Position numbers and translations under genes: made by a program. A DNA stretch of 64,000 bases from Terebella lapidaria (Eukaryota > Annelida > Polychaeta > Terebellida > Terebellidae): the NCBI GenBank assembly GCA_949152475.1, contig OX424555.1:20354868-20418867 (forward strand). The letters run 5' to 3'. Numbering within the stretch: position 1 is the stretch's first letter; every line of letters starts with the position of its first letter. Below are positions 1 to 64,000 of this stretch, piece by piece. Below the pieces are notes generated by a model that saw only the letters and a list, made by a program, of their open reading frames with translations, was not told the origin of the DNA and did not search any database.

Positions 1-1995
1 ATTTGAAGCTGTCACCTTGCAGTAGAGACACACAACTTTAGCACCACCGTCATCTCGCCAGTCTCCCCACTCACTGAAACATAGTATATAGTGTGTTTAC
101 ATGTATGCAACCACATCTTCTCATTCCGGGGGTTCATTATAGTCTGGTATTACTATAGTTCCATCACTGAACCATATATATATATGCGACATACTATCAC
201 TCAAGCCTTCTACTGTTAAGTGTAATTTGGAGTTTCTCCATATAGATGTCAGCCAATAAGAATGACAAATTACATAACTTTACATAACTTGCTTACAATG
301 AGTGTCGTAAAATAAATATCATAGAATACATATAATTATGGAATCCTGAACACCACATCATTCCGTGAGTTATGATACAAACACCGTGACCACAAACACG
401 AGACACGCACTCGTCTGGAGCCGTGACGTCGCTCTCATCGCCCGTATCGATGGCGGAGTCGTAGCGGTCTGTCTCCTGCTGAATCTGCTCCCAGGTCTTC
501 CCCAGCTCCTGTCAAACACCAAGTCATCGAGTGTGAACCATCAGCAGGGCAACAGTGACATGCGACATGAGTCACATGACTGATACATGTATGCTGAACC
601 TTGGTTTGAACACGATCCCATAAAAAACGGCTGCCATCAACTTATAGAATACTTCCTGTTTACATGTGCCAGTGAACTTGAATTTGTCACAGTATGACAT
701 AACATTTGCTACTGGTAAATATTAACTCATGCAGTCTCTGTAGTGTAGAGCATTACAATCTACTATTATTTCATTATATTGCTCCGCAACTCAACATGCA
801 AATTTGCAGTAATTTCAACATTTACCAAATAGTTGATGATGTAGAATTTATCATAAGCAGAATTCTGTGGGTTGATCTTTTTGTGTTGTTTTTTCCTCAT
901 GTGTTCTTTGAGTACATGTCTGTCTTTGAAAGTCTTCTCACAGTATAAGCACTGTAAACTGAAAAGTACAAGCATGGTACCGGGTGAATAAGATATACAT
1001 TGAACAAGAAAACTAAACAACAAGTTTTACAAATTAGCAACATACCTCTTGAGTTTCTCTTCCAGATGGTCCAAAAGCTCATTCGTGTAAACTGTCGGCA
1101 ATTAAAAAGCACCGCAATGTATACAGATCTCTCAATAAGTGAAGATACAATCAAATTCAAAGTAATATTGGTAGTATTGAAGTTCTCACCCAGGTTGTCT
1201 GATCGGCCCACACTGAAGTTGTGTTCTTGTACCATGTGATCAAACAAATTGGATCTACGGAGAAATTATATATATATAAATAGTGAAAATATTGCATGTA
1301 TTTGATGCTTTTAACATATAGTGCAAACAATAAATGCTTGAAAGGCATGAGTATTCACCTATTTTCAGTGAAATGTTCTTTACAGAACAAGCAAGTCCGA
1401 CTGAATGATCTGTCTTCTCTTTCCCCTTGTTGCTGCTTCAAGATTTCTTCCTGTGTGACACAGCAATACAAACTCATGCCCACAGTATTAGTTTTGCTGC
1501 CCATCACAGCTTGATGCACAGAACAAAATGTTCAATCACCGGTACTATCTAGAAGGATCTCCAATAACCATAAGCATGATAAATGAATTGTACTACTTAG
1601 CACAAATGAGCTGATACAAATGAGCTAAACAATTCAATCTCGTATCGTATTTACTGTTTTTGTGAAGATGCCTAACCATGATAACACACCAGTTTTTTCT
1701 GTTGTAATTGTGTACGTAAAGTCTTGTCCTCAGGGAGAGCATCACAGAGTAGGTTGTAGAATTCTGATGGAGCTGTCCGAGGAAAATATTATCATTATGC
1801 CGGTGCTCAGAGTTCGGGTATACATTGTACATGTGCAGTTACTATGCATGCTAGTGTTCAAAACATTTTTTTTTCAGGAGGGAAATTATATTGTTGTCAA
1901 TACCTGTGTTATTTGGCCTGGAGTTTGTCTGAATCACGCTGCAAAAATCAGTCACTGGCTTGTCCTTGAATTTTTGCCGCCAGTAATCCAAATAT
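1..1995 (-). CDS. ZNF277: ZNF277 exons 2 to 9 (central fingers)
   Basis: Exon 2 (1995-1904) carries the YLDYWRQKF and VTDFCSVIQTNS blocks. Exon 3 (1772-1690) carries FYNLLCDALPEDK. Exon 4 (1450-1359) carries a Gln/Glu-rich helix and the Cys pair of the next finger (CLFCKEHF). Exon 5 (1254-1190) supplies its His pair (HMVQEH). Exon 6 (1091-1046) is a short Leu-rich linker. Exon 7 (958-826) is the best conserved finger. Exon 8 (508-411) starts ELGKTWEQI and is acidic. Exon 9 (from 73) starts DEWGDWRDD and reaches a further Cys pair, CLYC, before the window ends. Phases agree at every junction. The remaining C-terminal fingers of the family must lie to the left of position 1. Confidence 0.92.
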
Positions 1996-4900
1996 CTGTA
2001 TGAGAGAGTAAATATGTAACATATAATATCACACAACTACAATCTGATAACAGTCACCCAGTGTCTGGTAGTGTTTAACTGACTTGAGTATTACATAAAC
2101 AAGATACAACTAGACGCTTCCGGTCGCCTACGACCGCTTGGGTGTATCCCCCGTAGCCCTATCATCTCTGTTGCCCCAAATATATCACTGTCAAGTGTGA
2201 AAAACTAGAGCAAGGGCTAAAAAAGATTACCAGAGAAATGTTAAATCTCAAGCCACAACTGTTTTCTTTTCCCCACCAAAATTGCTGCACTGATTTTCCG
2301 AGGTTATTGAAGGTCGAATTCAAAATCACAACTGAAATCTCTTTATATGAATTTCCATTTCGACATGTTTGATAAAATAACGAAAATACAGATAGATCAA
2401 TCTTTTCACCTATTTATATTTCAACTCAGAGTATTTTACAAACTTGGTTCCAAGTCGAAATTCAAAGTAAAATTTGACCAAAAATGCATTTCAAGATGAC
2501 GAAATTGGAGCCAGATCGAACTTCTCGCCATAAGTTATATTTCGACTCATAATACATGTATGTGCCAAACTTGGTTTCAAGTTGAAATTCAAAGTAAAAG
2601 TTAATCAAAACTGCATTTCAAGATGACAAAATTGGAGCCAGATCAAACTTTTCGTCATAAGATATATTTTAACTCATAATACCTGCCCAACTTGGTTTCA
2701 AGTTGAAATTCAAACTAAAAGTTGACCAAAACTGCATTTCAAGATGACGAAATTGGAGCCAGATCAAACTTTTCGCCATGAGTTATATTTCAACTCATAA
2801 TATGTGCCAAACTTGGTATTAAGTTGAAATTCAATGTAAAAGTTGACCAAAACTGCATTTCAAGATGACGAAATTGGAGCCAGATTGAACTTTTCATCAT
2901 AAGTTATATTTTAACTCATAATATGTGCCAAACTTGGTTTCAAGTTGAAATTCAAACTAAAAATTGATCAAAACTGCATTTCAAGGTGACGAAAATGGAG
3001 CCAGATCGAACTTTTCACCATAAGCTATATTTCGACCTTTAATATGTGCCAAACATGCTTTCAAGTTGAAATCCAAAGTAAAAGTTGACCAAAACTGCAT
3101 TTCAAGATGACGAAATTGGAGCCAGATCGAATTTTTCACCATAAGTTATATTTTAACTCATAATTTGTGCCAAACATAGTCTCAAGTTGAAATTCAAAGT
3201 AAAAGTTGATCAATGTTTTCATAAAAAGCTATTGTGATTATTAATAGACTTAACTAGCAAGAAATATAGTTAACTTATTTGGTCACAGCCATAAAATCTC
3301 TGCTGGACAAAGCCTTCATCGTGTTGAGCCCAATAATAAATATTCCTTGTCTTAACTATTTTCATTATGGTCAAAAATAGACTTAACAAGTAAAAATAAT
3401 GTTAACTTATTTAGTTACACCCAGAAATTTCTACCGGACAAAACCTTAACCTTGTTCAGCTTACCTTGTTGAGCCCAATAATAAATATTTCTTGTCTTAA
3501 CTATTTTCATTGTGGTCAATAATAGACTTAACATGTAAAAATAATGTTAACTTATTCGGTTTCACCCAGAAATTTCTACCGGACAAAACCTTAACCTTGT
3601 TAGGCTCAATAATAATTGTTTCTCATCTTAACTATTTTTATTGAGGTCAATAATAGACTTAACTAGCAAAAAAAAAGTTAACTTATTTGGTTACAGACAT
3701 AAAATGTCTACTGGAAAGAATCTTCACCTCGTTGAGCCCAATAATAAATATTTCTTGTCTTAACTATTTTTATTGTGGTCAATAATAGACTAAACTAGTG
3801 AAATTCCCAAATTTTAATTGTAAATTTGCCGTTTATTGTTATTACTCACCTCTAAACTACTACATGCTCCTTTTCGATCCTTTGGATCGTTCTGGATAGA
3901 AATTCGCGTACTGAAAGCAAGGCACGATCGTCTGCCTGCATGACTCGAGCGCTCCTTTTGCCGCCAAAACCGCCGCGCACATGCGCGCGCAGCTGCGCAG
4001 AAGCTTCACTTTTCTGTCCAAAAAACGACAAAAGGAAGCCCCTAGCACACAACTGGCGGGGATGGATGGGAAGGCCTTTACTGTAGTAGTTTAGAGGTGA
4101 GTAATAACAATAAACGGCAAATTTACAATTAAAATTTGGGAAGTTTATTTTATACATCACCAATCTAAACTACTACATGCTCCTTAGAATCAAAGGATAG
4201 GCGGTGGAGCAGTAGTGCTAGAGAGTCATGAAAACAGACGATAGTCTTGATTTCAAGCGAATCGCTAAAATGCTACATTTTCGATATATCTTTAGTAATA
4301 TAATAAAGATACTCACCTAGCGGTGCGATCGCTTGCCTCCGACATGCACGAATTTCTTCTTCACCCATCGGTGGAAAACGGAACTCTACTTGAGACCGTA
4401 ACAAAAGAAACTCAAACACAAACACAAAGTGTTGCTTATATACACGTGCACATTAAAACCAAGACTTTTCTGTCCAGCTGGTTCAAACAACAGCTTGCGC
4501 TACGACCAGCGGACCCAGTCTAAATCTGGACGACTGGTCCTGAAGTTCGGCAGCATTGGACAGATAGAACCCGATGAATGTCGTAGAATTAGTCCACATT
4601 CCAGCCCTCACGATATATTCCAATGGAATATTCGACCTGGCCGCCAAAGACATCGAGATGTGTCGGATTTGGTGGGACGATATTTTGTAAGTGACTCGAT
4701 CGTCAGCACCTGATTCCGCATAGACAGTCCTCACTACAACCTTCACCCATCGGGATAGTGTAGCTGTGGAGATATCCGTAGCCCTGTTAGGCTGATAGGA
4801 AATAAATAATCGCTTGCGATCTTTCCTGATCGATCTGGTACGATCGATGTAGATTTTCAGCGCTCTTACCGGACACAATAGAGCGTCCGGCTCATTCCGT

Positions 4901-7900
4901 CCTACGTAACCGCCCAGTGACGGAATTACGATAGGGGAGACCGCTTTCCCGCCCTCAACTGCAGCACGTGTTTTAGGCATAAAATCACGTACTGGGTATA
5001 AGGAAACGGACCCATCCGCGCCAAATGCGACTCGCGATACGTCGATCGCCGCGACATCTGAGCGTCTTCGACCACTTGCTAGCATAACTAGCAGGAAAGT
5101 CTTAAGAGTTAACCTCTGCAAGGAAACTTCCTTGAGAGGCTCCCAAGGTGCTTTAGTAAGACAATATAGCACAAAAGCCATGTCCCAATCCGGTAGAGTA
5201 GGAACTCCTAAAGGACGCCAAGAGATCAGCAAGGATACGATTATTAGTTAAATCGATCCCCTTAGCACGGAATACAGGGCCCAGCATGGACCTGTATCCC
5301 TCGATCGTAGTAGGCTTCAAATTAAGCCTATCAAAGAGATAGCAGAGAAAGTCTAGCACTGCATTCAGAGGGGCAGAGAGCGGATCAATGCGCCTTCCGT
5401 TACACCAACGTACGAATACTCTCCATTTAGCCTCATACGTTTTAGAGGAGGATCTCCTATTCTTTCTCGCGAGATGTACGGACACCTGCTGAGAAAATCC
5501 TGCCTCCTGGAAGGATCGCTCGATAGCCTCCACACGTGTAATTTGAGCACGTGGACGGAATCGTGAAATATATCCCGCCCCGGTTGCTTCAGCAACCTGT
5601 CCTCGATCGGGAGAACCCGTGGTACATCGATCAGGAGGGACAGTAGCAGGGGGAACCACGCCTGCATCGGCCAGCATGGCGCCACCAACAGAATCTCGCA
5701 CTGAGACCTGGCTACTTTGTGCAGCACTTCTGTTAGGAACCGAGTTGGCGGGTACGCATACCCGAACATCCCGTCCCACGACTGAGACATCGCGTCCACA
5801 GCCAGTGCCTCGCTCTCTGGCAGAGGTGAGAAGTAGACCGGGAGCTTGTGATTCCGAGAGGTTGCGAACAGGTCTATGTTCGGTGTCCCGAACGCCTGAC
5901 AAACGCGCCGAAACACCCCCGGATGCAGACTCCACTCCGTGCCTATGATCTTTTCCGGTCTCGACAGAGCGTCCGCTAGGACATTGCTGTGACCCGGCAG
6001 GTGCCTCGCCCTGATAAACAGACGGTACTTGAAGGCAAACCTGATCAGACACTCGGCCTCCAAACAAAGCTGACTCGACCGAGTTCCACCTTGTTTGTTT
6101 ATGTGCGCCACTACTGTGCTGTTGTCTGTGAAGACCAACCACTTCGTCCCTGGGGGACTCTGAGGCCCCCAGATCTCGAACGCACGTCTCACCGCTCGCA
6201 GCTCTAGGACATTGATGTGCAACTCCCTCTCGCTCGTGTTCCACACAGCAGAGAGTTCGTGCTCGTCCATATGAGCTCCCCAAGCCAATTTTGACGCATC
6301 GGTGAAGAAGGTCCGATCGGGCAGATACTCCGCGAGTGGCATCCCTCGGAAAAGATTCCGATGGTCCCGCCACCAATGCATTGCTTCCCGAGCACGATCG
6401 TCCACCGATACGACTTGGTCTAGTCGATCGGTGAGGATCCGCCATTGCAACGCTAGACACCATTGAATGGGTCTGAGGAAGCACCTGCCGAAGGGCACCT
6501 GTTTCTCCATCGACGCCAACAGACCGATGATGGACAGAAACTGTCGAGCTGTGATCGACGACTGCGTCAGCGCGACCTCCATCGCCGCAATCGCCTTGAG
6601 AACTCTCTTCCGCGGAGGAAGAGCTACTCCTCGCTCTAGATCGTAATCTACCCCGACATACTCGAACCTCTGTGTCGGGGACAGATGAGACTTCGCCCAA
6701 TTGGGGATCCAGCCGAGGCTGGTCGCCAACCTGAGGACGAACCCGGATTGCTCTATAGCCTGAGACGGGGAGTCGGCTATGATTAACCAATCGTCGATAT
6801 AATGGTGGAATTGAATTCCAACCGATCGAAACCTGGCCGCCATCGTCCTTACGATACGAGTGAACACGTAAGGGGCGGTGGCTACTCCAAAAGGAAGTAC
6901 CCTGAACTGATACACCGAACCTTCGAAGGCGAACTTGAGGTATCGCCGATCGGCTGGGTGTATTGGCACATGTAAGTACGCGTCCTTGACGTCGATACTG
7001 ACTGCCCACTTCCCCTTGGACAGAGCTTTCTGGACGGAAAGCGCCGACTCCATCTTGAACCTGGGTATGATCAGGAATTTGTTGAGGTTTGACAGATCGA
7101 AAACGGGACGCCACCCGCCTGTCTTTTTCGGCACTAGGAAGATGAGAGAATAGAATCCTCTCTCGTCCTTGACCACCTCGATCGCACGTTTCTCTAGCAA
7201 CTGCTGCACCTCGTGCTGCAGAAGTTGAAACTTTTCCCGATCGCCGGGCACAGGGAAGAACCACGCTTTGGGTCTGATCGGTGGTTTTCCAGCCTCCCAT
7301 CTGAAGGTGAGACCGAACTTCACCCATGCCACGACTGAATTGTCTGACGACGCCAGATCGCTCCAGTTCTGGACGAACTGAGCCAGGCGTCCCCCGACTG
7401 GACCAGGTTGTGGAAGATCGAATTCCGACAGAACTGAACCTTCCACAGAGCCTACGCTTTCCCGCAACGAGTCACTTCTTACCAGAAGCTTTCCCTTTGC
7501 CCTTGAAGCGTTCACCCCCTTTGCCTCCTCGCTTGCCATCCCCCTGGGGAGGGGGAGGCTGCGCCCCACGAAAGGGCGGCTGCGTAGAAGCGGGTGCATG
7601 TGGTGCCTGAGGTTGGGCAGGCTTCTGACCCTTGGTCTTCTTGCCTGTCCCAGACCCCGCCGACTTCCCAAGCAAAGCCTTGGCCATAGCCTCATCCCGG
7701 AGATGTTCCCGCATGACGGAAATATCCGATCGAGAGAGGTTGGCGTAGGTATAGCCTGAGAACAGCGGCCTCCCACGTAGCTCAGCGACGTCCGTAGCGG
7801 ACACGTCAAGCAGACGGAGATCGGCATCACGCATGGTGAGATCCAATTGTGCGCCCAGGTACGCACTGTCACGCTCAGCAGCATGGACCACTCCGGCCAA

Positions 7901-10900
7901 GACGCCGAGTGCTGCATGAATGTTGGCGCGACTCCCCTCCTCCAGATCCGCCTCGTCCACAAACTCCTGAACCAAAGTGGTCAGGTGATCTGTCAACGAG
8001 AGCTGCCCCATCAATTGATGAGACAGCGTCTGCCAGTGAGAAAGGCGAGCCTTTTTCACATAAGCTGACCAGACCGTACCCTGCTTCCGGGAAAGCAGGT
8101 GAAGGTTAGGGTCTTCGACCGGGACGGAAGTCTGATGTCCACCCTCGGACTCTACAGTCCGATAGGTGTCGATCGACTCAGGTCGAACACGGCTGGTCGG
8201 GAATGTCGACTCCGTACGAGCCACATCCTTCTTAGCCGTAACTCCCTTGTTGATCTTGTCGAAGGACTTGACCAACGCGGGAGCCACAGGGAGCCGGATC
8301 GGCCGACGAACTGGCGCCGACGCGAACCTACCGGTTCCCCGTGAGGGCCCTGGAGCATCGATCGGCAAGTCCATTCGCCTTGCGACCGACTCCAAAGCCC
8401 ACCGGAAGTTAGAACCCCCGGCCTGATCGGAAGTCTCATCCTCCGAGGAGGACGACTCCTGATCAGCTTCCACTCGACCCCCCCGATCGTTGGACCTCAC
8501 AGGTCCGATCGAAGACCTCGACGACCTCAAGGGTACATCAAAGGACGGGCGAGGGAATGCCTGCTCAGCGATCGCGCCCGTCCGGCGACTTACATCCGCG
8601 TACACAGGACTTGAGTGGCCCTGAGGAACGACCCCAGCACCACCCGCCCGATCGTGCCCTGATCGAGGACCAGGAGCACGACCGCCAAGTGAAGACTCCC
8701 GATCGCACGAACGATCGAGAGCCTCACCCCCAAACAAAGGGAACTCTCCCCCCTCGAACCTCGAGACCGAGGACCCGAATGAGCCATCCAAGACGCTCCG
8801 CCGATCGAAGCCCGAAGCCTGATCGTCGCCCACCGAGAGGTCGGACGAAGCCTGAGCCACATCGAAAATCGATGTGGTCTCAGCACCACGGCGCTTAGAG
8901 GAAGCACGCTTCCTCTTCTTGGAAGGCCCCGGGGAAGAGACGACGGACCCCTCCACCTCGATCGGCCCCGACTGAGGGACGACGAAGGTGGAGTGCGGTT
9001 CCTTGCCTGCTTTCGCCTTGGCAAGAACTGAAACCTTCTTCTTAGAAGATTTCGACTTCTTGCCAGCAGGGGGAGCAAGCTCTCCCTGCAACGAAGGGGC
9101 AGCCGAAGAACCAGCCGGGACTCCCTGTCCAAGCAGGGAAGAGAGACCCGGCAGGAGGGGACCCTGAAGGGACGATAACGACTGTGCAAAGAAAGATTGC
9201 ACAGCCGCGTTGACCATGTCCTGTGTTAGCCCCAGGGGCTGGCTAACACCGGACGCAATCTGTGCCGTCACAGGCGGAGTCTCCACCTCCATGGGTGACT
9301 GGCGGACTTGCGGAGCCGAAGCTTCCGCAAGCCTCAAAGCATCCCGACGAGCCAACGAGGCTTCGGAATACTTTGCAGTCGCCTGCACGAAGGAAGAGGG
9401 ACGCCAGAAACGACACAGATCACACCTCAAATCCTCCATAGATACCGGGCCATGGTCTAAACAGTCGAAACACAAACTGTGTTTCTCCCCTCCTCGGAGG
9501 GTATTGACCAGACACTTCGGGCATGGACGTTCGTCCATGGCACCGGTACCAAGGGAGGATTGTGAAGTCATGATCACACAAGGGAACTAACCACACACAG
9601 TAACAGGGCGGGCAAAATACGCAAACCTGAGACCGCGCTGAAAAAGAACCCTAAGAGGACTACGAATATATAAACTACAGTATACGTATACACAATATAT
9701 ACAGTAGAAAATTAACGTAGAACTATTGATAGATGTAAACAACAAGTACACTATCAAGTACGACGGATGGACGATAATAGGGTGAACTGGCTATACCAAT
9801 CGTCTGACGATCTAGCAAGTAACAAACTATCGACCAATACTTATCCAAATAGACACAAAACGATGTCTATGAACGTGGCAGGTGAAATTCCGTAAGAATA
9901 TATCGCAAAAGTCTAGTTTGCAGACTAAATTCTACGAATTCACCGGGAACCAAAATCCAAAGCTGCCAAGCAAAAATGGCGGTGGACAGAAAAGTGAAGC
10001 TTCTGCGCAGCTGCGCGCGCATGTGCGCGGCGGTTTTGGCGGCAAAAGGAGCGCTCGAGTCATGCAGGCAGACGATCGTGCCTTGCTTTCAGTACGCGAA
10101 TTTCTATCCAGAACGATCCAAAGGATCGAAAAGGAGCATGTAGTAGTTTAGATTGGTGATGTATAAAATAAACATAATGTTAACTTATTCAGTACACCCA
10201 TGAAATCTGTACTGGACATACTTTCCCCTTGTTGAGCTTAATAATAAATATTCCTCATCTTAACTATTTTTATTGTGGTCAATAATAGACTTAACTATTT
10301 TTATTGTGGTCAATAATAGACTTAACTAGTGAAAATAATGTTAATTTATTCGGTTACACCAATGAAATTTGTACTGGACAAAACATTTACCTTGTTGAGG
10401 TTAATAATAAATATTTCTTGTCTTAACTATTTTTATTGTGGTCAATAATAGACTTAACTATTAAAAATAATGTTAACTTATTCAGTTACACCCATGAAAT
10501 CTGTACTGGACAAAACCTTTACCTTGTTGAGCTTAATAATAAACGTTTCTCGTCTTAACTATTTTTATTGTGGACAATAATAGACTTAACTAGTAAAACT
10601 AATGTTAACTTATTCAGTAATATTGTCCTGTTTCCACTGAAAACATCAGTTCTCCATTCTGAACAAGAAACCAGTGTCATTACCTTCCATTGTACAGGCT
10701 ATTGGAATGATCGTACATGTCAAAATGGATATTTCAAAATTCTGTAACAAGTTAGGCTGTTAACATATTAATATTTATATGATCATTCTAAAAAACGACT
10801 GGTTTCGTGTGACAGCCCTTCCCAACAACACTTCCAAATATTATCAAGATTCGTCAAAAATTGCTATCTGTAGAGCATTCACAAGCCATGTGTCTCAAAC

Positions 10901-13130
10901 AGGCTGTTTTCAATGCAAAATGTGTCCCCAAACGACCAATTCAGTTGCCACGGCAACCAAAATCGATTGGTGTCGGGATCTTACCATAATATATGTGCCT
11001 GCAAAAAATAATGGTGATCGGGTGAGGATTGCGGCCTGTAGCGCGTTCACAAGCCATGTGTCTCAAACAGGCTGTTTTCAATGCAAAATGTGTCCTCAAA
11101 CGACCAATTCAGTTGCCACGGCAACCAAAATCGATTCGTGTCGGGATCTTACCATAATATATGTGCCTGCAAAAAATAATGGTGATCAGGTGAGAATTGC
11201 AGCCTGTAGCGCGTTCACAAGAAAATCTCTGCGGACGCGGACGTTCAGCTTACCTTGTTGAGCCCAATAATAAATATTTCTTGTCTTAACTATTTTCATT
11301 GTGGTCAATAATAGACTTAACATGTAAAAATAATGTTAACTTATTCGGTTTCACCCAGAAATTTCTACCGGACAAAACCTTAACCTTGTTAGGCTCAATA
11401 ATAATTGTTTCTCATCTTAACTATTTTTATTGAGGTCAATAATAGACTTAACTAGCAAAAAAAAAGTTAACTTATTTGGTTACAGACATAAAATGTCTAC
11501 TGGAAAGAATCTTCACCTCGTTGAGCCCAATAATAAATATTTCTTGTCTTAACTATTTTTATTGTGGTCAATAATAGACTAAACTAGTAAAAATAATGTT
11601 AACTTATTCAGTACACCCATGAAATCTGTACTGGACATACTTTCCCCTTGTTGAGCTTAATAATAAATATTCCTCATCTTAACTATTTTTATTGTGGTCA
11701 ATAATAGACTTAACTATTTTTATTGTGGTCAATAATAGACTTAACTAGTGAAAATAATGTTAATTTATTCGGTTACACCAATGAAATTTGTACTGGACAA
11801 AACATTTACCTTGTTGAGGTTAATAATAAATATTTCTTGTCTTAACTATTTTTATTGTGGTCAATAATAGACTTAACTATTAAAAATAATGTTAACTTAT
11901 TCAGTTACACCCATGAAATCTGTACTGGACAAAATCTTTACCTTGTTGAGCTTAATAATAAACGTTTCTCGTCTTAACTATTTTTATTGTGGACAATAAT
12001 AGACTTAACTAGTAAAACTAATGTTAACTTATTCAGTAATATTGTCCTGTTTTCACTGAAAACATCAGTTCTCCATTCTGAACAAGAAACCAGTGTCATC
12101 ACCTTCCATTGTACAGGCTATTGGAATGATCGTACATGTCAAAATGGATATTTCAAAATTCTGTAATAAGTTAGGCTGTTAACATATTAATATTTATATG
12201 ATCATTCTAAAAAACGACTGGTTTCGTGTGACAGCCCTTCCCAACAACACTTCCAAATACTATCAAGATTCGTCAAAAATTGCTATCTGTAGAGCGTTCA
12301 CAAGCCATGTGTCTCAAACAGGCTGTTTTCAATGCAAAATGTGTCCCCAAACGACCAATTCAGTTGCCACGGCAACCAAAATCGATTGGTGTCGGGATCT
12401 TACCATAATATATGTGCCTGCAAAAAATAATGGTGATCGGGTGAGGATTGCGGCCTGTAGCGCGTTCACAAGCCATGTGTCTCAAACAGGCTGTTTTCAA
12501 TGCAAAATGTGTCCTCAAACGACCAATTCAGTTGCCACGGCAACCAAAATCGATTGGTGTCGGGATCTTACCATAATATATGTGCCTGCAAAAAATAATG
12601 GTGATCGGGTGAGAATTGCGGCCTGTAGCGCGTTCACAAGAAAATCTCTGCGGACGCGGACGCGGACACGGACGCGGATGCGGACGACGAAGCCAAATCT
12701 ATAGTATCCGCCGAACTTTGTTCGGGGGATACAATAAGTACTGGTAGTATTGGCATATTTGTGCTATGATTAATCAAAATAGCCTTGGGTGCAAGCAATA
12801 GAAAAGCAGGAAAAGAAAAGGCAATACATATAGAAGCATAGAAAACATGTGCATGATGTATAGACGCAAGTTTAAACTACTGCAGTTGCTGGAATCAAAC
12901 CTTCTGAGGTCAGCGATGAGCTTCACGTCCCCAATGACAAATTTGTGACAAAGGAGCAAATGTTTGAGGACATCATTCTGTTCCGCTGGAATGTTGTACA
13001 GCTCTTCACAGAATAAACATTGGACCCTGTCGTCTGATGTGTGGCTATCTCTCATGGATGTTGTGGAGGATCTAGCATCACTATCACTTGTGAAACTAAG
13101 TGGCTCTAGCACAGGGTGATCAGTGGCCAT
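1..13130 (-). CDS. ZNF277: ZNF277 orthologue, gene model (5' two thirds; runs off the left edge)
   Basis: Nine minus-strand coding exons join in phase with GT/AG borders: 13130-12901, 1995-1904, 1772-1690, 1450-1359, 1254-1190, 1091-1046, 958-826, 508-411 and 73-1 (cut by the window). They give about 304 codons of a protein that is 450 residues in human. The translation follows human ZNF277 closely: VLEPLSF near the start, the D-x-W-R-x-K-F and VTDFCSVI blocks, LCDALPEDKTLR, and the finger CLYCEKTF with HMRKKQH followed by KINP and YDKFYIINYL. Human ZNF277 has been linked to Polycomb BMI1 recruitment and to ribosomal protein uS5 binding; that is family knowledge, not visible here. Intron 1 is about 10.9 kb and almost entirely transposon. 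The other introns are 98 to 337 bp. The introns at 74-410 and 509-825 are the only ones over 300 bp in the 3' part, and nothing is seen in them. Confidence 0.93.
2400..3230. repeat. Tandem array of about seven ~125 bp units in the Helitron core
   Basis: A degenerate unit of about 125 bp repeats about seven times. It contains GCATTTCAAGATGACGAAAT, then GGAGCCAGATCGAACTTTTC, then a variant of ATAAGTTATATTTCAACTC. The same array appears reversed at about 46150-46980 in copy 2. The neighbouring 3230-3797 segment is a second array of about 130 bp units (TTAACTTATT, GACAAAACCTT, AATAATAGACTTAACTAG). That second array recurs at 10175-10620, 11247-12040 and 45280-46140. No coding capacity. Confidence 0.85.
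3799..4186. repeat. DIRS A left inverted terminal repeat and internal complementary region
   Basis: 3858-4020 mirrors 9985-10150. The left tip 3806-3860 is mirrored at 4083-4139, and directly beside it 4140-4186 mirrors the right tip (about 10130-10174). So 4083-4186 is the reverse complement of both tips placed side by side, which defines the DIRS internal complementary region. Confidence 0.83.
4483..5490 (-). CDS. DIRS A tyrosine recombinase region (fossil)
   Basis: The region codes an N-terminal core-binding part (KTYEAKWRVFVRWC) and a catalytic part with the tyrosine-recombinase signature: an Arg in LASGRRRSDV, HQIRH for the HxxR box, and GMW followed by FIGFYL carrying the nucleophilic Tyr. 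In place of an integrase, this enzyme class resolves and integrates the circular DNA intermediate of DIRS elements. The coding is not continuous in one frame here, so the region is treated as a fossil. Confidence 0.82.
5365..7962 (-). CDS. DIRS A reverse transcriptase, RNase H and methyltransferase-like domain (fossil)
   Basis: A frame of about 865 codons. RT motifs run in order: GGWRPVFDLSNLN, SIDVKDAYLHVPI, VLPFGVATAPYVF and the catalytic HHYIDDWL. RNase H follows with [34 protein letters not shown] and HLPGHSNVLADALS. The C-terminal part (NIDLFATSRNHKLP, WDGMFGYAYPP) resembles the Dam-like methyltransferase domain that DIRS elements carry. The same stretch is also open in a second frame on the same strand. 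Confidence 0.85.
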   Translation of the reverse strand: MWTRRIWRRGVAPTFMQHSASWPEWSMLLSVTVRTWAHNWISPCVMPISVCLTCPLRTSLSYVGGRCSQAIPTPTSLDRIFPSCGNISGMRLWPRLCLGSRRGLGQARRPRVRSLPNLRHHMHPLLRSRPFVGRSLPLPRGMASEEAKGVNASRAKGKLLVRSDSLRESVGSVEGSVLSEFDLPQPGPVGGRLAQFVQNWSDLASSDNSVVAWVKFGLTFRWEAGKPPIRPKAWFFPVPGDREKFQLLQHEVQQLLEKRAIEVVKDERGFYSLIFLVPKKTGGWRPVFDLSNLNKFLIIPRFKMESALSVQKALSKGKWAVSIDVKDAYLHVPIHPADRRYLKFAFEGSVYQFRVLPFGVATAPYVFTRIVRTMAARFRSVGIQFHHYIDDWLIIADSPSQAIEQSGFVLRLATSLGWIPNWAKSHLSPTQRFEYVGVDYDLERGVALPPRKRVLKAIAAMEVALTQSSITARQFLSIIGLLASMEKQVPFGRCFLRPIQWCLALQWRILTDRLDQVVSVDDRAREAMHWWRDHRNLFRGMPLAEYLPDRTFFTDASKLAWGAHMDEHELSAVWNTSERELHINVLELRAVRRAFEIWGPQSPPGTKWLVFTDNSTVVAHINKQGGTRSSQLCLEAECLIRFAFKYRLFIRARHLPGHSNVLADALSRPEKIIGTEWSLHPGVFRRVCQAFGTPNIDLFATSRNHKLPVYFSPLPESEALAVDAMSQSWDGMFGYAYPPTRFLTEVLHKVARSQCEILLVAPCWPMQAWFPLLLSLLIDVPRVLPIEDRLLKQPGRDIFHDSVHVLKLHVWRLSSDPSRRQDFLSRCPYISRERIGDPPLKRMRLNGEYSYVGVTEGALIRSLPL
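7472..9577 (-). CDS. DIRS A gag-like frame (fossil)
   Basis: An open frame of about 701 codons at the 5' side of the element. The N-terminus has three Cys-x2-Cys pairs within about 45 residues, which may bind zinc. The middle is rich in Ser, Arg and Gly, with basic KKSKSSKKK runs. The C-terminal third is better structured and ends in a basic Gly/Lys-rich tail. The position before the RT frame and the composition match the gag-like ORF1 of DIRS elements. It overlaps the RT frame by about 490 bp. Confidence 0.7.
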   Translation of the reverse strand: MIMTSQSSLGTGAMDERPCPKCLVNTLRGGEKHSLCFDCLDHGPVSMEDLRCDLCRFWRPSSFVQATAKYSEASLARRDALRLAEASAPQVRQSPMEVETPPVTAQIASGVSQPLGLTQDMVNAAVQSFFAQSLSSLQGPLLPGLSSLLGQGVPAGSSAAPSLQGELAPPAGKKSKSSKKKVSVLAKAKAGKEPHSTFVVPQSGPIEVEGSVVSSPGPSKKRKRASSKRRGAETTSIFDVAQASSDLSVGDDQASGFDRRSVLDGSFGSSVSRFEGGEFPLFGGEALDRSCDRESSLGGRAPGPRSGHDRAGGAGVVPQGHSSPVYADVSRRTGAIAEQAFPRPSFDVPLRSSRSSIGPVRSNDRGGRVEADQESSSSEDETSDQAGGSNFRWALESVARRMDLPIDAPGPSRGTGRFASAPVRRPIRLPVAPALVKSFDKINKGVTAKKDVARTESTFPTSRVRPESIDTYRTVESEGGHQTSVPVEDPNLHLLSRKQGTVWSAYVKKARLSHWQTLSHQLMGQLSLTDHLTTLVQEFVDEADLEEGSRANIHAALGVLAGVVHAAERDSAYLGAQLDLTMRDADLRLLDVSATDVAELRGRPLFSGYTYANLSRSDISVMREHLRDEAMAKALLGKSAGSGTGKKTKGQKPAQPQAPHAPASTQPPFRGAQPPPPQGDGKRGGKGGERFKGKGKASGKK
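9985..10174. repeat. DIRS A right inverted terminal repeat
   Basis: The block 9985-10150 is the reverse complement of 3858-4020, including the GC-rich stretch with GCGCAGCTGCGCGCGCATG and the AACGATCCAAAGGATCG palindrome. The outermost 10151-10174 does not match the other terminus. It is instead complementary to 4140-4186 inside the element. Terminal repeats with unlike tips, restored by an internal complementary region, are the known DIRS pattern used in circle formation. Confidence 0.85.
11247..12657. repeat. Second copy of a ~1.41 kb internal tandem duplication of the Helitron
   Basis: Segment 11247-11585 repeats 3459-3797, and 11586-12657 repeats 10175-11246, at a constant offset of about 1,419 bp in the latter part. 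The two halves of the first copy are separated by the DIRS element at 3799-10174, while the second copy is uninterrupted. Copy 2 of the element (44607-47271) has only one set, so the duplication is specific to this locus. It contains paired ~169 bp units (AGCCATGTGTCTCAAACAGG to GCGCGTTCACA). Confidence 0.85.
12901..13130 (-). CDS. ZNF277: ZNF277 exon 1: start codon and first zinc finger
   Basis: The exon codes about 76 residues from the ATG at 13130-13128 and ends with two bases of the next codon at a GTTTGA donor. The start was chosen because MATDHPVLEPLSF aligns with the human segment reading ILEPLSL. The frame stays open upstream to 13238 but that part has no family likeness and is probably 5' UTR. 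The finger begins with CLFCEELY and closes with a histidine pair in HLLLCH, followed by the family block VIGDVKLIADLRR. The exon lies on the far side of a 10.6 kb transposon from the rest of the gene, so an automatic annotation could easily lose it. Confidence 0.9.
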
Positions 13131-13659
13131 CTCTATGAATGAAGAGAGCTTCGACTCAAAACAATGATATACATGTGACAAGTGTGTGAGAACTTCTGAC
13201 AATGTAACCAGTAAATTTAGTGTATTTAAGTGGTGCACAGCTACTCGTGACTTGGACCCATATTGATCTTGTCACCTCGATCTCAGCCCCCTACAGTGAC
13301 TATGATACTGCAATTGTAATCGAGGAATAGTGAAAGGACAGAAACATCCAATACTTTGATATTTATTTTAATAAATTCCAAGGTGTATTGTATCCGTGTG
13401 GGTATCTGTATATGTATCATACTCTGATTTCTTAAACTCATGTACATAGATTTTTGCACATATCACAGCAATGATAAATCTTGGCAACAAAAATATTGAA
13501 AAGAATACATTCAATTGAGTTGTGCAGGCCCAATATCGCCCTATGACTGTGGGAGTGGAACACCACATAAATCACATAATGAATACCATATGTTAGTAAT
13601 CAGGTAATGAACAATTACTCACTTTGCCAGATATAACTCAGATTCTGTCCCGACTCGAT
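13131..13659. other. ZNF277 5' flank, no promoter element recognised
   Basis: These bases lie immediately upstream of the ZNF277 start. They hold a short in-frame extension of exon 1 (to 13238) and otherwise unremarkable AT-rich sequence. I see no TATA box, palindrome or CpG cluster that would place a start site. Confidence 0.4.
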
Positions 13660-13872
13660 TTGTAACCAGGTAGGAGCCTACTCGGTTAATTGTGAGAGCC
13701 CTAGACCTATACTTCAGCGATGTCAAGGATTTGTAACCAGGTATTGGCCTACTCGGTTAATCATGAGAGCCCTAGGCCTTACTTCAGTGATATCAAGGAT
13801 TTGGAATCAGGTAGGGGCCTACTCAGTTAATCGTGAGAGCCTCAGCCCTAGGCCTATACTTCAGTGATGCCA
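13660..13872. repeat. Three-unit tandem repeat, ~75 bp
   Basis: Three degenerate units each carry a variant of TTTGTAACCAGGTAGG, GCCTACTCGGTTAATCGTGAG, AGCCCTAGGCCTATACTTCAG and GATGTCAAGGA. The last unit has a small internal expansion (CCTCAGCCC). No coding frame follows the period. Confidence 0.75.
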
Positions 13873-13966
13873 AGAAAGACTCAGTCTCACTGTTTCAGTA
13901 AAACAAAGTTAGAGGTATCCAGTACATGACCTTCCTTTTTTATCTTCCAATGAGTGCATCCCACTA

Positions 13967-14385
13967 GGTTAGGTAAAAAAAAAGGTTTGTGTTAGGGTTT
14001 CCCTACCGACCCCAGGTCAAAGGCCCCTACCCTACCCTAACTGTTTTTTCAACTTCTGAAAAAGTAACTTTTTTTTTTTGGTTCTTGACATTTTTTTCCC
14101 AGATTCTTCACCCAATGTTTTTTATTGGCATAAATGAAAAATTTTAACAGAAAGTAAGTAAATACACTGATACAGGCAGAAACCCATTGCTTATGCGTTT
14201 TTGGTACACGAGGGAGAAGTACTAGTATAATGCTACACGAAACTACATACTAGTATAAGAGACTACAGACGTGCACGTGCGTGCATGTGGTCACAAAATA
14301 GATCTAGTTTAAAAAAAAAAAAAACCTACCTACCGACCCTAAGTTTTTGGGACCATGAAACCCTAAACACACACCTTTTTTTTTG
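13967..14385. mobile_element. MITE-like element with imperfect ~40 bp inverted ends
   Basis: The left end (AAAAAAAAGGTTTGTGTTAG followed by GGTTTC) is mirrored at 14352-14385 (GAAACCCTAAACACACACC followed by a T-run). Inside the ends, CTACCGACCC occurs on both sides. The interior is AT-rich, with homopolymer T and A runs, and non-coding. Target duplication is unclear, so the superfamily is not assigned. Confidence 0.5.
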
Positions 14386-14689
14386 GCCTGTGTGCACATG
14401 TGAAGCGAGTCGCACTGAATTGGGGTAGATTGCCAACTTTTTCTTTTATTGAGATAAATTCTGAAATTAGGTGAAAAATTACTGCATGACACCCAATTAA
14501 GAGACACAAAAGTTGATCGGAATATACAAAACCAAGGCCAAAAAGCGTATTTCACTGATAGATGAATTTGACTTTATAAACATACAACCGTTGATCTGTT
14601 GATAAACGGGTTGAAAAAATCCGAGATATCTAATAGAGTAGGCCTTCCTGAGCACTACTGTACTGTTTGACATGTGCACATGTCAACTG

Positions 14690-15149
14690 TAGGTTATGGA
14701 CCTGTATTGATTTCCTTATATGGTCAAAATGAGGCATCAAAGTACTATATTATTTAAAAACTCCCAGTTTCTCCTCCAAATGCACATGTATCACTTTAAA
14801 ATGTCTCTGTTTTGGTTTGTATAGTGGTATTATGGGTATTCCTCTATGTACATGTGAATTTTCATGTTGATTGGAGCTGTTACTGTGCGCATGAATACAT
14901 ATAAACAAACCGGCCCTTTCTGGGAGTTTGCTTTCTGAGGAATTCGCCAGGTGTCAGCAGCTAACAGTCAAATGCTTGTAGCGTTTGATCTATTCCAACA
15001 ACATGTGCTGATTTTTTAATATTTTGTAAGTTATATATATTGCTTCAACATACTGAAATTTTATGAAAATTGAAACATTTTGAAAGTGATTTCTCTCATA
15101 AAACGTTATAATGGAGTTAAATGGCAATCCTATATGTGTTCGTATACCT
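14690..15149. repeat. Long direct repeat, left copy (460 bp)
   Basis: This block recurs at 16352-16811 with no difference I could find by eye. Both copies begin TAGGTTATGGACC and end GTTCGTATACCT, at an offset of 1,662 bp. Flanks on the two sides differ. It could be a local duplication or the terminal repeats of a short non-coding LTR-type element. There is no TG...CA end and no clear target duplication, so I leave it as a repeat. Confidence 0.85.
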
Positions 15150-16351
15150 AAACCGAGGACATGGAATTTTGTGTATTATAGATTTTTAGCAGGTTTTGTG
15201 GCATTTCTTTAATTTGTGTGTGGATAGTGTGCGGTATTCATGAATTTTTCACCATTGCAACCATAGTTTTCGTTCACGTGGATTTTTATTACATATGTAG
15301 GATTATATCTACATGCTAATAGCGGCGGTGTTTATCCCCCCCCCCCCCTTGAATGCTAAAGACATGGAGTTAGTGCCTTTTTTATTTTCTTTATTTTCAT
15401 ATAGTAACCAATATTTCAAATCACTGTGAAATATTATACACTTTCACTGAGGACTACTCAACTCAGACACAGCCTAACCGAAAAAGGTGTCGAAATGGCC
15501 ACCAAAAATTGAACGGTGGATAATACTAGGTGTCTCTGAAATTCATCACCACAACCTATATAGTCGATCATAAATAAGCTAGGTTAGGCATTGCAGAATG
15601 CATTTGGTATATTATTTGCAATTTTGGCACCATATCTGGTCAAGTACGCATTTTTCCGATTTTTTTACCATATTTTTTTTTCGATATTGCCGTAGAACCA
15701 CATTTTTGACCCCATATGTGTCTCTTGCCGTTTGATCGATTGCAGTCTATCATATAAATGTGTTTTATAAATAAATTTCATACAGCACATAAATTAGTCC
15801 CCTGTACAAGGCACCTATGTGACCTAATGTCGGTGATCTCTGGCTTACAGAAACCATATTTTCAACAAATTGTCTACGTTTTTGTGTTTTGTCAAGATTA
15901 AAACCTTGGAATTTTTGCTTAATTTAGAAATATACTATATTGAGAGTGTGGTGGTAGCATTTTGCGACATTTGAATACTATTGGTGTAGACAGCAGTATG
16001 GTAGAAAGTGTTTGGTGCTAAGCAGCGGGGTAGGACTACCAACTCTTTTAAAATTTTGACATATTTAGTCCAAGGGGAATCAAACTGATGGTAATATATG
16101 GGTGAATAATACATTTATCTGAAACAAACCCCAAATTGTCCTTGAGCATGTTTGATCGGGCGTCAAATCAAAATTTCCAAAGAAAATCTCACTTTTTTGT
16201 TCAAAATATTTCCTTTCTTAAGTGCAAAAATCACTGTTTTATTTCTTCTCTACAAGTCTTCCCTTTACACATAAGAGCTCAATAATTGGGGATTATTACC
16301 TCTGTATGTGGGGTGTTATAATTGTAAAATGTGAAGAAAATTGCCATTATT
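15150..16351. other. Spacer between the 460 bp direct repeats
   Basis: About 1.2 kb of AT-rich sequence with a C-run at 15339-15350. No open frame above about 65 codons and no domain recognised. Nothing resembling gag, protease, RT or integrase is visible. Confidence 0.5.
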
Positions 16352-16811
16352 TAGGTTATGGACCTGTATTGATTTCCTTATATGGTCAAAATGAGGCATC
16401 AAAGTACTATATTATTTAAAAACTCCCAGTTTCTCCTCCAAATGCACATGTATCACTTTAAAATGTCTCTGTTTTGGTTTGTATAGTGGTATTATGGGTA
16501 TTCCTCTATGTACATGTGAATTTTCATGTTGATTGGAGCTGTTACTGTGCGCATGAATACATATAAACAAACCGGCCCTTTCTGGGAGTTTGCTTTCTGA
16601 GGAATTCGCCAGGTGTCAGCAGCTAACAGTCAAATGCTTGTAGCGTTTGATCTATTCCAACAACATGTGCTGATTTTTTAATATTTTGTAAGTTATATAT
16701 ATTGCTTCAACATACTGAAATTTTATGAAAATTGAAACATTTTGAAAGTGATTTCTCTCATAAAACGTTATAATGGAGTTAAATGGCAATCCTATATGTG
16801 TTCGTATACCT
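16352..16811. repeat. Long direct repeat, right copy (460 bp)
   Basis: Matches 14690-15149 along its length. The apparent identity means the duplication is recent, or that the copies are kept alike by conversion. Confidence 0.85.
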
Positions 16812-17857
16812 GTACTGTAAACCTGCATTTCATTTGAAATCCTCTTTTATCGCCCATAGGCCAACTTGAACATAACTTAAACTGTTATGGAAAACAGCGT
16901 CATAGTCCACATGACAATAAAAAGAAGGAAATAAACATAATTTATTGTTTGTATAGGGCTAGAGTCTATTAAAACCAACCTAAAACCAACACAGACGAAT
17001 AATAAAGTTTTTCATCGAACCTTTCGTCCTTTTTCTGGCGCATTGATACAATGCGAACTGTTATTCATACAACCTCAGTAGAAGTGCATTCCACCATCTC
17101 TCAACTGATCTAGATGTTATTTATATATGAAGGCCTATAGCATGATAGATGTAGATCGATACATTTTTTCACTGATGTTTTATTCCCATGTTATAAACAT
17201 GAGTGGTGAAAAGGAAAATGCTATAGGCCTACTGTAAGCTTGTAGAGCATATGTCACGAAAATTGGGTATTATTTTTTTGTGTATGAGGAAGCACTATTT
17301 GAACTGAACAAAACGGTCTTCACAGCACATTGATATCATGTTTCCAAGTCATGCCATTTCAAGCACGTACATATTAACAGAATCTGACAACAGAATCTGT
17401 CAGCTAATTATTATGCAAATGAGATGTGTGACAATTGTATCAGTTGTATCATAGATATAGAGGATCTATGGTTGCATAACTCTAAAGCAGCAATTATAAC
17501 AACACTTCAAGATTTGTCCTCAAGATTTGCGTCCTGGGCATTTGGCAACTGGCGAGTAGCCTACAAGCCTACACGTGTAGGCATACTGCCGGTAAAATAC
17601 TAGTGGTCTAGCCAGGATTATCAGATATATGGAGAACTAGTAATAATACAAACTCTCAAATCTATTAGAAATGAGCTTAATTTTTTATATTTTTACCAAA
17701 TACACTTTTTTGTCTTATGAATTGACTGCATATTACAATCCTGAAACTGGAATGGACCAGCTGGTCATTCAGATATACTATAATAAATTTACACAATTTG
17801 AGGTCATATCGTCAAAATGTACCTCATTGATATGTAGGCATCAAGGACTCTTTTTAC
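16812..17857. other. Intergenic sequence, nothing recognised
   Basis: AT-rich intergenic DNA. The only frame above 60 codons (17671-17865) shows no family likeness. No RNA gene or repeat structure was seen. Confidence 0.4.
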
Positions 17858-18865
17858 TAGAGTAGCTTATAAGGGACATTCATCTCTTTTTTTTATATAT
17901 ATATTTAGGATATAACTTTTTTCGGCAGAATTAATTACTCACTTTTGAAACTGGGAAATCAATATTCAAACCGGGATTTAAATATTGAAAAACCCGGAAT
18001 TATATGTTAAAACCGGGAAATAAATATTTAAATCTGGAAATAAATGTTAAAACCCAGAATTAAATATTCAAACTTGGAAATAAAAAATCAAACCTGGAAT
18101 TAAATATTCAAAACCGGAAATAAATATTATTGAGACGCAGTTTATTAGAGTAGCTTATAAGGGACATTCATTTTTTTTATTTACTTAGGATATAACTTTT
18201 TTTCGGTAGAATTAATTATTCAATTCCGGGTTTGAATACTCAATTCTGGGTTTGGACATTTGTTTCCAGGTTTAATCATTTATTTCCCGAATTGAAAATT
18301 TAATTCCATGTTTTAATACTTGATTCCGGGTTTGAATATTTAATTCCGGGCTTTGAACATTTGCTTCCCGGTTTGAATATTATTATCTTTTTGGTTTGGA
18401 CTTTTAATTCCAGGTTTTAATACTTAATTCCGGGTTTAAATATTTAATTCCGGGTTTGAACATTTATCTCCGGTTTGAATATTTATTTCCCTGTTTTAGC
18501 ATTTAATTCCCGGTTTGAATACTTAATTCCGGGTTTTAATATTTAATTCCAAGTTTGAACATTTAATTTCGGGTTCGAATATTCAATTCCGGGCTTAGAC
18601 ATTTATTTTCCGGTTTAAATATTCATTTCCAGGTTTGAAGATTTAATTCCGGGTTTGAATATATAATTCCGGGTTTGGACATTCATTTCCAGGTTTTGAA
18701 CATTTAATTCCAGGTTTTAATACTTAATTCACGGTTTTAATATTTAATTCAGGGTTTTAAATATTTATTTCCCAGTTACTCTGGTTTTTCCCAGGGAGTA
18801 AATCATTCTTCAGAAAAAAGGTAAATCATAAATAAAAAAGTGAATGTCCCTAATAAGCTTCCCTA
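17858..18865. mobile_element. Fold-back MITE with minisatellite arms
   Basis: A head sequence, AGTAGCTTATAAGGGACATT, occurs at 17861 and again at 18149. Its inverted counterpart (AATGTCCCTAATAAGCTT) closes the element at 18842-18860. Between them lies a ~20 bp minisatellite of the type TTTGAATATTTAATTCCGGG. The array runs in one orientation at about 17945-18130 and in the opposite orientation, about 28 units, at 18210-18780. The whole could fold back as a long imperfect hairpin. It is non-coding. The doubled head suggests one element nested beside or partly duplicated in another. Confidence 0.65.
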
Positions 18866-18936
18866 CTATGCAAAATTATTTTTCAGAAAATTACCGTTTC
18901 CATATATGTCATTCTCCGATTCACCAGCTCACATTT

Positions 18937-19383
18937 AAGGCCTCTTCGATTGGTAATATTCTGGAAGAGGTAGATGCCTACCAAGAAGACGGAATATGGT
19001 TTTGAATCGAATGTGTTCTGCCATTTTCAGCAGTAAATTAAATTAGAAAAATGATGTGATATAGCGTAAATATTCATCAAACACTACAAATTTCCAAAAA
19101 GGTATTGACTCTGCGCCTAAGATATACATTCTGTGATAACAGGGTACACCTGATGACTGGTACATTCCCATATTTCGACGAAAAATGAGGGAACACCAAT
19201 TCGGCCGCCATTTGCAATTCTGCCCCCGCCATATTGCAAAACTCAGAAGATCTACTGTAAACCAGCCTCCGAGCTGGTAGAGCGGCAGAGGTCTTCCTCT
19301 TCCAGAATAACGTCTTCCGTGTGAATCGGAGGGAAAATTTTTGGTAAACTGGAATAGGAAGAGGCGAATCGAAAAGGCCCTTA
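18937..19383. mobile_element. Possible MITE with GGCCTCTTCGATT ends
   Basis: AAGGCCTCTTCGATTGG at the left is mirrored by CGAATCGAAAAGGCCCTT at 19366-19383. The inner parts also correspond (TTCTGGAAGAGG and CCTCTTCCAGAA). The overlapping minus-strand frames of 111 and 140 codons across this segment show no family likeness. Confidence 0.45.
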
Positions 19384-20445
19384 GGATCGGTTGCACCAAG
19401 GTGTTCGAGCAAATCAATATTCTGTTTATTGTATTCATCTCACAGAAAGTATTGCCTACTTGCACTAATTAACATTGCCAGATAGAGAACGTACATGTAC
19501 TGGCCTATATAGAGCTGCAAGTTTTTTTTCAAGCGGGAGATACGATTGCCTGTTTTGTTGAAATGTATATATCAATTTACGTGTATATAATTACTCTGAT
19601 ATAATTTATGAAACCATTTCTCGTTTCATCATTCATGTGATCAAAGGTGTGCTCATCAAGTTTTTGTGTAGCGGGATGGCATTGTTGGTGAACCATAGTT
19701 ACATGTACCTTCAGGTTTACATTATAACTAAATGGGAAGGTGACTCACTGCAGTATCTTACACTTACATGAAATCGATCCTCGAGACGATATGTGTGTTC
19801 CAACATGAGTTGCATGTAAGATACAACACCCAAATTTGGTACTACACTCAATATCTATTTATCTCATGTGCCATACACCCCCTCCTCCTTCCATGTGAGC
19901 ATACCACGAACAACCTATTAGATTGGGCTAAATGTCTTTTGGGCACTTCTCCACAGACATACATGTAATTAACGATCTGTAATGTGTATAGAGTACAAAT
20001 TTCAGAGCGGATCCAAAAAAAAAATTATTGTACGTAGAGAGGAAACCAAGAAAATCGTTGAAGCTACGGGGGAACGTGCTCACCATGTGATCAAAGCTAT
20101 GGAAAACTCTTCAAAATCACGATGGTTGAATTGCTCAGAAATGGTGAATTTATATCATAGAAGAGAGAGGCTGGAGATCTTATGTGTAAAATAAGACAGA
20201 CTGTGTGGTACCTTGACGAAACTTTGAACACAAATAGTACCATGTATGTAAATTCAGTAAAATATATTAACTACCACAAACTTCAGGGCCAGATCCAAGA
20301 ATTGAAGTCGGAATCGGGGTAAGCATTGTGTTAAAATTAACACCAGTTAATAAAAAAAACTATCAAATGTAAATTCGGCATTCAGGATTAGACCAAACAT
20401 TGCATTGAAACGCCGGATACAATTGGTTGTAGTCAAATCTGCTGG
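19384..20445. other. Intergenic sequence, nothing recognised
   Basis: Ordinary AT-rich DNA. Short frames near 19768-20194 show no domain. No repeat or RNA structure identified. Confidence 0.4.
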
Positions 20446-20760
20446 CAGAAATATTTAATTCCATAATGTAACACTTCCAGTTTGATTATTTTTCTCCAGG
20501 TTCATATATTTCATTCTCGGCTAGAATATTTATTTCACGGTTTGAATATTCAATTCCAGGTTTGAATATTTAATTCAGGGTTTGAATAATTCCGGGTTTT
20601 AACGTTTATTTCCAGGTGTTATTATTTATTTCCCGGTTTCATCATTTAATTCCCGGTTTTTAATTCCAGGTTTGAAATATTCCAGTTTGAAAAGTAAGTA
20701 AATAATTCTACAGAAAAAAGTTTCATCCTAAATATAAAAACTTGAATGTCCCTCAGATGC
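20446..20760. mobile_element. Partial second copy of the fold-back minisatellite MITE
   Basis: A shorter array of the same TTTGAATATTTAATTCC-type unit (20450-20700) is followed by the family's tail: CAGAAAAAAG, then TTGAATGTCCCTCAGATGCTTCT, the inverted form of the head at 17861. The opposite end is not recognisable, so this is a truncated copy. Confidence 0.6.
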
Positions 20761-21189
20761 TTCTCTAGTTAGCTCTGTTTTGTTCATATGATTTTTTTTT
20801 ATCACTGGTCAAATTTGATCTACATTTCTGCTTACTGACTGTGCGGCCGTCGCTGACACGTATGTTTGATAACTGATATCAGAAGCGCAGAATATTATAT
20901 CATAGTAGATCTATAATCTGTTTTATCTGAATTTTCTTCTGATACCAGTATTCAGATTGATTCATTTTGAGGTCAGTGTTTATATCTACAGTGCATATTT
21001 TACCAATGTGTTTTGATGTTGATATGCCTACTGACCTGTCAAAAACTTGAAGTTCCACGAAGATACTGAAAATGTAGGCGAATTTTCTTGAACAATTGGA
21101 AATGGATGCATTATTATTACCTATCGTATAATATTTGGATAAAATTTTGATTGTTTCTCGCATGACAATGTGATTTGCGTTTACATGCG

Positions 21190-21384
21190 AATGTAAATGT
21201 AGTTTGACAGTTGTGGGTCACGTGACCAAACAGACCGGAATCAGAAATGACGGCGGACAGACGAGGAAGTCAACATGACATGGGGATTGGATATATTTCT
21301 GCTTTGTGGATTATTAGCCGTTTGACTGGGATAAATACACATGCATACAATGATATCTAGAGATTGTAGCATTTAAAAGTCAAC
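21190..21384 (+). promoter_or_regulatory. Probable DOCK promoter and 5' UTR
   Basis: The 195 bp before the DOCK start codon include the palindrome GGTCACGTGACC (21216-21227), whose core GTCACGTGAC is the E-box class bound by USF and MiT/TFE factors (the CLEAR motif). They also hold an ETS-like ACCGGAA (21234-21240) and ATGACGGCGG just after it. No TATA box sits at a convincing distance. The clustering directly before the first exon supports a promoter role, but the start site itself is not visible. Confidence 0.5.
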
Positions 21385-23707
21385 ATGTGGGTTCCCACCA
21401 AGAAAGCAAAATATGGAGTCGGTGAGTAAACCTGTCTGCCACAGTCTCAGTCTGGCAGCTTGAGGCCCCTTGAAAAGGCAGTTGGCTTGTCTTGACGCTG
21501 AAACCATGACATGTCCATGGCTATACTGTCAAGCACAGTCCACAGACTGACTTATCCCTTATCACATCATGACCTAGCCACGCTTACGACGGTTCATTCC
21601 GTCATGACCGATGGAAATTAAATCTCCGCCAAATACTGTGGTGCTCAGAACCGCCAAATTTAATAGCGGCCAAAATCAGTCGTTTTACAGTAACTAATAG
21701 TGTGGTATATAAAAACATATGTGTTAATCAGCACGTGCAGTATGGGACATCGGTTTATGATGTACAACTCACTATTGTGACGACCGTAAAAGGTCACTGA
21801 TACACTGTATCACTGTAAAGCCATAAATCATTCGGGACCTTTTATTTTCACGAATTCTGCAAATGCAATAAATCGCGAAATTAAAAGGACGCGAAACATT
21901 TCTGATGTCAACCCACATTGTTATGACTAAATTGTTCGAGACGGCCAAACCGCGAAAGTAAATGGCCGCGAATATGGTCTGATCCCAAAAACACGAAAAT
22001 TTGTGGCAGCAAAAACAGGGTTTTACAGTAATCATGCATGGAAACACTGGATACAGAATGATTTGCTTGCTGATCTCGCCAGTTGCTACAGTATCTACAC
22101 AAATATACTGAATTTGAATCTTGGTTGTGGTATTCTATTAAATATTTTGAAACCAATTTCTGTGCGAACTGTAATCTCATTCTGATTGACAAAATAAAGA
22201 TTTTTAAAAAAAAATTAAAATTCAACCAATTCTAAAAGTGGTTGAACTTGATCTTCAACTTTCGTTTTAAGAAGTTAGACCTAACACCAATGAATTTGTG
22301 CGTGCATTTACTGCTGAACATTTTACATCTCATTATATTTAATCAGTACTCATTTGTAATTTATAACTAATAACTTCCTGTACATTTTGGCTAGAGGATA
22401 ATTTGTACACGTGCCAGTACCAGTACACCAGATACGCTATCTTCTATGTTTAGCTGCTGTACTTGCTATTGATTAACCTCACCTGAAGTTTGAAGGCTAC
22501 AACAGAACTTTATATCAACAATTATGCTGGAACTCTTGTGTATTTACATCTGTTAATCTGTTTGCGGCACACGTACATCCTGAATAATTTGATTTGTTTC
22601 TGATCAATATAAAAAATAGTAGTCAGTGGGTCAAGCTGCCTCAGAGTGATATGAACCATGTGAGCATGTACCATGTGTACCGGGTACCTACATACATACA
22701 TGCTGTATGTGTTCATCTTGTATGTGTTAAAGTGGACCATGGCTCATGTGCTTAAATCATGTTAATTGATGGTAGTACCCGGTATAATTAAAAATTGAAT
22801 TTCGGCTGTCACTGAATTTTTATTTGCATTTTTACATTTTCAATGATACATTGAAAATATTACTGTATTTTACATTTTCAATGATACATTTAAACAAGAC
22901 AGACCAATATCCCTCTTACATCTTACATAAATGAAGATAATACATATTCTCAATCATGAAAGCGGATGCTGTAAGATGTGATATTATCCCTTGTAGTGAT
23001 CTGTAATTTCCTGCCGGAGGGACGCCGTAAGTTACCGCTCCAGGTCGGCGACACTGTGCAAATTCTGGAGGAATGTGGAGGTACTCAAACTCAACAATGC
23101 TATTATTTTTGTCAGCACATTCAAAAGTACCAAAGTCTCTAGCTACATGTATTTTTGAGCACTATGTATACACACGATATATGATGCATGTTTTAAAATT
23201 CATGAATACATTATAGTTCTGTCCACTTTGGCGGCTGTTTCAGGCTGGTATCGAGGGTTCTCAACCAAGAACAAGCAGCATAAGGTATGTCTATGTCTAG
23301 ACGATGTACATCTATATACATTGTACCTTGTTCCTCCAACATGTTCAGTGTCCTCGATAATGCCCCGTCATGACTTTCATCCTATAAAACAGATACATTA
23401 GGTGCTCAGAGCATTAAGTAAGGGTTTGATAAATTAGTAACTATATGTACATGTACTAAAATTATGAAGAGTCCATGAAAGTAACACTAGATTTACGTCT
23501 ATGTCGCTAATATTTTTCGACCAGTACATTTTCCTCTGACTCATTGAAATATATGCAGACTAAATACATGAAAAGTAGATGATACATGTACATATATATG
23601 TACATCACACGCACAATGAATTTATTATGCATGCACATGTTTCTATGACAGGGTATCTTCCCAAAGTCCTACATACACCTGAAGGAATGCAGAGTTGACG
23701 TTGAGGG
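21385..23707 (+). CDS. DOCK4: DOCK exons 1-4: SH3 domain
   Basis: Exons 21385-21421, 22997-23080, 23244-23284 and 23652-23707 code residues 1 to about 73. The SH3 fold is plain: [10 protein letters not shown] for the first strand, [19 protein letters not shown] with the ligand-binding Trp, and [13 protein letters not shown] for the closing ALYDY-type PxxY region. Each splice site is GT/AG and phases agree (1, 1, 0, 2). In the family this SH3 contacts ELMO and holds DHR-2 in check. The start is fixed by MWVPTKK aligning with the human MWIPTEH. Intron 2 (23081-23243) and intron 3 (23285-23651) hold nothing recognisable. Confidence 0.93.
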
Positions 23708-26700
23708 GTGAGTGCATGTATCATGTGTTACAATGTACTTGTAGGTTTCACTTTTGACAGGGGAATTTATCAGTGTAAAGTTGATGGTGTGCTTAGTGTT
23801 TATAATGAATATATGGACAATTGGCGAGAAGATTTCTCCAGAAGACGGTGTTTCATGCAAGTTGCATGACATCTTTACTGAGAGTGCTTAGTCGTGCCGA
23901 ATCAGATATGATATTCTGACTGTATTCGCTAATGTACTTTATACAATGTTATATATTAAAATATTGTTTACACAACAATATTGAATGAACAGATTAACTT
24001 ATTATGCTGGAAGTGTATACATTTCCTATATTGTTTACACAAATCAAAGGTAATGTACTGTGACAGATGATTGTTCCTGTTTGATATTGATCACATGACG
24101 AACATGTGTAGAATGTAGACGGGCCTCTAACTCCACATCAGTCTGTGTGCTGCACGGAACTGTTCAAACGCTGTGGGATTTCGGCTGTGATTACGCATAT
24201 TTGAACAACCGTATCTACATAATCAGTTCTCTGAGGTGTTACAAAGCAAGCTTCGATGCCCTGCTATTAATATTTATCGGAAGTTTCTGCCATTGTTTGG
24301 GACCGTGTGTAAATTGCGTAGTGGTTTGGAAACACCTGCCTTGCTGCAGTATTGATGAAAGAATCCTGCCAGTTAACCGGACAGGCCCCGTATCAATCCA
24401 GGCGGGATAACACTTCCAAAGCCATTTAATGCATAGTTTGATGCTGGCAATAGTATTGATATTTCTCGGTGTATTCTGGGATGATGCTATTGACAACCAC
24501 ATATCTAGCATGTCTGGCAGAAACTCATCTTGAAACATGATACAGTGGTCCCCCTCAGATAAGACCCCCCTCAAGAAAGACTTCCCCCTCTGTATAGACT
24601 TTTTCTTGTGGGGCTAGAATGACTTTAACTGGACATGTAAATGCACCCCTCCAATAAGACATCCCCTTAGATAAGACCTTCATTTTGTGGCAGAAGGGTA
24701 GGTCTTATCTGAGGGGGGCCACTGTAATAGATTGTTACCGTAATCATTGTACAACATGTAAGTAAGAGAATTTCTACATTTCATTTACTGTATATTCCTT
24801 CCGGTGATAACTTGATAAATTTGTATCCTTGTAAGGGGATAAAATTGAAAGGGCTCTGACGTATGAAGTTTCTAGTGTAATTATGAATATATGAAAATGT
24901 ACAATATGTACGATAGACAAGGTGTGTACTAGAAGCATTCCGATTTTCAATTTCTGGACCGGATGGTGTCTTTTTCGTCCTATTGTGACATTAATTAAGT
25001 CGCATGAACCAACGAAAAAATACCTCGATGGACTCATCTTTCACTATGCATTATCACATTTATCCTGGGACCGTGTAGCGTAGATTAGTCGCTGGTTTCC
25101 CTGAGCCGCTCGAGTGTTCCTTGGGCTAAATCTGATTTTGCTGGGCGCTGCTGGGAGCTGAACGAGGGTCCTCCAGTAACATTGCTGGAGAGCGTCTCCG
25201 AGATTGTCCCAGCACCGTACAATAGCTCTGGACACTAGGATAATGGCACCAGAAAGAAATGCAAACAAGTTGTGTGGCATTGTGAGTTTCTGTTACATTT
25301 TTTCTCCCGCCCACAGATTGCTTGGAGAGCATGGTGAGAGGAAGAGAAAGAAAGGAGTGTAGGCAGATGATATTGTTTCTTGTCTCTCAACATGCTCAAG
25401 AGGAACACAGGATATTGGCAGCTACAGCTTTACATGTACAGATATACATGGAAATGTACAAATTGGACATGTACATGTATAAACATGAAATATATGTGTG
25501 CTGTTCCAGAATAGATTCAGAATATGTTGAATATTTATTTGACCATAAACATGTACATAACATGTGCATTTCCCCCACACTGGCTTAAAAAAGTCATGTT
25601 GTTGGGATTATTATTAGTTTATTATACATGTTATAGTTTGAAAAACAAACTTGACTGCATTCATGTCAAACTTGTTCTTGAGAAAAGACAATTGGTAGTT
25701 ATATATATACATCAAGAAATTTTGTAAAATATTTCGTTCCACTGGCCCCTGCCCAATGCCTTTTATCCCTGTCAGATTGCCAATCTCCAGCAGTGCCGAG
25801 TAATATTACATAACACTATTGGATTAGGCTGAGATCAGATGGAAGGGGGCTAACAGTGTGGCTTGTGACCTTGCTAAGGTCACAGGGAGGGCCTGGGGGT
25901 GGGTCCACCAGTCTGTCACCATGGCTACTGTCCCATCAATCGTACTGCATGCTTCCCTGGGCTTACAGCAGGCTCTAAGATAACTCCTCTTATCATCCAC
26001 TCAATTAAGGAAGGCAATTGATTTTTTCCCCAACCTGCTTGAAACAGTTTTGTCCCCTGGGGGGTCAGTTCCATTTTCCCCCACCCCACGTTTTCCATGT
26101 ATGGAGGACTTGGTGCTCCGGCCCACTGCTTTGAACAGCGCTCAGCTGTGCATGCCCAGGGAATTTACAGGCAACTGTAGTACTATTACCATGTAGTTTC
26201 TCAGCAAAATACATGGTGTAATATTACAGGGGGTTAGAATGTTGCAAAATGCTGCGGAGTACAGTGTATGTAATGTCACACAGCACATTGACATATATTC
26301 ATACACTGTATATGGAGGCATAAATTATTAGGGCATTTCGGCCCGAAATGCCCTTATGGTTTTGTCTGGGGTTTTTTTTTTTTTTTTTTTTTTTTTCTTC
26401 TTTTTTTTTTACTTTCCGCCGTTTTGGTTTCCGATCAATAACTCGGGAACGCCTGAACGGATCTTGTCCAAATTTACACCACTGGTCAGAAATATTACAT
26501 GGAAGACCCCTATTGTTTTGGAGACAGCTCCGGGGTCCGTGAGGTCCGTGAGGATGAAATCAAGGTTGATTTCGAGACTTGGTTTCCGATCGATAACTCA
26601 AAAAGTATTCATGCAATGGCAAGTATTCTCTGCATGGGAGTTCATATACCACCAAGGAAGAACCCTATTGATTTTGGGATCACTCTGTCGAACGACCTTT

Positions 26701-29700
26701 GACCTAGAGCTCGGAAGAATTTTTGCTGATTCATCCTTGAGGCTTTCATGCATATCTCGGAAACGGTGCGTCGTAGAGCGAAACGGAGCTCAATTTCGGC
26801 CTCCTGGCACTAGACAAACTAGTCTAGGGGGTATCTTGGGTCGAAACGACCCCTGGTGTCGATTTTTTTTTTGCCGACTCGGCACTTCCTGTTTGGCCGT
26901 ATCTCGGAAACTGTATGTCGTAGAGCGAAACGGAGCTCAATTTCGGCCTCCTGGCACTAGACAAACTAGTCTAGTGTGTATCTTGGGTCGAGACGTCCCC
27001 TGGTGTCGAATTTTTTTTCGCCGACTCGGCACTTCCTGTTTGGCCGTATCTCGGAAACGGTGCGTCGTAGAGCGAAACGGAGCTCAATTTCGGCCTCCTG
27101 GCACTAGACAAACTAGTCTAGAGGGTATCTTGGGTCGAAAATACCCCAGGTGTCGATTTTTTTTTTCGGCGACTCGGCACTTCCTGTTTGGCTGTATCTC
27201 GGAAACGGTGCGTCGTAGAGCGAAACGGAGCTCAATTTCGGCCTCCTGGCACTAGTCAAACTAGTCTAGAGGGTATGTTGGGTCGAAACGACCCCTGGTG
27301 TCGATTTTTTTTTTCGCCGACTCGGCACTTCCTGTTTGGCCGTATCCCGGAAACGGTATGTCGTAGAGCGAAACGGAGCTCAATTTCGGCCTTCTGGCTC
27401 TAGACAAACTAGTCTAGTGTGTATCTTCGGTCGAGACGTTCCCTGGTGTCGAATATTTTTTTCGCCGACTCGGCACTTCCTGTTTGGCCGTATCTCGGAA
27501 ACGGTGCGTCGTAGAGCGAAACGGAGCTCAATTTCGGCCTCCTGGCACTAGACAAACTAGTCTAGTGTGTATCTTGGGTCGAAACGACCCCTGGTGTCGA
27601 ATTTTTTTTTCGCCGACTCGGCACTTCCTGTTTGGCCGTATCTCGGAAACGGTGCGTCGTAGAGCGAAACGGAGCTCAATTTCGGCCTTTTGGCACTAGA
27701 CAAACTAGTCTAGTGTGTATCTTGGGTCGAAACGACCCCTGGTGTCGAATTTTTTTCTCGCGGACTCGGCACTTTCTGTTTGGCCGTATCTCGGAAACGG
27801 TGCGTCGTAGAGAGAAACGGAGCTCAATTTCGGCCTCTTGGCACTAGTCAAACTAGTCTAGTGTGTATCTTGGGTCGAGACGACCCCTGGTGTCGAATTT
27901 TTTTTCACCGACTCGGCACTTCCTGTTTGGCCGTATCTCGGAAACGGTGCGTCGTAGAGCGAAACGGAGCTCAATTCCGGCCTCCTGGCACTAGACAAAC
28001 TAGTCTAGTGGGTATTTTGAGTCGAGACGACCCCTAGTGTCAAATTTATTTTCGCCGACTCGGCACTTCCTGTTTGGCCGTATCTCGGAAATGGTGCGTC
28101 GTAGAGCGAAACGGAGCTCAATTCCGGCCTTCTGGCACTAGACAAACTAGGCTTATGGGTATTTTGGGTCGAGACAACCCCTGGTGTCAATTTTTTTTTC
28201 GCTGAATCGGCACTTCCTGTTTGGCCGTATCTCGGAAACTGTGCATCATACAGGGATACGGAGCTCAATTCCGGCCTTCTGGCACTAGACAAACTAGTCT
28301 AGTGGGTATTTTGGGTCGAGACCACCCCTGGTGTCGAATTTATTTTCTCCGACTCGGCACTTCCTGTTTGGCCGTATCTCGGAAATGGTGAGTCGTAGAG
28401 CGAAACGGAGCTCAATTTCAGCCTCCTGGCATTAGAGAAACTAGTCTAGGGGTATCTTGGGTCAAAATGACCCCTGGTGTCGATTTTTTTTTTTTGCCGA
28501 CTCGGCACTTCCTGTTTGGCCGTATCTCGGAAACGGTGCGTCGTAGAGCGAAACGGAGCTCAATTTCGGCCTCCTGGCACTTGACAAACTAGTCTAGTGT
28601 GTATCTTGGGTTGAGACGACCCCTGGTGTCAATTTTTTTTTCGCCGACTCGGCACTTCCTGTTTGGCCTTATCTCGAAAACGGTGCGTCGTAGAGCGAAA
28701 CGGAGCTCAATTCCGGCCTTATGGCACTAGCCAAACTAGTCTAGTGGGTATTTTCGGTCGAGACGACCCCTAGTGTCGAATTTATTTTCGCCGACTCCGC
28801 ACTTCCTGTTTGGCCGTATCTCGGAAATGGTGCGTCGTAGAGCGAAACGGAGCTCAATTCCGGCCTCCTGGCACTAGAATAACTAGTCTAGAGGGTATCT
28901 TGCATCGAGACGACTTCTGGTGTCGAATTTTTTTTTGCCGACTCAGCACTTCCTGTTTGCCATATCTCAGAAACGGTCCGTCGTAGAGCGAAACGCAAAG
29001 ATGCCTAAGGACGGGGTATGTCACTTAAACTTTGACCACGGACAGATTCAGAGTCATTATGGTTCTAGACGCGGTCTCTTAGGTAAATGTTAGGTAGGAA
29101 TAGAACTCACACGAAATGCCCCAAGGCATCTTCAGGCCTTGACGTCTAGTTATGGTTAGGTTAACCGTTTTGCATGTCATACATGTAAACACCCATGACA
29201 TGTACATTGTAAAGCTTTTGGGCCCCCAGATTCTAACAAAATGAACAGTGCCAGTAATACATGTATTTACATTTATATACCCGGGTACATTCATAACAGG
29301 CATTTCTGACGAGGTTAGAATTAAATTAAGTGGAAAGACATGTTCTCAGGTGTTCTATTCACGAGTCATGCTACAGGACGACACATAGTATCAGCCTTCG
29401 TGCACCATACATGTAGCTTTTAAATGTAGGCTGGAGGAACCATCTGATGCATGGTCTTTGATCTAGGCACTCTTGAGGATACTTCCCCTGTAATGTCCCT
29501 CCACCAAGTCCATGTTAATGTATGTAGCTGGCTGAGCTGATGGCCCTGGAACAATGTGGACCAGGGTACAGAGCTTGGCACCGGGTGACAGGGACCCATC
29601 AACTTTAAACACATAATTTGCTCACAAATTATGCCCTGTTCTTTGATTCATATTGGATGTGGGATTTCATTATAACATTCAAAATGACCACTTTACCATG

Positions 29701-32700
29701 TTTACACACACAATATTGTCAGCTTGTTGGTGTCAAACAACTGAACAGCACTGAAGTGATGCCTCGTTATACATGTAGATAATCAAACTGAAAATAATCC
29801 TGAGGAGTACTTTAATTTCTGGTCCATGAAAAACCAAGCACAATACATTTGTTGTAGTCCTGATTTATGTAGTTATTTTCCCACGATCTCCTTATTTTGG
29901 CAGCTGTAAATCTGACTTCTCACGGCTGGTATGCAAATGTCATTTCTGTAATGTTTTGCCTGGAAAATAATTTGTATTCATGCCATTTTCAGTTTCACGG
30001 AGGCCGTGTTTTTATAGGGGGAGATTGCCCGGAAGTTTTGGCAGGAGAGAAAAGGTTTCCAGGCCTGACAGAGTCAGAATGCTCTTCATATATCATGTGG
30101 CCAGTTTTCTTCCTCAGAAGCCCAAATACTGTTGATAATTGGATTGCGTAGACAGCTCCGCGAGTGAATTTTGTCTGCCTAGGATTACCCTTATGCACGC
30201 ATTTATGCTATATGTGAGCTGCACTCTGCACTCACATAATATGTACATAGTTGTAATGTAGAAATTTACATTGATGAGTTTAGTAGAAAATACATGAATT
30301 TCACATGTCCCAGTATGACCATGATGATTGACTAGAATTTGTCACATATGAAACACTTCATGCAAAATAAAACATTCTAGGAACAAAATGGCCAGTGACC
30401 AGTGTGAACTAGTGTCAAACATTTCCATCTCTGGGGGGCTCTATACTGCTAGAATCACAGCCAGCATCTGCTTCTTGTTGTGGAACACTGTCAATATTGG
30501 TTCACTGCTATCTATTATTCATCATAATCACCCGGGAACACCAATGGCATTTTGTAGCAATTATCTCGACCGCAGTTTCCCTGGGTCACTGTATGGCGTC
30601 CGAGATGCTGTCCACACGCAGCCCGATGTTGACAGAGAGGTGGCAAGCTCGGTACTTTGGACGCGTATTGCCCCCCGCAGTTGTGAAGGAAACAATCTGC
30701 TGAGGGCTTGTCGGTGATTGATCTGGGGTGGTCGAGTCGCATGTGGAATGTCTTCCTGGCTTGTCTTGGGTCCAACAGTCAAGGTGCTGCAAGCTCGAGA
30801 CATCATCGCACATGACTTGTGCGCTTTATGACTCCTAAGCTGTGCTGTATCAGGGTGAAATATCCAGGCCCAGAGATTTATTCCTCCCAGGGTGGGAAAA
30901 CACCTTCAGTGTACATGGTGTAGAATAACCACTTTGTCATGAGAGATTCACTAAAACCTGGGAATTTCCTTGTGTTATACAGTAACTGGTTTTCAGTTTA
31001 CTCACATCATGCATACAGTTCAAAATGAAATGTTCACCCATAAAAAATGAGTCCCTGATCGAGTACGCCCATTAAAAAATAGCAAGGTGTTCATAAAATT
31101 CAGCACCGTTTTCTATTTCGCCCAAAATTCCATATATTCGTAAAGTTGTTTTTGGTCAATGGTGTACAAATATGCGACAATGTACTGTATGCCATATGAG
31201 AAGTATCCAATAAATTTGAGTACCGTCAGAATATTTATAAGCACTGAAATATCAATGTTGAAGGCGGTGGTGTTGAACTCGGAGCCCATTCTGACTTTTA
31301 CACAATGCCAACGATAAATACCACGGTAATAAATCTTCCGTACTTTACGAGCGAAACATTAGCTGTTGTGGGACAGGGAAAAATAAATGCGTATGAGTGT
31401 TAAAAGTAAAGATGCAATCAGAAAATGGAACGAAACAAACGGGTAATTTTAATTCTCCAAAACAAGGAAAATTAGACACTGATAGAAAGTATAAGCGTGA
31501 GAAGTGAGCGATGGCTCGGCAGTAGAGACAAAAGTGATACCCGGTTGACACACACCGTGGTGATGTATGTATTCTCAAACCCCGCAGACGCGCAAATGTT
31601 GACGGAAATTGGCGATAGTGACGAAAAATTTGCTCAATTCGACGAAAATATTCGCCAGATTATATTAATTGACTGAATTGTTTACGTCCAACACTGTGAA
31701 ACAACCGTTTCAAGTATTTTCTCCTCGACAGCAGGTTTTCCTCCCAGTCGCAGAGTATTTCCCCCATGGGAATCTCAGTGAGCGTTTAAGAAGTCTCCCC
31801 TGCGGGGAGACAATTAATGGATTAAATTCTAACCTCTATTGTGATTTTCATGGGGATCAATCATTTGTCCTAGATCTCATGACCAAATACATTAAAAATT
31901 TGCAAGAATGGGCTTTGATTCTTTGGTACTACAATGTAGTTGCAGATAGAGCTCGCATCTACATGTATGTTACTGCAATGTAACGGTACACATGGTACAT
32001 GTAGTATTCAACACTGTCAGATACCCTGCCAATGGAGTCATAAATGGCATGATAAGATGTACATGCCACAGTATGTTTGGTTGAGAGAAAAATTAATACA
32101 TGTACAGCTTTTGATGCAGAATTACATGTAATTTCCTTTGCCTTGCAGTCCTGAAGAGACTCCATCCCCAATCGAAGATGCGGTGGTCAGTGAGATTACA
32201 TATTCTCTGCGCGAGTGGAGCACAATTTGGCACCGCAAGTACATTGTGAGTACCATCACAGGCATTACCATGGATACATAGCATTCATGCCGAATTGCTG
32301 AACTGCTAAATTGAACTACAACATTTTATATTTGCCTTTATCATTTTATGCTCAGTGCCGGGAGATTTCGACATGTAACCAGATCCGCTGTAGCATGCAG
32401 GAGCTGATCAACCTCCATAAACAGCTGGTGTCAGGGACACTGACTCGAGAACAGGCAGCCCAGCTCAAACAGCAGTGTACCACCATCCTCGACCACGGCA
32501 ACAAGTAAGTGTTCTGGGGAGGACATGGCAACAAGTGAGTGAAGGCAGGGGGAGGCGACCGTGGCATCCGAGACCATGCCCCATTGAGGGGGCAGCATGG
32601 CAGTAAGTGAGTTGGGAACCATGACAACAAATGAGTGGGAAACCATGACAACAAGTGAGTGGGGAACCCTGACAACAAGTGAGTAGGGGACCCTGACAAC

Positions 32701-35700
32701 AAGTGAGTGGGGGACCCTGACAACAAGTGAGTGGGGGACCATGACAACAAGTGAGTGGAAGACAATAACAACAAGTGAGTATGGCACCATGGCAACGAGT
32801 GAATTGAGTTGCAAGGGATGGATGCAGGGAATATATGTTCATATCATCCACTTCATGCACCGACATGTACAGTAAACATTTCACATGCTGTGAATAATAA
32901 AATTGTACTGTTCCAAGAGGTTCTACAACATGGAATATATACACCAGTGATGTCAATTTTATAACCAGGAAGTGTTCGATATATCTGACCAGTTTACATG
33001 CATGGTTTAGATGTTTAGGATATTATACATGTAATTATGGCAATTACATGTGCGACTAGATGACCTTGTCCCATGTGTCTATGTCCGCACAGCAGTTGTA
33101 TATTCATTCTACTGGATAGTACCCTACAATAATACTTATGTTCACAAACATATTTTAATGCATGTAGACTATATCATCATCAGCAGCAAATGTTCCTCAT
33201 TTCTCTGTTTGTATTTACTAATACTTTTATTAATTCATGATTATGTAGTGATGGTTCACCATGTTCACAAAAGTTTGGTTGTTTTGGTTTTTCAATAATC
33301 AATGATAAGACTAAATTATGTAATGGTACTTTCAATATAGTAACTGTATGTAGCCTACATGAACATTGACAATCTCCCACTCACGTGGCATTAAATAAGA
33401 TTTTATCAATGTGATTTCATGTTTATTACAAGTTCTAAAGACAGGTACACTAAAGTGATGTTTTCTGATTTGGGAAGTAGGACATAAATTTTAATCCCGT
33501 GATATCACAGTATCAGTGATAGGTCCTGTGAATACACAGCTGATACCATCTATACTCTGCAGAGCTATGACATGAGCACTCTGTCCTCAAGATTCAGGTG
33601 ACCTTGAAATGGCAGACATGATTTGTTTAGTTACTCTCAGAGATCTGAAGAAAAAACCTGTGTAGCAGGTGATTGGATCAATATTCTCTGTATACATGTA
33701 CCATCCCCTCCCATGTTGCTATCATTGTCTGGGGGACGGTTGGGGGGTGGTAAGACAGGGGTTGTCATGGCAGTGGGGGGATTTCTGGCGGAGTCCACTC
33801 GGTGAACAGGAACCCAGGCGATGTCTCTGATGTCAGGGCACGACACATTCTTCATTTTAATCTTGAATATTGACGGTGTCGTGTGTGTGTGTGATACAGG
33901 AAGTGTTACACCGCTCCAGGACCATAATGGAGGTGCTTTCATACTGGTTCACTTGAGCAGCGGGACACCAGTGTTAACTCAGTCAGTCACTGCTTTGGTC
34001 GCTGGGGAACAATAAACTTGTCTGAACAACTGATTGGCTGCCGGACACAGCTGTATAAAACCTGCATGTTTTCTGTGATATTTGGCAGATTTGCAAAGTG
34101 CTGAAAGGTATATCAGGATTATGATAAAATTATTGCTTAGGATCAGTTGCCGTCATTCTGTCAACACAAAAAGCAAAAAAAAAATCAGCAGAGCTTGCAG
34201 GAAATCCTGAGAAAAACAAGCAATAGATTACAGAGAAATGTCATTAGTTGGGCTATTGTCATGAAAAAAACCAAGATAAATGCTCCAAAAAACAACAACT
34301 CAAGTGCAAAAGCAAAAAGCCCTACCACAATTTCTCCCCCCCCCCCCCCCCCCCCCTCATGATATGAACAAAGCATTCTATCCGGTGATGAGTTGATCGT
34401 TAGTATCATTATTGCAGTCAATTACAGACTGGACAGACCCCATGGAGAGGGACTCGGCCCTGTACGAGAGGGTTCTCTGTCCTGGATAGTCCATTAGTCA
34501 TGATTTATAGAGTGCGCAATATCACCAGATCAAAGTCACTCTGATCGATCCACTACACCACAGTATTGAATGGAATTATATTTGGCACACTTTGTTTGTT
34601 TTGAAATATTAATGAAAATATGATTTATGTGACGTGTTTGTTTGCGCATACTGTAATAGTGTTTTTGTTGTTCATGAACTAAATGATGTTTAAATACTGA
34701 TAATAATAAAATATATGGGAATACATGTAACATAATGTCTGATATATTATCATGATTATAAAGTATTGCACATGTATTACAAGTCCAGTCATCCTTGCAC
34801 CTGAACAAATACATGTACATGCAAAATCTGATCAGTCCTGGTTAATGTTGAAGACTCCGGTCCATGCAGAGATTGCATTCCCTGAAAGTGACAAGTGGTG
34901 CTGGTGCTAGTGTGAGAGTCGTCTCCAAACGCTCCATTGGTTTTAAGTCAACATGGTCAAGGATGTACATGTAGAGTTTTGAGCATGTACATGTACAATT
35001 CACTAAGAAAAAAAAAAAATCACTTTAGTGACATTGCCTGAAGGTTTGATGAGTGTTGTTTTGTTTGCACAGATTGTTGGGTCTGGACCTAGTGCCACGT
35101 ATCAACAGTGAGCAGGTGGACGTAGACCAGATCAGCTCCGTGGAGCTGTACAACATCCACCATGACAGCATGGAGAAGGCGCGGGAACTCCGCACCGGGG
35201 ACAAGGTGGGGGTTACTATGGTAACAGTCATAGAGCAGACAATTACATGTAGTATCCCAGGCCAAAATCCTCTATCATTCTGTTTTTCCCCCATATTTTA
35301 TATACAAATATCTGGTACTGTTATACTTCTTAGTCCCATCAATATTGAATTGTAATTTTGCATCAGTACTTAAAACTAGTATTTGAACATGATGAACTTG
35401 TTTGTAAAGAGATCACTGCCTATCTGTATGGTACATGTACATGTAGGTACGGCCGTCGGTTCGGAAAGTCTCCCGAAGTTCATCCTCCGTGTCCAGTGGT
35501 TCAACAGGTGGTACAGCTGGTAGCCATGGCAACACAACCATGGACATCTACCACCTGTACCTACAATACCGCAGCTTCCATTGTAACGTTGGCGAAGAGA
35601 CGGAGATACAGTTTGCACTATTTGATGCCAAAACCAACCGCTTCTTCAGGTGGGTTTGTCATGATGTTGTATGGGTACTTTTTTCTTCAATTTCCAGGAG

Positions 35701-38700
35701 TTGTTGTTTAGAATCTTCAATGAGATTTTACATGTTCATCCATGATAGCAACTGGTATTTGTTTTTGTTTGGCAGCGAAAAGTTCATTGTACGTTTGACG
35801 AAAAATGGCTTCCCAAAGCGAGAGGACAAAGTTGATGACTACTCAGCGCTGTTCATTGTGAGTTTAGTGAGACGGTCAGGAAAGAGACACCTGTCCACAC
35901 ACAAGATAATACCAATATTATATGAATGAGATGAATCAATGGGAAGTGATGCCAGTGGGACAGTGACAGGAATTGTTTGTTTCAGGACCTTGGAAGCAAG
36001 GATCTCAGTCGAGAAGTGTTCCTGGTCGCTCGAGTGCTCAGAGTCGGTCTGTACTCACGCTTGCCATGATTCTCTGTGCCAATGGTTTAGATTTAAAAAA
36101 TAAATGTTGTAAATCACGCTGATAACATGTTTATAACTTCAGTCTCATAGAGATATGTTGCTTTGATACTGTAATCAAATTTTTGTGATACCATGTCTTT
36201 TTGTATTTATATACATCATGTACATATATACCACGGTATGTGCAGGAAGCTTAAGAGAAGGTGAGACCTCAAAACTACCCACAACAACGTACAGACGGCC
36301 ATTCGGCTGTGGAGGTATGACATTTGATATCGATTGGGTTTTATAGGTGTAAAGTCAGTCCCTTATGGATATACATGTCAACGTTAGATCACATACTGAT
36401 ATATGGTTTGATTTTGAATTAACATGATTAATAGAGAATTGTTTTGCTGGCAGTGCTCCACATCAAGGACATCTTGAATCAGTATGACAACTCAGGAAGT
36501 CGCGAAACTGACATCAAAGTTGACTTGTGAGTAGAATATGATTACTGCATTTACTTGTAATAATTATTTGACCTGTCGATAAGTGTGACAATGCAGTGCT
36601 AAGCAACCTACTGATTCACATGTGTATATATATTCGAGTACACTTTGACTCCAATCAAGAGTTAAACAATCTGATAAATCCCTATTGCCTGGATTCTGTA
36701 GGTGTGGGGAGAGTGACTTTGCGGTGCTACACGAGAACCTGATCAAGAAGCAGCAGTCGAGGTCTGGGTTCATGTCTGGCGGACCGACCGGCACCCGTAA
36801 GTCTGCTCGTGCCGACGGCTGCATGCGCACTGCGGGCCTCACCTTGTCACACATAGCACAGCTTTGTAGCCACTGCTCATCCGATAACAATGTTCAGCAA
36901 GTTGTGTTTGGGTGGGAATAAATATTGCATATCAGTCACTAAAATTTGTGGTCTCTCCTAATATGTAAATGTTATAACATGTACATGTATATCGGAGTAT
37001 AGAATTGCCTCTGTACTATGCTGCTCCTGTCGTAGTGGTAATCGTAGTGTGGTGGTTGGTCTTTTGTGATGTACCTCGTTCTCCTGTATATCTTGTAGAC
37101 AGTGTATACAGTACACGTACACGTAGTTGCAAATTGCAAATTCATGCAGCATAATGGCATCATTATGTGGACAATATTTCTTGTTAAGAGCATTGCAAAT
37201 TAGTTTGTAGTCGAGCCTACGGCCAAACTCATAACTGTCTTTGTGCATATAGTGTGACAATTTGTATCTATCTACAGAAGGATCCCTTGGTTTATAATGC
37301 TTTACCCCAGGGACCATTCATTTTTGGTGGACTAACAATTAACAATGTTAACCGTGTGCCAAAATATCCACAATCAAACATATTAGAAGAACCCCAGTGG
37401 TTTCAAAGTCCTATAACCACTGATAACATTGCAAAGCTTTCAGCCGCTAATACAAGTAGATTCTGGTAGAGCATGTCGTGTAGTGTGATCTGTGTCTGAC
37501 TCTCATGTGTGTGTATGTTCCCCTCGGGCTGCCTGTCCACCCCCCGCCCCCCTCCACCAGGTGTCCGGCGGTCCCGATCTCTAGGTGGCTCTTCCTGGTG
37601 GTCTGGCCAGCTCTCCACAGTCGAACCCAAAGCTTGCGCTGGACGTACGTTTTGACGATGCATGTTTGTTTCTCTCTGAACTAACAACCTTTTGCTCGTC
37701 CCTAGAATATGTCACCTTTTTCCATCACTGGTGCTATAAATGTCATTTTGTGCAAAAATAAAAGAGTTTCACATCAGGTCCGAAGCATTCTCTATTTGTA
37801 GCTGTATATCTGACTTCAGAACTGGTGTGATGCTCTTATAATCGAGATTCAATATCTTCTGTGGTTTTGTTTCAATTACTACAATTTAAGTGGATGTATT
37901 ACAAATATTTCATTTTGTTCACATTCACTATCCTAGTACAGTCAGGAAATTGAATGGTGTTATTCATAATTCGTCAAAATTTATTACGATTCTGTAGATA
38001 TCCATTTGGTTATTTTGAGTTGGTCGGCTCACGATCAAATACTGTGATTACATGTATGATTTACAGCAGTTAAGTTTCAACTGTGTGAATGTTGGAAGTT
38101 ATTTTCAATAAGAAGTATTATTTTTGGATATTCATTTGTACCACAAGCTGTGATATTGTGATCAATACTATGCCGTTTCTGATAAGACTAATTTTCCTTT
38201 TAACATGGACTGTTTTCTTTCCTTTTAGATTTACTCGTCACGCAATACTAGAAATATCTTTGTGTTGTGATTTCCTATCTTATTTGATATACGGTTCTTT
38301 GATTTTTCATCCCATGTTTTTTTATATGAAGCATTATTTGTGTCACGTATTTGGAGATAGATTAACAGAGGTGAGATTGTTTGTGGCTGTACCATGGTAA
38401 CTTATAGCTTATAAGCGCTATGTTTCTACATTCCACCTAAACTTGTATGGTAATATGTTATCATTATTGTCATGGATATGTATGGATCAATACTAATGTT
38501 TGTACACCAAATGTATTTGTGAAAAAAAATTATTGCAAAGAAATACACAGAATGGAATATAAGAGTAGTGCATGATTGTCATTATTGGTGTTGTTCAAAA
38601 TTATATTTGACTCGATCAACCAAAAATTCTTGGTGTTAAACCCAGCTTGCTGATCATTGGGAGCTCTGTGATATCATTTTACAGTATATATTTTATAAAA

Positions 38701-41700
38701 ATTCATTTCACTCTGTCTGCTTCTACACTACCAGTATTTGCATCGGAATTTTATGATATTGTTGCGGATAAATACCATACATGTACATGTGTAAAGATAT
38801 AGAAAAAAAATAAAACAATCATTCTGCAACTGAGAAAGATTTAAAACTTGAGCTTTTCAGCTTTGCCTGATTTCGAGCATGTGCTATTTGGTGAAAACTG
38901 TCGATATAAAAGAAAAGGTCATACGTTGATATTTGTTATGTGTCTCGACCCACAGGGATTGTGATCAGTGTATGCCGACTGGTGGGAGATCTCACAAGTG
39001 TGCTGAAAGCTGAACCCATCCTCCTGAAAAACTCTGCCATCACCAGGAAAATGGGCTTCTCGGATGTCATCATGCCTGGTCAGTCAAATAGCTTGTTTGA
39101 GTTCTGGTTGATTATCGAACTTGATTAATCGTAGTCAAATCAACTTGATCAATGGAACTTGATTAATCGTGTACATTATAATTGACATGATTGTAGTGTG
39201 ATCTGTGCTCGTAACATAACTTCCTGGTCCAGTGTACATGTTCAGCAACTAGGACAATGTTATTGTTGATGTGTGCCGTGGTAGAATTTTGTTGTAATTT
39301 ATAAACAAGAGGAAACATTTTGGTTATCATGGCTAAACATTAATACATGGTTCTGATCATTTAGAATGTATTATACACACACTATAAACCATCTTGAGTT
39401 TATAAATAAATAATTTATTTTGTGTAAAGATTTCATCAGCATGATCAGTGGTACGAACTAGTACCGGGTAGTTGTTTTTGGGGGATGTATGGCCAATATC
39501 TGACGCAGTAATCACACCAATATGCTGTACTTTAATAATCTGGACATTTGCTCACGTGATTGTCTGCCAGTCTTCCTCGCCATCCTGCTCAGGCTTTCAA
39601 TCTGTGTCTGACATTTCAAATCAGTCACAATATCGTAAATATTAAATGTAACAAAATACGAAAGATATACATGATGCACATGTACATGTATCATCGAGGA
39701 TGTTTGGGGGATAGAAAACAAAACAAATCAAACTTGATATGCGAAATATCATGATTTGACTACTCCTCACAGTTTGCTAAACTGACAAATATATTCTGTA
39801 CATTGTAAACATATTGTACATATTGTTTTCTTTTGGATTCTGTATACATATTTCCTTGTTCATGTTGTTTTGTTGCTGTAAGTATACATGTACTGGTAGA
39901 GTAATGTTAATGTAATTTCTTTGTTCATGTTATAATCTGAAACTATCTGATTTTGGTTGTTTACAGGCAAATACTGTCGAGGTAACTTAGTATATTTATT
40001 ATCTGCATGCATGTTCAAACCTTGTTTAGGGCTCGCTCTGATTGTTATGAAACTACCGGTAGTTTTCACATTTCTTTATACATGAAACTATTAAAACAGA
40101 ATCAGAGCATGATGCTATATTAGCAAATGTAGGATCAGTGTTTCCAAAAGATACAAAATGTGGATCCAGCCAAAATCAGATTTATGTTCTTAATTGGTGT
40201 GTAATCGTTTTGGTGGTGACCAATATCATCAAAATGTTGTGCCTTGTAACATAATGCAATATTCAACTTAGAGCTTTGAGAAATTGTGCAATTTCAATGC
40301 ATATACATGTATTTCATAGCTCCCAATATGTACATGTACATGTTCAGCATATCAGTACATGTATTAGATATGGAAGAATTCCTCATTCAATTTTGATATG
40401 CCTGAATGTTGTGTATGAGTTGATATTGGATACACACTGAGAAGTTATTGATTAGGTTCCTGAATCAAAATGTTGCTAAATCATAGCATTCGTCAACATG
40501 GAACGATAATTGAGCAAACCAAATTGATATCAGTGTGATCATGGTGATGATAACTATTGTCTTACAGTGTCATTTGTAAACATGGTCATCTAATAATTAC
40601 AACAAATTATGATAGATCATGCAAATAGATACAACTGTCATTGATACAGGACTGGTGTATAGATCTGTCAACCGCCCCTTCCCCCCCCCCCCCCCCACCC
40701 GACCCATGGACAGAAACACAATACAGCACAAATAATTTTATTACAAGCCTCATTAATCCAGCTCCCGAGGCGGAAGTATCAATGATTCGCCTTGCTGCTC
40801 GTTGTTTCTTGGCTCCCACATGTCTCGTGTACATACATAAGAGGCAGGGCTCCCGCCAAATCCTAGCCATTCATCATGCAACAGGGCAAATGGAAACACA
40901 CATCCGTCAAGTCAGGTTAAAAATATCTCCCAAGGTGCAACCGGCTGGACTGATCAATGGCCTGTCTGATTGTCTTTGATATTCTCATTCTTACATCTAC
41001 CTCCAGGATATAAATCACTTCTTCCATCGACTGCCGAGTGACATGTCCCCCTCCCCCTGGAGGTGAAAAGGGTGGAGAAAAAAAAAGAGTGTCATTTCTC
41101 TGAATTTCATTCATCTCAGATACACTTACCGTAATACCATTAGGTGCAAAGACACAACTGAACATAATGGGTACTTTTTTGAGAGCTATAGATTATTGAA
41201 TGCTTCTGTATGTGTACCTTAAAGTCAAGCTTTTCATCTTGAAGCCAATAAATAACTTGAATGAGGCTTGAATGACAATAACTGGGTACAATGTATTGAC
41301 AGAATGACTGCAAAGGTATCCCAGAATGTCCTGTCTACCATGTTATTCTCGCAAAATATGCCCTACAGTCATCTATCTCACCCAGTCTTGGTCCTTGATA
41401 GCATCAGAGGTCAGCTATTTGTGTTTCCTTTACACAGGTGATGTCCGTAATGACCTCTATCTGTCCTTGGTCAAGGGCGAGTTTGAACGCGGCCAGAAAA
41501 CCGCTCAAAGGAACGTCGAAGTGAAGGCAGTCATCGTAGATTCAAATGGGGATCTTATCCCAGTGAGTTTAATATGTTACCATGGTAATAATTCCATAAA
41601 TTCCAGAAATGATTAAATTACATTTATATCTGTGCTTTACGTTATGTGTACCGTACGGTTCCGTTTGACAGGAGTGTTTTTGCTACGGATCGGGAGATCC

Positions 41701-44700
41701 AAACAGAACAGAATACTTGTCCTATGTTTACTATCACAACAACTCCCCTCGGTGGTCGGAAACAATCAAAGTAAGGACTCAACCAGATACCTGTAAACTT
41801 CTAACTGTTGTGTAATATATTTTAACACTGTAGTGTTTGTTGGATAAAGTTTTAGCATAGATTTCGTGTTGTTATCAATAAAACTACTACATACTGGAAA
41901 ACTATTAAACCGTTTGTGTTGAAATTTCAGATCACAATTCCCACGGAAATCAACAGATGCAAGGGTTCACATATCAGATTGGAATTCAAACATTGCTCAA
42001 GTATGTATCTCGACATGGTACTGTCTACAGGCTTCTTGCTTCTATTAGTGCTTCATGGACACTCTCTGAGCTAATATCCAGTTTGACATACAGTTGCTGA
42101 TACTGTATAACTTGTGTGTTGCCCTCAGGGAAGTCTCACTCTGAGAAGAAGCTGTTTGCGATGGGGTACATCAAGCTGGTCACAGAGGATGGCACTACTG
42201 TGTGTGACGGCCCACATGAGCTGGTTCTCTATAAGGTGATTGTAACACTATCATATCTTGCTGAAGGATTAGAAGATCAAAATATGCCAACTCTTTCTTC
42301 ACATCTATGTATTACTGTAAAAGTACTAATTTTCGCGCGGTACTTATTTCGCGTATTTCGCGGTAAGGGTAGATCCGCGAAATTAAATACCTCGCTAAAA
42401 TAAGTCTCCCGCGAAAATTAATTTTGAGGTTTGTGGCCGTCCATAGCACAATACGCTGTTGCTAATCATAACGCGCAGAATTACGTTAGTTACAGTGCCC
42501 AGATACCGGTCGCTAGCGTCTGCATGGCACGTGCTTGAACTTGGTGCCGATGACATCTGCACCAAGTTCAAGCTTTTGCAGACTAAGCATGACTTGTTTG
42601 ACGTTTGTGTTTAAAATTTCAAATAAAATCTGATTTGATTTCCTGTGACTTTCCATTTCTCACACCAATTGCATTGATATACTGTGATGTCCATCAACTG
42701 CAAATTCTTTACGCGATTACTAGCAATCACTGAACCGCGAAATTAAATCCCCGCGAAATTGCCTGGGGTAAAAACCGCGAAATTTAATACCCGCGAAAAA
42801 AAGTGTTTTTACAGTACTCGTGGATGCACTGGTAAATTCCAGGATATCTTCCAGTGTTAAATAATGCTATAATGTGGGATGATGTGAGAGTCTGCACTAT
42901 ACTGTTGTGCTGTTAGTATTTAATTGTTCATTTAACTATTTGATTAAGTGTGAGGATCCCAAGAGGCTCAAGAACGCCACGTCGATGTACACTTCGTTAC
43001 CGAGCTGTATGTCGGATGTCAGTCACACTCACGGGGCGCCCATACAGTCATACTTCCGCCGCAGTGAGCGCGAGTCCGTCGTCATAGAAACCATGCTCTG
43101 CTCAACCAAGCTCACCCAGAATGGTCAGTCATCAGTCATTGTCCGTGTTGCCCTGGAAACTTGCTCAGGGCTATAGAAAGTTACTGTTTGAAACGTAACG
43201 ATAACAATAAACAGGAATAATTAATAGTAGTGATCATTGCATATGTGTCTGTCAATGAACGTATATTTGCAAACATTCATCTGTGTCACACATTGGACAT
43301 GACACGGTCATGTTGTAAAATATCATATCTCACAGATTATGCTTCAGATGTTGACTCCATGCATGACTTGTACTGTACTAAAATGTTTTCTCTGTGGTTT
43401 CATGTAGCGGACCTGTTGGGACTGCTGCGCTGGAAGGACAACCCTGAACATGTGGACGACAACCTGGAGAAGTTGATGAGTCTGGAGGGCGAGGAAATCG
43501 TCAAAGTCTGTCGCTCAGTTTGCAAACATCGCTTGTAGCTCCTATATGGCAATGTATCATTTGTGAACATGATGATATTTAAATTTGGTTTGTGGCGTTA
43601 ATGTAGCCTCTTCATCGGGAAAGCAAAATTCGGTTTCATTCATGCATTTCTTGTTAACATTAGTACCGGTAACACTTTACAAATCACTTGAAGACACCAA
43701 TCAAACAGAATAACATGTATTTGTGTGATAAATTAAGAATCTTTCGTTGTGTTTCAGTATCTACAAGACATTATGGATGCGTTATTCCATATGTTTGCAT
43801 TTGACAACGGCAATAGGATTCCTCGAGCGCAACTTGTCTTCAAGGCTCTTGTATGTGCATATAGTTATATTTCAATGAAGCGAATCGTTAAAGTGACATA
43901 CATATGGTTCAGAGTACTATTCAGTGTGTTTACCGGTAGTCTTCAATTCATTCAGAAATATCTGGTTTGTAGGTTTACATATTCAACTTTTTGGGGGACC
44001 CAAAGTTTGAGCATTTCCAGCCGGTGATGGACGCTTACATCAGTCGACATTTCTCGGCTGTGCTCGTCTACAAGTAAGTGTCTTATGGGGGGTGTTCAAA
44101 AGGTCATTCAACAGGAGGAAGCATTGTAAAATGGGTCAATTTTGGCACCAAATCACTAACGGATATCGTATAATCATCAATGACGTGAATTATGGCAGTA
44201 AAATTACGTTTATAAAAACCCCATAAAGCAGTGCTGCCAGCTGACGATTGCAGACATTCTGGAACACCTCTCATTGTTCTGCATCTTTGCCATACATGAT
44301 ATCAATTAATGTAGACATTTTGTAGATACATTATATATACATGACCTCCATGCACCCCCAGGGACCTGCTGAACTGTCTGACGGAGATGTTAGAAATGGT
44401 TACCGCGGCGATCACAGCGCCCTCTCTCCAGGAGCACTTTAGACGCTGCTTCAAGGTGCGCACAATCCCAAACTCAGTCCTAACAACAACGACATGCGGC
44501 CTTTATCTTTTGCTTCGGCTTTTTTGTATGTAATTGGAACTATCATTCTGACATTTGGGAATATAGTTTTATTGAGTTTATATCAAATTGGGCTCACATA
44601 ATTGTATCCCCCGAACAAAGTTCGGCGGATACTATGGATTTGGCTTCGTCGTCCGCGTCTGCAGAGATTTTCTTGTGAACGCGCTACAGGCCGCAATTCT

Positions 44701-47700
44701 CACCCGATCACCATTATTTTTTGCAGGCACATATATAATGGTAAGATCCCGACACCAATCGATTTTGGTTGCCGTGGCAACTGAATTGGTCGTTTGGGGA
44801 CACATTTTGCATTGAAAACAGCCTGTTTGAGACACATGGCTTGTGAACGCGCTATAGGCCGCAATTCTCAACCGATCACCATTATTTTTCGCAGGCACAT
44901 ATACTATGGTAAGATCCCGACACCAATCGATTTTGGTTGCCGTGGCAACTGAATTGGTCGTTTGGGAACACATTTTGCATTGAAAACAGCCTGTTTGAGA
45001 CACATGGCTTGTGAACGCTCTACAGATGGCAATTTTTGACGAATCTCGATAATATTTGGAAGTGTTGTTGGGAAGGGCTGTCACACGAAACCAATCGTTT
45101 TTTAGAATGATCATATAAATATTAATATGTTAACAGTCTAACTTATTACAGAATTTTGAAATATCCATTTTGACATGTACGATCATTCCAATAGCCTGTA
45201 CAATGGAAGATAATGACACTGGTTTCTTGTTCAGAATGGAGAACTGAAGTTTTCAGTGAAAACAGGACAATATTACTGAATAAGTTAACATTAGTTTTAC
45301 TAGTTAAGTCTATTATTGTCCACAATAAAAATAGTTAAGACGAGAAACGTTTATTATTAAGCTCAACAAGGTAAAGGTTTTGTCCAGTACAGATTTCATG
45401 GGTGTAACTGAATAAGTTAACATTATTTTTAATAGTTAAGTCTATTATTGACCACAATAAAAATAGTTAAGACAAGAAATATTTATTATTAACCTCAACA
45501 AGGTAAATGTTTTGTCCAGTACAAAATTCATTGGTGTAACCGAATAAGTTAACATTATTTTCACTAGTTAAGTCTATTATTGACCACAATAAAAATAGTT
45601 AAGTCTATTATTGACCACAATAAAAATAGTTAAGATGAGAAATATTTATTATTAAGCTCAACAAGGTGAAAGTATGTCCAGTACAGATTTCATGGGTGTA
45701 CTGAATAAGTTAACATTATTTTTTACTAGTTTAGTCTATTATTGACCACAATAAAAATAGTTAAGACAAGTAATATTTATTATTGGGCTCAACAAGGTAA
45801 AGATTCTGTCCAGTAGACATTTTATGTCTGTAACCAAATAAGTTAACATTTTTTTTTGATAGTTAAGTCTATTATTGACCTCAATAAAAATAGTTAAGAT
45901 GAGAAACAATTATTATTGCGCTCAACAAGGTTAAGGTTTTGTCCGGTAGAAATTTCCGGGTGTAACCGAATAAGTTAACTTTATTTTTACATGTTAAGTC
46001 TATTATTGACCACAATGAAAATAGTTAAGACAAGAAATATTTATTATTGGGCTCAACAAGGTAAAGGCTTTGTCCAGTAGAGATTTTATGGCTGTGACCA
46101 AATAAGTTAACATTATTTTTTTGCTAGTTAAGTCTATTATTGATCACAATAGCTTTTTATGAAAACATTGATCAACTTTTACTTTGAATTTCAACTTGAG
46201 ACCATGTTTGGCACAAATTATGAGTTAAAATATAACTTATGGTGAAAAGTTCGATCTGGCTCCATTTTCGTCATCTTGAAATGCAGTTTTGGTCAATTTT
46301 TAGTTTGAATTTCAATTTGAAACCAAGTTTGGCACATATTATGAGTTAAAATATAACTTATGATGAAAAGTTCGATCTGGCTCCAATTTCTTCATCTTGA
46401 AATGCAGTTTTGGTAAACTTTTAGCTTGAATTTCAACTTGAAACCAAGTTTGGCACATATTATGAGTTAAAATATAACTTATGATGAAAAGTTCTATCTG
46501 GCTCCAATTTCGTCATCTTGAAATGCAGTTTTGGTCAACTTTTACATTGAATTTCAACTTAATACCAAGTTTGGCACATATTATGAGTTGAAATATAACT
46601 CATGGCAAAAAGTTTGATCTGGCTCCAATTTCGTCATCTTGAAATGCAGTTTTGGTCAACTTTTAGTTTGAATTCCAACTTGAAATCAAGTTGGGCAGGT
46701 ATTATGAGTTAAAATATAACTCATGACGAAAAGTTTGATCTGGCTCCAATTTTGTCATCTTGAAATGCAGTTTTGATTAACTTTTACTTTGAATTTCAAC
46801 TTGAAACCATGTTTGGCACATACATGTATTATGAGTCGAAATATAACTTATGGTGAGAAGTTCAATCTGGCTCCAATTTCGTCATCGTGAAATGCATTTT
46901 TGGTCAAATTTTACTTTGAATTTCAACTTGGAACCAAGTTTGTAAAATATTCTGAGTTGAAATATAAATAGGTGAAAAGATTGATCTATCTGTATTTTCG
47001 TTATTTTATCAAACATGTCGAAATGGAAATTCATATAAAGAGATTTCAGTGGTGATTTTGAATTCGACCTTCAATAACCTCGGAAAATCAGTGCAGCAAT
47101 TTTGGTGGGGAAAAGAAAACAGTTGTGACTTGAGATTTAACATTTCTCTGGTAATCTTTTTTAGCCCTTGCTCTAGTTTTTCACACTTGACAGTGATATA
47201 TTTGGGGCAACAGAGATGATAGGGCTACGGGGGATACACCCAAGCGGTCGTAGGCGACCGGAAGCGTCTAGTTCATCATGTATCCTATTGGTGTTGTCGA
47301 TTGAGTTACAATATAAATGTACGTATAGTCTGTGGGTGTCTAGGTACCTATTGTTAACCAGAATGCCTGCATGCTCACTGTGCTTGATTGGTCATTTTTT
47401 GGTCACTCTATCTACATTTGCATAATATATTAACATTTACATGCAATTTTGACCCAACACAATTTTGTCGTATGTCATATGTAGAGTCCTACCAGTTTAG
47501 GGAACTGCCGAGTCGGGGTAAGTCGTCAACATTGCATTGTTGATGCAATGTGCAAAAACATGTATATAATATTATGTACTTTGCAATGAATTGTGGGTAA
47601 TCTTGAATACTGTATATCTACCGGGTAGTACAACTAACATAGATATATCAACTATAAACATGTACATGTATAGCATCTTAATTAAGGCATGCACTTCCAG

Positions 47701-50700
47701 CGATGCTACTGTAAATTATCAATTAATATTCTATCTTGAGTTGCTCTGACACAGTGTAAAGAGTTGTATACATTTTCCACAACCTTTATTGATTGGTAAA
47801 CGTGATAACATACCATTATGTATTATCAGTTTTAAAATGGGAATCAAAATACATTCTCGAGTTTTGTGCAAAGTAAATTGCAATTCTTCCTCAGCATAAT
47901 TTTCATGTTCCTGGTAATTATGATAGTAGCCAAAATCGAAAGCTTTTTTTGTCAAGTCAGTAATACTGTAGATGTAAGAATAGACCCTTCACCATATATT
48001 ATTCTGAGTGTTTAATATCCTGGTTAATATCCTGGTTATGGCTCTGTCATGGTGCATTTACCTTACTAACACATTAACATGATTAATATTAACCTGTTTA
48101 TAACCACTGATATGCCTATGTACATGTATCATCAGTTATAATCTGAATACACTGTTGTCCCGTGCTGAATGATAATCATCAGTGGTAAGCTTGTCAACCA
48201 CATGTAGACATCTACCTGGGTCCTTCAGTGTGATTGACCAGGGGTTGCATGGTTGACTACAAGTTTGCACTAGGCCCTATATTGCAAGTGAATCAGTATC
48301 ATGAGTGTACATGTATGTCTGATCACAAGTGTCATGTTTTATGGTTCCAGGCAGGTACTTGGACGTTCGTCCTGAAAGTTCTCAGTTTTTCAGACCACGC
48401 TAACAATCTATCTGTATGTTTAGTACATGTACATGTAGTATGTGCATCCAGTATTTATCATCGTTTATGTCGTACGTTTGTCTTTGTACATGTTGTATGT
48501 TCAGTAACCGCTTGGTATAATATATGTACATCATCCATTCCACAGGTTCTGGAGTACACAGCCAAATGTATTGTGCAGTCTAGACTACTTTATGAGAAGT
48601 AAGCTATTCGATTACCAACTAAATCATTGATATATTGTTATGTACTATGTTTACATACCACATCTCAAAAGTAACAAAATTAAGGTACAGCTGTACTCTA
48701 CAAGTATGTTTAGTTATCTGTTGAGCTTGTGTGACCAGTAATCCAGTACTGACTGTGTGTGCTGTTGCTTTGGTACAGAGCATTCACAGCCAATGACCAG
48801 GACCAGTTCTCGCGCCTACTACAGGATGTGTTTGACAACATGGCCAAGGTTCTGTCTCTGGAGAGTGATGTCATCGTGCCCACACAGGTCAGCCATGGAG
48901 CAGTCGACCTTTGTGCAAACTTTTCTCTAGTTGTCTGTTCGCAAACACTTTGTTCGTCCTGGTTCACCTACTGTTTAGGTTAGTAGAATTCAAAATGATG
49001 ACCTTTGACTCAGTTTGCCCTTTTTGTCCTACAGTCGGTGCTGCTGGGGTCCCTGCCACGGATGCTGAACCAGTTTGCCCGGGTACACCCTATGCCGATG
49101 CTGAGCCGCTCGTTCTGTCACCTGATCAACCACATGCCGCGGGTAATGGACTCCTCGACGCTGCTCTACAGCAACAAACTCCAGTGCCTCAAGGACATGA
49201 TCAACTCACCCTTCTTCGACTGCTCGAGTGTGTACACATCTATATCTAAATAGCTTTGAATGACGTGAGTTCAATTTGGACTTTCTATTCATGGAAAATG
49301 TGTAGATATTAGTATTTTGAGCTCACAGTAGAATGTCCCAACACTTGACCCTAGATGTGAATAATGAATGCAACTCTCAAACGAAAAGAATACTGAAGTG
49401 AAATTTATTTGCAGAATCTAAGAACATCCTGTTGCCCCTGTGTATGGGACAGTTGAAGCGCCACCTGGTGCACAAGCAGGAGATGACACTGTGTGTCACT
49501 ATCCTAGGTGACATTCTGCGCTCTCTGCACAACGACCACATCAAGGTAGGTACCGTGGTACCGGCTTACAGACACTACTCCCAGTAAGCATGCGTATAGA
49601 GTAGTTTCGTATCGGTCTTGCCCTAATTTCCAAATATTACATGTATACATTTATAATTTCCGTAACTTTATTCATTGTCCATGCATGTGTCCATGACTTT
49701 GACGTACATGTATTGTTGACATAAAACTTCATCACAATCCATCTCACGCTGATACAGGGTGTCCCATGCCATGACAACATTCAGACTGTGGTGGCGTCTC
49801 TGATGGAGGTCGTGGTCAGTACGTCCTTGGACCTGGCCGGGGAGCGCACTAGAGTCAAGGTACAGGCTCGCTTATAGTCAGACTCAACGGACATGTGTAG
49901 CTTTGAAACATTTGTTTGCGATGGTACCTGTTCTATATTTTATAATAAACATTGTTTGTATAAATATAGAATCATGAGGTGTGAAGTATAATGGTTTTAC
50001 AGACTTACGAACAGTACATGTATCATCATTGATCAAATTTTTTCATTGTTGTACACTAGGGTTTGCTGGTTGCCTGTTGTACTGCAATGTTCCGGTTGAT
50101 GGATGAAACTCATTACAAACTGCTCCTGGGCAGCTACAAGGATAAAAAAGCTCTCAAGGTATTTCTTTGTCATCAATTAAATCTTCTGCGCGAGATGTAA
50201 CAGCTTAGGTATTGTTGAAGCTGCACTGCTGAATGTTTTTGTCATACAGGAGTTCATCAACCGCGTGTTAGAGCTGTTCCTCCAACTCGTAAAGAGCAGC
50301 TCCGTCCCCAAAGACTGGATGGTCATGAGAATGGTTGTCAATAAGTATGTATGCTAAAGGCCTATATGATCTCAGTACTTTGCACTTCTTGCCACAACAC
50401 TATCATACATTATCATATAGTTGTCATGTAAATACAACTTTTGACGTTTCTCGCTATTCCTTTTGCCCCCAACCCTCAGTTCGATCCTGCTGGCGGTGCA
50501 GTTCTTCTCGCAGACGATGTGTGACCGTTTCCTGCGAGTGTCGAAGGAGTTTGACGCGGCCCTGTGGGAGCAGTACTTTCGTCTAGCCGTGTCCTTCCTC
50601 ACTCAGCCCTGTCTACAGCTCGAGAGCTTCTCTGAGGCCAAGAAACAAAAGTTCCTCCACAAGTATGCACTGCTCTTGGACTGGGAGACTACATGTACAT

Positions 50701-53700
50701 TGTCTGGGAAGATTTTGTATATTGTAAATCATCATCCTAATTTTCACGTGAAAGTAATAAAATATACCAGCCATTGTCTCCATGTGCACGGATTTGTACA
50801 CGGGCTGCTATCCTTTACAGGTATGGCGACATGCGCGTACAGATGGGGTACGAGATCCTGACGATGTGGCAAAGTCTAGGTCAGTCTCCTGTCAATGGTG
50901 CCAGTGCCTACCAGTCACAGATGTTGTTTCGAAAATGATAACTTGTTCTGTCACATCAATAATATGACGTTATTCACCAGTTCTAATAAGATTATATGGC
51001 AGTCTTGAGCACTGATGGTACTTTTGGTGTAATCATGTATTCTTCATTGTACATGTATATAAGCTAATGTCACGATTGTAGTGAAGCTTGCATGACCAAT
51101 AACGCTACTCCTACTCATGTTGCTGGATCAGGAGACCACAAGCTGGAGTTTGTGCCGGGGATGGTGCGACCGTTCCTGGAAGTCACTCTCGTCCCAGAGA
51201 CCGAGCTACGCAAGGCCACGATGCCAATCTTTTTCGACATGATGCAGTGTGAGCAGAAAGCCAGGGGAAACTTCAAACAGGTAACCATGGTTACTAACTA
51301 ACTGCCTGTTATATTCTGATACCTGCCAGTTTGTGGAACAGGAGTTATAGTATTTTGGGATGGACTTGAGACTTGTTGTAACATAGCTCTGTACAGAGGT
51401 AACCTAGCAGCTACTGTGTTGTTTCACTGATGATGGTCTGCATTGTTCTTTCTGTTTTAGGTGGAGAATGAGCTGCTAGATAACTTGGACATGTTGTTGA
51501 GCAGTAACAAAGGAGATCAGGAATACAAGCAGCTCTTCAACACTGTGTGAGTACAGAACCAATGTATACATAATATATAAGTGAGAATGTGCAACACGTT
51601 CCTAATACTCAACATTGTGAGAGTACACGATATTCAACATTGAACGCGTAAGTACAGAATTCTAATTATCATGCAGAATGTACAGAAGTATAAAATGTTC
51701 AACACTACGTGTAAGTACAGAATGTTCAACACTGTGCATGTAAGTACAAAATGTTCAACACTGTGCATATAAGTACAAAATGTTCAACACTAGGGATGTA
51801 AGTACAGAATGTTCAACACTAGAGACGTAAGTACAAAATGTTCACATTAGGGATGTGAGTACAGAATTTTCAGCACTAGGGATGTAAGTACAAAATGTTC
51901 AACATTTGGGATGTGAGTACAAAATGTGCAACACTATATATCTATGGTAAGCGAGTATCTTACAACGTCCAATGATTTGGTGAGCAAGTATACATGCACA
52001 GGATGTATGTGACTTATACATGTATACTTGTGTTATCATGGTTATTGGTTCATATTGTTAGAGTGGTCATTGATTGTTTTAGTAGGCATAAGCAACAGAT
52101 ATAATATAATGTCCCAGGGATTAGGGACTGTCAGTTGTGAATAAAAAAATATTTTATAAGTTTGGGTTTTGATAGCTAACTGGTGAAGGTCCAAGGTTCC
52201 AAGTACACAAAGGCTCCCTACTTCCTAGTTCCAGTGTATCGTACTTAATAAAACAGATGCACATCCAGCACATAACAATACTCCAAAGCATTTGCTGTAC
52301 CGGTTCGGTACTGTTCCTTCGAATGTCTATTGCTGTATTATGTGTATGTACAAGCTGGTCTTGTTCTGTCTGTCATTGAACACATACGTGTAGAATAGAA
52401 ACAAGGTTCATGAACTTTGTATGCTGTCCAGTTAAACTTTCACACTTTCAAATGTAAACTAAAAAAAGAAATCACTGGCCACTGGTGGCTCACTGATATA
52501 TTTATACACATGTATAATATGTTAAGTTACCAAACCCTGGGATTGTGATGGCTTGCAAAGTTGACCCTGTTGTCTGTACTTCGTTAGTGACGCAGTGTAC
52601 AGAGTCTAACTGGTCTGTTTTGTTTCTCGGCTTGTCTTTGCCCTGTCCAGAGAGTACATCACCGCTGTGTAAGTCATTGTTACCATGGCAGCCATACCCA
52701 CCTTCGCGGTGATAGATACTACTTGATGTTGTGGTTAATTTTGTTGTTTTCCTTTGCATTTATGAATATATGGATTATATTATGTTGAATTCTTCATCAT
52801 GTTATGGGTTTCTTTAATTATGATTTTGTTGGGCATCTGAATTTTGTTTGCAGTTTAAAAATGATGTGAAATTATTCCACCTTAGAATATTGAGTCATAT
52901 TCCTGTTAATTTTTTTCCAGGAAATGGGCTGCAGTGTTTTTTGCTTGTATGTATAATGTTTCATTTTGATTTAATTTGAGTTTATGGTATAAATAATATC
53001 TAGTATATGTTGTGTTTTGTATGTCGTAAGAAGAATGTTTGATGTTGTCAACATTGTTGTACCTCATCAAAATGTTGACATCATTTGACATGATCATTTC
53101 AAACAAACTCTGTTTGCTAAAGACTATGATGTGTTTTGCTTCTTTGAGGCATATCTCGAAGTTAGAAAAAGACGTGTGGTATCTCTGTTCCTAATCCATA
53201 TCATCATGATCATCTGGTTATATACCTGGGGACTTGACATGGTGTGATACAATGTAGTAATGACTATGCAATTATATACTACATGTACATGTGATCGTAC
53301 AAGTGATCTTTACACTTCATTCTCTTTAGCAGTTATGTTATAATATAAACGATTTATTGTATACCCAGATGAAAAATTCCACATCTAAAGTTGCACCATT
53401 TTGTGGGTTGACAGCATCACAGAGAGTCGTGTAATAAAACAGTCTGGGTATTTTAGTGTAATAGTATCTTTCGACTATGATCTCCTTTTTATTTGATTGT
53501 CATCCTGAGGAAATTTTGTCCAGAGCAATGACATGTGGAATATGTATTTATTGGCTATTAATCTTCATACATGTAGACTGTAATGACAATGGTTGTTCAA
53601 ACAGCTGTCGTTTACACTGCAGGTTGCTTGAGAAGGTGCAGACGGACAAATCGTGGCAGGACGCGGGCTCTGGCTTTGTACAGGCTGTCACCAGACTCTT

Positions 53701-56700
53701 GGAGCGGCTCCTTGACTACAGGTCTGTGAACTGATTGTAGATCTGAGTCTCCTAACCGCTCCTCTTCCTATTCTCCTATTGTGTAGGAAGATACATTGCA
53801 GAGGAGTGTACTCCAGTCCAGGATACCCTTCAGCTTTTGCAGAAGGGTATATTTGACTTTAGCACATGGGTATACCGGTATACCTAACTTTTGTACATGG
53901 TATACTTGACTTTTGTACAGGAATGTACTTAACTTTTGTACAAGGGTATATTTGACTTTTGTACAGGAGTGTACTTAGCTTTTGTACAAGGGTATATTTA
54001 TTGCCATACCACTACCTCTATAATAAACTCTTTGGGTAATCTTACCTTGGCATTCAAAGAAGAGGAGAGAGAAATGAATGTCACAAGAATTTTCTCAAAA
54101 TTCCTGACATCCATCTCGAACTCTAAATTGAAAGAAATTACTCTCACACATCTCAGATTCCCCGCGGTGTAGATGTGACGTCACACCGGTCATATGATTG
54201 ACCTTAGCCGCCATTAATTTGCTCCTCCATTGTTGGATGTGTAGCAAGTCTTGCTTTCGGCATTCAAAGTCGATTTTCTTCACGTCTACGATCGTCTTTA
54301 GGCTGTTTTTTGCACAGCTTTTTCTTCAGTAGATCGTTCTTACGTTGTTAGCTAGCTTAGAGTTAGTTATTTGCGATTTTTTTGGGAGGAAATGGTAAAG
54401 CCTCCCCAGGCCCCTTTCCTTCCCCCATTATCGCCCGTTTGTACTTCGATGTTTGATATGTTTCAGATATGAAGTGCATCGTTTGCAAACACTACCTTCC
54501 TAAGTGGGAGGTTCATAACGCCTGCTGGCAGTGTCGGGACAGTGTGTATTGCCGTCCTACAGCGACCTGTGAGTTTTGCGCGGCTTGGTCCGTCGACGAC
54601 TGGAATCTGTGTCTTCAAGGCTTACGGGAGGTTCAGGCCCGCAGGTTTGCTGGTTGCCCCACGCCCCCTTCCCCGTCAGACAGTAGTTCTAAGCCGCGTC
54701 CCAAGGCGTCTGAGGAGCGCAAGCGGCGTCTAGACCTTCAGTTGTCTAATGCTATTTGTGCTGTAAGTTTTGATTTATCATTGTTTTTTTCTTGCAGCCG
54801 GGCACGGGTCCCGGGAGCCGCTCGTTCGGCTCTCGGCACCCTGACTTCCCCACAACCTACGGGTTTGTGTGGCTCACTTTCGGCTCCCTCTCTACTGGCC
54901 CCTCGTTCTCATGCTTCTCTGGCTGAACGACCTGGGTTTCAGTGTCCGAGTGTGGTTTCGGGGTCTGCCGGTTCCGTCGGGCTCACGACGGTTCCCTGCG
55001 CCCGGGATCCCTCTGGACAGAGAGTGTTGTTTCCCCCTCCGGGTCGGGCGCCTGCCCCCGGAGCTGGGTTTCAACCCCAGAGCCAGGGCGGATTTCGGTC
55101 CGGGCCCGTGTCGCTAGTGATACGGCCGCCGGCACCCGATTTCCCGTCGGTTACTGGACCCCAGGCCGTGGCTACCGGAGCCGTGGCCGGTAGGGGCCGG
55201 GAGCCAAGGGCCATGAGCCGTCCAAACCCACGGGTTCCTGGAGTTTCCATGTCTCCACGGTTTCCAGTGTTTCCTTTTTCTGATTCGCCCTGTGTGTTTC
55301 AGATCGCCGAGGATATCAAGGACGATTCCCCTCTTACGGCCCTGCCCTCCGGTTTCGTCGCCTCCAGCCAGGGTATGTTGTCTTTCGCCCAGTTGGCGGA
55401 CCAAGGGTCTTCCCGTGCGTCGGAGCCGTCCGGTGTTCCTGCCCAGGGGAGCTCTTCCCCGACGTCAGAGCAGCGCCTTAGGGGCGAGCTTGAGTCTTTT
55501 CGGGCGGAGATGTTAGGCCAGTGGCAGCAGTTTCTGGCGAGGTTCCCGCCTCCACAGCCGCCACCGCCCCCATCTTCCCCTCTGCCTAGGGACGAGCCGT
55601 CATCGGATGAGGAGCCTTCCCTACGGGGCTCTCAGTCGGCTGACCAGCCGTTGCCTGGCCCGTCAGGCCTCACGCTTCCGCGAAAGCGTAAGGCGGACCT
55701 GGACCAGGAGGCGGACCAGCCCGAGTCTGACGACCCTCTCTCTTGGGGGGAGAAGTTGGACTTTGTGAAGAGGGTCCTCCCGGGTTTGTGGCCCGAAGAG
55801 CATGCTCCGGCCCCAGTCAAGAAGGTAGCTCGGTCGATGATAACTTCCGAGTTGGAGCACCCCCGGCCGTCGAAGGACGCCCTACGATTCCCTCTGTCGC
55901 AGGGAGTTCGCGGCTCCATGCAGGAGCGCATGGACGAGACCATCAGGTCCAACAAGTCGGCGATTGGCGCGTATCCTGCTCGCCCGTCTGTCAACGACTA
56001 CTATACGTCGTCGGAGCTGGATGACAAGCCTACAGCTTTGAGGAGGCATCACCCCCACTACGCCTTTTTCAAGGAGCCTAAGGCCGTGGAGATTCCATGG
56101 GCGGCCTTGGCGGAACTGCAGCACACGTTTCGAGTGGGGCTGGCCACGGATTCGGCCATGGATTGGCTGTTGATGGCTACGAGACGGGCCATTCTTCAGT
56201 GCCGTGACCAGGTCCTGGACAACCCTGACGTTGACCGAGATGATTTGGCAGAAGCCTTATTGAGCTGCGCTTCGTTGGTCACCTCCATTGGTAAAGGTGT
56301 GGGTGACAAGGTGGCCCTGGACTCCCACTCACTCTGGGTGTCCGAGTTGTGGCGGCGTGACGCTTACCTCTCGTCCCTCAAGTTCGAGGTTCCGGACCAG
56401 CTCATGACGGACATGAGAGTTCTCCACCCCGTGATCCCCTCTTCTGGAGCCCCTACTTCACTTCTACTCCCTGACCGTTCTGCGGAGTTGCGGGAGGTGA
56501 AGAAGGAGGCCGATGAGAAGGCCGCGAAGTCTTCTACTTCCAATGCCCTCCTGAGCCAGTCAAAGTCTCTGGAACGTCTGACACAACAGATGGTTTCGGC
56601 CTTTAAGAAGCCCCAGTCTTCAGCTCAGCAGTCTCAGCCTCAGCAGCAGCCGGCTCGTGGCCGTGGGAGAGCTAGAGGCAGGGCCTCAGGGCTGCCCTTT

Positions 56701-59700
56701 CGCGGGGCCCCTGCCGGCAGCACCCGAGGAGACCGTGGTCGTGGCCGAGGCCGTGGCCGTGGCGAGGCTCCCAAGCCCGCAGGGGAAAAGAAACCGGGTA
56801 CGTATAGCTTCGGATTCCGGGCCGGATCCTTTGCTCGAGTGTCGAGGAGAGCTGCATGGTCAGCTCGTTTCGGTCGATATTCCTTCTTCAGACGAGCCCG
56901 TAGGAGCTCGTTTAACTCTGTTTTGGAAAGAGTGGGAGCGGCTCGGGGCTTGCCCCTGGGTCGTCTCGACGCTCCGTCGAGGATTCGGCCTGAAATTCGA
57001 GAAATTGCCACAGTTATCGCCCGTCCCAAGGGGTTTCACTCTTCCAAACGATCCAGAACGCCGCCGTGTTCTCCACGAGGAGATAACGGCGATGATCGAG
57101 AAACAAGCGATAGAACCTGCTCCCGGGGACACTCCCGGGTTCTACAGCGTGTTGTTTGTGGTTCCCAAAGCGTCGGGGGGTTGGAGACCAGTGATAGATT
57201 TTTCTCCGTTGAACAAGTTCCTAATCGTGCCGACGTTTTCCATGGAAACGCCGGAGCAAGTTCGTTCAGTCATGCCTCGCGATTCGTGGGTGGTAACGAT
57301 AGATCTCAAAGATGCCTATTTCCATATTCCAATGAAACCTGCAGTTCGCAAATACCTGAGATTTCTCTATCTCGGCCGCGTATGGCAGTTTCGGGCGCTC
57401 CCGTTCGGATTATCGACAGCGCCGTGGATTTTCACCATGGTGGCTCGGGAAGTCCAGATTCTCGCCCACAAGCAGGGGATTTTCATCCACCAGTATCTCG
57501 ACGATTGGCTAATCCGCCACCATTGTCGCGAAACGCTGATCGTCCAAGCACAGTTTGTGGTAAATCTATGCTCACGGATGGGGTTCAAAATCAACCAAAA
57601 AAAGTCCGACTTGTCACCGCGTCGGGACTTCGTCTTCTTGGGGTATCGTTATCAGACTACCTCAGAGACTGTTTTGCCGACGCTGGATCATCAGTCAAAA
57701 TTATCCGTGCTGTCAGAAGGGTTCCTTCGTCGCATTCCACAGACGGCCAGACGCTGGCAGTCCCTTCTCGGGATGCTAGCTTCCACGGAAAAGTTAGTTC
57801 CGTTGGGCCGCCTGCACATGCGGCCTATTCAGCGGCATCTACACTCCCAATGGTCCCAGGTCACGGGAGACAGATCCCAGCTCGTGCAGGTCTCTCCGGA
57901 AGTCGTTTCCCATCTGCAATGGTGGCTGGATCCCGTCAATCTGCTCCGAGGGTCGTCATTCCGCCCGCCGCCTCCATCCAGGCACGTATTTACGGATGCC
58001 AGTATGGACGGCTGGGGCGCTCACTGGGACGACAGCGAGGTCTCGGGCACCTGGTCTTCGTCTCAGCAGGAATGGCACATAAACCTGTTGGAACTGGAGG
58101 CCGTGTTCTTGGCTCTCAGGCATTGGGAAACACATTTCCTCAATCAGGCTGTGTTGGTGGCCACCGACAACTCCACGGTAGTCGCCTACATCAACAAGCA
58201 GGGCGGTACGAAGTCCCAGTCGCTGTGCCAAGCCGCTATCGACCTCCTGCTCTGGTGTCACGACCGGGGTATTTCGCTTTTCGCGAGGCATATCCCTGGT
58301 CATATGAATGTTTGGGCGGACCGCCTCTCCCGGAGGGGCCAGGTCCAGGCCATGGAGTGGAGTCTTTCCCCCAGGGTATTCCAGTCTCTCTGCGGCCTAT
58401 GGGGCATGTCGATGGTCGATTTGTTTGCGACCCGGTGGAACCACAAACTTCCTTCGTTTGTGTCTCCCATTCCCGATCCCACGGCCATGTCAGTGGATGC
58501 GATGTCGACGTCCTGGGAGGGCATGTACGCGTATGCTTACCCCCCAGCGGTGTTGTTGGACAAGGTGATCGCCAAGTTTCGGACTCACCAGTGTCGCCTC
58601 CTGCTGATTGCTCCGTGTCTGCCGCAGAGGTCGTGGTTCCCGGACCTTCTGGAGTTGATAGTAGACTTCCCTCGTCAGCTTCCGGATCGGTGGGACCTCC
58701 TCAAACAACCTCGCTCCAGCATGTTTCATCAGGCTCCCGCAAGTCTGAAACTTCATGCCTGGATATTGTCGAGCGATGTTTCCGAAAGAAGGGATTTTCA
58801 AGGGAGGTGTCCGCAAGGATCGCCTGATCAAATCGAAAATCTTCTTTGGCAGTCTACCAATCGAAGTGGACTTCCTTCTGTGCTTGGTGTCGTCGCCGGA
58901 AGGTTAGTCCTTCCAGAGTCGATGCTCCCCTAATTTCCGAATTTCTTCTCGAAAAGTTCAATGAAGGGCGAGCTCCATCCACGATCGCAGGTTACCGTAC
59001 GGCTATCGCGAAGACTCTAAAACCCAAACTTGGGATCGATTTTGGTCATGATCAAGGTTTGACTGCGTTGATTAATAGTTTCGAGATCGAAAGACCGAAA
59101 GCTAGGAACCCGGTTCCTGAGTGGGATCTATCGCTTGTTCTCAACGTCTTAAGAAAAGATCCGTTCGAACCCCTTGAGCGGGCCTCCCTAAAGTTTCTGA
59201 CGTTTAAGACGGTCTTCCTTTTGGCTCTGGCTTCAGGGAAGCGACGGAGTGAGCTCCACGCCCTGTCCTTTTCCAAAGTTAAGTGGAAGTCGGATGGCTC
59301 CTCGGTTCTCCTCGGAGTCATTCCCTCCTTTCTGGCCAAAACTCAATTAGCAGGTACGCCATTATTGAGCTTTTCCATTCCCGCCCTGACTCCTTCTCTG
59401 GGGCCGGGCCTGGAGGAAGACGCGAAGCTTTGTCCCGTGCGAGCCCTCCGCATCTACGTTAATCGTACGCGTGAGCTGCATCTCGGCAAGCGTTTGCTTT
59501 TCGTGTCCTATCTTAAGGATTTTCCAAATGATATCCGTCCTGCTACGATCTCATCTTGGATCAAGAAGTGTGTTAGATTTTGCTATGAAAAGTCACAGGC
59601 GAAAAAATCCACAGGTTTCAGAGTCAAAGCGCATGATGTGAGGGCTCTCGCGGCTTCACTTGCCTTTACGAATAAAGTATCTCTGAATGATGTCATGTCT

Positions 59701-62700
59701 GCCTGTACCTGGAAATCTCATAACACATTCACTTCTTTCTATCTCAGGGAGTTAGCTTGGGAGGATGACTCCGGCCTCCAGCTTGGACGACTGGTGGCGG
59801 CGGAGAGTATAGTTCAGCTGTAAATACCTGTATATAGCTCAACACGCCTCTGTACAGATGCACCTGAGGTCGACTCCCAGGGGAGTTGCTCCTCTTCTTT
59901 GGCGAGGGAAATTTTTGTTCATCTGCAAGAGGAAAGTCACCTCTGCAGAGCCCCTGCTCGTCTCCATGCATCTGAAGGTAATTCAGGCGTGTATTATGGT
60001 ATGGTTGTAAATATCCTGTAAATATGTATTTTCGACTTAAAAATTATAATTTCAAAGCAAAACACAATATTTACTACTTTCAATGGATATTTCCTACTCT
60101 CACACATCGGTGATGAATTCCCGGGAGAGGGTTAAACCCACCTCCTTTGGTTATTCTGATATAACCCAAAGAGTTTATTATAGAGGTAGTGGTATGGCAA
60201 TAAATAAGAAGTTTTAACTTGTTTAAAACCAGTATTTATTACATACCTACCTCTATAATAAACACGATTATTCTCCCTCCCGCCTCCCCTGCCTTAACCA
60301 GGTGGGCAAATTAATGGCGGCTAAGGTCAATCATATGACCGGTGTGACGTCACATCTACACCGCGGGGAATCTGAGATGTGTGAGAGTAATTTCTTTCAA
60401 TTTAGAGTTCGAGATGGATGTCAGGAATTTTGAGAAAATTCTTGTGACATTCATTTCTCTCTCCTCTTCTTTGAATGCCAAGGTAAGATTACCCAAAGAG
60501 TTTATTATAGAGGTAGGTATGTAATAAATACTGGTTTTAAACAAGTTAAAACTTCCTATTTGACTTTTGTAAAGGAGTGTACCTAACTTTTGTACAAGAG
60601 TATATTTAGCTTTTGTACAGGAGTGTACTTAACTTTTCTACAAGGGTATATTTGACCTTATACAGGAGTGTACTTAGCTTTTGTACAAGGGTATATTTGA
60701 CTTTTTGGTACAGGAGTGTACCAAAATTTTGTACAAGGGTATATTTGACTTTTGTACATAGGTGTGCTTAACTTTTGTACAAGGGTATATTTGACTTTTG
60801 TACAGGAGTGTACTTGACTTTTGTACAAGGGTATATTTAACTTCTGTACAGGAGTGTACTTAACTTTTGTACAAGGGTATATTAGACTTTTATACAGGAG
60901 TGTACTTAGCTTTTGTACAAGGGTATTTGACTTTGGTACAGGAGTGTACTTAGCTTTTGTACAAGGGTATATTTGACTTTTGTACTTACGTGTACTTAAC
61001 TTGTGTACAAGGGTATATTTGACTTTTGTACAGGAGTGTACTTGACTTTTGTACAAGGGTATATTTGACTTTTGTACAGGAGTGTACTCGAGGGGGAGGA
61101 GAACACTGAGAAGAGGATGACTTGTACCATGAATCTACTGGTGCGTGAATCTAATGAATCAATAGAAACAAAACAATTCATTTTAAACCCTTTTGTGAAT
61201 CTAATCTGCATGTAATGGTGTACCCTGTTTGTTCAAATCAAAACATTTTCATTGACTTTCTTGACATTACAATGATGTCCGTCAATTTACTTTCTCTGAA
61301 GAACTTTTACAAGCATGAGGTAGACCGTCAAGAGATGTACATCCGGTACTTGTACAAGCTCAAGGATCTGCATGTTCAGTCCGGCAATCACACGGAGGCG
61401 GGTCTGACGCTGCTGCTACATGGTGAGCTTCTCAACTGGACAAACCAGGTCCTCCCTGGAGAGGGGGGCGGGGTGGAGGCCTGGATCTGTAAGGAGAGAC
61501 TCTACCTACAGGTGCTGGAGCTCCTGGACAAGGGACAGGTATGTACAGTGGGTTTACACATCTGGTGGGCTTTACCAACTGTTGAAGTGAATGCCATACA
61601 TGTACTCTATGTAGTATTTAACTAGTGCATATGCTGAGCTAGGCAATGTTCTCTACTTTCAGGCTTGGGAATTTGGTATTCCACTCTGCAAAGAACTCGC
61701 TGAACTGTATGAGAAAAAGATACAATATCGGAAACTTAGCAACATATTGGTAATTCCAAATCTTGAATGAAATCTCCGATCAGACAGATTTTGTTCACAC
61801 TTTTGTGCTTTATTTTGTTAATTTGTTTTCCAGCAAAAGCAAGCATCATTTTACGATCACATTCTACAAACCGCGAGACACAATCCTGAATACTTCAGAG
61901 TAGGATTTTTTGGACAAAGCTTTCCACTTTTCTTGCGGGTATGTCTGGATTTGTTGATACATAAATGTAATTGGTTATCATGTACCACTGGTAAATATGA
62001 TGTTAAATTCATCGATATTTGTGTTTTGGAAGAATCGGGAGTTTGTGTATCGAGGAAATCCTCTGGAGAGATTATCTGATTTCCACGAGCGGTTGAATTC
62101 TGAGTTCTCCGGAGCGAAGTACCTCAACAGTACGAGCAGTCCTGGGGACGATATCTTACAGGGCAACACCCCTTGTATCCTTCAATGCTGGAAAGCATGT
62201 TCATTCTAAATTCATACTGAATACATCACAGTATACATGGTCTGAGTGAACTTTCTATTAAAGTTGTCAGGTACAGTACTGATTCAGAATGTGACTGAAG
62301 GTTCCCTAACCAGTTGCCAGACATCCAGTTCTGTGCGGTCAAACCGCTGCCGGATATCAGCTCGGAGATGTTGGACCCCGAGGTGCCAGAGAATGTGCAA
62401 GGTTTCTACAAAGTCAATGAGGTGGACACCTTCCAACTTGACAGACCCTTCCACAGCCCCAGCAAAGACCCTGAGAACGAGCACAAGGTCAGGCTTCTCG
62501 GTCAATTGGGGATATTGGTCATTCTGCCATCATGGACCATGTCACTATATGCAACTGTTTTTATGTTGCAGACACTACACATCGAGCGAGTGACGATGCG
62601 AGTTGCCAACAAGCTCCCAGGAATACTACGATGGTTCGAGATCGTTGAGCGACAGATGGTACTGCTGTCCCCCATCCAGGTTGCCATGGATACAATGGAG

Positions 62701-64000
62701 CGCACCAACTCGGAGCTGCGACTGCTGGTTCAGTCTTACAAGCAGAAGACCCAGGACGTGCGGCCACTCACCATGCGTCTGAATGGCGTCATCGATGCTG
62801 CAGTCAGCGGGGGATTCACAAAGTATCAGGAGGTCTGATAGACTGATACACAAACATTATATGACAGGATTGATAAAACATGGATTTCTTCTTGCAACAT
62901 TTTTGTAAATAATTGAATACTAGTAGTGTGTATGAATGTTGATGGTTGTGCTTTCAGGCATTTTTCAGGCCAGCGTTTGCAGAGTTGCCTCGCCATGCGG
63001 AGTCTGTGGCCAAACTGCGAACACTTTTCCTCGAACAGGTACGATCTAAAAAACAAGTATACTTGGTGCATGGACCATTTTGGAACAAAGTTCGAAGAGC
63101 TACTGCAGATTGATACCTTTAAATCTTTACTATGTTTATGGCTTTTGTTGAACACTTCCAGCTGCAAGTTTTACAAGAAGGTCTGGATCTGCACAATCGG
63201 CTCGTGTCTCCAGAGATGCGAGAACTTCACAGCCGCATGGTTAACGTCTACAGTCGCATGAAGAAAACCATCCGTGACTCTGTATGTACATGTACATGTA
63301 CAATAATTGCTACACTCAGAAAGCATGAAGATATGTGGTTTAGGTACACCGTTGTCACCTGCTCCCTCTGTATTTGGCAGGGTTCCCCCAGTGTCAGCCA
63401 CCTGGATCTGCTGCTGAACACCCCAGTGGCTGGAAAGAGATCCAGTCAAATCAGCACGTCCTCATCAATGTAAGGCATCCAGCTTTACTGTTTGTGGACT
63501 TTTAACAGACAGTAGTAAAAATAAAACTTGCAACAGAGAAGTACATGTAAATCACTCAGATGATTGACTGGAGACAGGGTACTCAGCAGTGATTAAGGTG
63601 ATATCTAGGCTGTATGCTGTGCTGTTGCAGGTCGTACACGTCCACACCCCCCGGTAGTAACAGGTCCTCAGGAGTGTACAGCGAGAGTAACGACCCGCCA
63701 GGCCACCAGGATCGGGGCAGCACCGGCTCCCTCACCGAGGTACCGCCCGAGCTGGAAGTTCATCATAAATCTGTGGCAAAGTCGCTTTCTATTCATTCAA
63801 TTTATGTCAGCACGTATAAAGTCACATGGTACCATTGTTTGCTCTCATGGGAAACCATTGCATGACCAAACTCCTGCACAGCTTCCAATTGCAGACTTTG
63901 ATTGTTCTATCACCATGGTTACAGGGTACCAATGCAAGGAGACCTCTAGCAGAGCCCAAGGTAGCCAGTGAGCCCAGTCTGCCCAGGGGGAAGGGCTCCA
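21385..64000 (+). CDS. DOCK4: DOCK3/DOCK4-type Rac/Rap exchange factor, gene model (runs off the right edge)
   Basis: Forty-seven plus-strand coding exons join in phase, about 1,719 codons against 1,966 in human DOCK4. The order is SH3, helical region, DHR-1 (C2-like, phosphoinositide binding), helical/ARM repeats, DHR-2 (exchange domain), then the start of the Ser/Pro-rich tail. Matches favour the DOCK-B subfamily (vertebrate DOCK3 and DOCK4, insect sponge): [12 protein letters not shown] at the start, [39 protein letters not shown] and [12 protein letters not shown]. By family knowledge the protein works in the cytoplasm, usually with ELMO bound to its SH3 region, loading GTP on Rac and, for DOCK4, Rap1. 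The neighbouring ZNF277 matches the vertebrate DOCK4 locus. The gene has no obvious defect. Its C-terminal SH3-binding tail lies beyond the window. Confidence 0.95.
21600..21690. mobile_element. MITE fragment ending TTTTACAG (DOCK intron 1)
   Basis: The segment ends CGTTTTACAGTA and contains CCGCCAAATTTAATAGCGG, like the ends and interior of the better preserved relatives at 21813-22028 and 42315-42824. The left end is not recognisable. Confidence 0.4.
21813..22028. mobile_element. MITE with CTGTAAARCC ends (DOCK intron 1)
   Basis: Begins CTGTAAAGCC and ends GGGTTTTACAG, with a TA on the right side. The interior has AATCGCGAAATTAAAAGG and CGCGAAAGTAAATGG, the CGCGAAAttaaa words seen in the copy at 42315. 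Non-coding, about 216 bp. Inverted ends this short make the superfamily uncertain. Confidence 0.5.
22029..22996. other. Rest of DOCK intron 1
   Basis: AT-rich intron. A 17-base word TTTTACATTTTCAATGA occurs twice (near 22831 and 22870), a small local duplication. Otherwise nothing recognised. Confidence 0.4.
24543..24724. mobile_element. 182 bp MITE with 23 bp inverted ends and TA target sites (DOCK intron 4)
   Basis: CAGTGGTCCCCCTCAGATAA at the left is mirrored at the right (TTATCTGAGGGGGGCCACTG) with one difference over about 23 bp. TA flanks both ends (24541-24542 and 24725-24726). CAGT ends with TA duplication are typical of Tc1/mariner-type MITEs. The interior repeats variants of AATAAGACATCCCC. 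Confidence 0.8.
24725..26328. other. DOCK intron 4, left part
   Basis: Mostly unique intron sequence with dense ACATGTACATGT words near 25430-25560. A perfect-armed palindrome GTGACCTTgctAAGGTCAC lies at 25865-25883 inside a locally GC-rich stretch (25740-26180). No exon is supported. Confidence 0.4.
26329..29149 (+). mobile_element. Helentron-like non-autonomous element, family 2 (DOCK intron 4)
   Basis: The 5' tip is an 11 bp-arm palindrome, GGGCATTTCGG / CCGAAATGCCC (26331-26353), followed by TTATGGTTTTG. The 3' end has an inverted copy of the tip, CGAAATGCCC (29112-29121), then a hairpin with arms CAAGGC and GCCTTG, then ACGT and CTAG|T (29146-29149). Tip hairpin, subterminal inverted repeat, 3' hairpin, CTAG end and a tandem-repeat core are the HINE layout. 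No Rep/helicase is encoded. The exact 5' border is uncertain by a few bases. Confidence 0.72.
26735..28995. repeat. Array of about 15 units of 148 bp
   Basis: The unit contains GACTCGGCACTTCCTGTTTG, then GCCGTATCTCGGAAACGGTG, then CGTCGTAGAGCGAAACGGAG, then CTCAATTTCGGCCTCC and ACAAACTAGTCTAG, ending in a T-run. The measured spacings between successive units are 147 and 148 bp. The left edge before 26735 is more diverged. Short frames with [10 protein letters not shown]-type peptides recur with the period and are not genes. The array forms the core of the family 2 Helentron-like element. Confidence 0.92.
29150..32148. other. DOCK intron 4, right part
   Basis: Unique intron DNA. A GC-richer tract at 30560-30790 stands out from its AT-rich surroundings but has no splice-bounded frame that fits the gene. 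No repeat or RNA gene recognised. Confidence 0.4.
32149..36796 (+). CDS. DOCK4: DOCK exons 5-13: N-terminal helical region leading to DHR-1
   Basis: Exons 32149-32245, 32356-32504, 35073-35205, 35447-35649, 35776-35857, 35986-36046, 36246-36314, 36454-36526 and 36702-36796 code residues about 73 to 393. Recognisable blocks are [44 protein letters not shown]-like [49 protein letters not shown] and [14 protein letters not shown]. Exon 8 begins with a Ser/Gly/Thr-rich linker (about residues 204-225) that is less conserved in the family. Exon 10 uses a GTCTGT donor, which is weak. Introns 5 and 7-12 are short. Intron 6 (32505-35072) carries the minisatellite described separately. Confidence 0.92.
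32505..32810. repeat. Minisatellite copying the exon 6 splice donor (DOCK intron 6)
   Basis: Exon 6 ends GGCAACAA|GTAAGT. About ten units of roughly 24 bp follow, each with GACAACAA|GTGAGT or a close variant (from about 32527 to 32805), spaced by GGGGGACCCT-type sequence. Every unit therefore repeats the last 6-8 exon bases and a consensus 5' splice site. Minus-strand frames across this array are by-products of the period. Confidence 0.9.
32811..35072. other. DOCK intron 6, remainder
   Basis: Unique AT-rich intron with a run of about 26 C at 34331-34358 and a short GT run near 33882. No further exon is required, because exons 6 and 7 join in phase as [10 protein letters not shown]. Confidence 0.45.
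36797..38955. other. DOCK intron 13
   Basis: Apart from the candidate cassette exon, AT-rich intron DNA with no recognised repeat. Confidence 0.4.
37561..37644 (+). CDS. Candidate 84 nt cassette exon in DOCK intron 13
   Basis: A strong pyrimidine tract (CCTGTCCACCCCCCGCCCC...) runs into CAG at 37560, and a GTACGT donor follows 37644. The 84 nt between are open in the gene's phase (2 nt, 27 codons, 1 nt) and would add 28 residues, including [17 protein letters not shown], between the exon 13 and exon 14 products. Exons 13 and 14 also join directly in phase, so inclusion would be optional. I know of no counterpart in other DOCK proteins. It could be chance. Confidence 0.3.
38956..43123 (+). 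CDS. DOCK4: DOCK exons 14-19: DHR-1 (C2-like) domain
   Basis: Exons 38956-39078, 41438-41562, 41672-41770, 41931-42000, 42129-42235 and 42949-43123 code residues about 393 to 626. Blocks typical of DOCK3/4 DHR-1 are [73 protein letters not shown] and [16 protein letters not shown]. The domain binds PtdIns(3,4,5)P3 in studied DOCK proteins and brings the protein to the membrane. Exon 19 continues into the less conserved segment after DHR-1 and ends LCSTKLTQN. Its acceptor has a purine-rich tract (GATTAAG) but phase and homology support it. Confidence 0.93.
39079..41437. other. DOCK intron 14
   Basis: AT-rich, many ACATGTACATGT words (39685, 40330), a short local duplication of GAACTTGATTAATCG (39118 and 39156) and a C-run at 40680-40696. 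No gene or transposon recognised. Confidence 0.4.
42315..42824. mobile_element. 510 bp MITE with CTGTAAAA ends and TA flanks (DOCK intron 18)
   Basis: Begins CTGTAAAAGTACTAATTTTC and ends GAAAAAAAGTGTTTTTACAG, with TA on both sides (42313-42314 and 42825-42826). Both halves carry CGCGAAATTAAAT-type words in opposite orientation. The interior is non-coding and includes a short inverted pair around 42535-42570 (CTTGAACTTGGTG and CACCAAGTTCAAG). TA duplication suggests a Tc1/mariner-type source. Confidence 0.7.
43408..44455 (+). CDS. DOCK4: DOCK exons 20-23: start of the central helical repeats
   Basis: Exons 43408-43505, 43758-43850, 43973-44073 and 44362-44455 code residues about 626 to 755. 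Blocks: [51 protein letters not shown] and [15 protein letters not shown]. These match the ARM-like helical scaffold joining DHR-1 and DHR-2 in DOCK structures. Exon 20 again uses a GTCTGT donor. Introns are 122 to 288 bp with nothing notable. Confidence 0.92.
44607..47271 (+). mobile_element. Helitron/Helentron-like element, copy 2 (family 1) in DOCK intron 23
   Basis: A|TC at 44607 and CTAG|T at 47268-47271 frame a 2,665 bp element in the opposite orientation to copy 1. The tip hairpin CCGAAC-AAA-GTTCGG, the inverted subterminal CGGGGGATAC (47228-47237) and the 3' hairpin CGGTCG-TAGG-CGACCG are all present. The core holds the ~169 bp doublet, the ~130 bp array (45280-46140) and the ~125 bp array (46150-46980). 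The frame at 44632-45114 is the doublet read on the minus strand and is not a gene. Confidence 0.82.
47272..48545. other. DOCK intron 23, right part
   Basis: AT-rich intron sequence, nothing recognised beyond a small GTTAATATCCTG doublet near 48010-48035. Confidence 0.4.
48546..53721 (+). CDS. DOCK4: DOCK exons 24-35: central helical repeats
   Basis: Exons 48546-48598, 48779-48887, 49035-49227, 49415-49545, 49758-49859, 50060-50158, 50250-50344, 50480-50662, 50821-50879, 51132-51280, 51461-51546 and 53623-53721 code residues about 755 to 1208. Family blocks include [98 protein letters not shown] and [12 protein letters not shown]. This part forms the extended scaffold that mediates dimer shape in DOCK proteins. 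The junction between exons 34 and 35 is where DOCK paralogues vary in length, and an optional microexon may lie there (52651-52668). Confidence 0.92.
51547..51945. repeat. Minisatellite copying the exon 34 splice donor (DOCK intron 34)
   Basis: Exon 34 ends TTCAACACTGT|GTGAGTAC. About ten units of roughly 28 bp follow, each with TTCAACACT plus a few bases and then GTAAGTAC or GTGAGTAC, followed by AGAATG or AAAATG. Each unit repeats about nine exon bases and a usable-looking 5' splice site. The units become less regular toward both edges. Confidence 0.9.
51946..53622. other. DOCK intron 34, remainder
   Basis: AT-rich intron containing the candidate microexon and no recognised transposon or RNA gene. 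Confidence 0.4.
52651..52668 (+). CDS. Candidate 18 nt microexon in DOCK intron 34
   Basis: CCCTGTCCAG precedes and GTAAGT follows an 18-base segment that keeps phase between exons 34 and 35. It would insert six residues, changing FNTVLLEKV to FNTV-EYITAV-LLEKV. Vertebrate DOCK paralogues differ in length exactly here (before PSLLEKV). The site quality and phase support it, but an 18-base match can arise by chance. Confidence 0.35.
53787..53996. repeat. Minisatellite copying the exon 36 splice acceptor, left part (DOCK intron 35)
   Basis: Units of about 46 bp contain GACTTTTGTACAGGAGTGTA and CTTAACTTTTGTACAAGGG. The array stops at the left border of DIRS element B and resumes at its right border, so the two parts were one array before the insertion. 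Confidence 0.88.
53997..54222. repeat. DIRS B left inverted terminal repeat
   Basis: From ACCTCTATAATAAACTC through GACGTCACACCGGTCATATG to CGCCATTAATTTG the block is mirrored at 60307-60512 with no difference seen. The outermost 25-30 bases do not match the other terminus but are mirrored internally near 60190-60206. Confidence 0.88.
54469..56820 (+). CDS. DIRS B gag-like frame
   Basis: Starts [15 protein letters not shown] and has three Cys-x2-Cys pairs within about 40 residues, as in element A. A long Pro/Ser-rich middle follows, then a more structured part (about residues 480-700), then Gln-rich and Arg/Gly-rich stretches typical of nucleic-acid binding. The useful end is placed near 56820, where gag-like composition stops. 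The frame itself stays open to 58827 across the RT region, so the true stop of the product is uncertain. Confidence 0.7.
56657..58933 (+). CDS. DIRS B reverse transcriptase, RNase H and methyltransferase-like domain
   Basis: About 758 codons. RT motifs in order: [39 protein letters not shown] and catalytic HQYLDDWL. RNase [36 protein letters not shown] and [15 protein letters not shown]-terminal Dam-like part: [25 protein letters not shown] and [14 protein letters not shown]. All expected catalytic Asp residues of the RT box are present. It overlaps the gag-like frame at its start and the recombinase frame at its end. Confidence 0.88.
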   Translation: MAVGELEAGPQGCPFAGPLPAAPEETVVVAEAVAVARLPSPQGKRNRVRIASDSGPDPLLECRGELHGQLVSVDIPSSDEPVGARLTLFWKEWERLGACPWVVSTLRRGFGLKFEKLPQLSPVPRGFTLPNDPERRRVLHEEITAMIEKQAIEPAPGDTPGFYSVLFVVPKASGGWRPVIDFSPLNKFLIVPTFSMETPEQVRSVMPRDSWVVTIDLKDAYFHIPMKPAVRKYLRFLYLGRVWQFRALPFGLSTAPWIFTMVAREVQILAHKQGIFIHQYLDDWLIRHHCRETLIVQAQFVVNLCSRMGFKINQKKSDLSPRRDFVFLGYRYQTTSETVLPTLDHQSKLSVLSEGFLRRIPQTARRWQSLLGMLASTEKLVPLGRLHMRPIQRHLHSQWSQVTGDRSQLVQVSPEVVSHLQWWLDPVNLLRGSSFRPPPPSRHVFTDASMDGWGAHWDDSEVSGTWSSSQQEWHINLLELEAVFLALRHWETHFLNQAVLVATDNSTVVAYINKQGGTKSQSLCQAAIDLLLWCHDRGISLFARHIPGHMNVWADRLSRRGQVQAMEWSLSPRVFQSLCGLWGMSMVDLFATRWNHKLPSFVSPIPDPTAMSVDAMSTSWEGMYAYAYPPAVLLDKVIAKFRTHQCRLLLIAPCLPQRSWFPDLLELIVDFPRQLPDRWDLLKQPRSSMFHQAPASLKLHAWILSSDVSERRDFQGRCPQGSPDQIENLLWQSTNRSGLPSVLGVVAGRLVLPESMLP
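58846..59823 (+). CDS. DIRS B tyrosine recombinase
   Basis: A 325-codon frame. The N-terminal core-binding part ([30 protein letters not shown]) is followed by the catalytic set: Arg in [18 protein letters not shown] for HxxR, and [14 protein letters not shown] with the nucleophilic Tyr. The enzyme would insert the circular DNA copy without an integrase. A closely placed overlap with the RT frame is usual for DIRS. Confidence 0.88.
   Translation: MAVYQSKWTSFCAWCRRRKVSPSRVDAPLISEFLLEKFNEGRAPSTIAGYRTAIAKTLKPKLGIDFGHDQGLTALINSFEIERPKARNPVPEWDLSLVLNVLRKDPFEPLERASLKFLTFKTVFLLALASGKRRSELHALSFSKVKWKSDGSSVLLGVIPSFLAKTQLAGTPLLSFSIPALTPSLGPGLEEDAKLCPVRALRIYVNRTRELHLGKRLLFVSYLKDFPNDIRPATISSWIKKCVRFCYEKSQAKKSTGFRVKAHDVRALAASLAFTNKVSLNDVMSACTWKSHNTFTSFYLRELAWEDDSGLQLGRLVAAESIVQL
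60163..60558. repeat. DIRS B internal complementary region and right inverted terminal repeat
   Basis: 60163-60206 is the reverse complement of the left tip. Directly beside it, 60205-60258 is the reverse complement of the right tip (60500-60558). Together they form the internal complementary region. 60305-60512 is the right terminal repeat. The arrangement matches that of element A although the sequences are unrelated. Confidence 0.86.
60559..61079. repeat. Minisatellite copying the exon 36 splice acceptor, right part
   Basis: About eleven ~46 bp units lead directly into exon 36. The true junction is TTTTGTACAG|GAGTGTACT at 61079/61080, and each unit carries the same TTTTGTACAGGAGTGTAC. The pyrimidine-rich tract, the AG and about nine exon bases are thus repeated many times upstream of the real acceptor. 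Minus-strand frames (YKSQ-, CTKVKYT-type) follow the period and are not genes. Confidence 0.92.
61080..63281 (+). CDS. DOCK4: DOCK exons 36-44: DHR-2 exchange domain
   Basis: Exons 61080-61140, 61302-61538, 61663-61749, 61834-61938, 62033-62174, 62321-62487, 62572-62832, 62958-63038 and 63162-63281 code residues about 1208 to 1628. Blocks: [107 protein letters not shown], and [16 protein letters not shown], which in solved DOCK proteins holds the valine nucleotide sensor of the alpha-10 insert. The domain is complete and its key stretch is intact, so exchange activity is expected. Exon 36 begins at the last of many near-identical acceptors (see the minisatellite in intron 35). Confidence 0.94.
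63381..64000 (+). CDS. DOCK4: DOCK exons 45-47: start of the C-terminal tail (truncated by the window)
   Basis: Exons 63381-63469, 63631-63739 and 63925-64000 code residues about 1628 to 1719. The sequence is Ser/Pro/Thr-rich ([41 protein letters not shown]), like the unstructured tail of DOCK3 and DOCK4. The end of exon 46 is placed at GAG|GTACCG because exon 47 then continues in phase. The frame remains open past that donor for some 125 bases, so retention or a later donor is possible. Confidence 0.8.

Follow-up and report, generated by a model that had tools for sequence, protein, structure and literature searches.

A DOCK-family gene of the annelid Terebella lapidaria, lying on the forward strand of the window (the whole 64,000-nucleotide stretch of contig OX424555.1 that was analysed), has three introns that each hold a tandem array, with units of 24, 29, and 46 bp, and in every case the adjoining splice junction lies inside the unit. 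According to the gene model, two of the arrays (A1 and A2) involve a 5' splice site and the third (A3) a 3' splice site, the donors being GTAAGT after position 32504 and GTGAGT after 51546, and the acceptor being TTTTGTACAG before G61080. A first-pass annotation of the same DNA had described these two 5' cases and one 3' case, and the description holds up under TRF, the gene model, alignments, and shuffles. Its unit sizes of 24 and 46 bp also stand, while the second unit, that of A2, is 29 bp by TRF and not 28.

The junction of A1 comes from the exon at 32356..32504, which ends in CACGGCAACAA followed by GTAAGTG, aligns to DOCK5/DOCK2, and has a partial and weak DOCK_N match (1.5e-05, 24.7 bits, slightly below the cut-off of 27). 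The array itself, a donor-type mirage, occupies 32605-32802 and consists of 8.2 copies of the unit AAGTGAGTGGGGAACCATGACAAC. On direct reading, the start of the intron (32505..32604) is filled by degenerate junction copies that bridge the real donor and the array, and a genome search with A1 also matches 32492-32682 at 67%, a match that begins within the exon. The join of this intron aligns to DOCK5/DOCK2 through DHGNK-LLGLDLV, with one single-residue gap farther along. Likewise, the donor-type A2 (51686-51936, 8.8 copies) follows the exon at 51461..51546, which by gene model and alignment ends in TTCAACACTGT followed by GTGAGTACAGAA, and degenerate copies extend by eye back toward that exon. 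The acceptor-type A3 (60557-61088, 11.6 copies) has a unit made of two related 23-bp halves, and its final 9 bases are exonic, the exon concerned being 61080..61140, where gene model and alignment place TTTTGTACAG directly before GAGTGTACTC. A left part with the same 46-bp unit lies at 53877-54000 by TRF, or at 53877..53994 up to a mobile element of 6.5 kb (53995..60530) that has inverted ends of ~225 bp and an RNase H-like domain. A3 is hence a single array interrupted by this element, which is not part of the mirage, and both of its parts sit in the intron 53722..61079, whose join DYR/SVLE aligns to DYR/TII of DOCK5. The joins of the A2 and A3 introns align to DOCK5 and DOCK2 with no gap at the join.

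The best alignments between junction and array cover 14 exon and 7 intron bases in A1, 11 and 12 in A2, and 12 and 16 in A3, so that the six to ten exon bases first assigned to the units were an underestimate. When the exon part was shuffled and the splice site kept, the real score was reached in 1 (A1), 11 (A2), and 0 (A3) of 2000 shuffles. The junction statistics are based on 33 modelled DOCK exons; with gapped local alignment at a threshold of 22, the own junction is present at least three times in the 600 nt on the intron side for 3/66 modelled junctions, against 3/2112 swapped pairs and 0/66 reversed ones. An ungapped scan at 17/24 proved too strict, as it found A3, one copy of A2, and nothing of A1. 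Whole-genome searches (761.6 Mb), for which the tool scored only the best candidates and skipped very common words, found no copies of A1, A2, or A3 outside the DOCK gene, and every A3 hit found falls in its own intron. Together with the dissimilar units, this upholds the earlier proposal that the arrays arose separately.

The pattern recurs in unrelated genes. Among donor-motif arrays fetched elsewhere, six out of ten begin where a coding exon ends, namely in EXOSC10, MORC2, MED15, FE65/APBB, an SLC25 carrier, and a TPR-like gene; two out of six acceptor-motif arrays (L054 and L059, the latter in the TPR-like gene) finish at a coding-looking exon. A splice junction could not be assigned to the other four of each kind. 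The ten donor arrays were judged non-dispersed by eye from the first 100 of 835 places, their flanks then unseen, and one more non-dispersed donor-motif locus (C1:1244498) was omitted from them; the six acceptor arrays were the more acceptor-like by eye of 12 chosen among the first 100 of 155 places. EXOSC10, MORC2, MED15, and FE65 were identified by PDB alignment (one FE65 alignment being weak, E 1.9e-4), and the SLC25-like gene was named by a Pfam Mito_carr match. Shuffles of the exon part (n=2000) never reached the real score for EXOSC10, SLC25, MORC2, MED15, and FE65, and reached it 8 times for the TPR-like donor and 3 times for the L054 acceptor. With DOCK included, a small sample of arrays yielded 11 junctions, which belong to 8 or 9 genes. 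The units of the anchored cases measure 20-46 bp, carry AG/GT splice signals, and differ from locus to locus; one array, in the TPR-like gene, exceeds 40 copies. As a separate observation, the MORC2 junction scores 30 on the A1 region, equal to A1's own junction, and it is the sole such case among 7 other donor junctions.

These arrays are probably mirage minisatellites, formed by a duplication that spans the boundary, enlarged by ordinary turnover, and tolerated as long as they grow on the intron side. A short stretch across an exon-intron boundary would be duplicated in tandem by replication slippage, unequal exchange, or break repair, and the likeliest mechanism is that slippage or unequal exchange included the junction by chance. 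The array would then enlarge through ordinary minisatellite turnover. Copies would pile up on the intron side only, because growth into the exon would change the protein, and the outermost copy would stay the working junction while the others become decoys. Each array would thus be private to a single intron and independent in origin. The true site would still be chosen in most cases, splicing presumably coping with the decoys, so that the arrays are tolerated; where a decoy is used, an early stop or a frame shift would usually follow, and such transcripts are presumably cleared by mRNA decay.

The first-pass annotation knew of no description of this pattern, but junction-spanning minisatellites of lancelets have been published under the name "mirages" for Adh3, the globins BflGb6/BflGb9, troponin C, and PGBD5 (PMC3087553; PMC3902484). 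Judging from the accessible parts of these papers, the two sets share a unit that spans the exon-intron boundary, the involvement of both 5' and 3' boundaries, AG/GT signals within the units, and minisatellite-sized units which are different at each locus. The lancelet units are given there as 10-72 in Adh3, 150-160 in the globins, and 60 and 108 in PGBD5 (PMC3087553; PMC3902484). Length polymorphism and somatic instability are counted among the traits of mirages. The present arrays differ in their host, an annelid where mirages were described in cephalochordates, and, compared with what those texts report, in their range of unit sizes, in the one array that exceeds 40 copies, and in their spread over so many genes. 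The mitochondrial gene order of this genome, with the genes named by eye, follows the annelid pattern and speaks against a lancelet; a GFP family search was also empty, a weak negative given that its controls gave no signal either. Other examples include internal tandem repeats with ~30-bp units at exon-intron boundaries in human segmental-duplication genes, likewise a minisatellite expansion at such boundaries; in the available portion of that report these alter splicing and create introns in recent paralogues, whereas the genes here are conserved and the aligned proteins unchanged across the join (PMC2812944). Earthworm metallothionein introns similarly contain minisatellites and so share large tandem arrays in annelid introns, but the accessible text does not mention a splice junction inside the repeat (PMC12783039). 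No description of the exact pattern outside lancelets was found in the literature that could be searched, and within that literature its spread past lancelets and across many genes is new. If annelids and lancelets both have mirages, these may be a general and overlooked route to intron growth and cryptic splice sites, and they would also mislead gene predictors.

The strongest competitor, though an improbable one, holds that tandem duplication starts preferentially at splice junctions, for instance through R-loops at the ends of introns or through breaks linked to transcription or splicing. Every minisatellite in the modelled part of DOCK, three in all, lies at a junction; random placement would put each of them there with a probability of 4-11%, and all three with a joint probability of ~3e-4. 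Seeding fits this better than random placement if DOCK is typical, but the gene was chosen because the pattern was seen there. The TPR-like gene, with apparently one donor and one acceptor case, also speaks for seeding. The motif GGTAAGT is rarer than its reversal (14 vs 33 occurrences in 243 kb), and still the non-dispersed array loci in C1 and C2, among the matches listed, number ~10 for the donor motif and 12 for the reversed one, an excess of about twofold relative to motif frequency which is not significant (P 0.09). Counting the dispersed families as well gives 22 donor-motif vs 12 reversed loci among the matches listed in C1 and C2 (P 3e-5), the dispersed loci behind this value being copies of a few families, and the raw array places (424+411 for the donor motif vs 323+305 reversed) are dominated by long arrays. 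The acceptor motif shows no excess, with 23 and 23 occurrences in 243 kb and raw array places of 83+72 vs 49+124. The share of donor-motif arrays anchored at real donors favours seeding with P 0.02 if 0.25 of GGTAAGT sites are true donors, but reaches only P 0.09 if 0.35 are, and loses significance once at least a third are. The array L057 overlaps an apparent coding end and not a splice site, and so counts for random seeding, which predicts such cases. As for the reversed-motif controls, one end each was fetched for two of six regular arrays; L061 showed no exon and L060 was still array. It is rather doubtful that junctions are true hotspots of minisatellite birth, with full-strength decoys across the annelid genome, and perhaps in many animals, being ignored by a splicing rule of position and not strength.

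Decoys of full strength are present in DOCK, since the real sites of A1, A2, and A3 score 6.4, 3.0, and 6.9, and the decoys up to 6.4, 6.1, and 7.0, respectively. As their strength matches that of the real sites, the DOCK decoys look tolerated, which supports in part what had first been proposed. Protein alignments are gap-free at the join in DOCK, EXOSC10, and MORC2, which suggests, from sequence comparison, that splicing uses the outermost site. In A1, A2, and EXOSC10, an in-frame stop directly follows the real donor, and read-through in MORC2 meets a stop after 16 residues. In MED15, the 24-bp units preserve the frame and the stretch that was read contains no stop; hence, decoy use there would add residues instead of stopping, which weighs against the explanation proposed above. 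That the arrays are functional, with decoys which buffer or regulate splicing by recruiting U1 or by sites hidden in RNA structure, is quite unlikely. Many decoys do equal the real site, but recent copying by itself yields strong decoys; the A3 piece forms a much more stable fold than shuffled versions of it do (z -5.87), but those of A1 and A2 fold normally (z 0.36 and 0.15), and RNA folding is rejected as a shared explanation. Moreover, the units have no likeness between loci, and lancelet mirages, in the accessible parts of the papers, leave regular splicing undisturbed (PMC3087553; PMC3902484). Mirage arrays are natural experiments in splice-site choice: one site, together with its exon context, is repeated between several and dozens of times on the intron side of the true one, and the protein still fits the outermost site wherever homology is alignable. 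How splicing avoids decoys as strong as the real sites is a good question raised by the DOCK arrays.

Two further origins are very improbable. Although the genome has dispersed GGTAAGT-bearing arrays and the window is rich in mobile elements, an origin from a dispersed satellite or mobile element that inserted at the ends of introns and brought the splice site with it is rejected for A1-A3 by the whole-genome searches (best candidates scored), which match this gene alone, and the exon bases within the units encode parts of conserved proteins. The birth of introns by tandem duplication of an AGGT-containing exon segment, with the arrays as its remnant, has been proposed for lancelet globin genes in the accessible part of PMC3087553, but the units here span one junction only, and the start of the following EXOSC10 exon does not resemble the array unit.

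Three introns of the DOCK-family gene carry tandem arrays that are built on their own splice junctions, as the first-pass annotation had claimed. Arrays A1 (32605-32802; 24 bp x 8.2 by TRF) and A2 (51686-51936; 29 bp x 8.8, TRF) are of the donor type, and A3 (60557-61088; 46 bp x 11.6, with a second piece at 53877-54000, both TRF) is of the acceptor type; with repeats of mobile elements excluded, no other array in the 29-64 kb part of the window has a period of 9-75 and reaches 2.5 copies. According to a simple exon model, for which the DOCK gene itself was the training set, the A1 and A2 donors lie at 32504 and 51546, and the A3 acceptor at 61079/61080. The protein joins of the A2 and A3 introns align to DOCK5 and DOCK2 (E 1.7e-33), as does that of the A1 intron (E 5.3e-11, a single-residue gap past the join). 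In the best local alignments (slash, splice point), the A1 junction GACCACGGCAACAA/GTAAGTG pairs with GACCATGACAACAA/GTGAGTG of the array, the A2 junction TTCAACACT(--)GT/GTGAGTACAGAA with TTCAACACTACGTGTAAGTACAGAA, and the A3 junction TTTGACTTTTGTACAG/GAGTGTACTCGA with array sequence identical except for one mismatch. When the exon part alone was shuffled, the real score was reached in 1, 11 and 0 of 2000 trials for A1, A2 and A3. At least three copies of the own junction lie within 600 nt on the intron side at 3/66 modelled junctions, against 3/2112 swapped junction-intron pairs and 0/66 reversed junctions.

A3 is a single array split by an apparently young insertion, because the 6.5-kb mobile element lying between its two pieces (53995-60530) has near-identical inverted ends (224/225 aligned bases identical, 3 gap positions). 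The element, perhaps DIRS-like, contains an RNase H-like domain and, further along, a long frame that we take to resemble a tyrosine recombinase; a family search with this frame gave no match. Other repeats of the window include three copies (2394-3803, 10259-12686 and, in inverted order, 44672-46967) of a composite repeat that holds, in varying combinations, tandem arrays of about 121, 131 and 168 bp. There are also a 147-bp satellite (26753-28995; 15 copies, 90%) and, at 17954-18772 and 20506-20692, degenerate TATTTAATTCCGGGTTTGAA-type arrays of 20 bp with both orientations adjacent.

Minisatellites whose unit spans an exon-intron boundary, known as mirages in lancelets, are also found in other genes of this genome. 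A scan requiring GGTAAGT three times in units of about 15-45 bp found 424+411 places (323+305 for the reversed motif). Ten non-dispersed donor-motif arrays were picked among the first 100 matches listed, their flanks unseen at the choice, and in six of them a coding exon's end itself forms the first unit. These include EXOSC10 (QYQLADWRI/R, gap-free alignment to the human protein across the join), MORC2 (likewise gap-free across the join), an SLC25 carrier identified by Mito_carr, MED15, in which the aligned protein (TALLNTW) stops at the donor, and FE65/APBB, with the end of the first PTB domain and a weak match to the start of the second (E 1.9e-4). The sixth (L053) lies in a coiled-coil gene, presumably the nucleoporin TPR, on which Pfam gave no useful match. 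The remaining four (L039, L040, L041, L048) revealed no donor link in the flanks viewed.

Similarly, a scan for three TTGCAGG led to 12 chosen acceptor-motif loci, and among the six whose flanks were examined, two (L054, L059) end in a coding-looking exon. L059 lies about 12 kb from L053 on the same strand (C3:1.742-1.754 Mb), and its peptide, for which PDB and Pfam searches were empty, is taken here to resemble TPR. It seems that one TPR-like gene has mirages of the donor and of the acceptor type, found by independent searches. At L057 (C7:13577940-13578350), a 42-bp array overlaps an apparent coding-sequence end with its stop codon on the opposite strand, and looks like a junction-free analogue of the mirages. 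The flanks viewed of L055, L056 and L058 did not tie these arrays to a splice junction.

The arrays are probably explained by ordinary slippage or unequal exchange that happens to include a junction, growth on the intron side being tolerated. That splice junctions preferentially seed tandem duplication is unlikely, though a unit placed at random in the modelled DOCK stretch would take in a junction with 6 or more bases on each of its exon and intron sides at only 4.3% of positions for the A1 unit length, 5.9% for that of A2 and 11.2% for that of A3 (joint probability 2.8e-4); the DOCK gene, however, was selected because the pattern was seen there. On C1 and C2, the matches listed hold at least 22 donor-motif loci, of which about 10 are non-dispersed, and at least 12 reversed-motif loci, while a 243-kb stretch around the window contains GGTAAGT 14 times and its reverse 33 times. 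Relative to motif frequency, the non-dispersed donor loci among these matches are in about twofold excess (P 0.09); for all donor loci listed P is 3e-5, a value to which repeated copies from a few dispersed families contribute. The acceptor motif has no excess. For six anchored arrays out of ten, P is 0.02 on the assumption that a quarter of GGTAAGT sites are genuine donors and rises to 0.09 at 35%. Of two ends of reversed-motif arrays viewed as control flanks, that of L061 showed no exon and that of L060 was still array sequence. With these motif frequencies taken in, seeding became slightly more probable and chance inclusion slightly less so, and a seeding bias is not claimed because DOCK was preselected, the acceptor excess is absent and the anchoring P depends on the true-donor share. 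As GGTAAGT is present at 0/33 modelled DOCK donors, the scan catches a small share of donor mirages. A dispersed-repeat origin of A1-A3 is rejected, as whole-genome searches (761.6-Mb assembly, 438 contigs, with the window at C1:20354868-20418867; best candidates scored, very common words skipped) matched the DOCK locus only (A3, 3/3 DNA and 9/9 pattern matches; A2, 1/1; A1, 2/2). Given these matches, with the second of A1 starting at window position 32492 within the exon, the arrays most likely derived from their own junctions.

By the exon model's own scores, the splice-site copies inside the arrays (decoys) rival the real sites. The real A1 donor scores 6.4 and nine decoys exceed 2, seven of them at 6.4, one at 4.9 and one at 4.1; the real sites of A2 and A3 score 3.0 and 6.9, with decoys up to 6.1 and 7.0. 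Use of decoys would presumably yield decay-prone transcripts in most, not all, cases, because translation continued beyond the real donor runs into a stop codon immediately in A1, A2 and EXOSC10 and after 16 residues in MORC2; for MED15 there was no stop within the piece read. The RNA fold of the A3 piece 60935-61080 is far stabler than shuffles (z -5.87), apparently because the unit halves are near-complementary (TTGTAC/GTACAA). Pieces of A1 and A2 were not unusual against shuffles (z 0.36, 0.15), and hence RNA structure is not a common explanation.

The first-pass annotation knew of no description of such a pattern, but the kind has already been published, as lancelet mirages, in accounts whose relevant passages report regular splicing as undisturbed (PMC3087553, PMC3902484). 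The relevant part of PMC3902484 adds PGBD5 as a case, cites troponin C, and cites the original Adh3 mirage paper (Nucleic Acids Res 2002). Human internal tandem repeats are, in the relevant passages, likewise located at exon-intron boundaries (PMC2812944), whereas those on earthworm metallothionein genes describe intronic minisatellites with the splice junction unmentioned (PMC12783039). No report of the exact pattern outside lancelets was recognised in the literature searched, which lay mostly outside subscription journals. Hence, the observation is real and of a known kind, and its presence in an annelid and in many genes is reportable.

The mitochondrial contig C438 (15,973 bp) carries on a single strand nad4L-nad4-(gap)-nad1-nad3-nad2-cox1-cox2-atp8-cox3-nad6-cob-atp6-(TA-rich)-nad5, the genes being named by eye from six-frame translations and the rRNAs expected in the gap between nad4 and nad1. 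This is presumably the annelid ground order. A further cox1-like match, whose reading frame includes TGA codons, lies on a 61-kb contig (C417:44633-46450; L002, L003).
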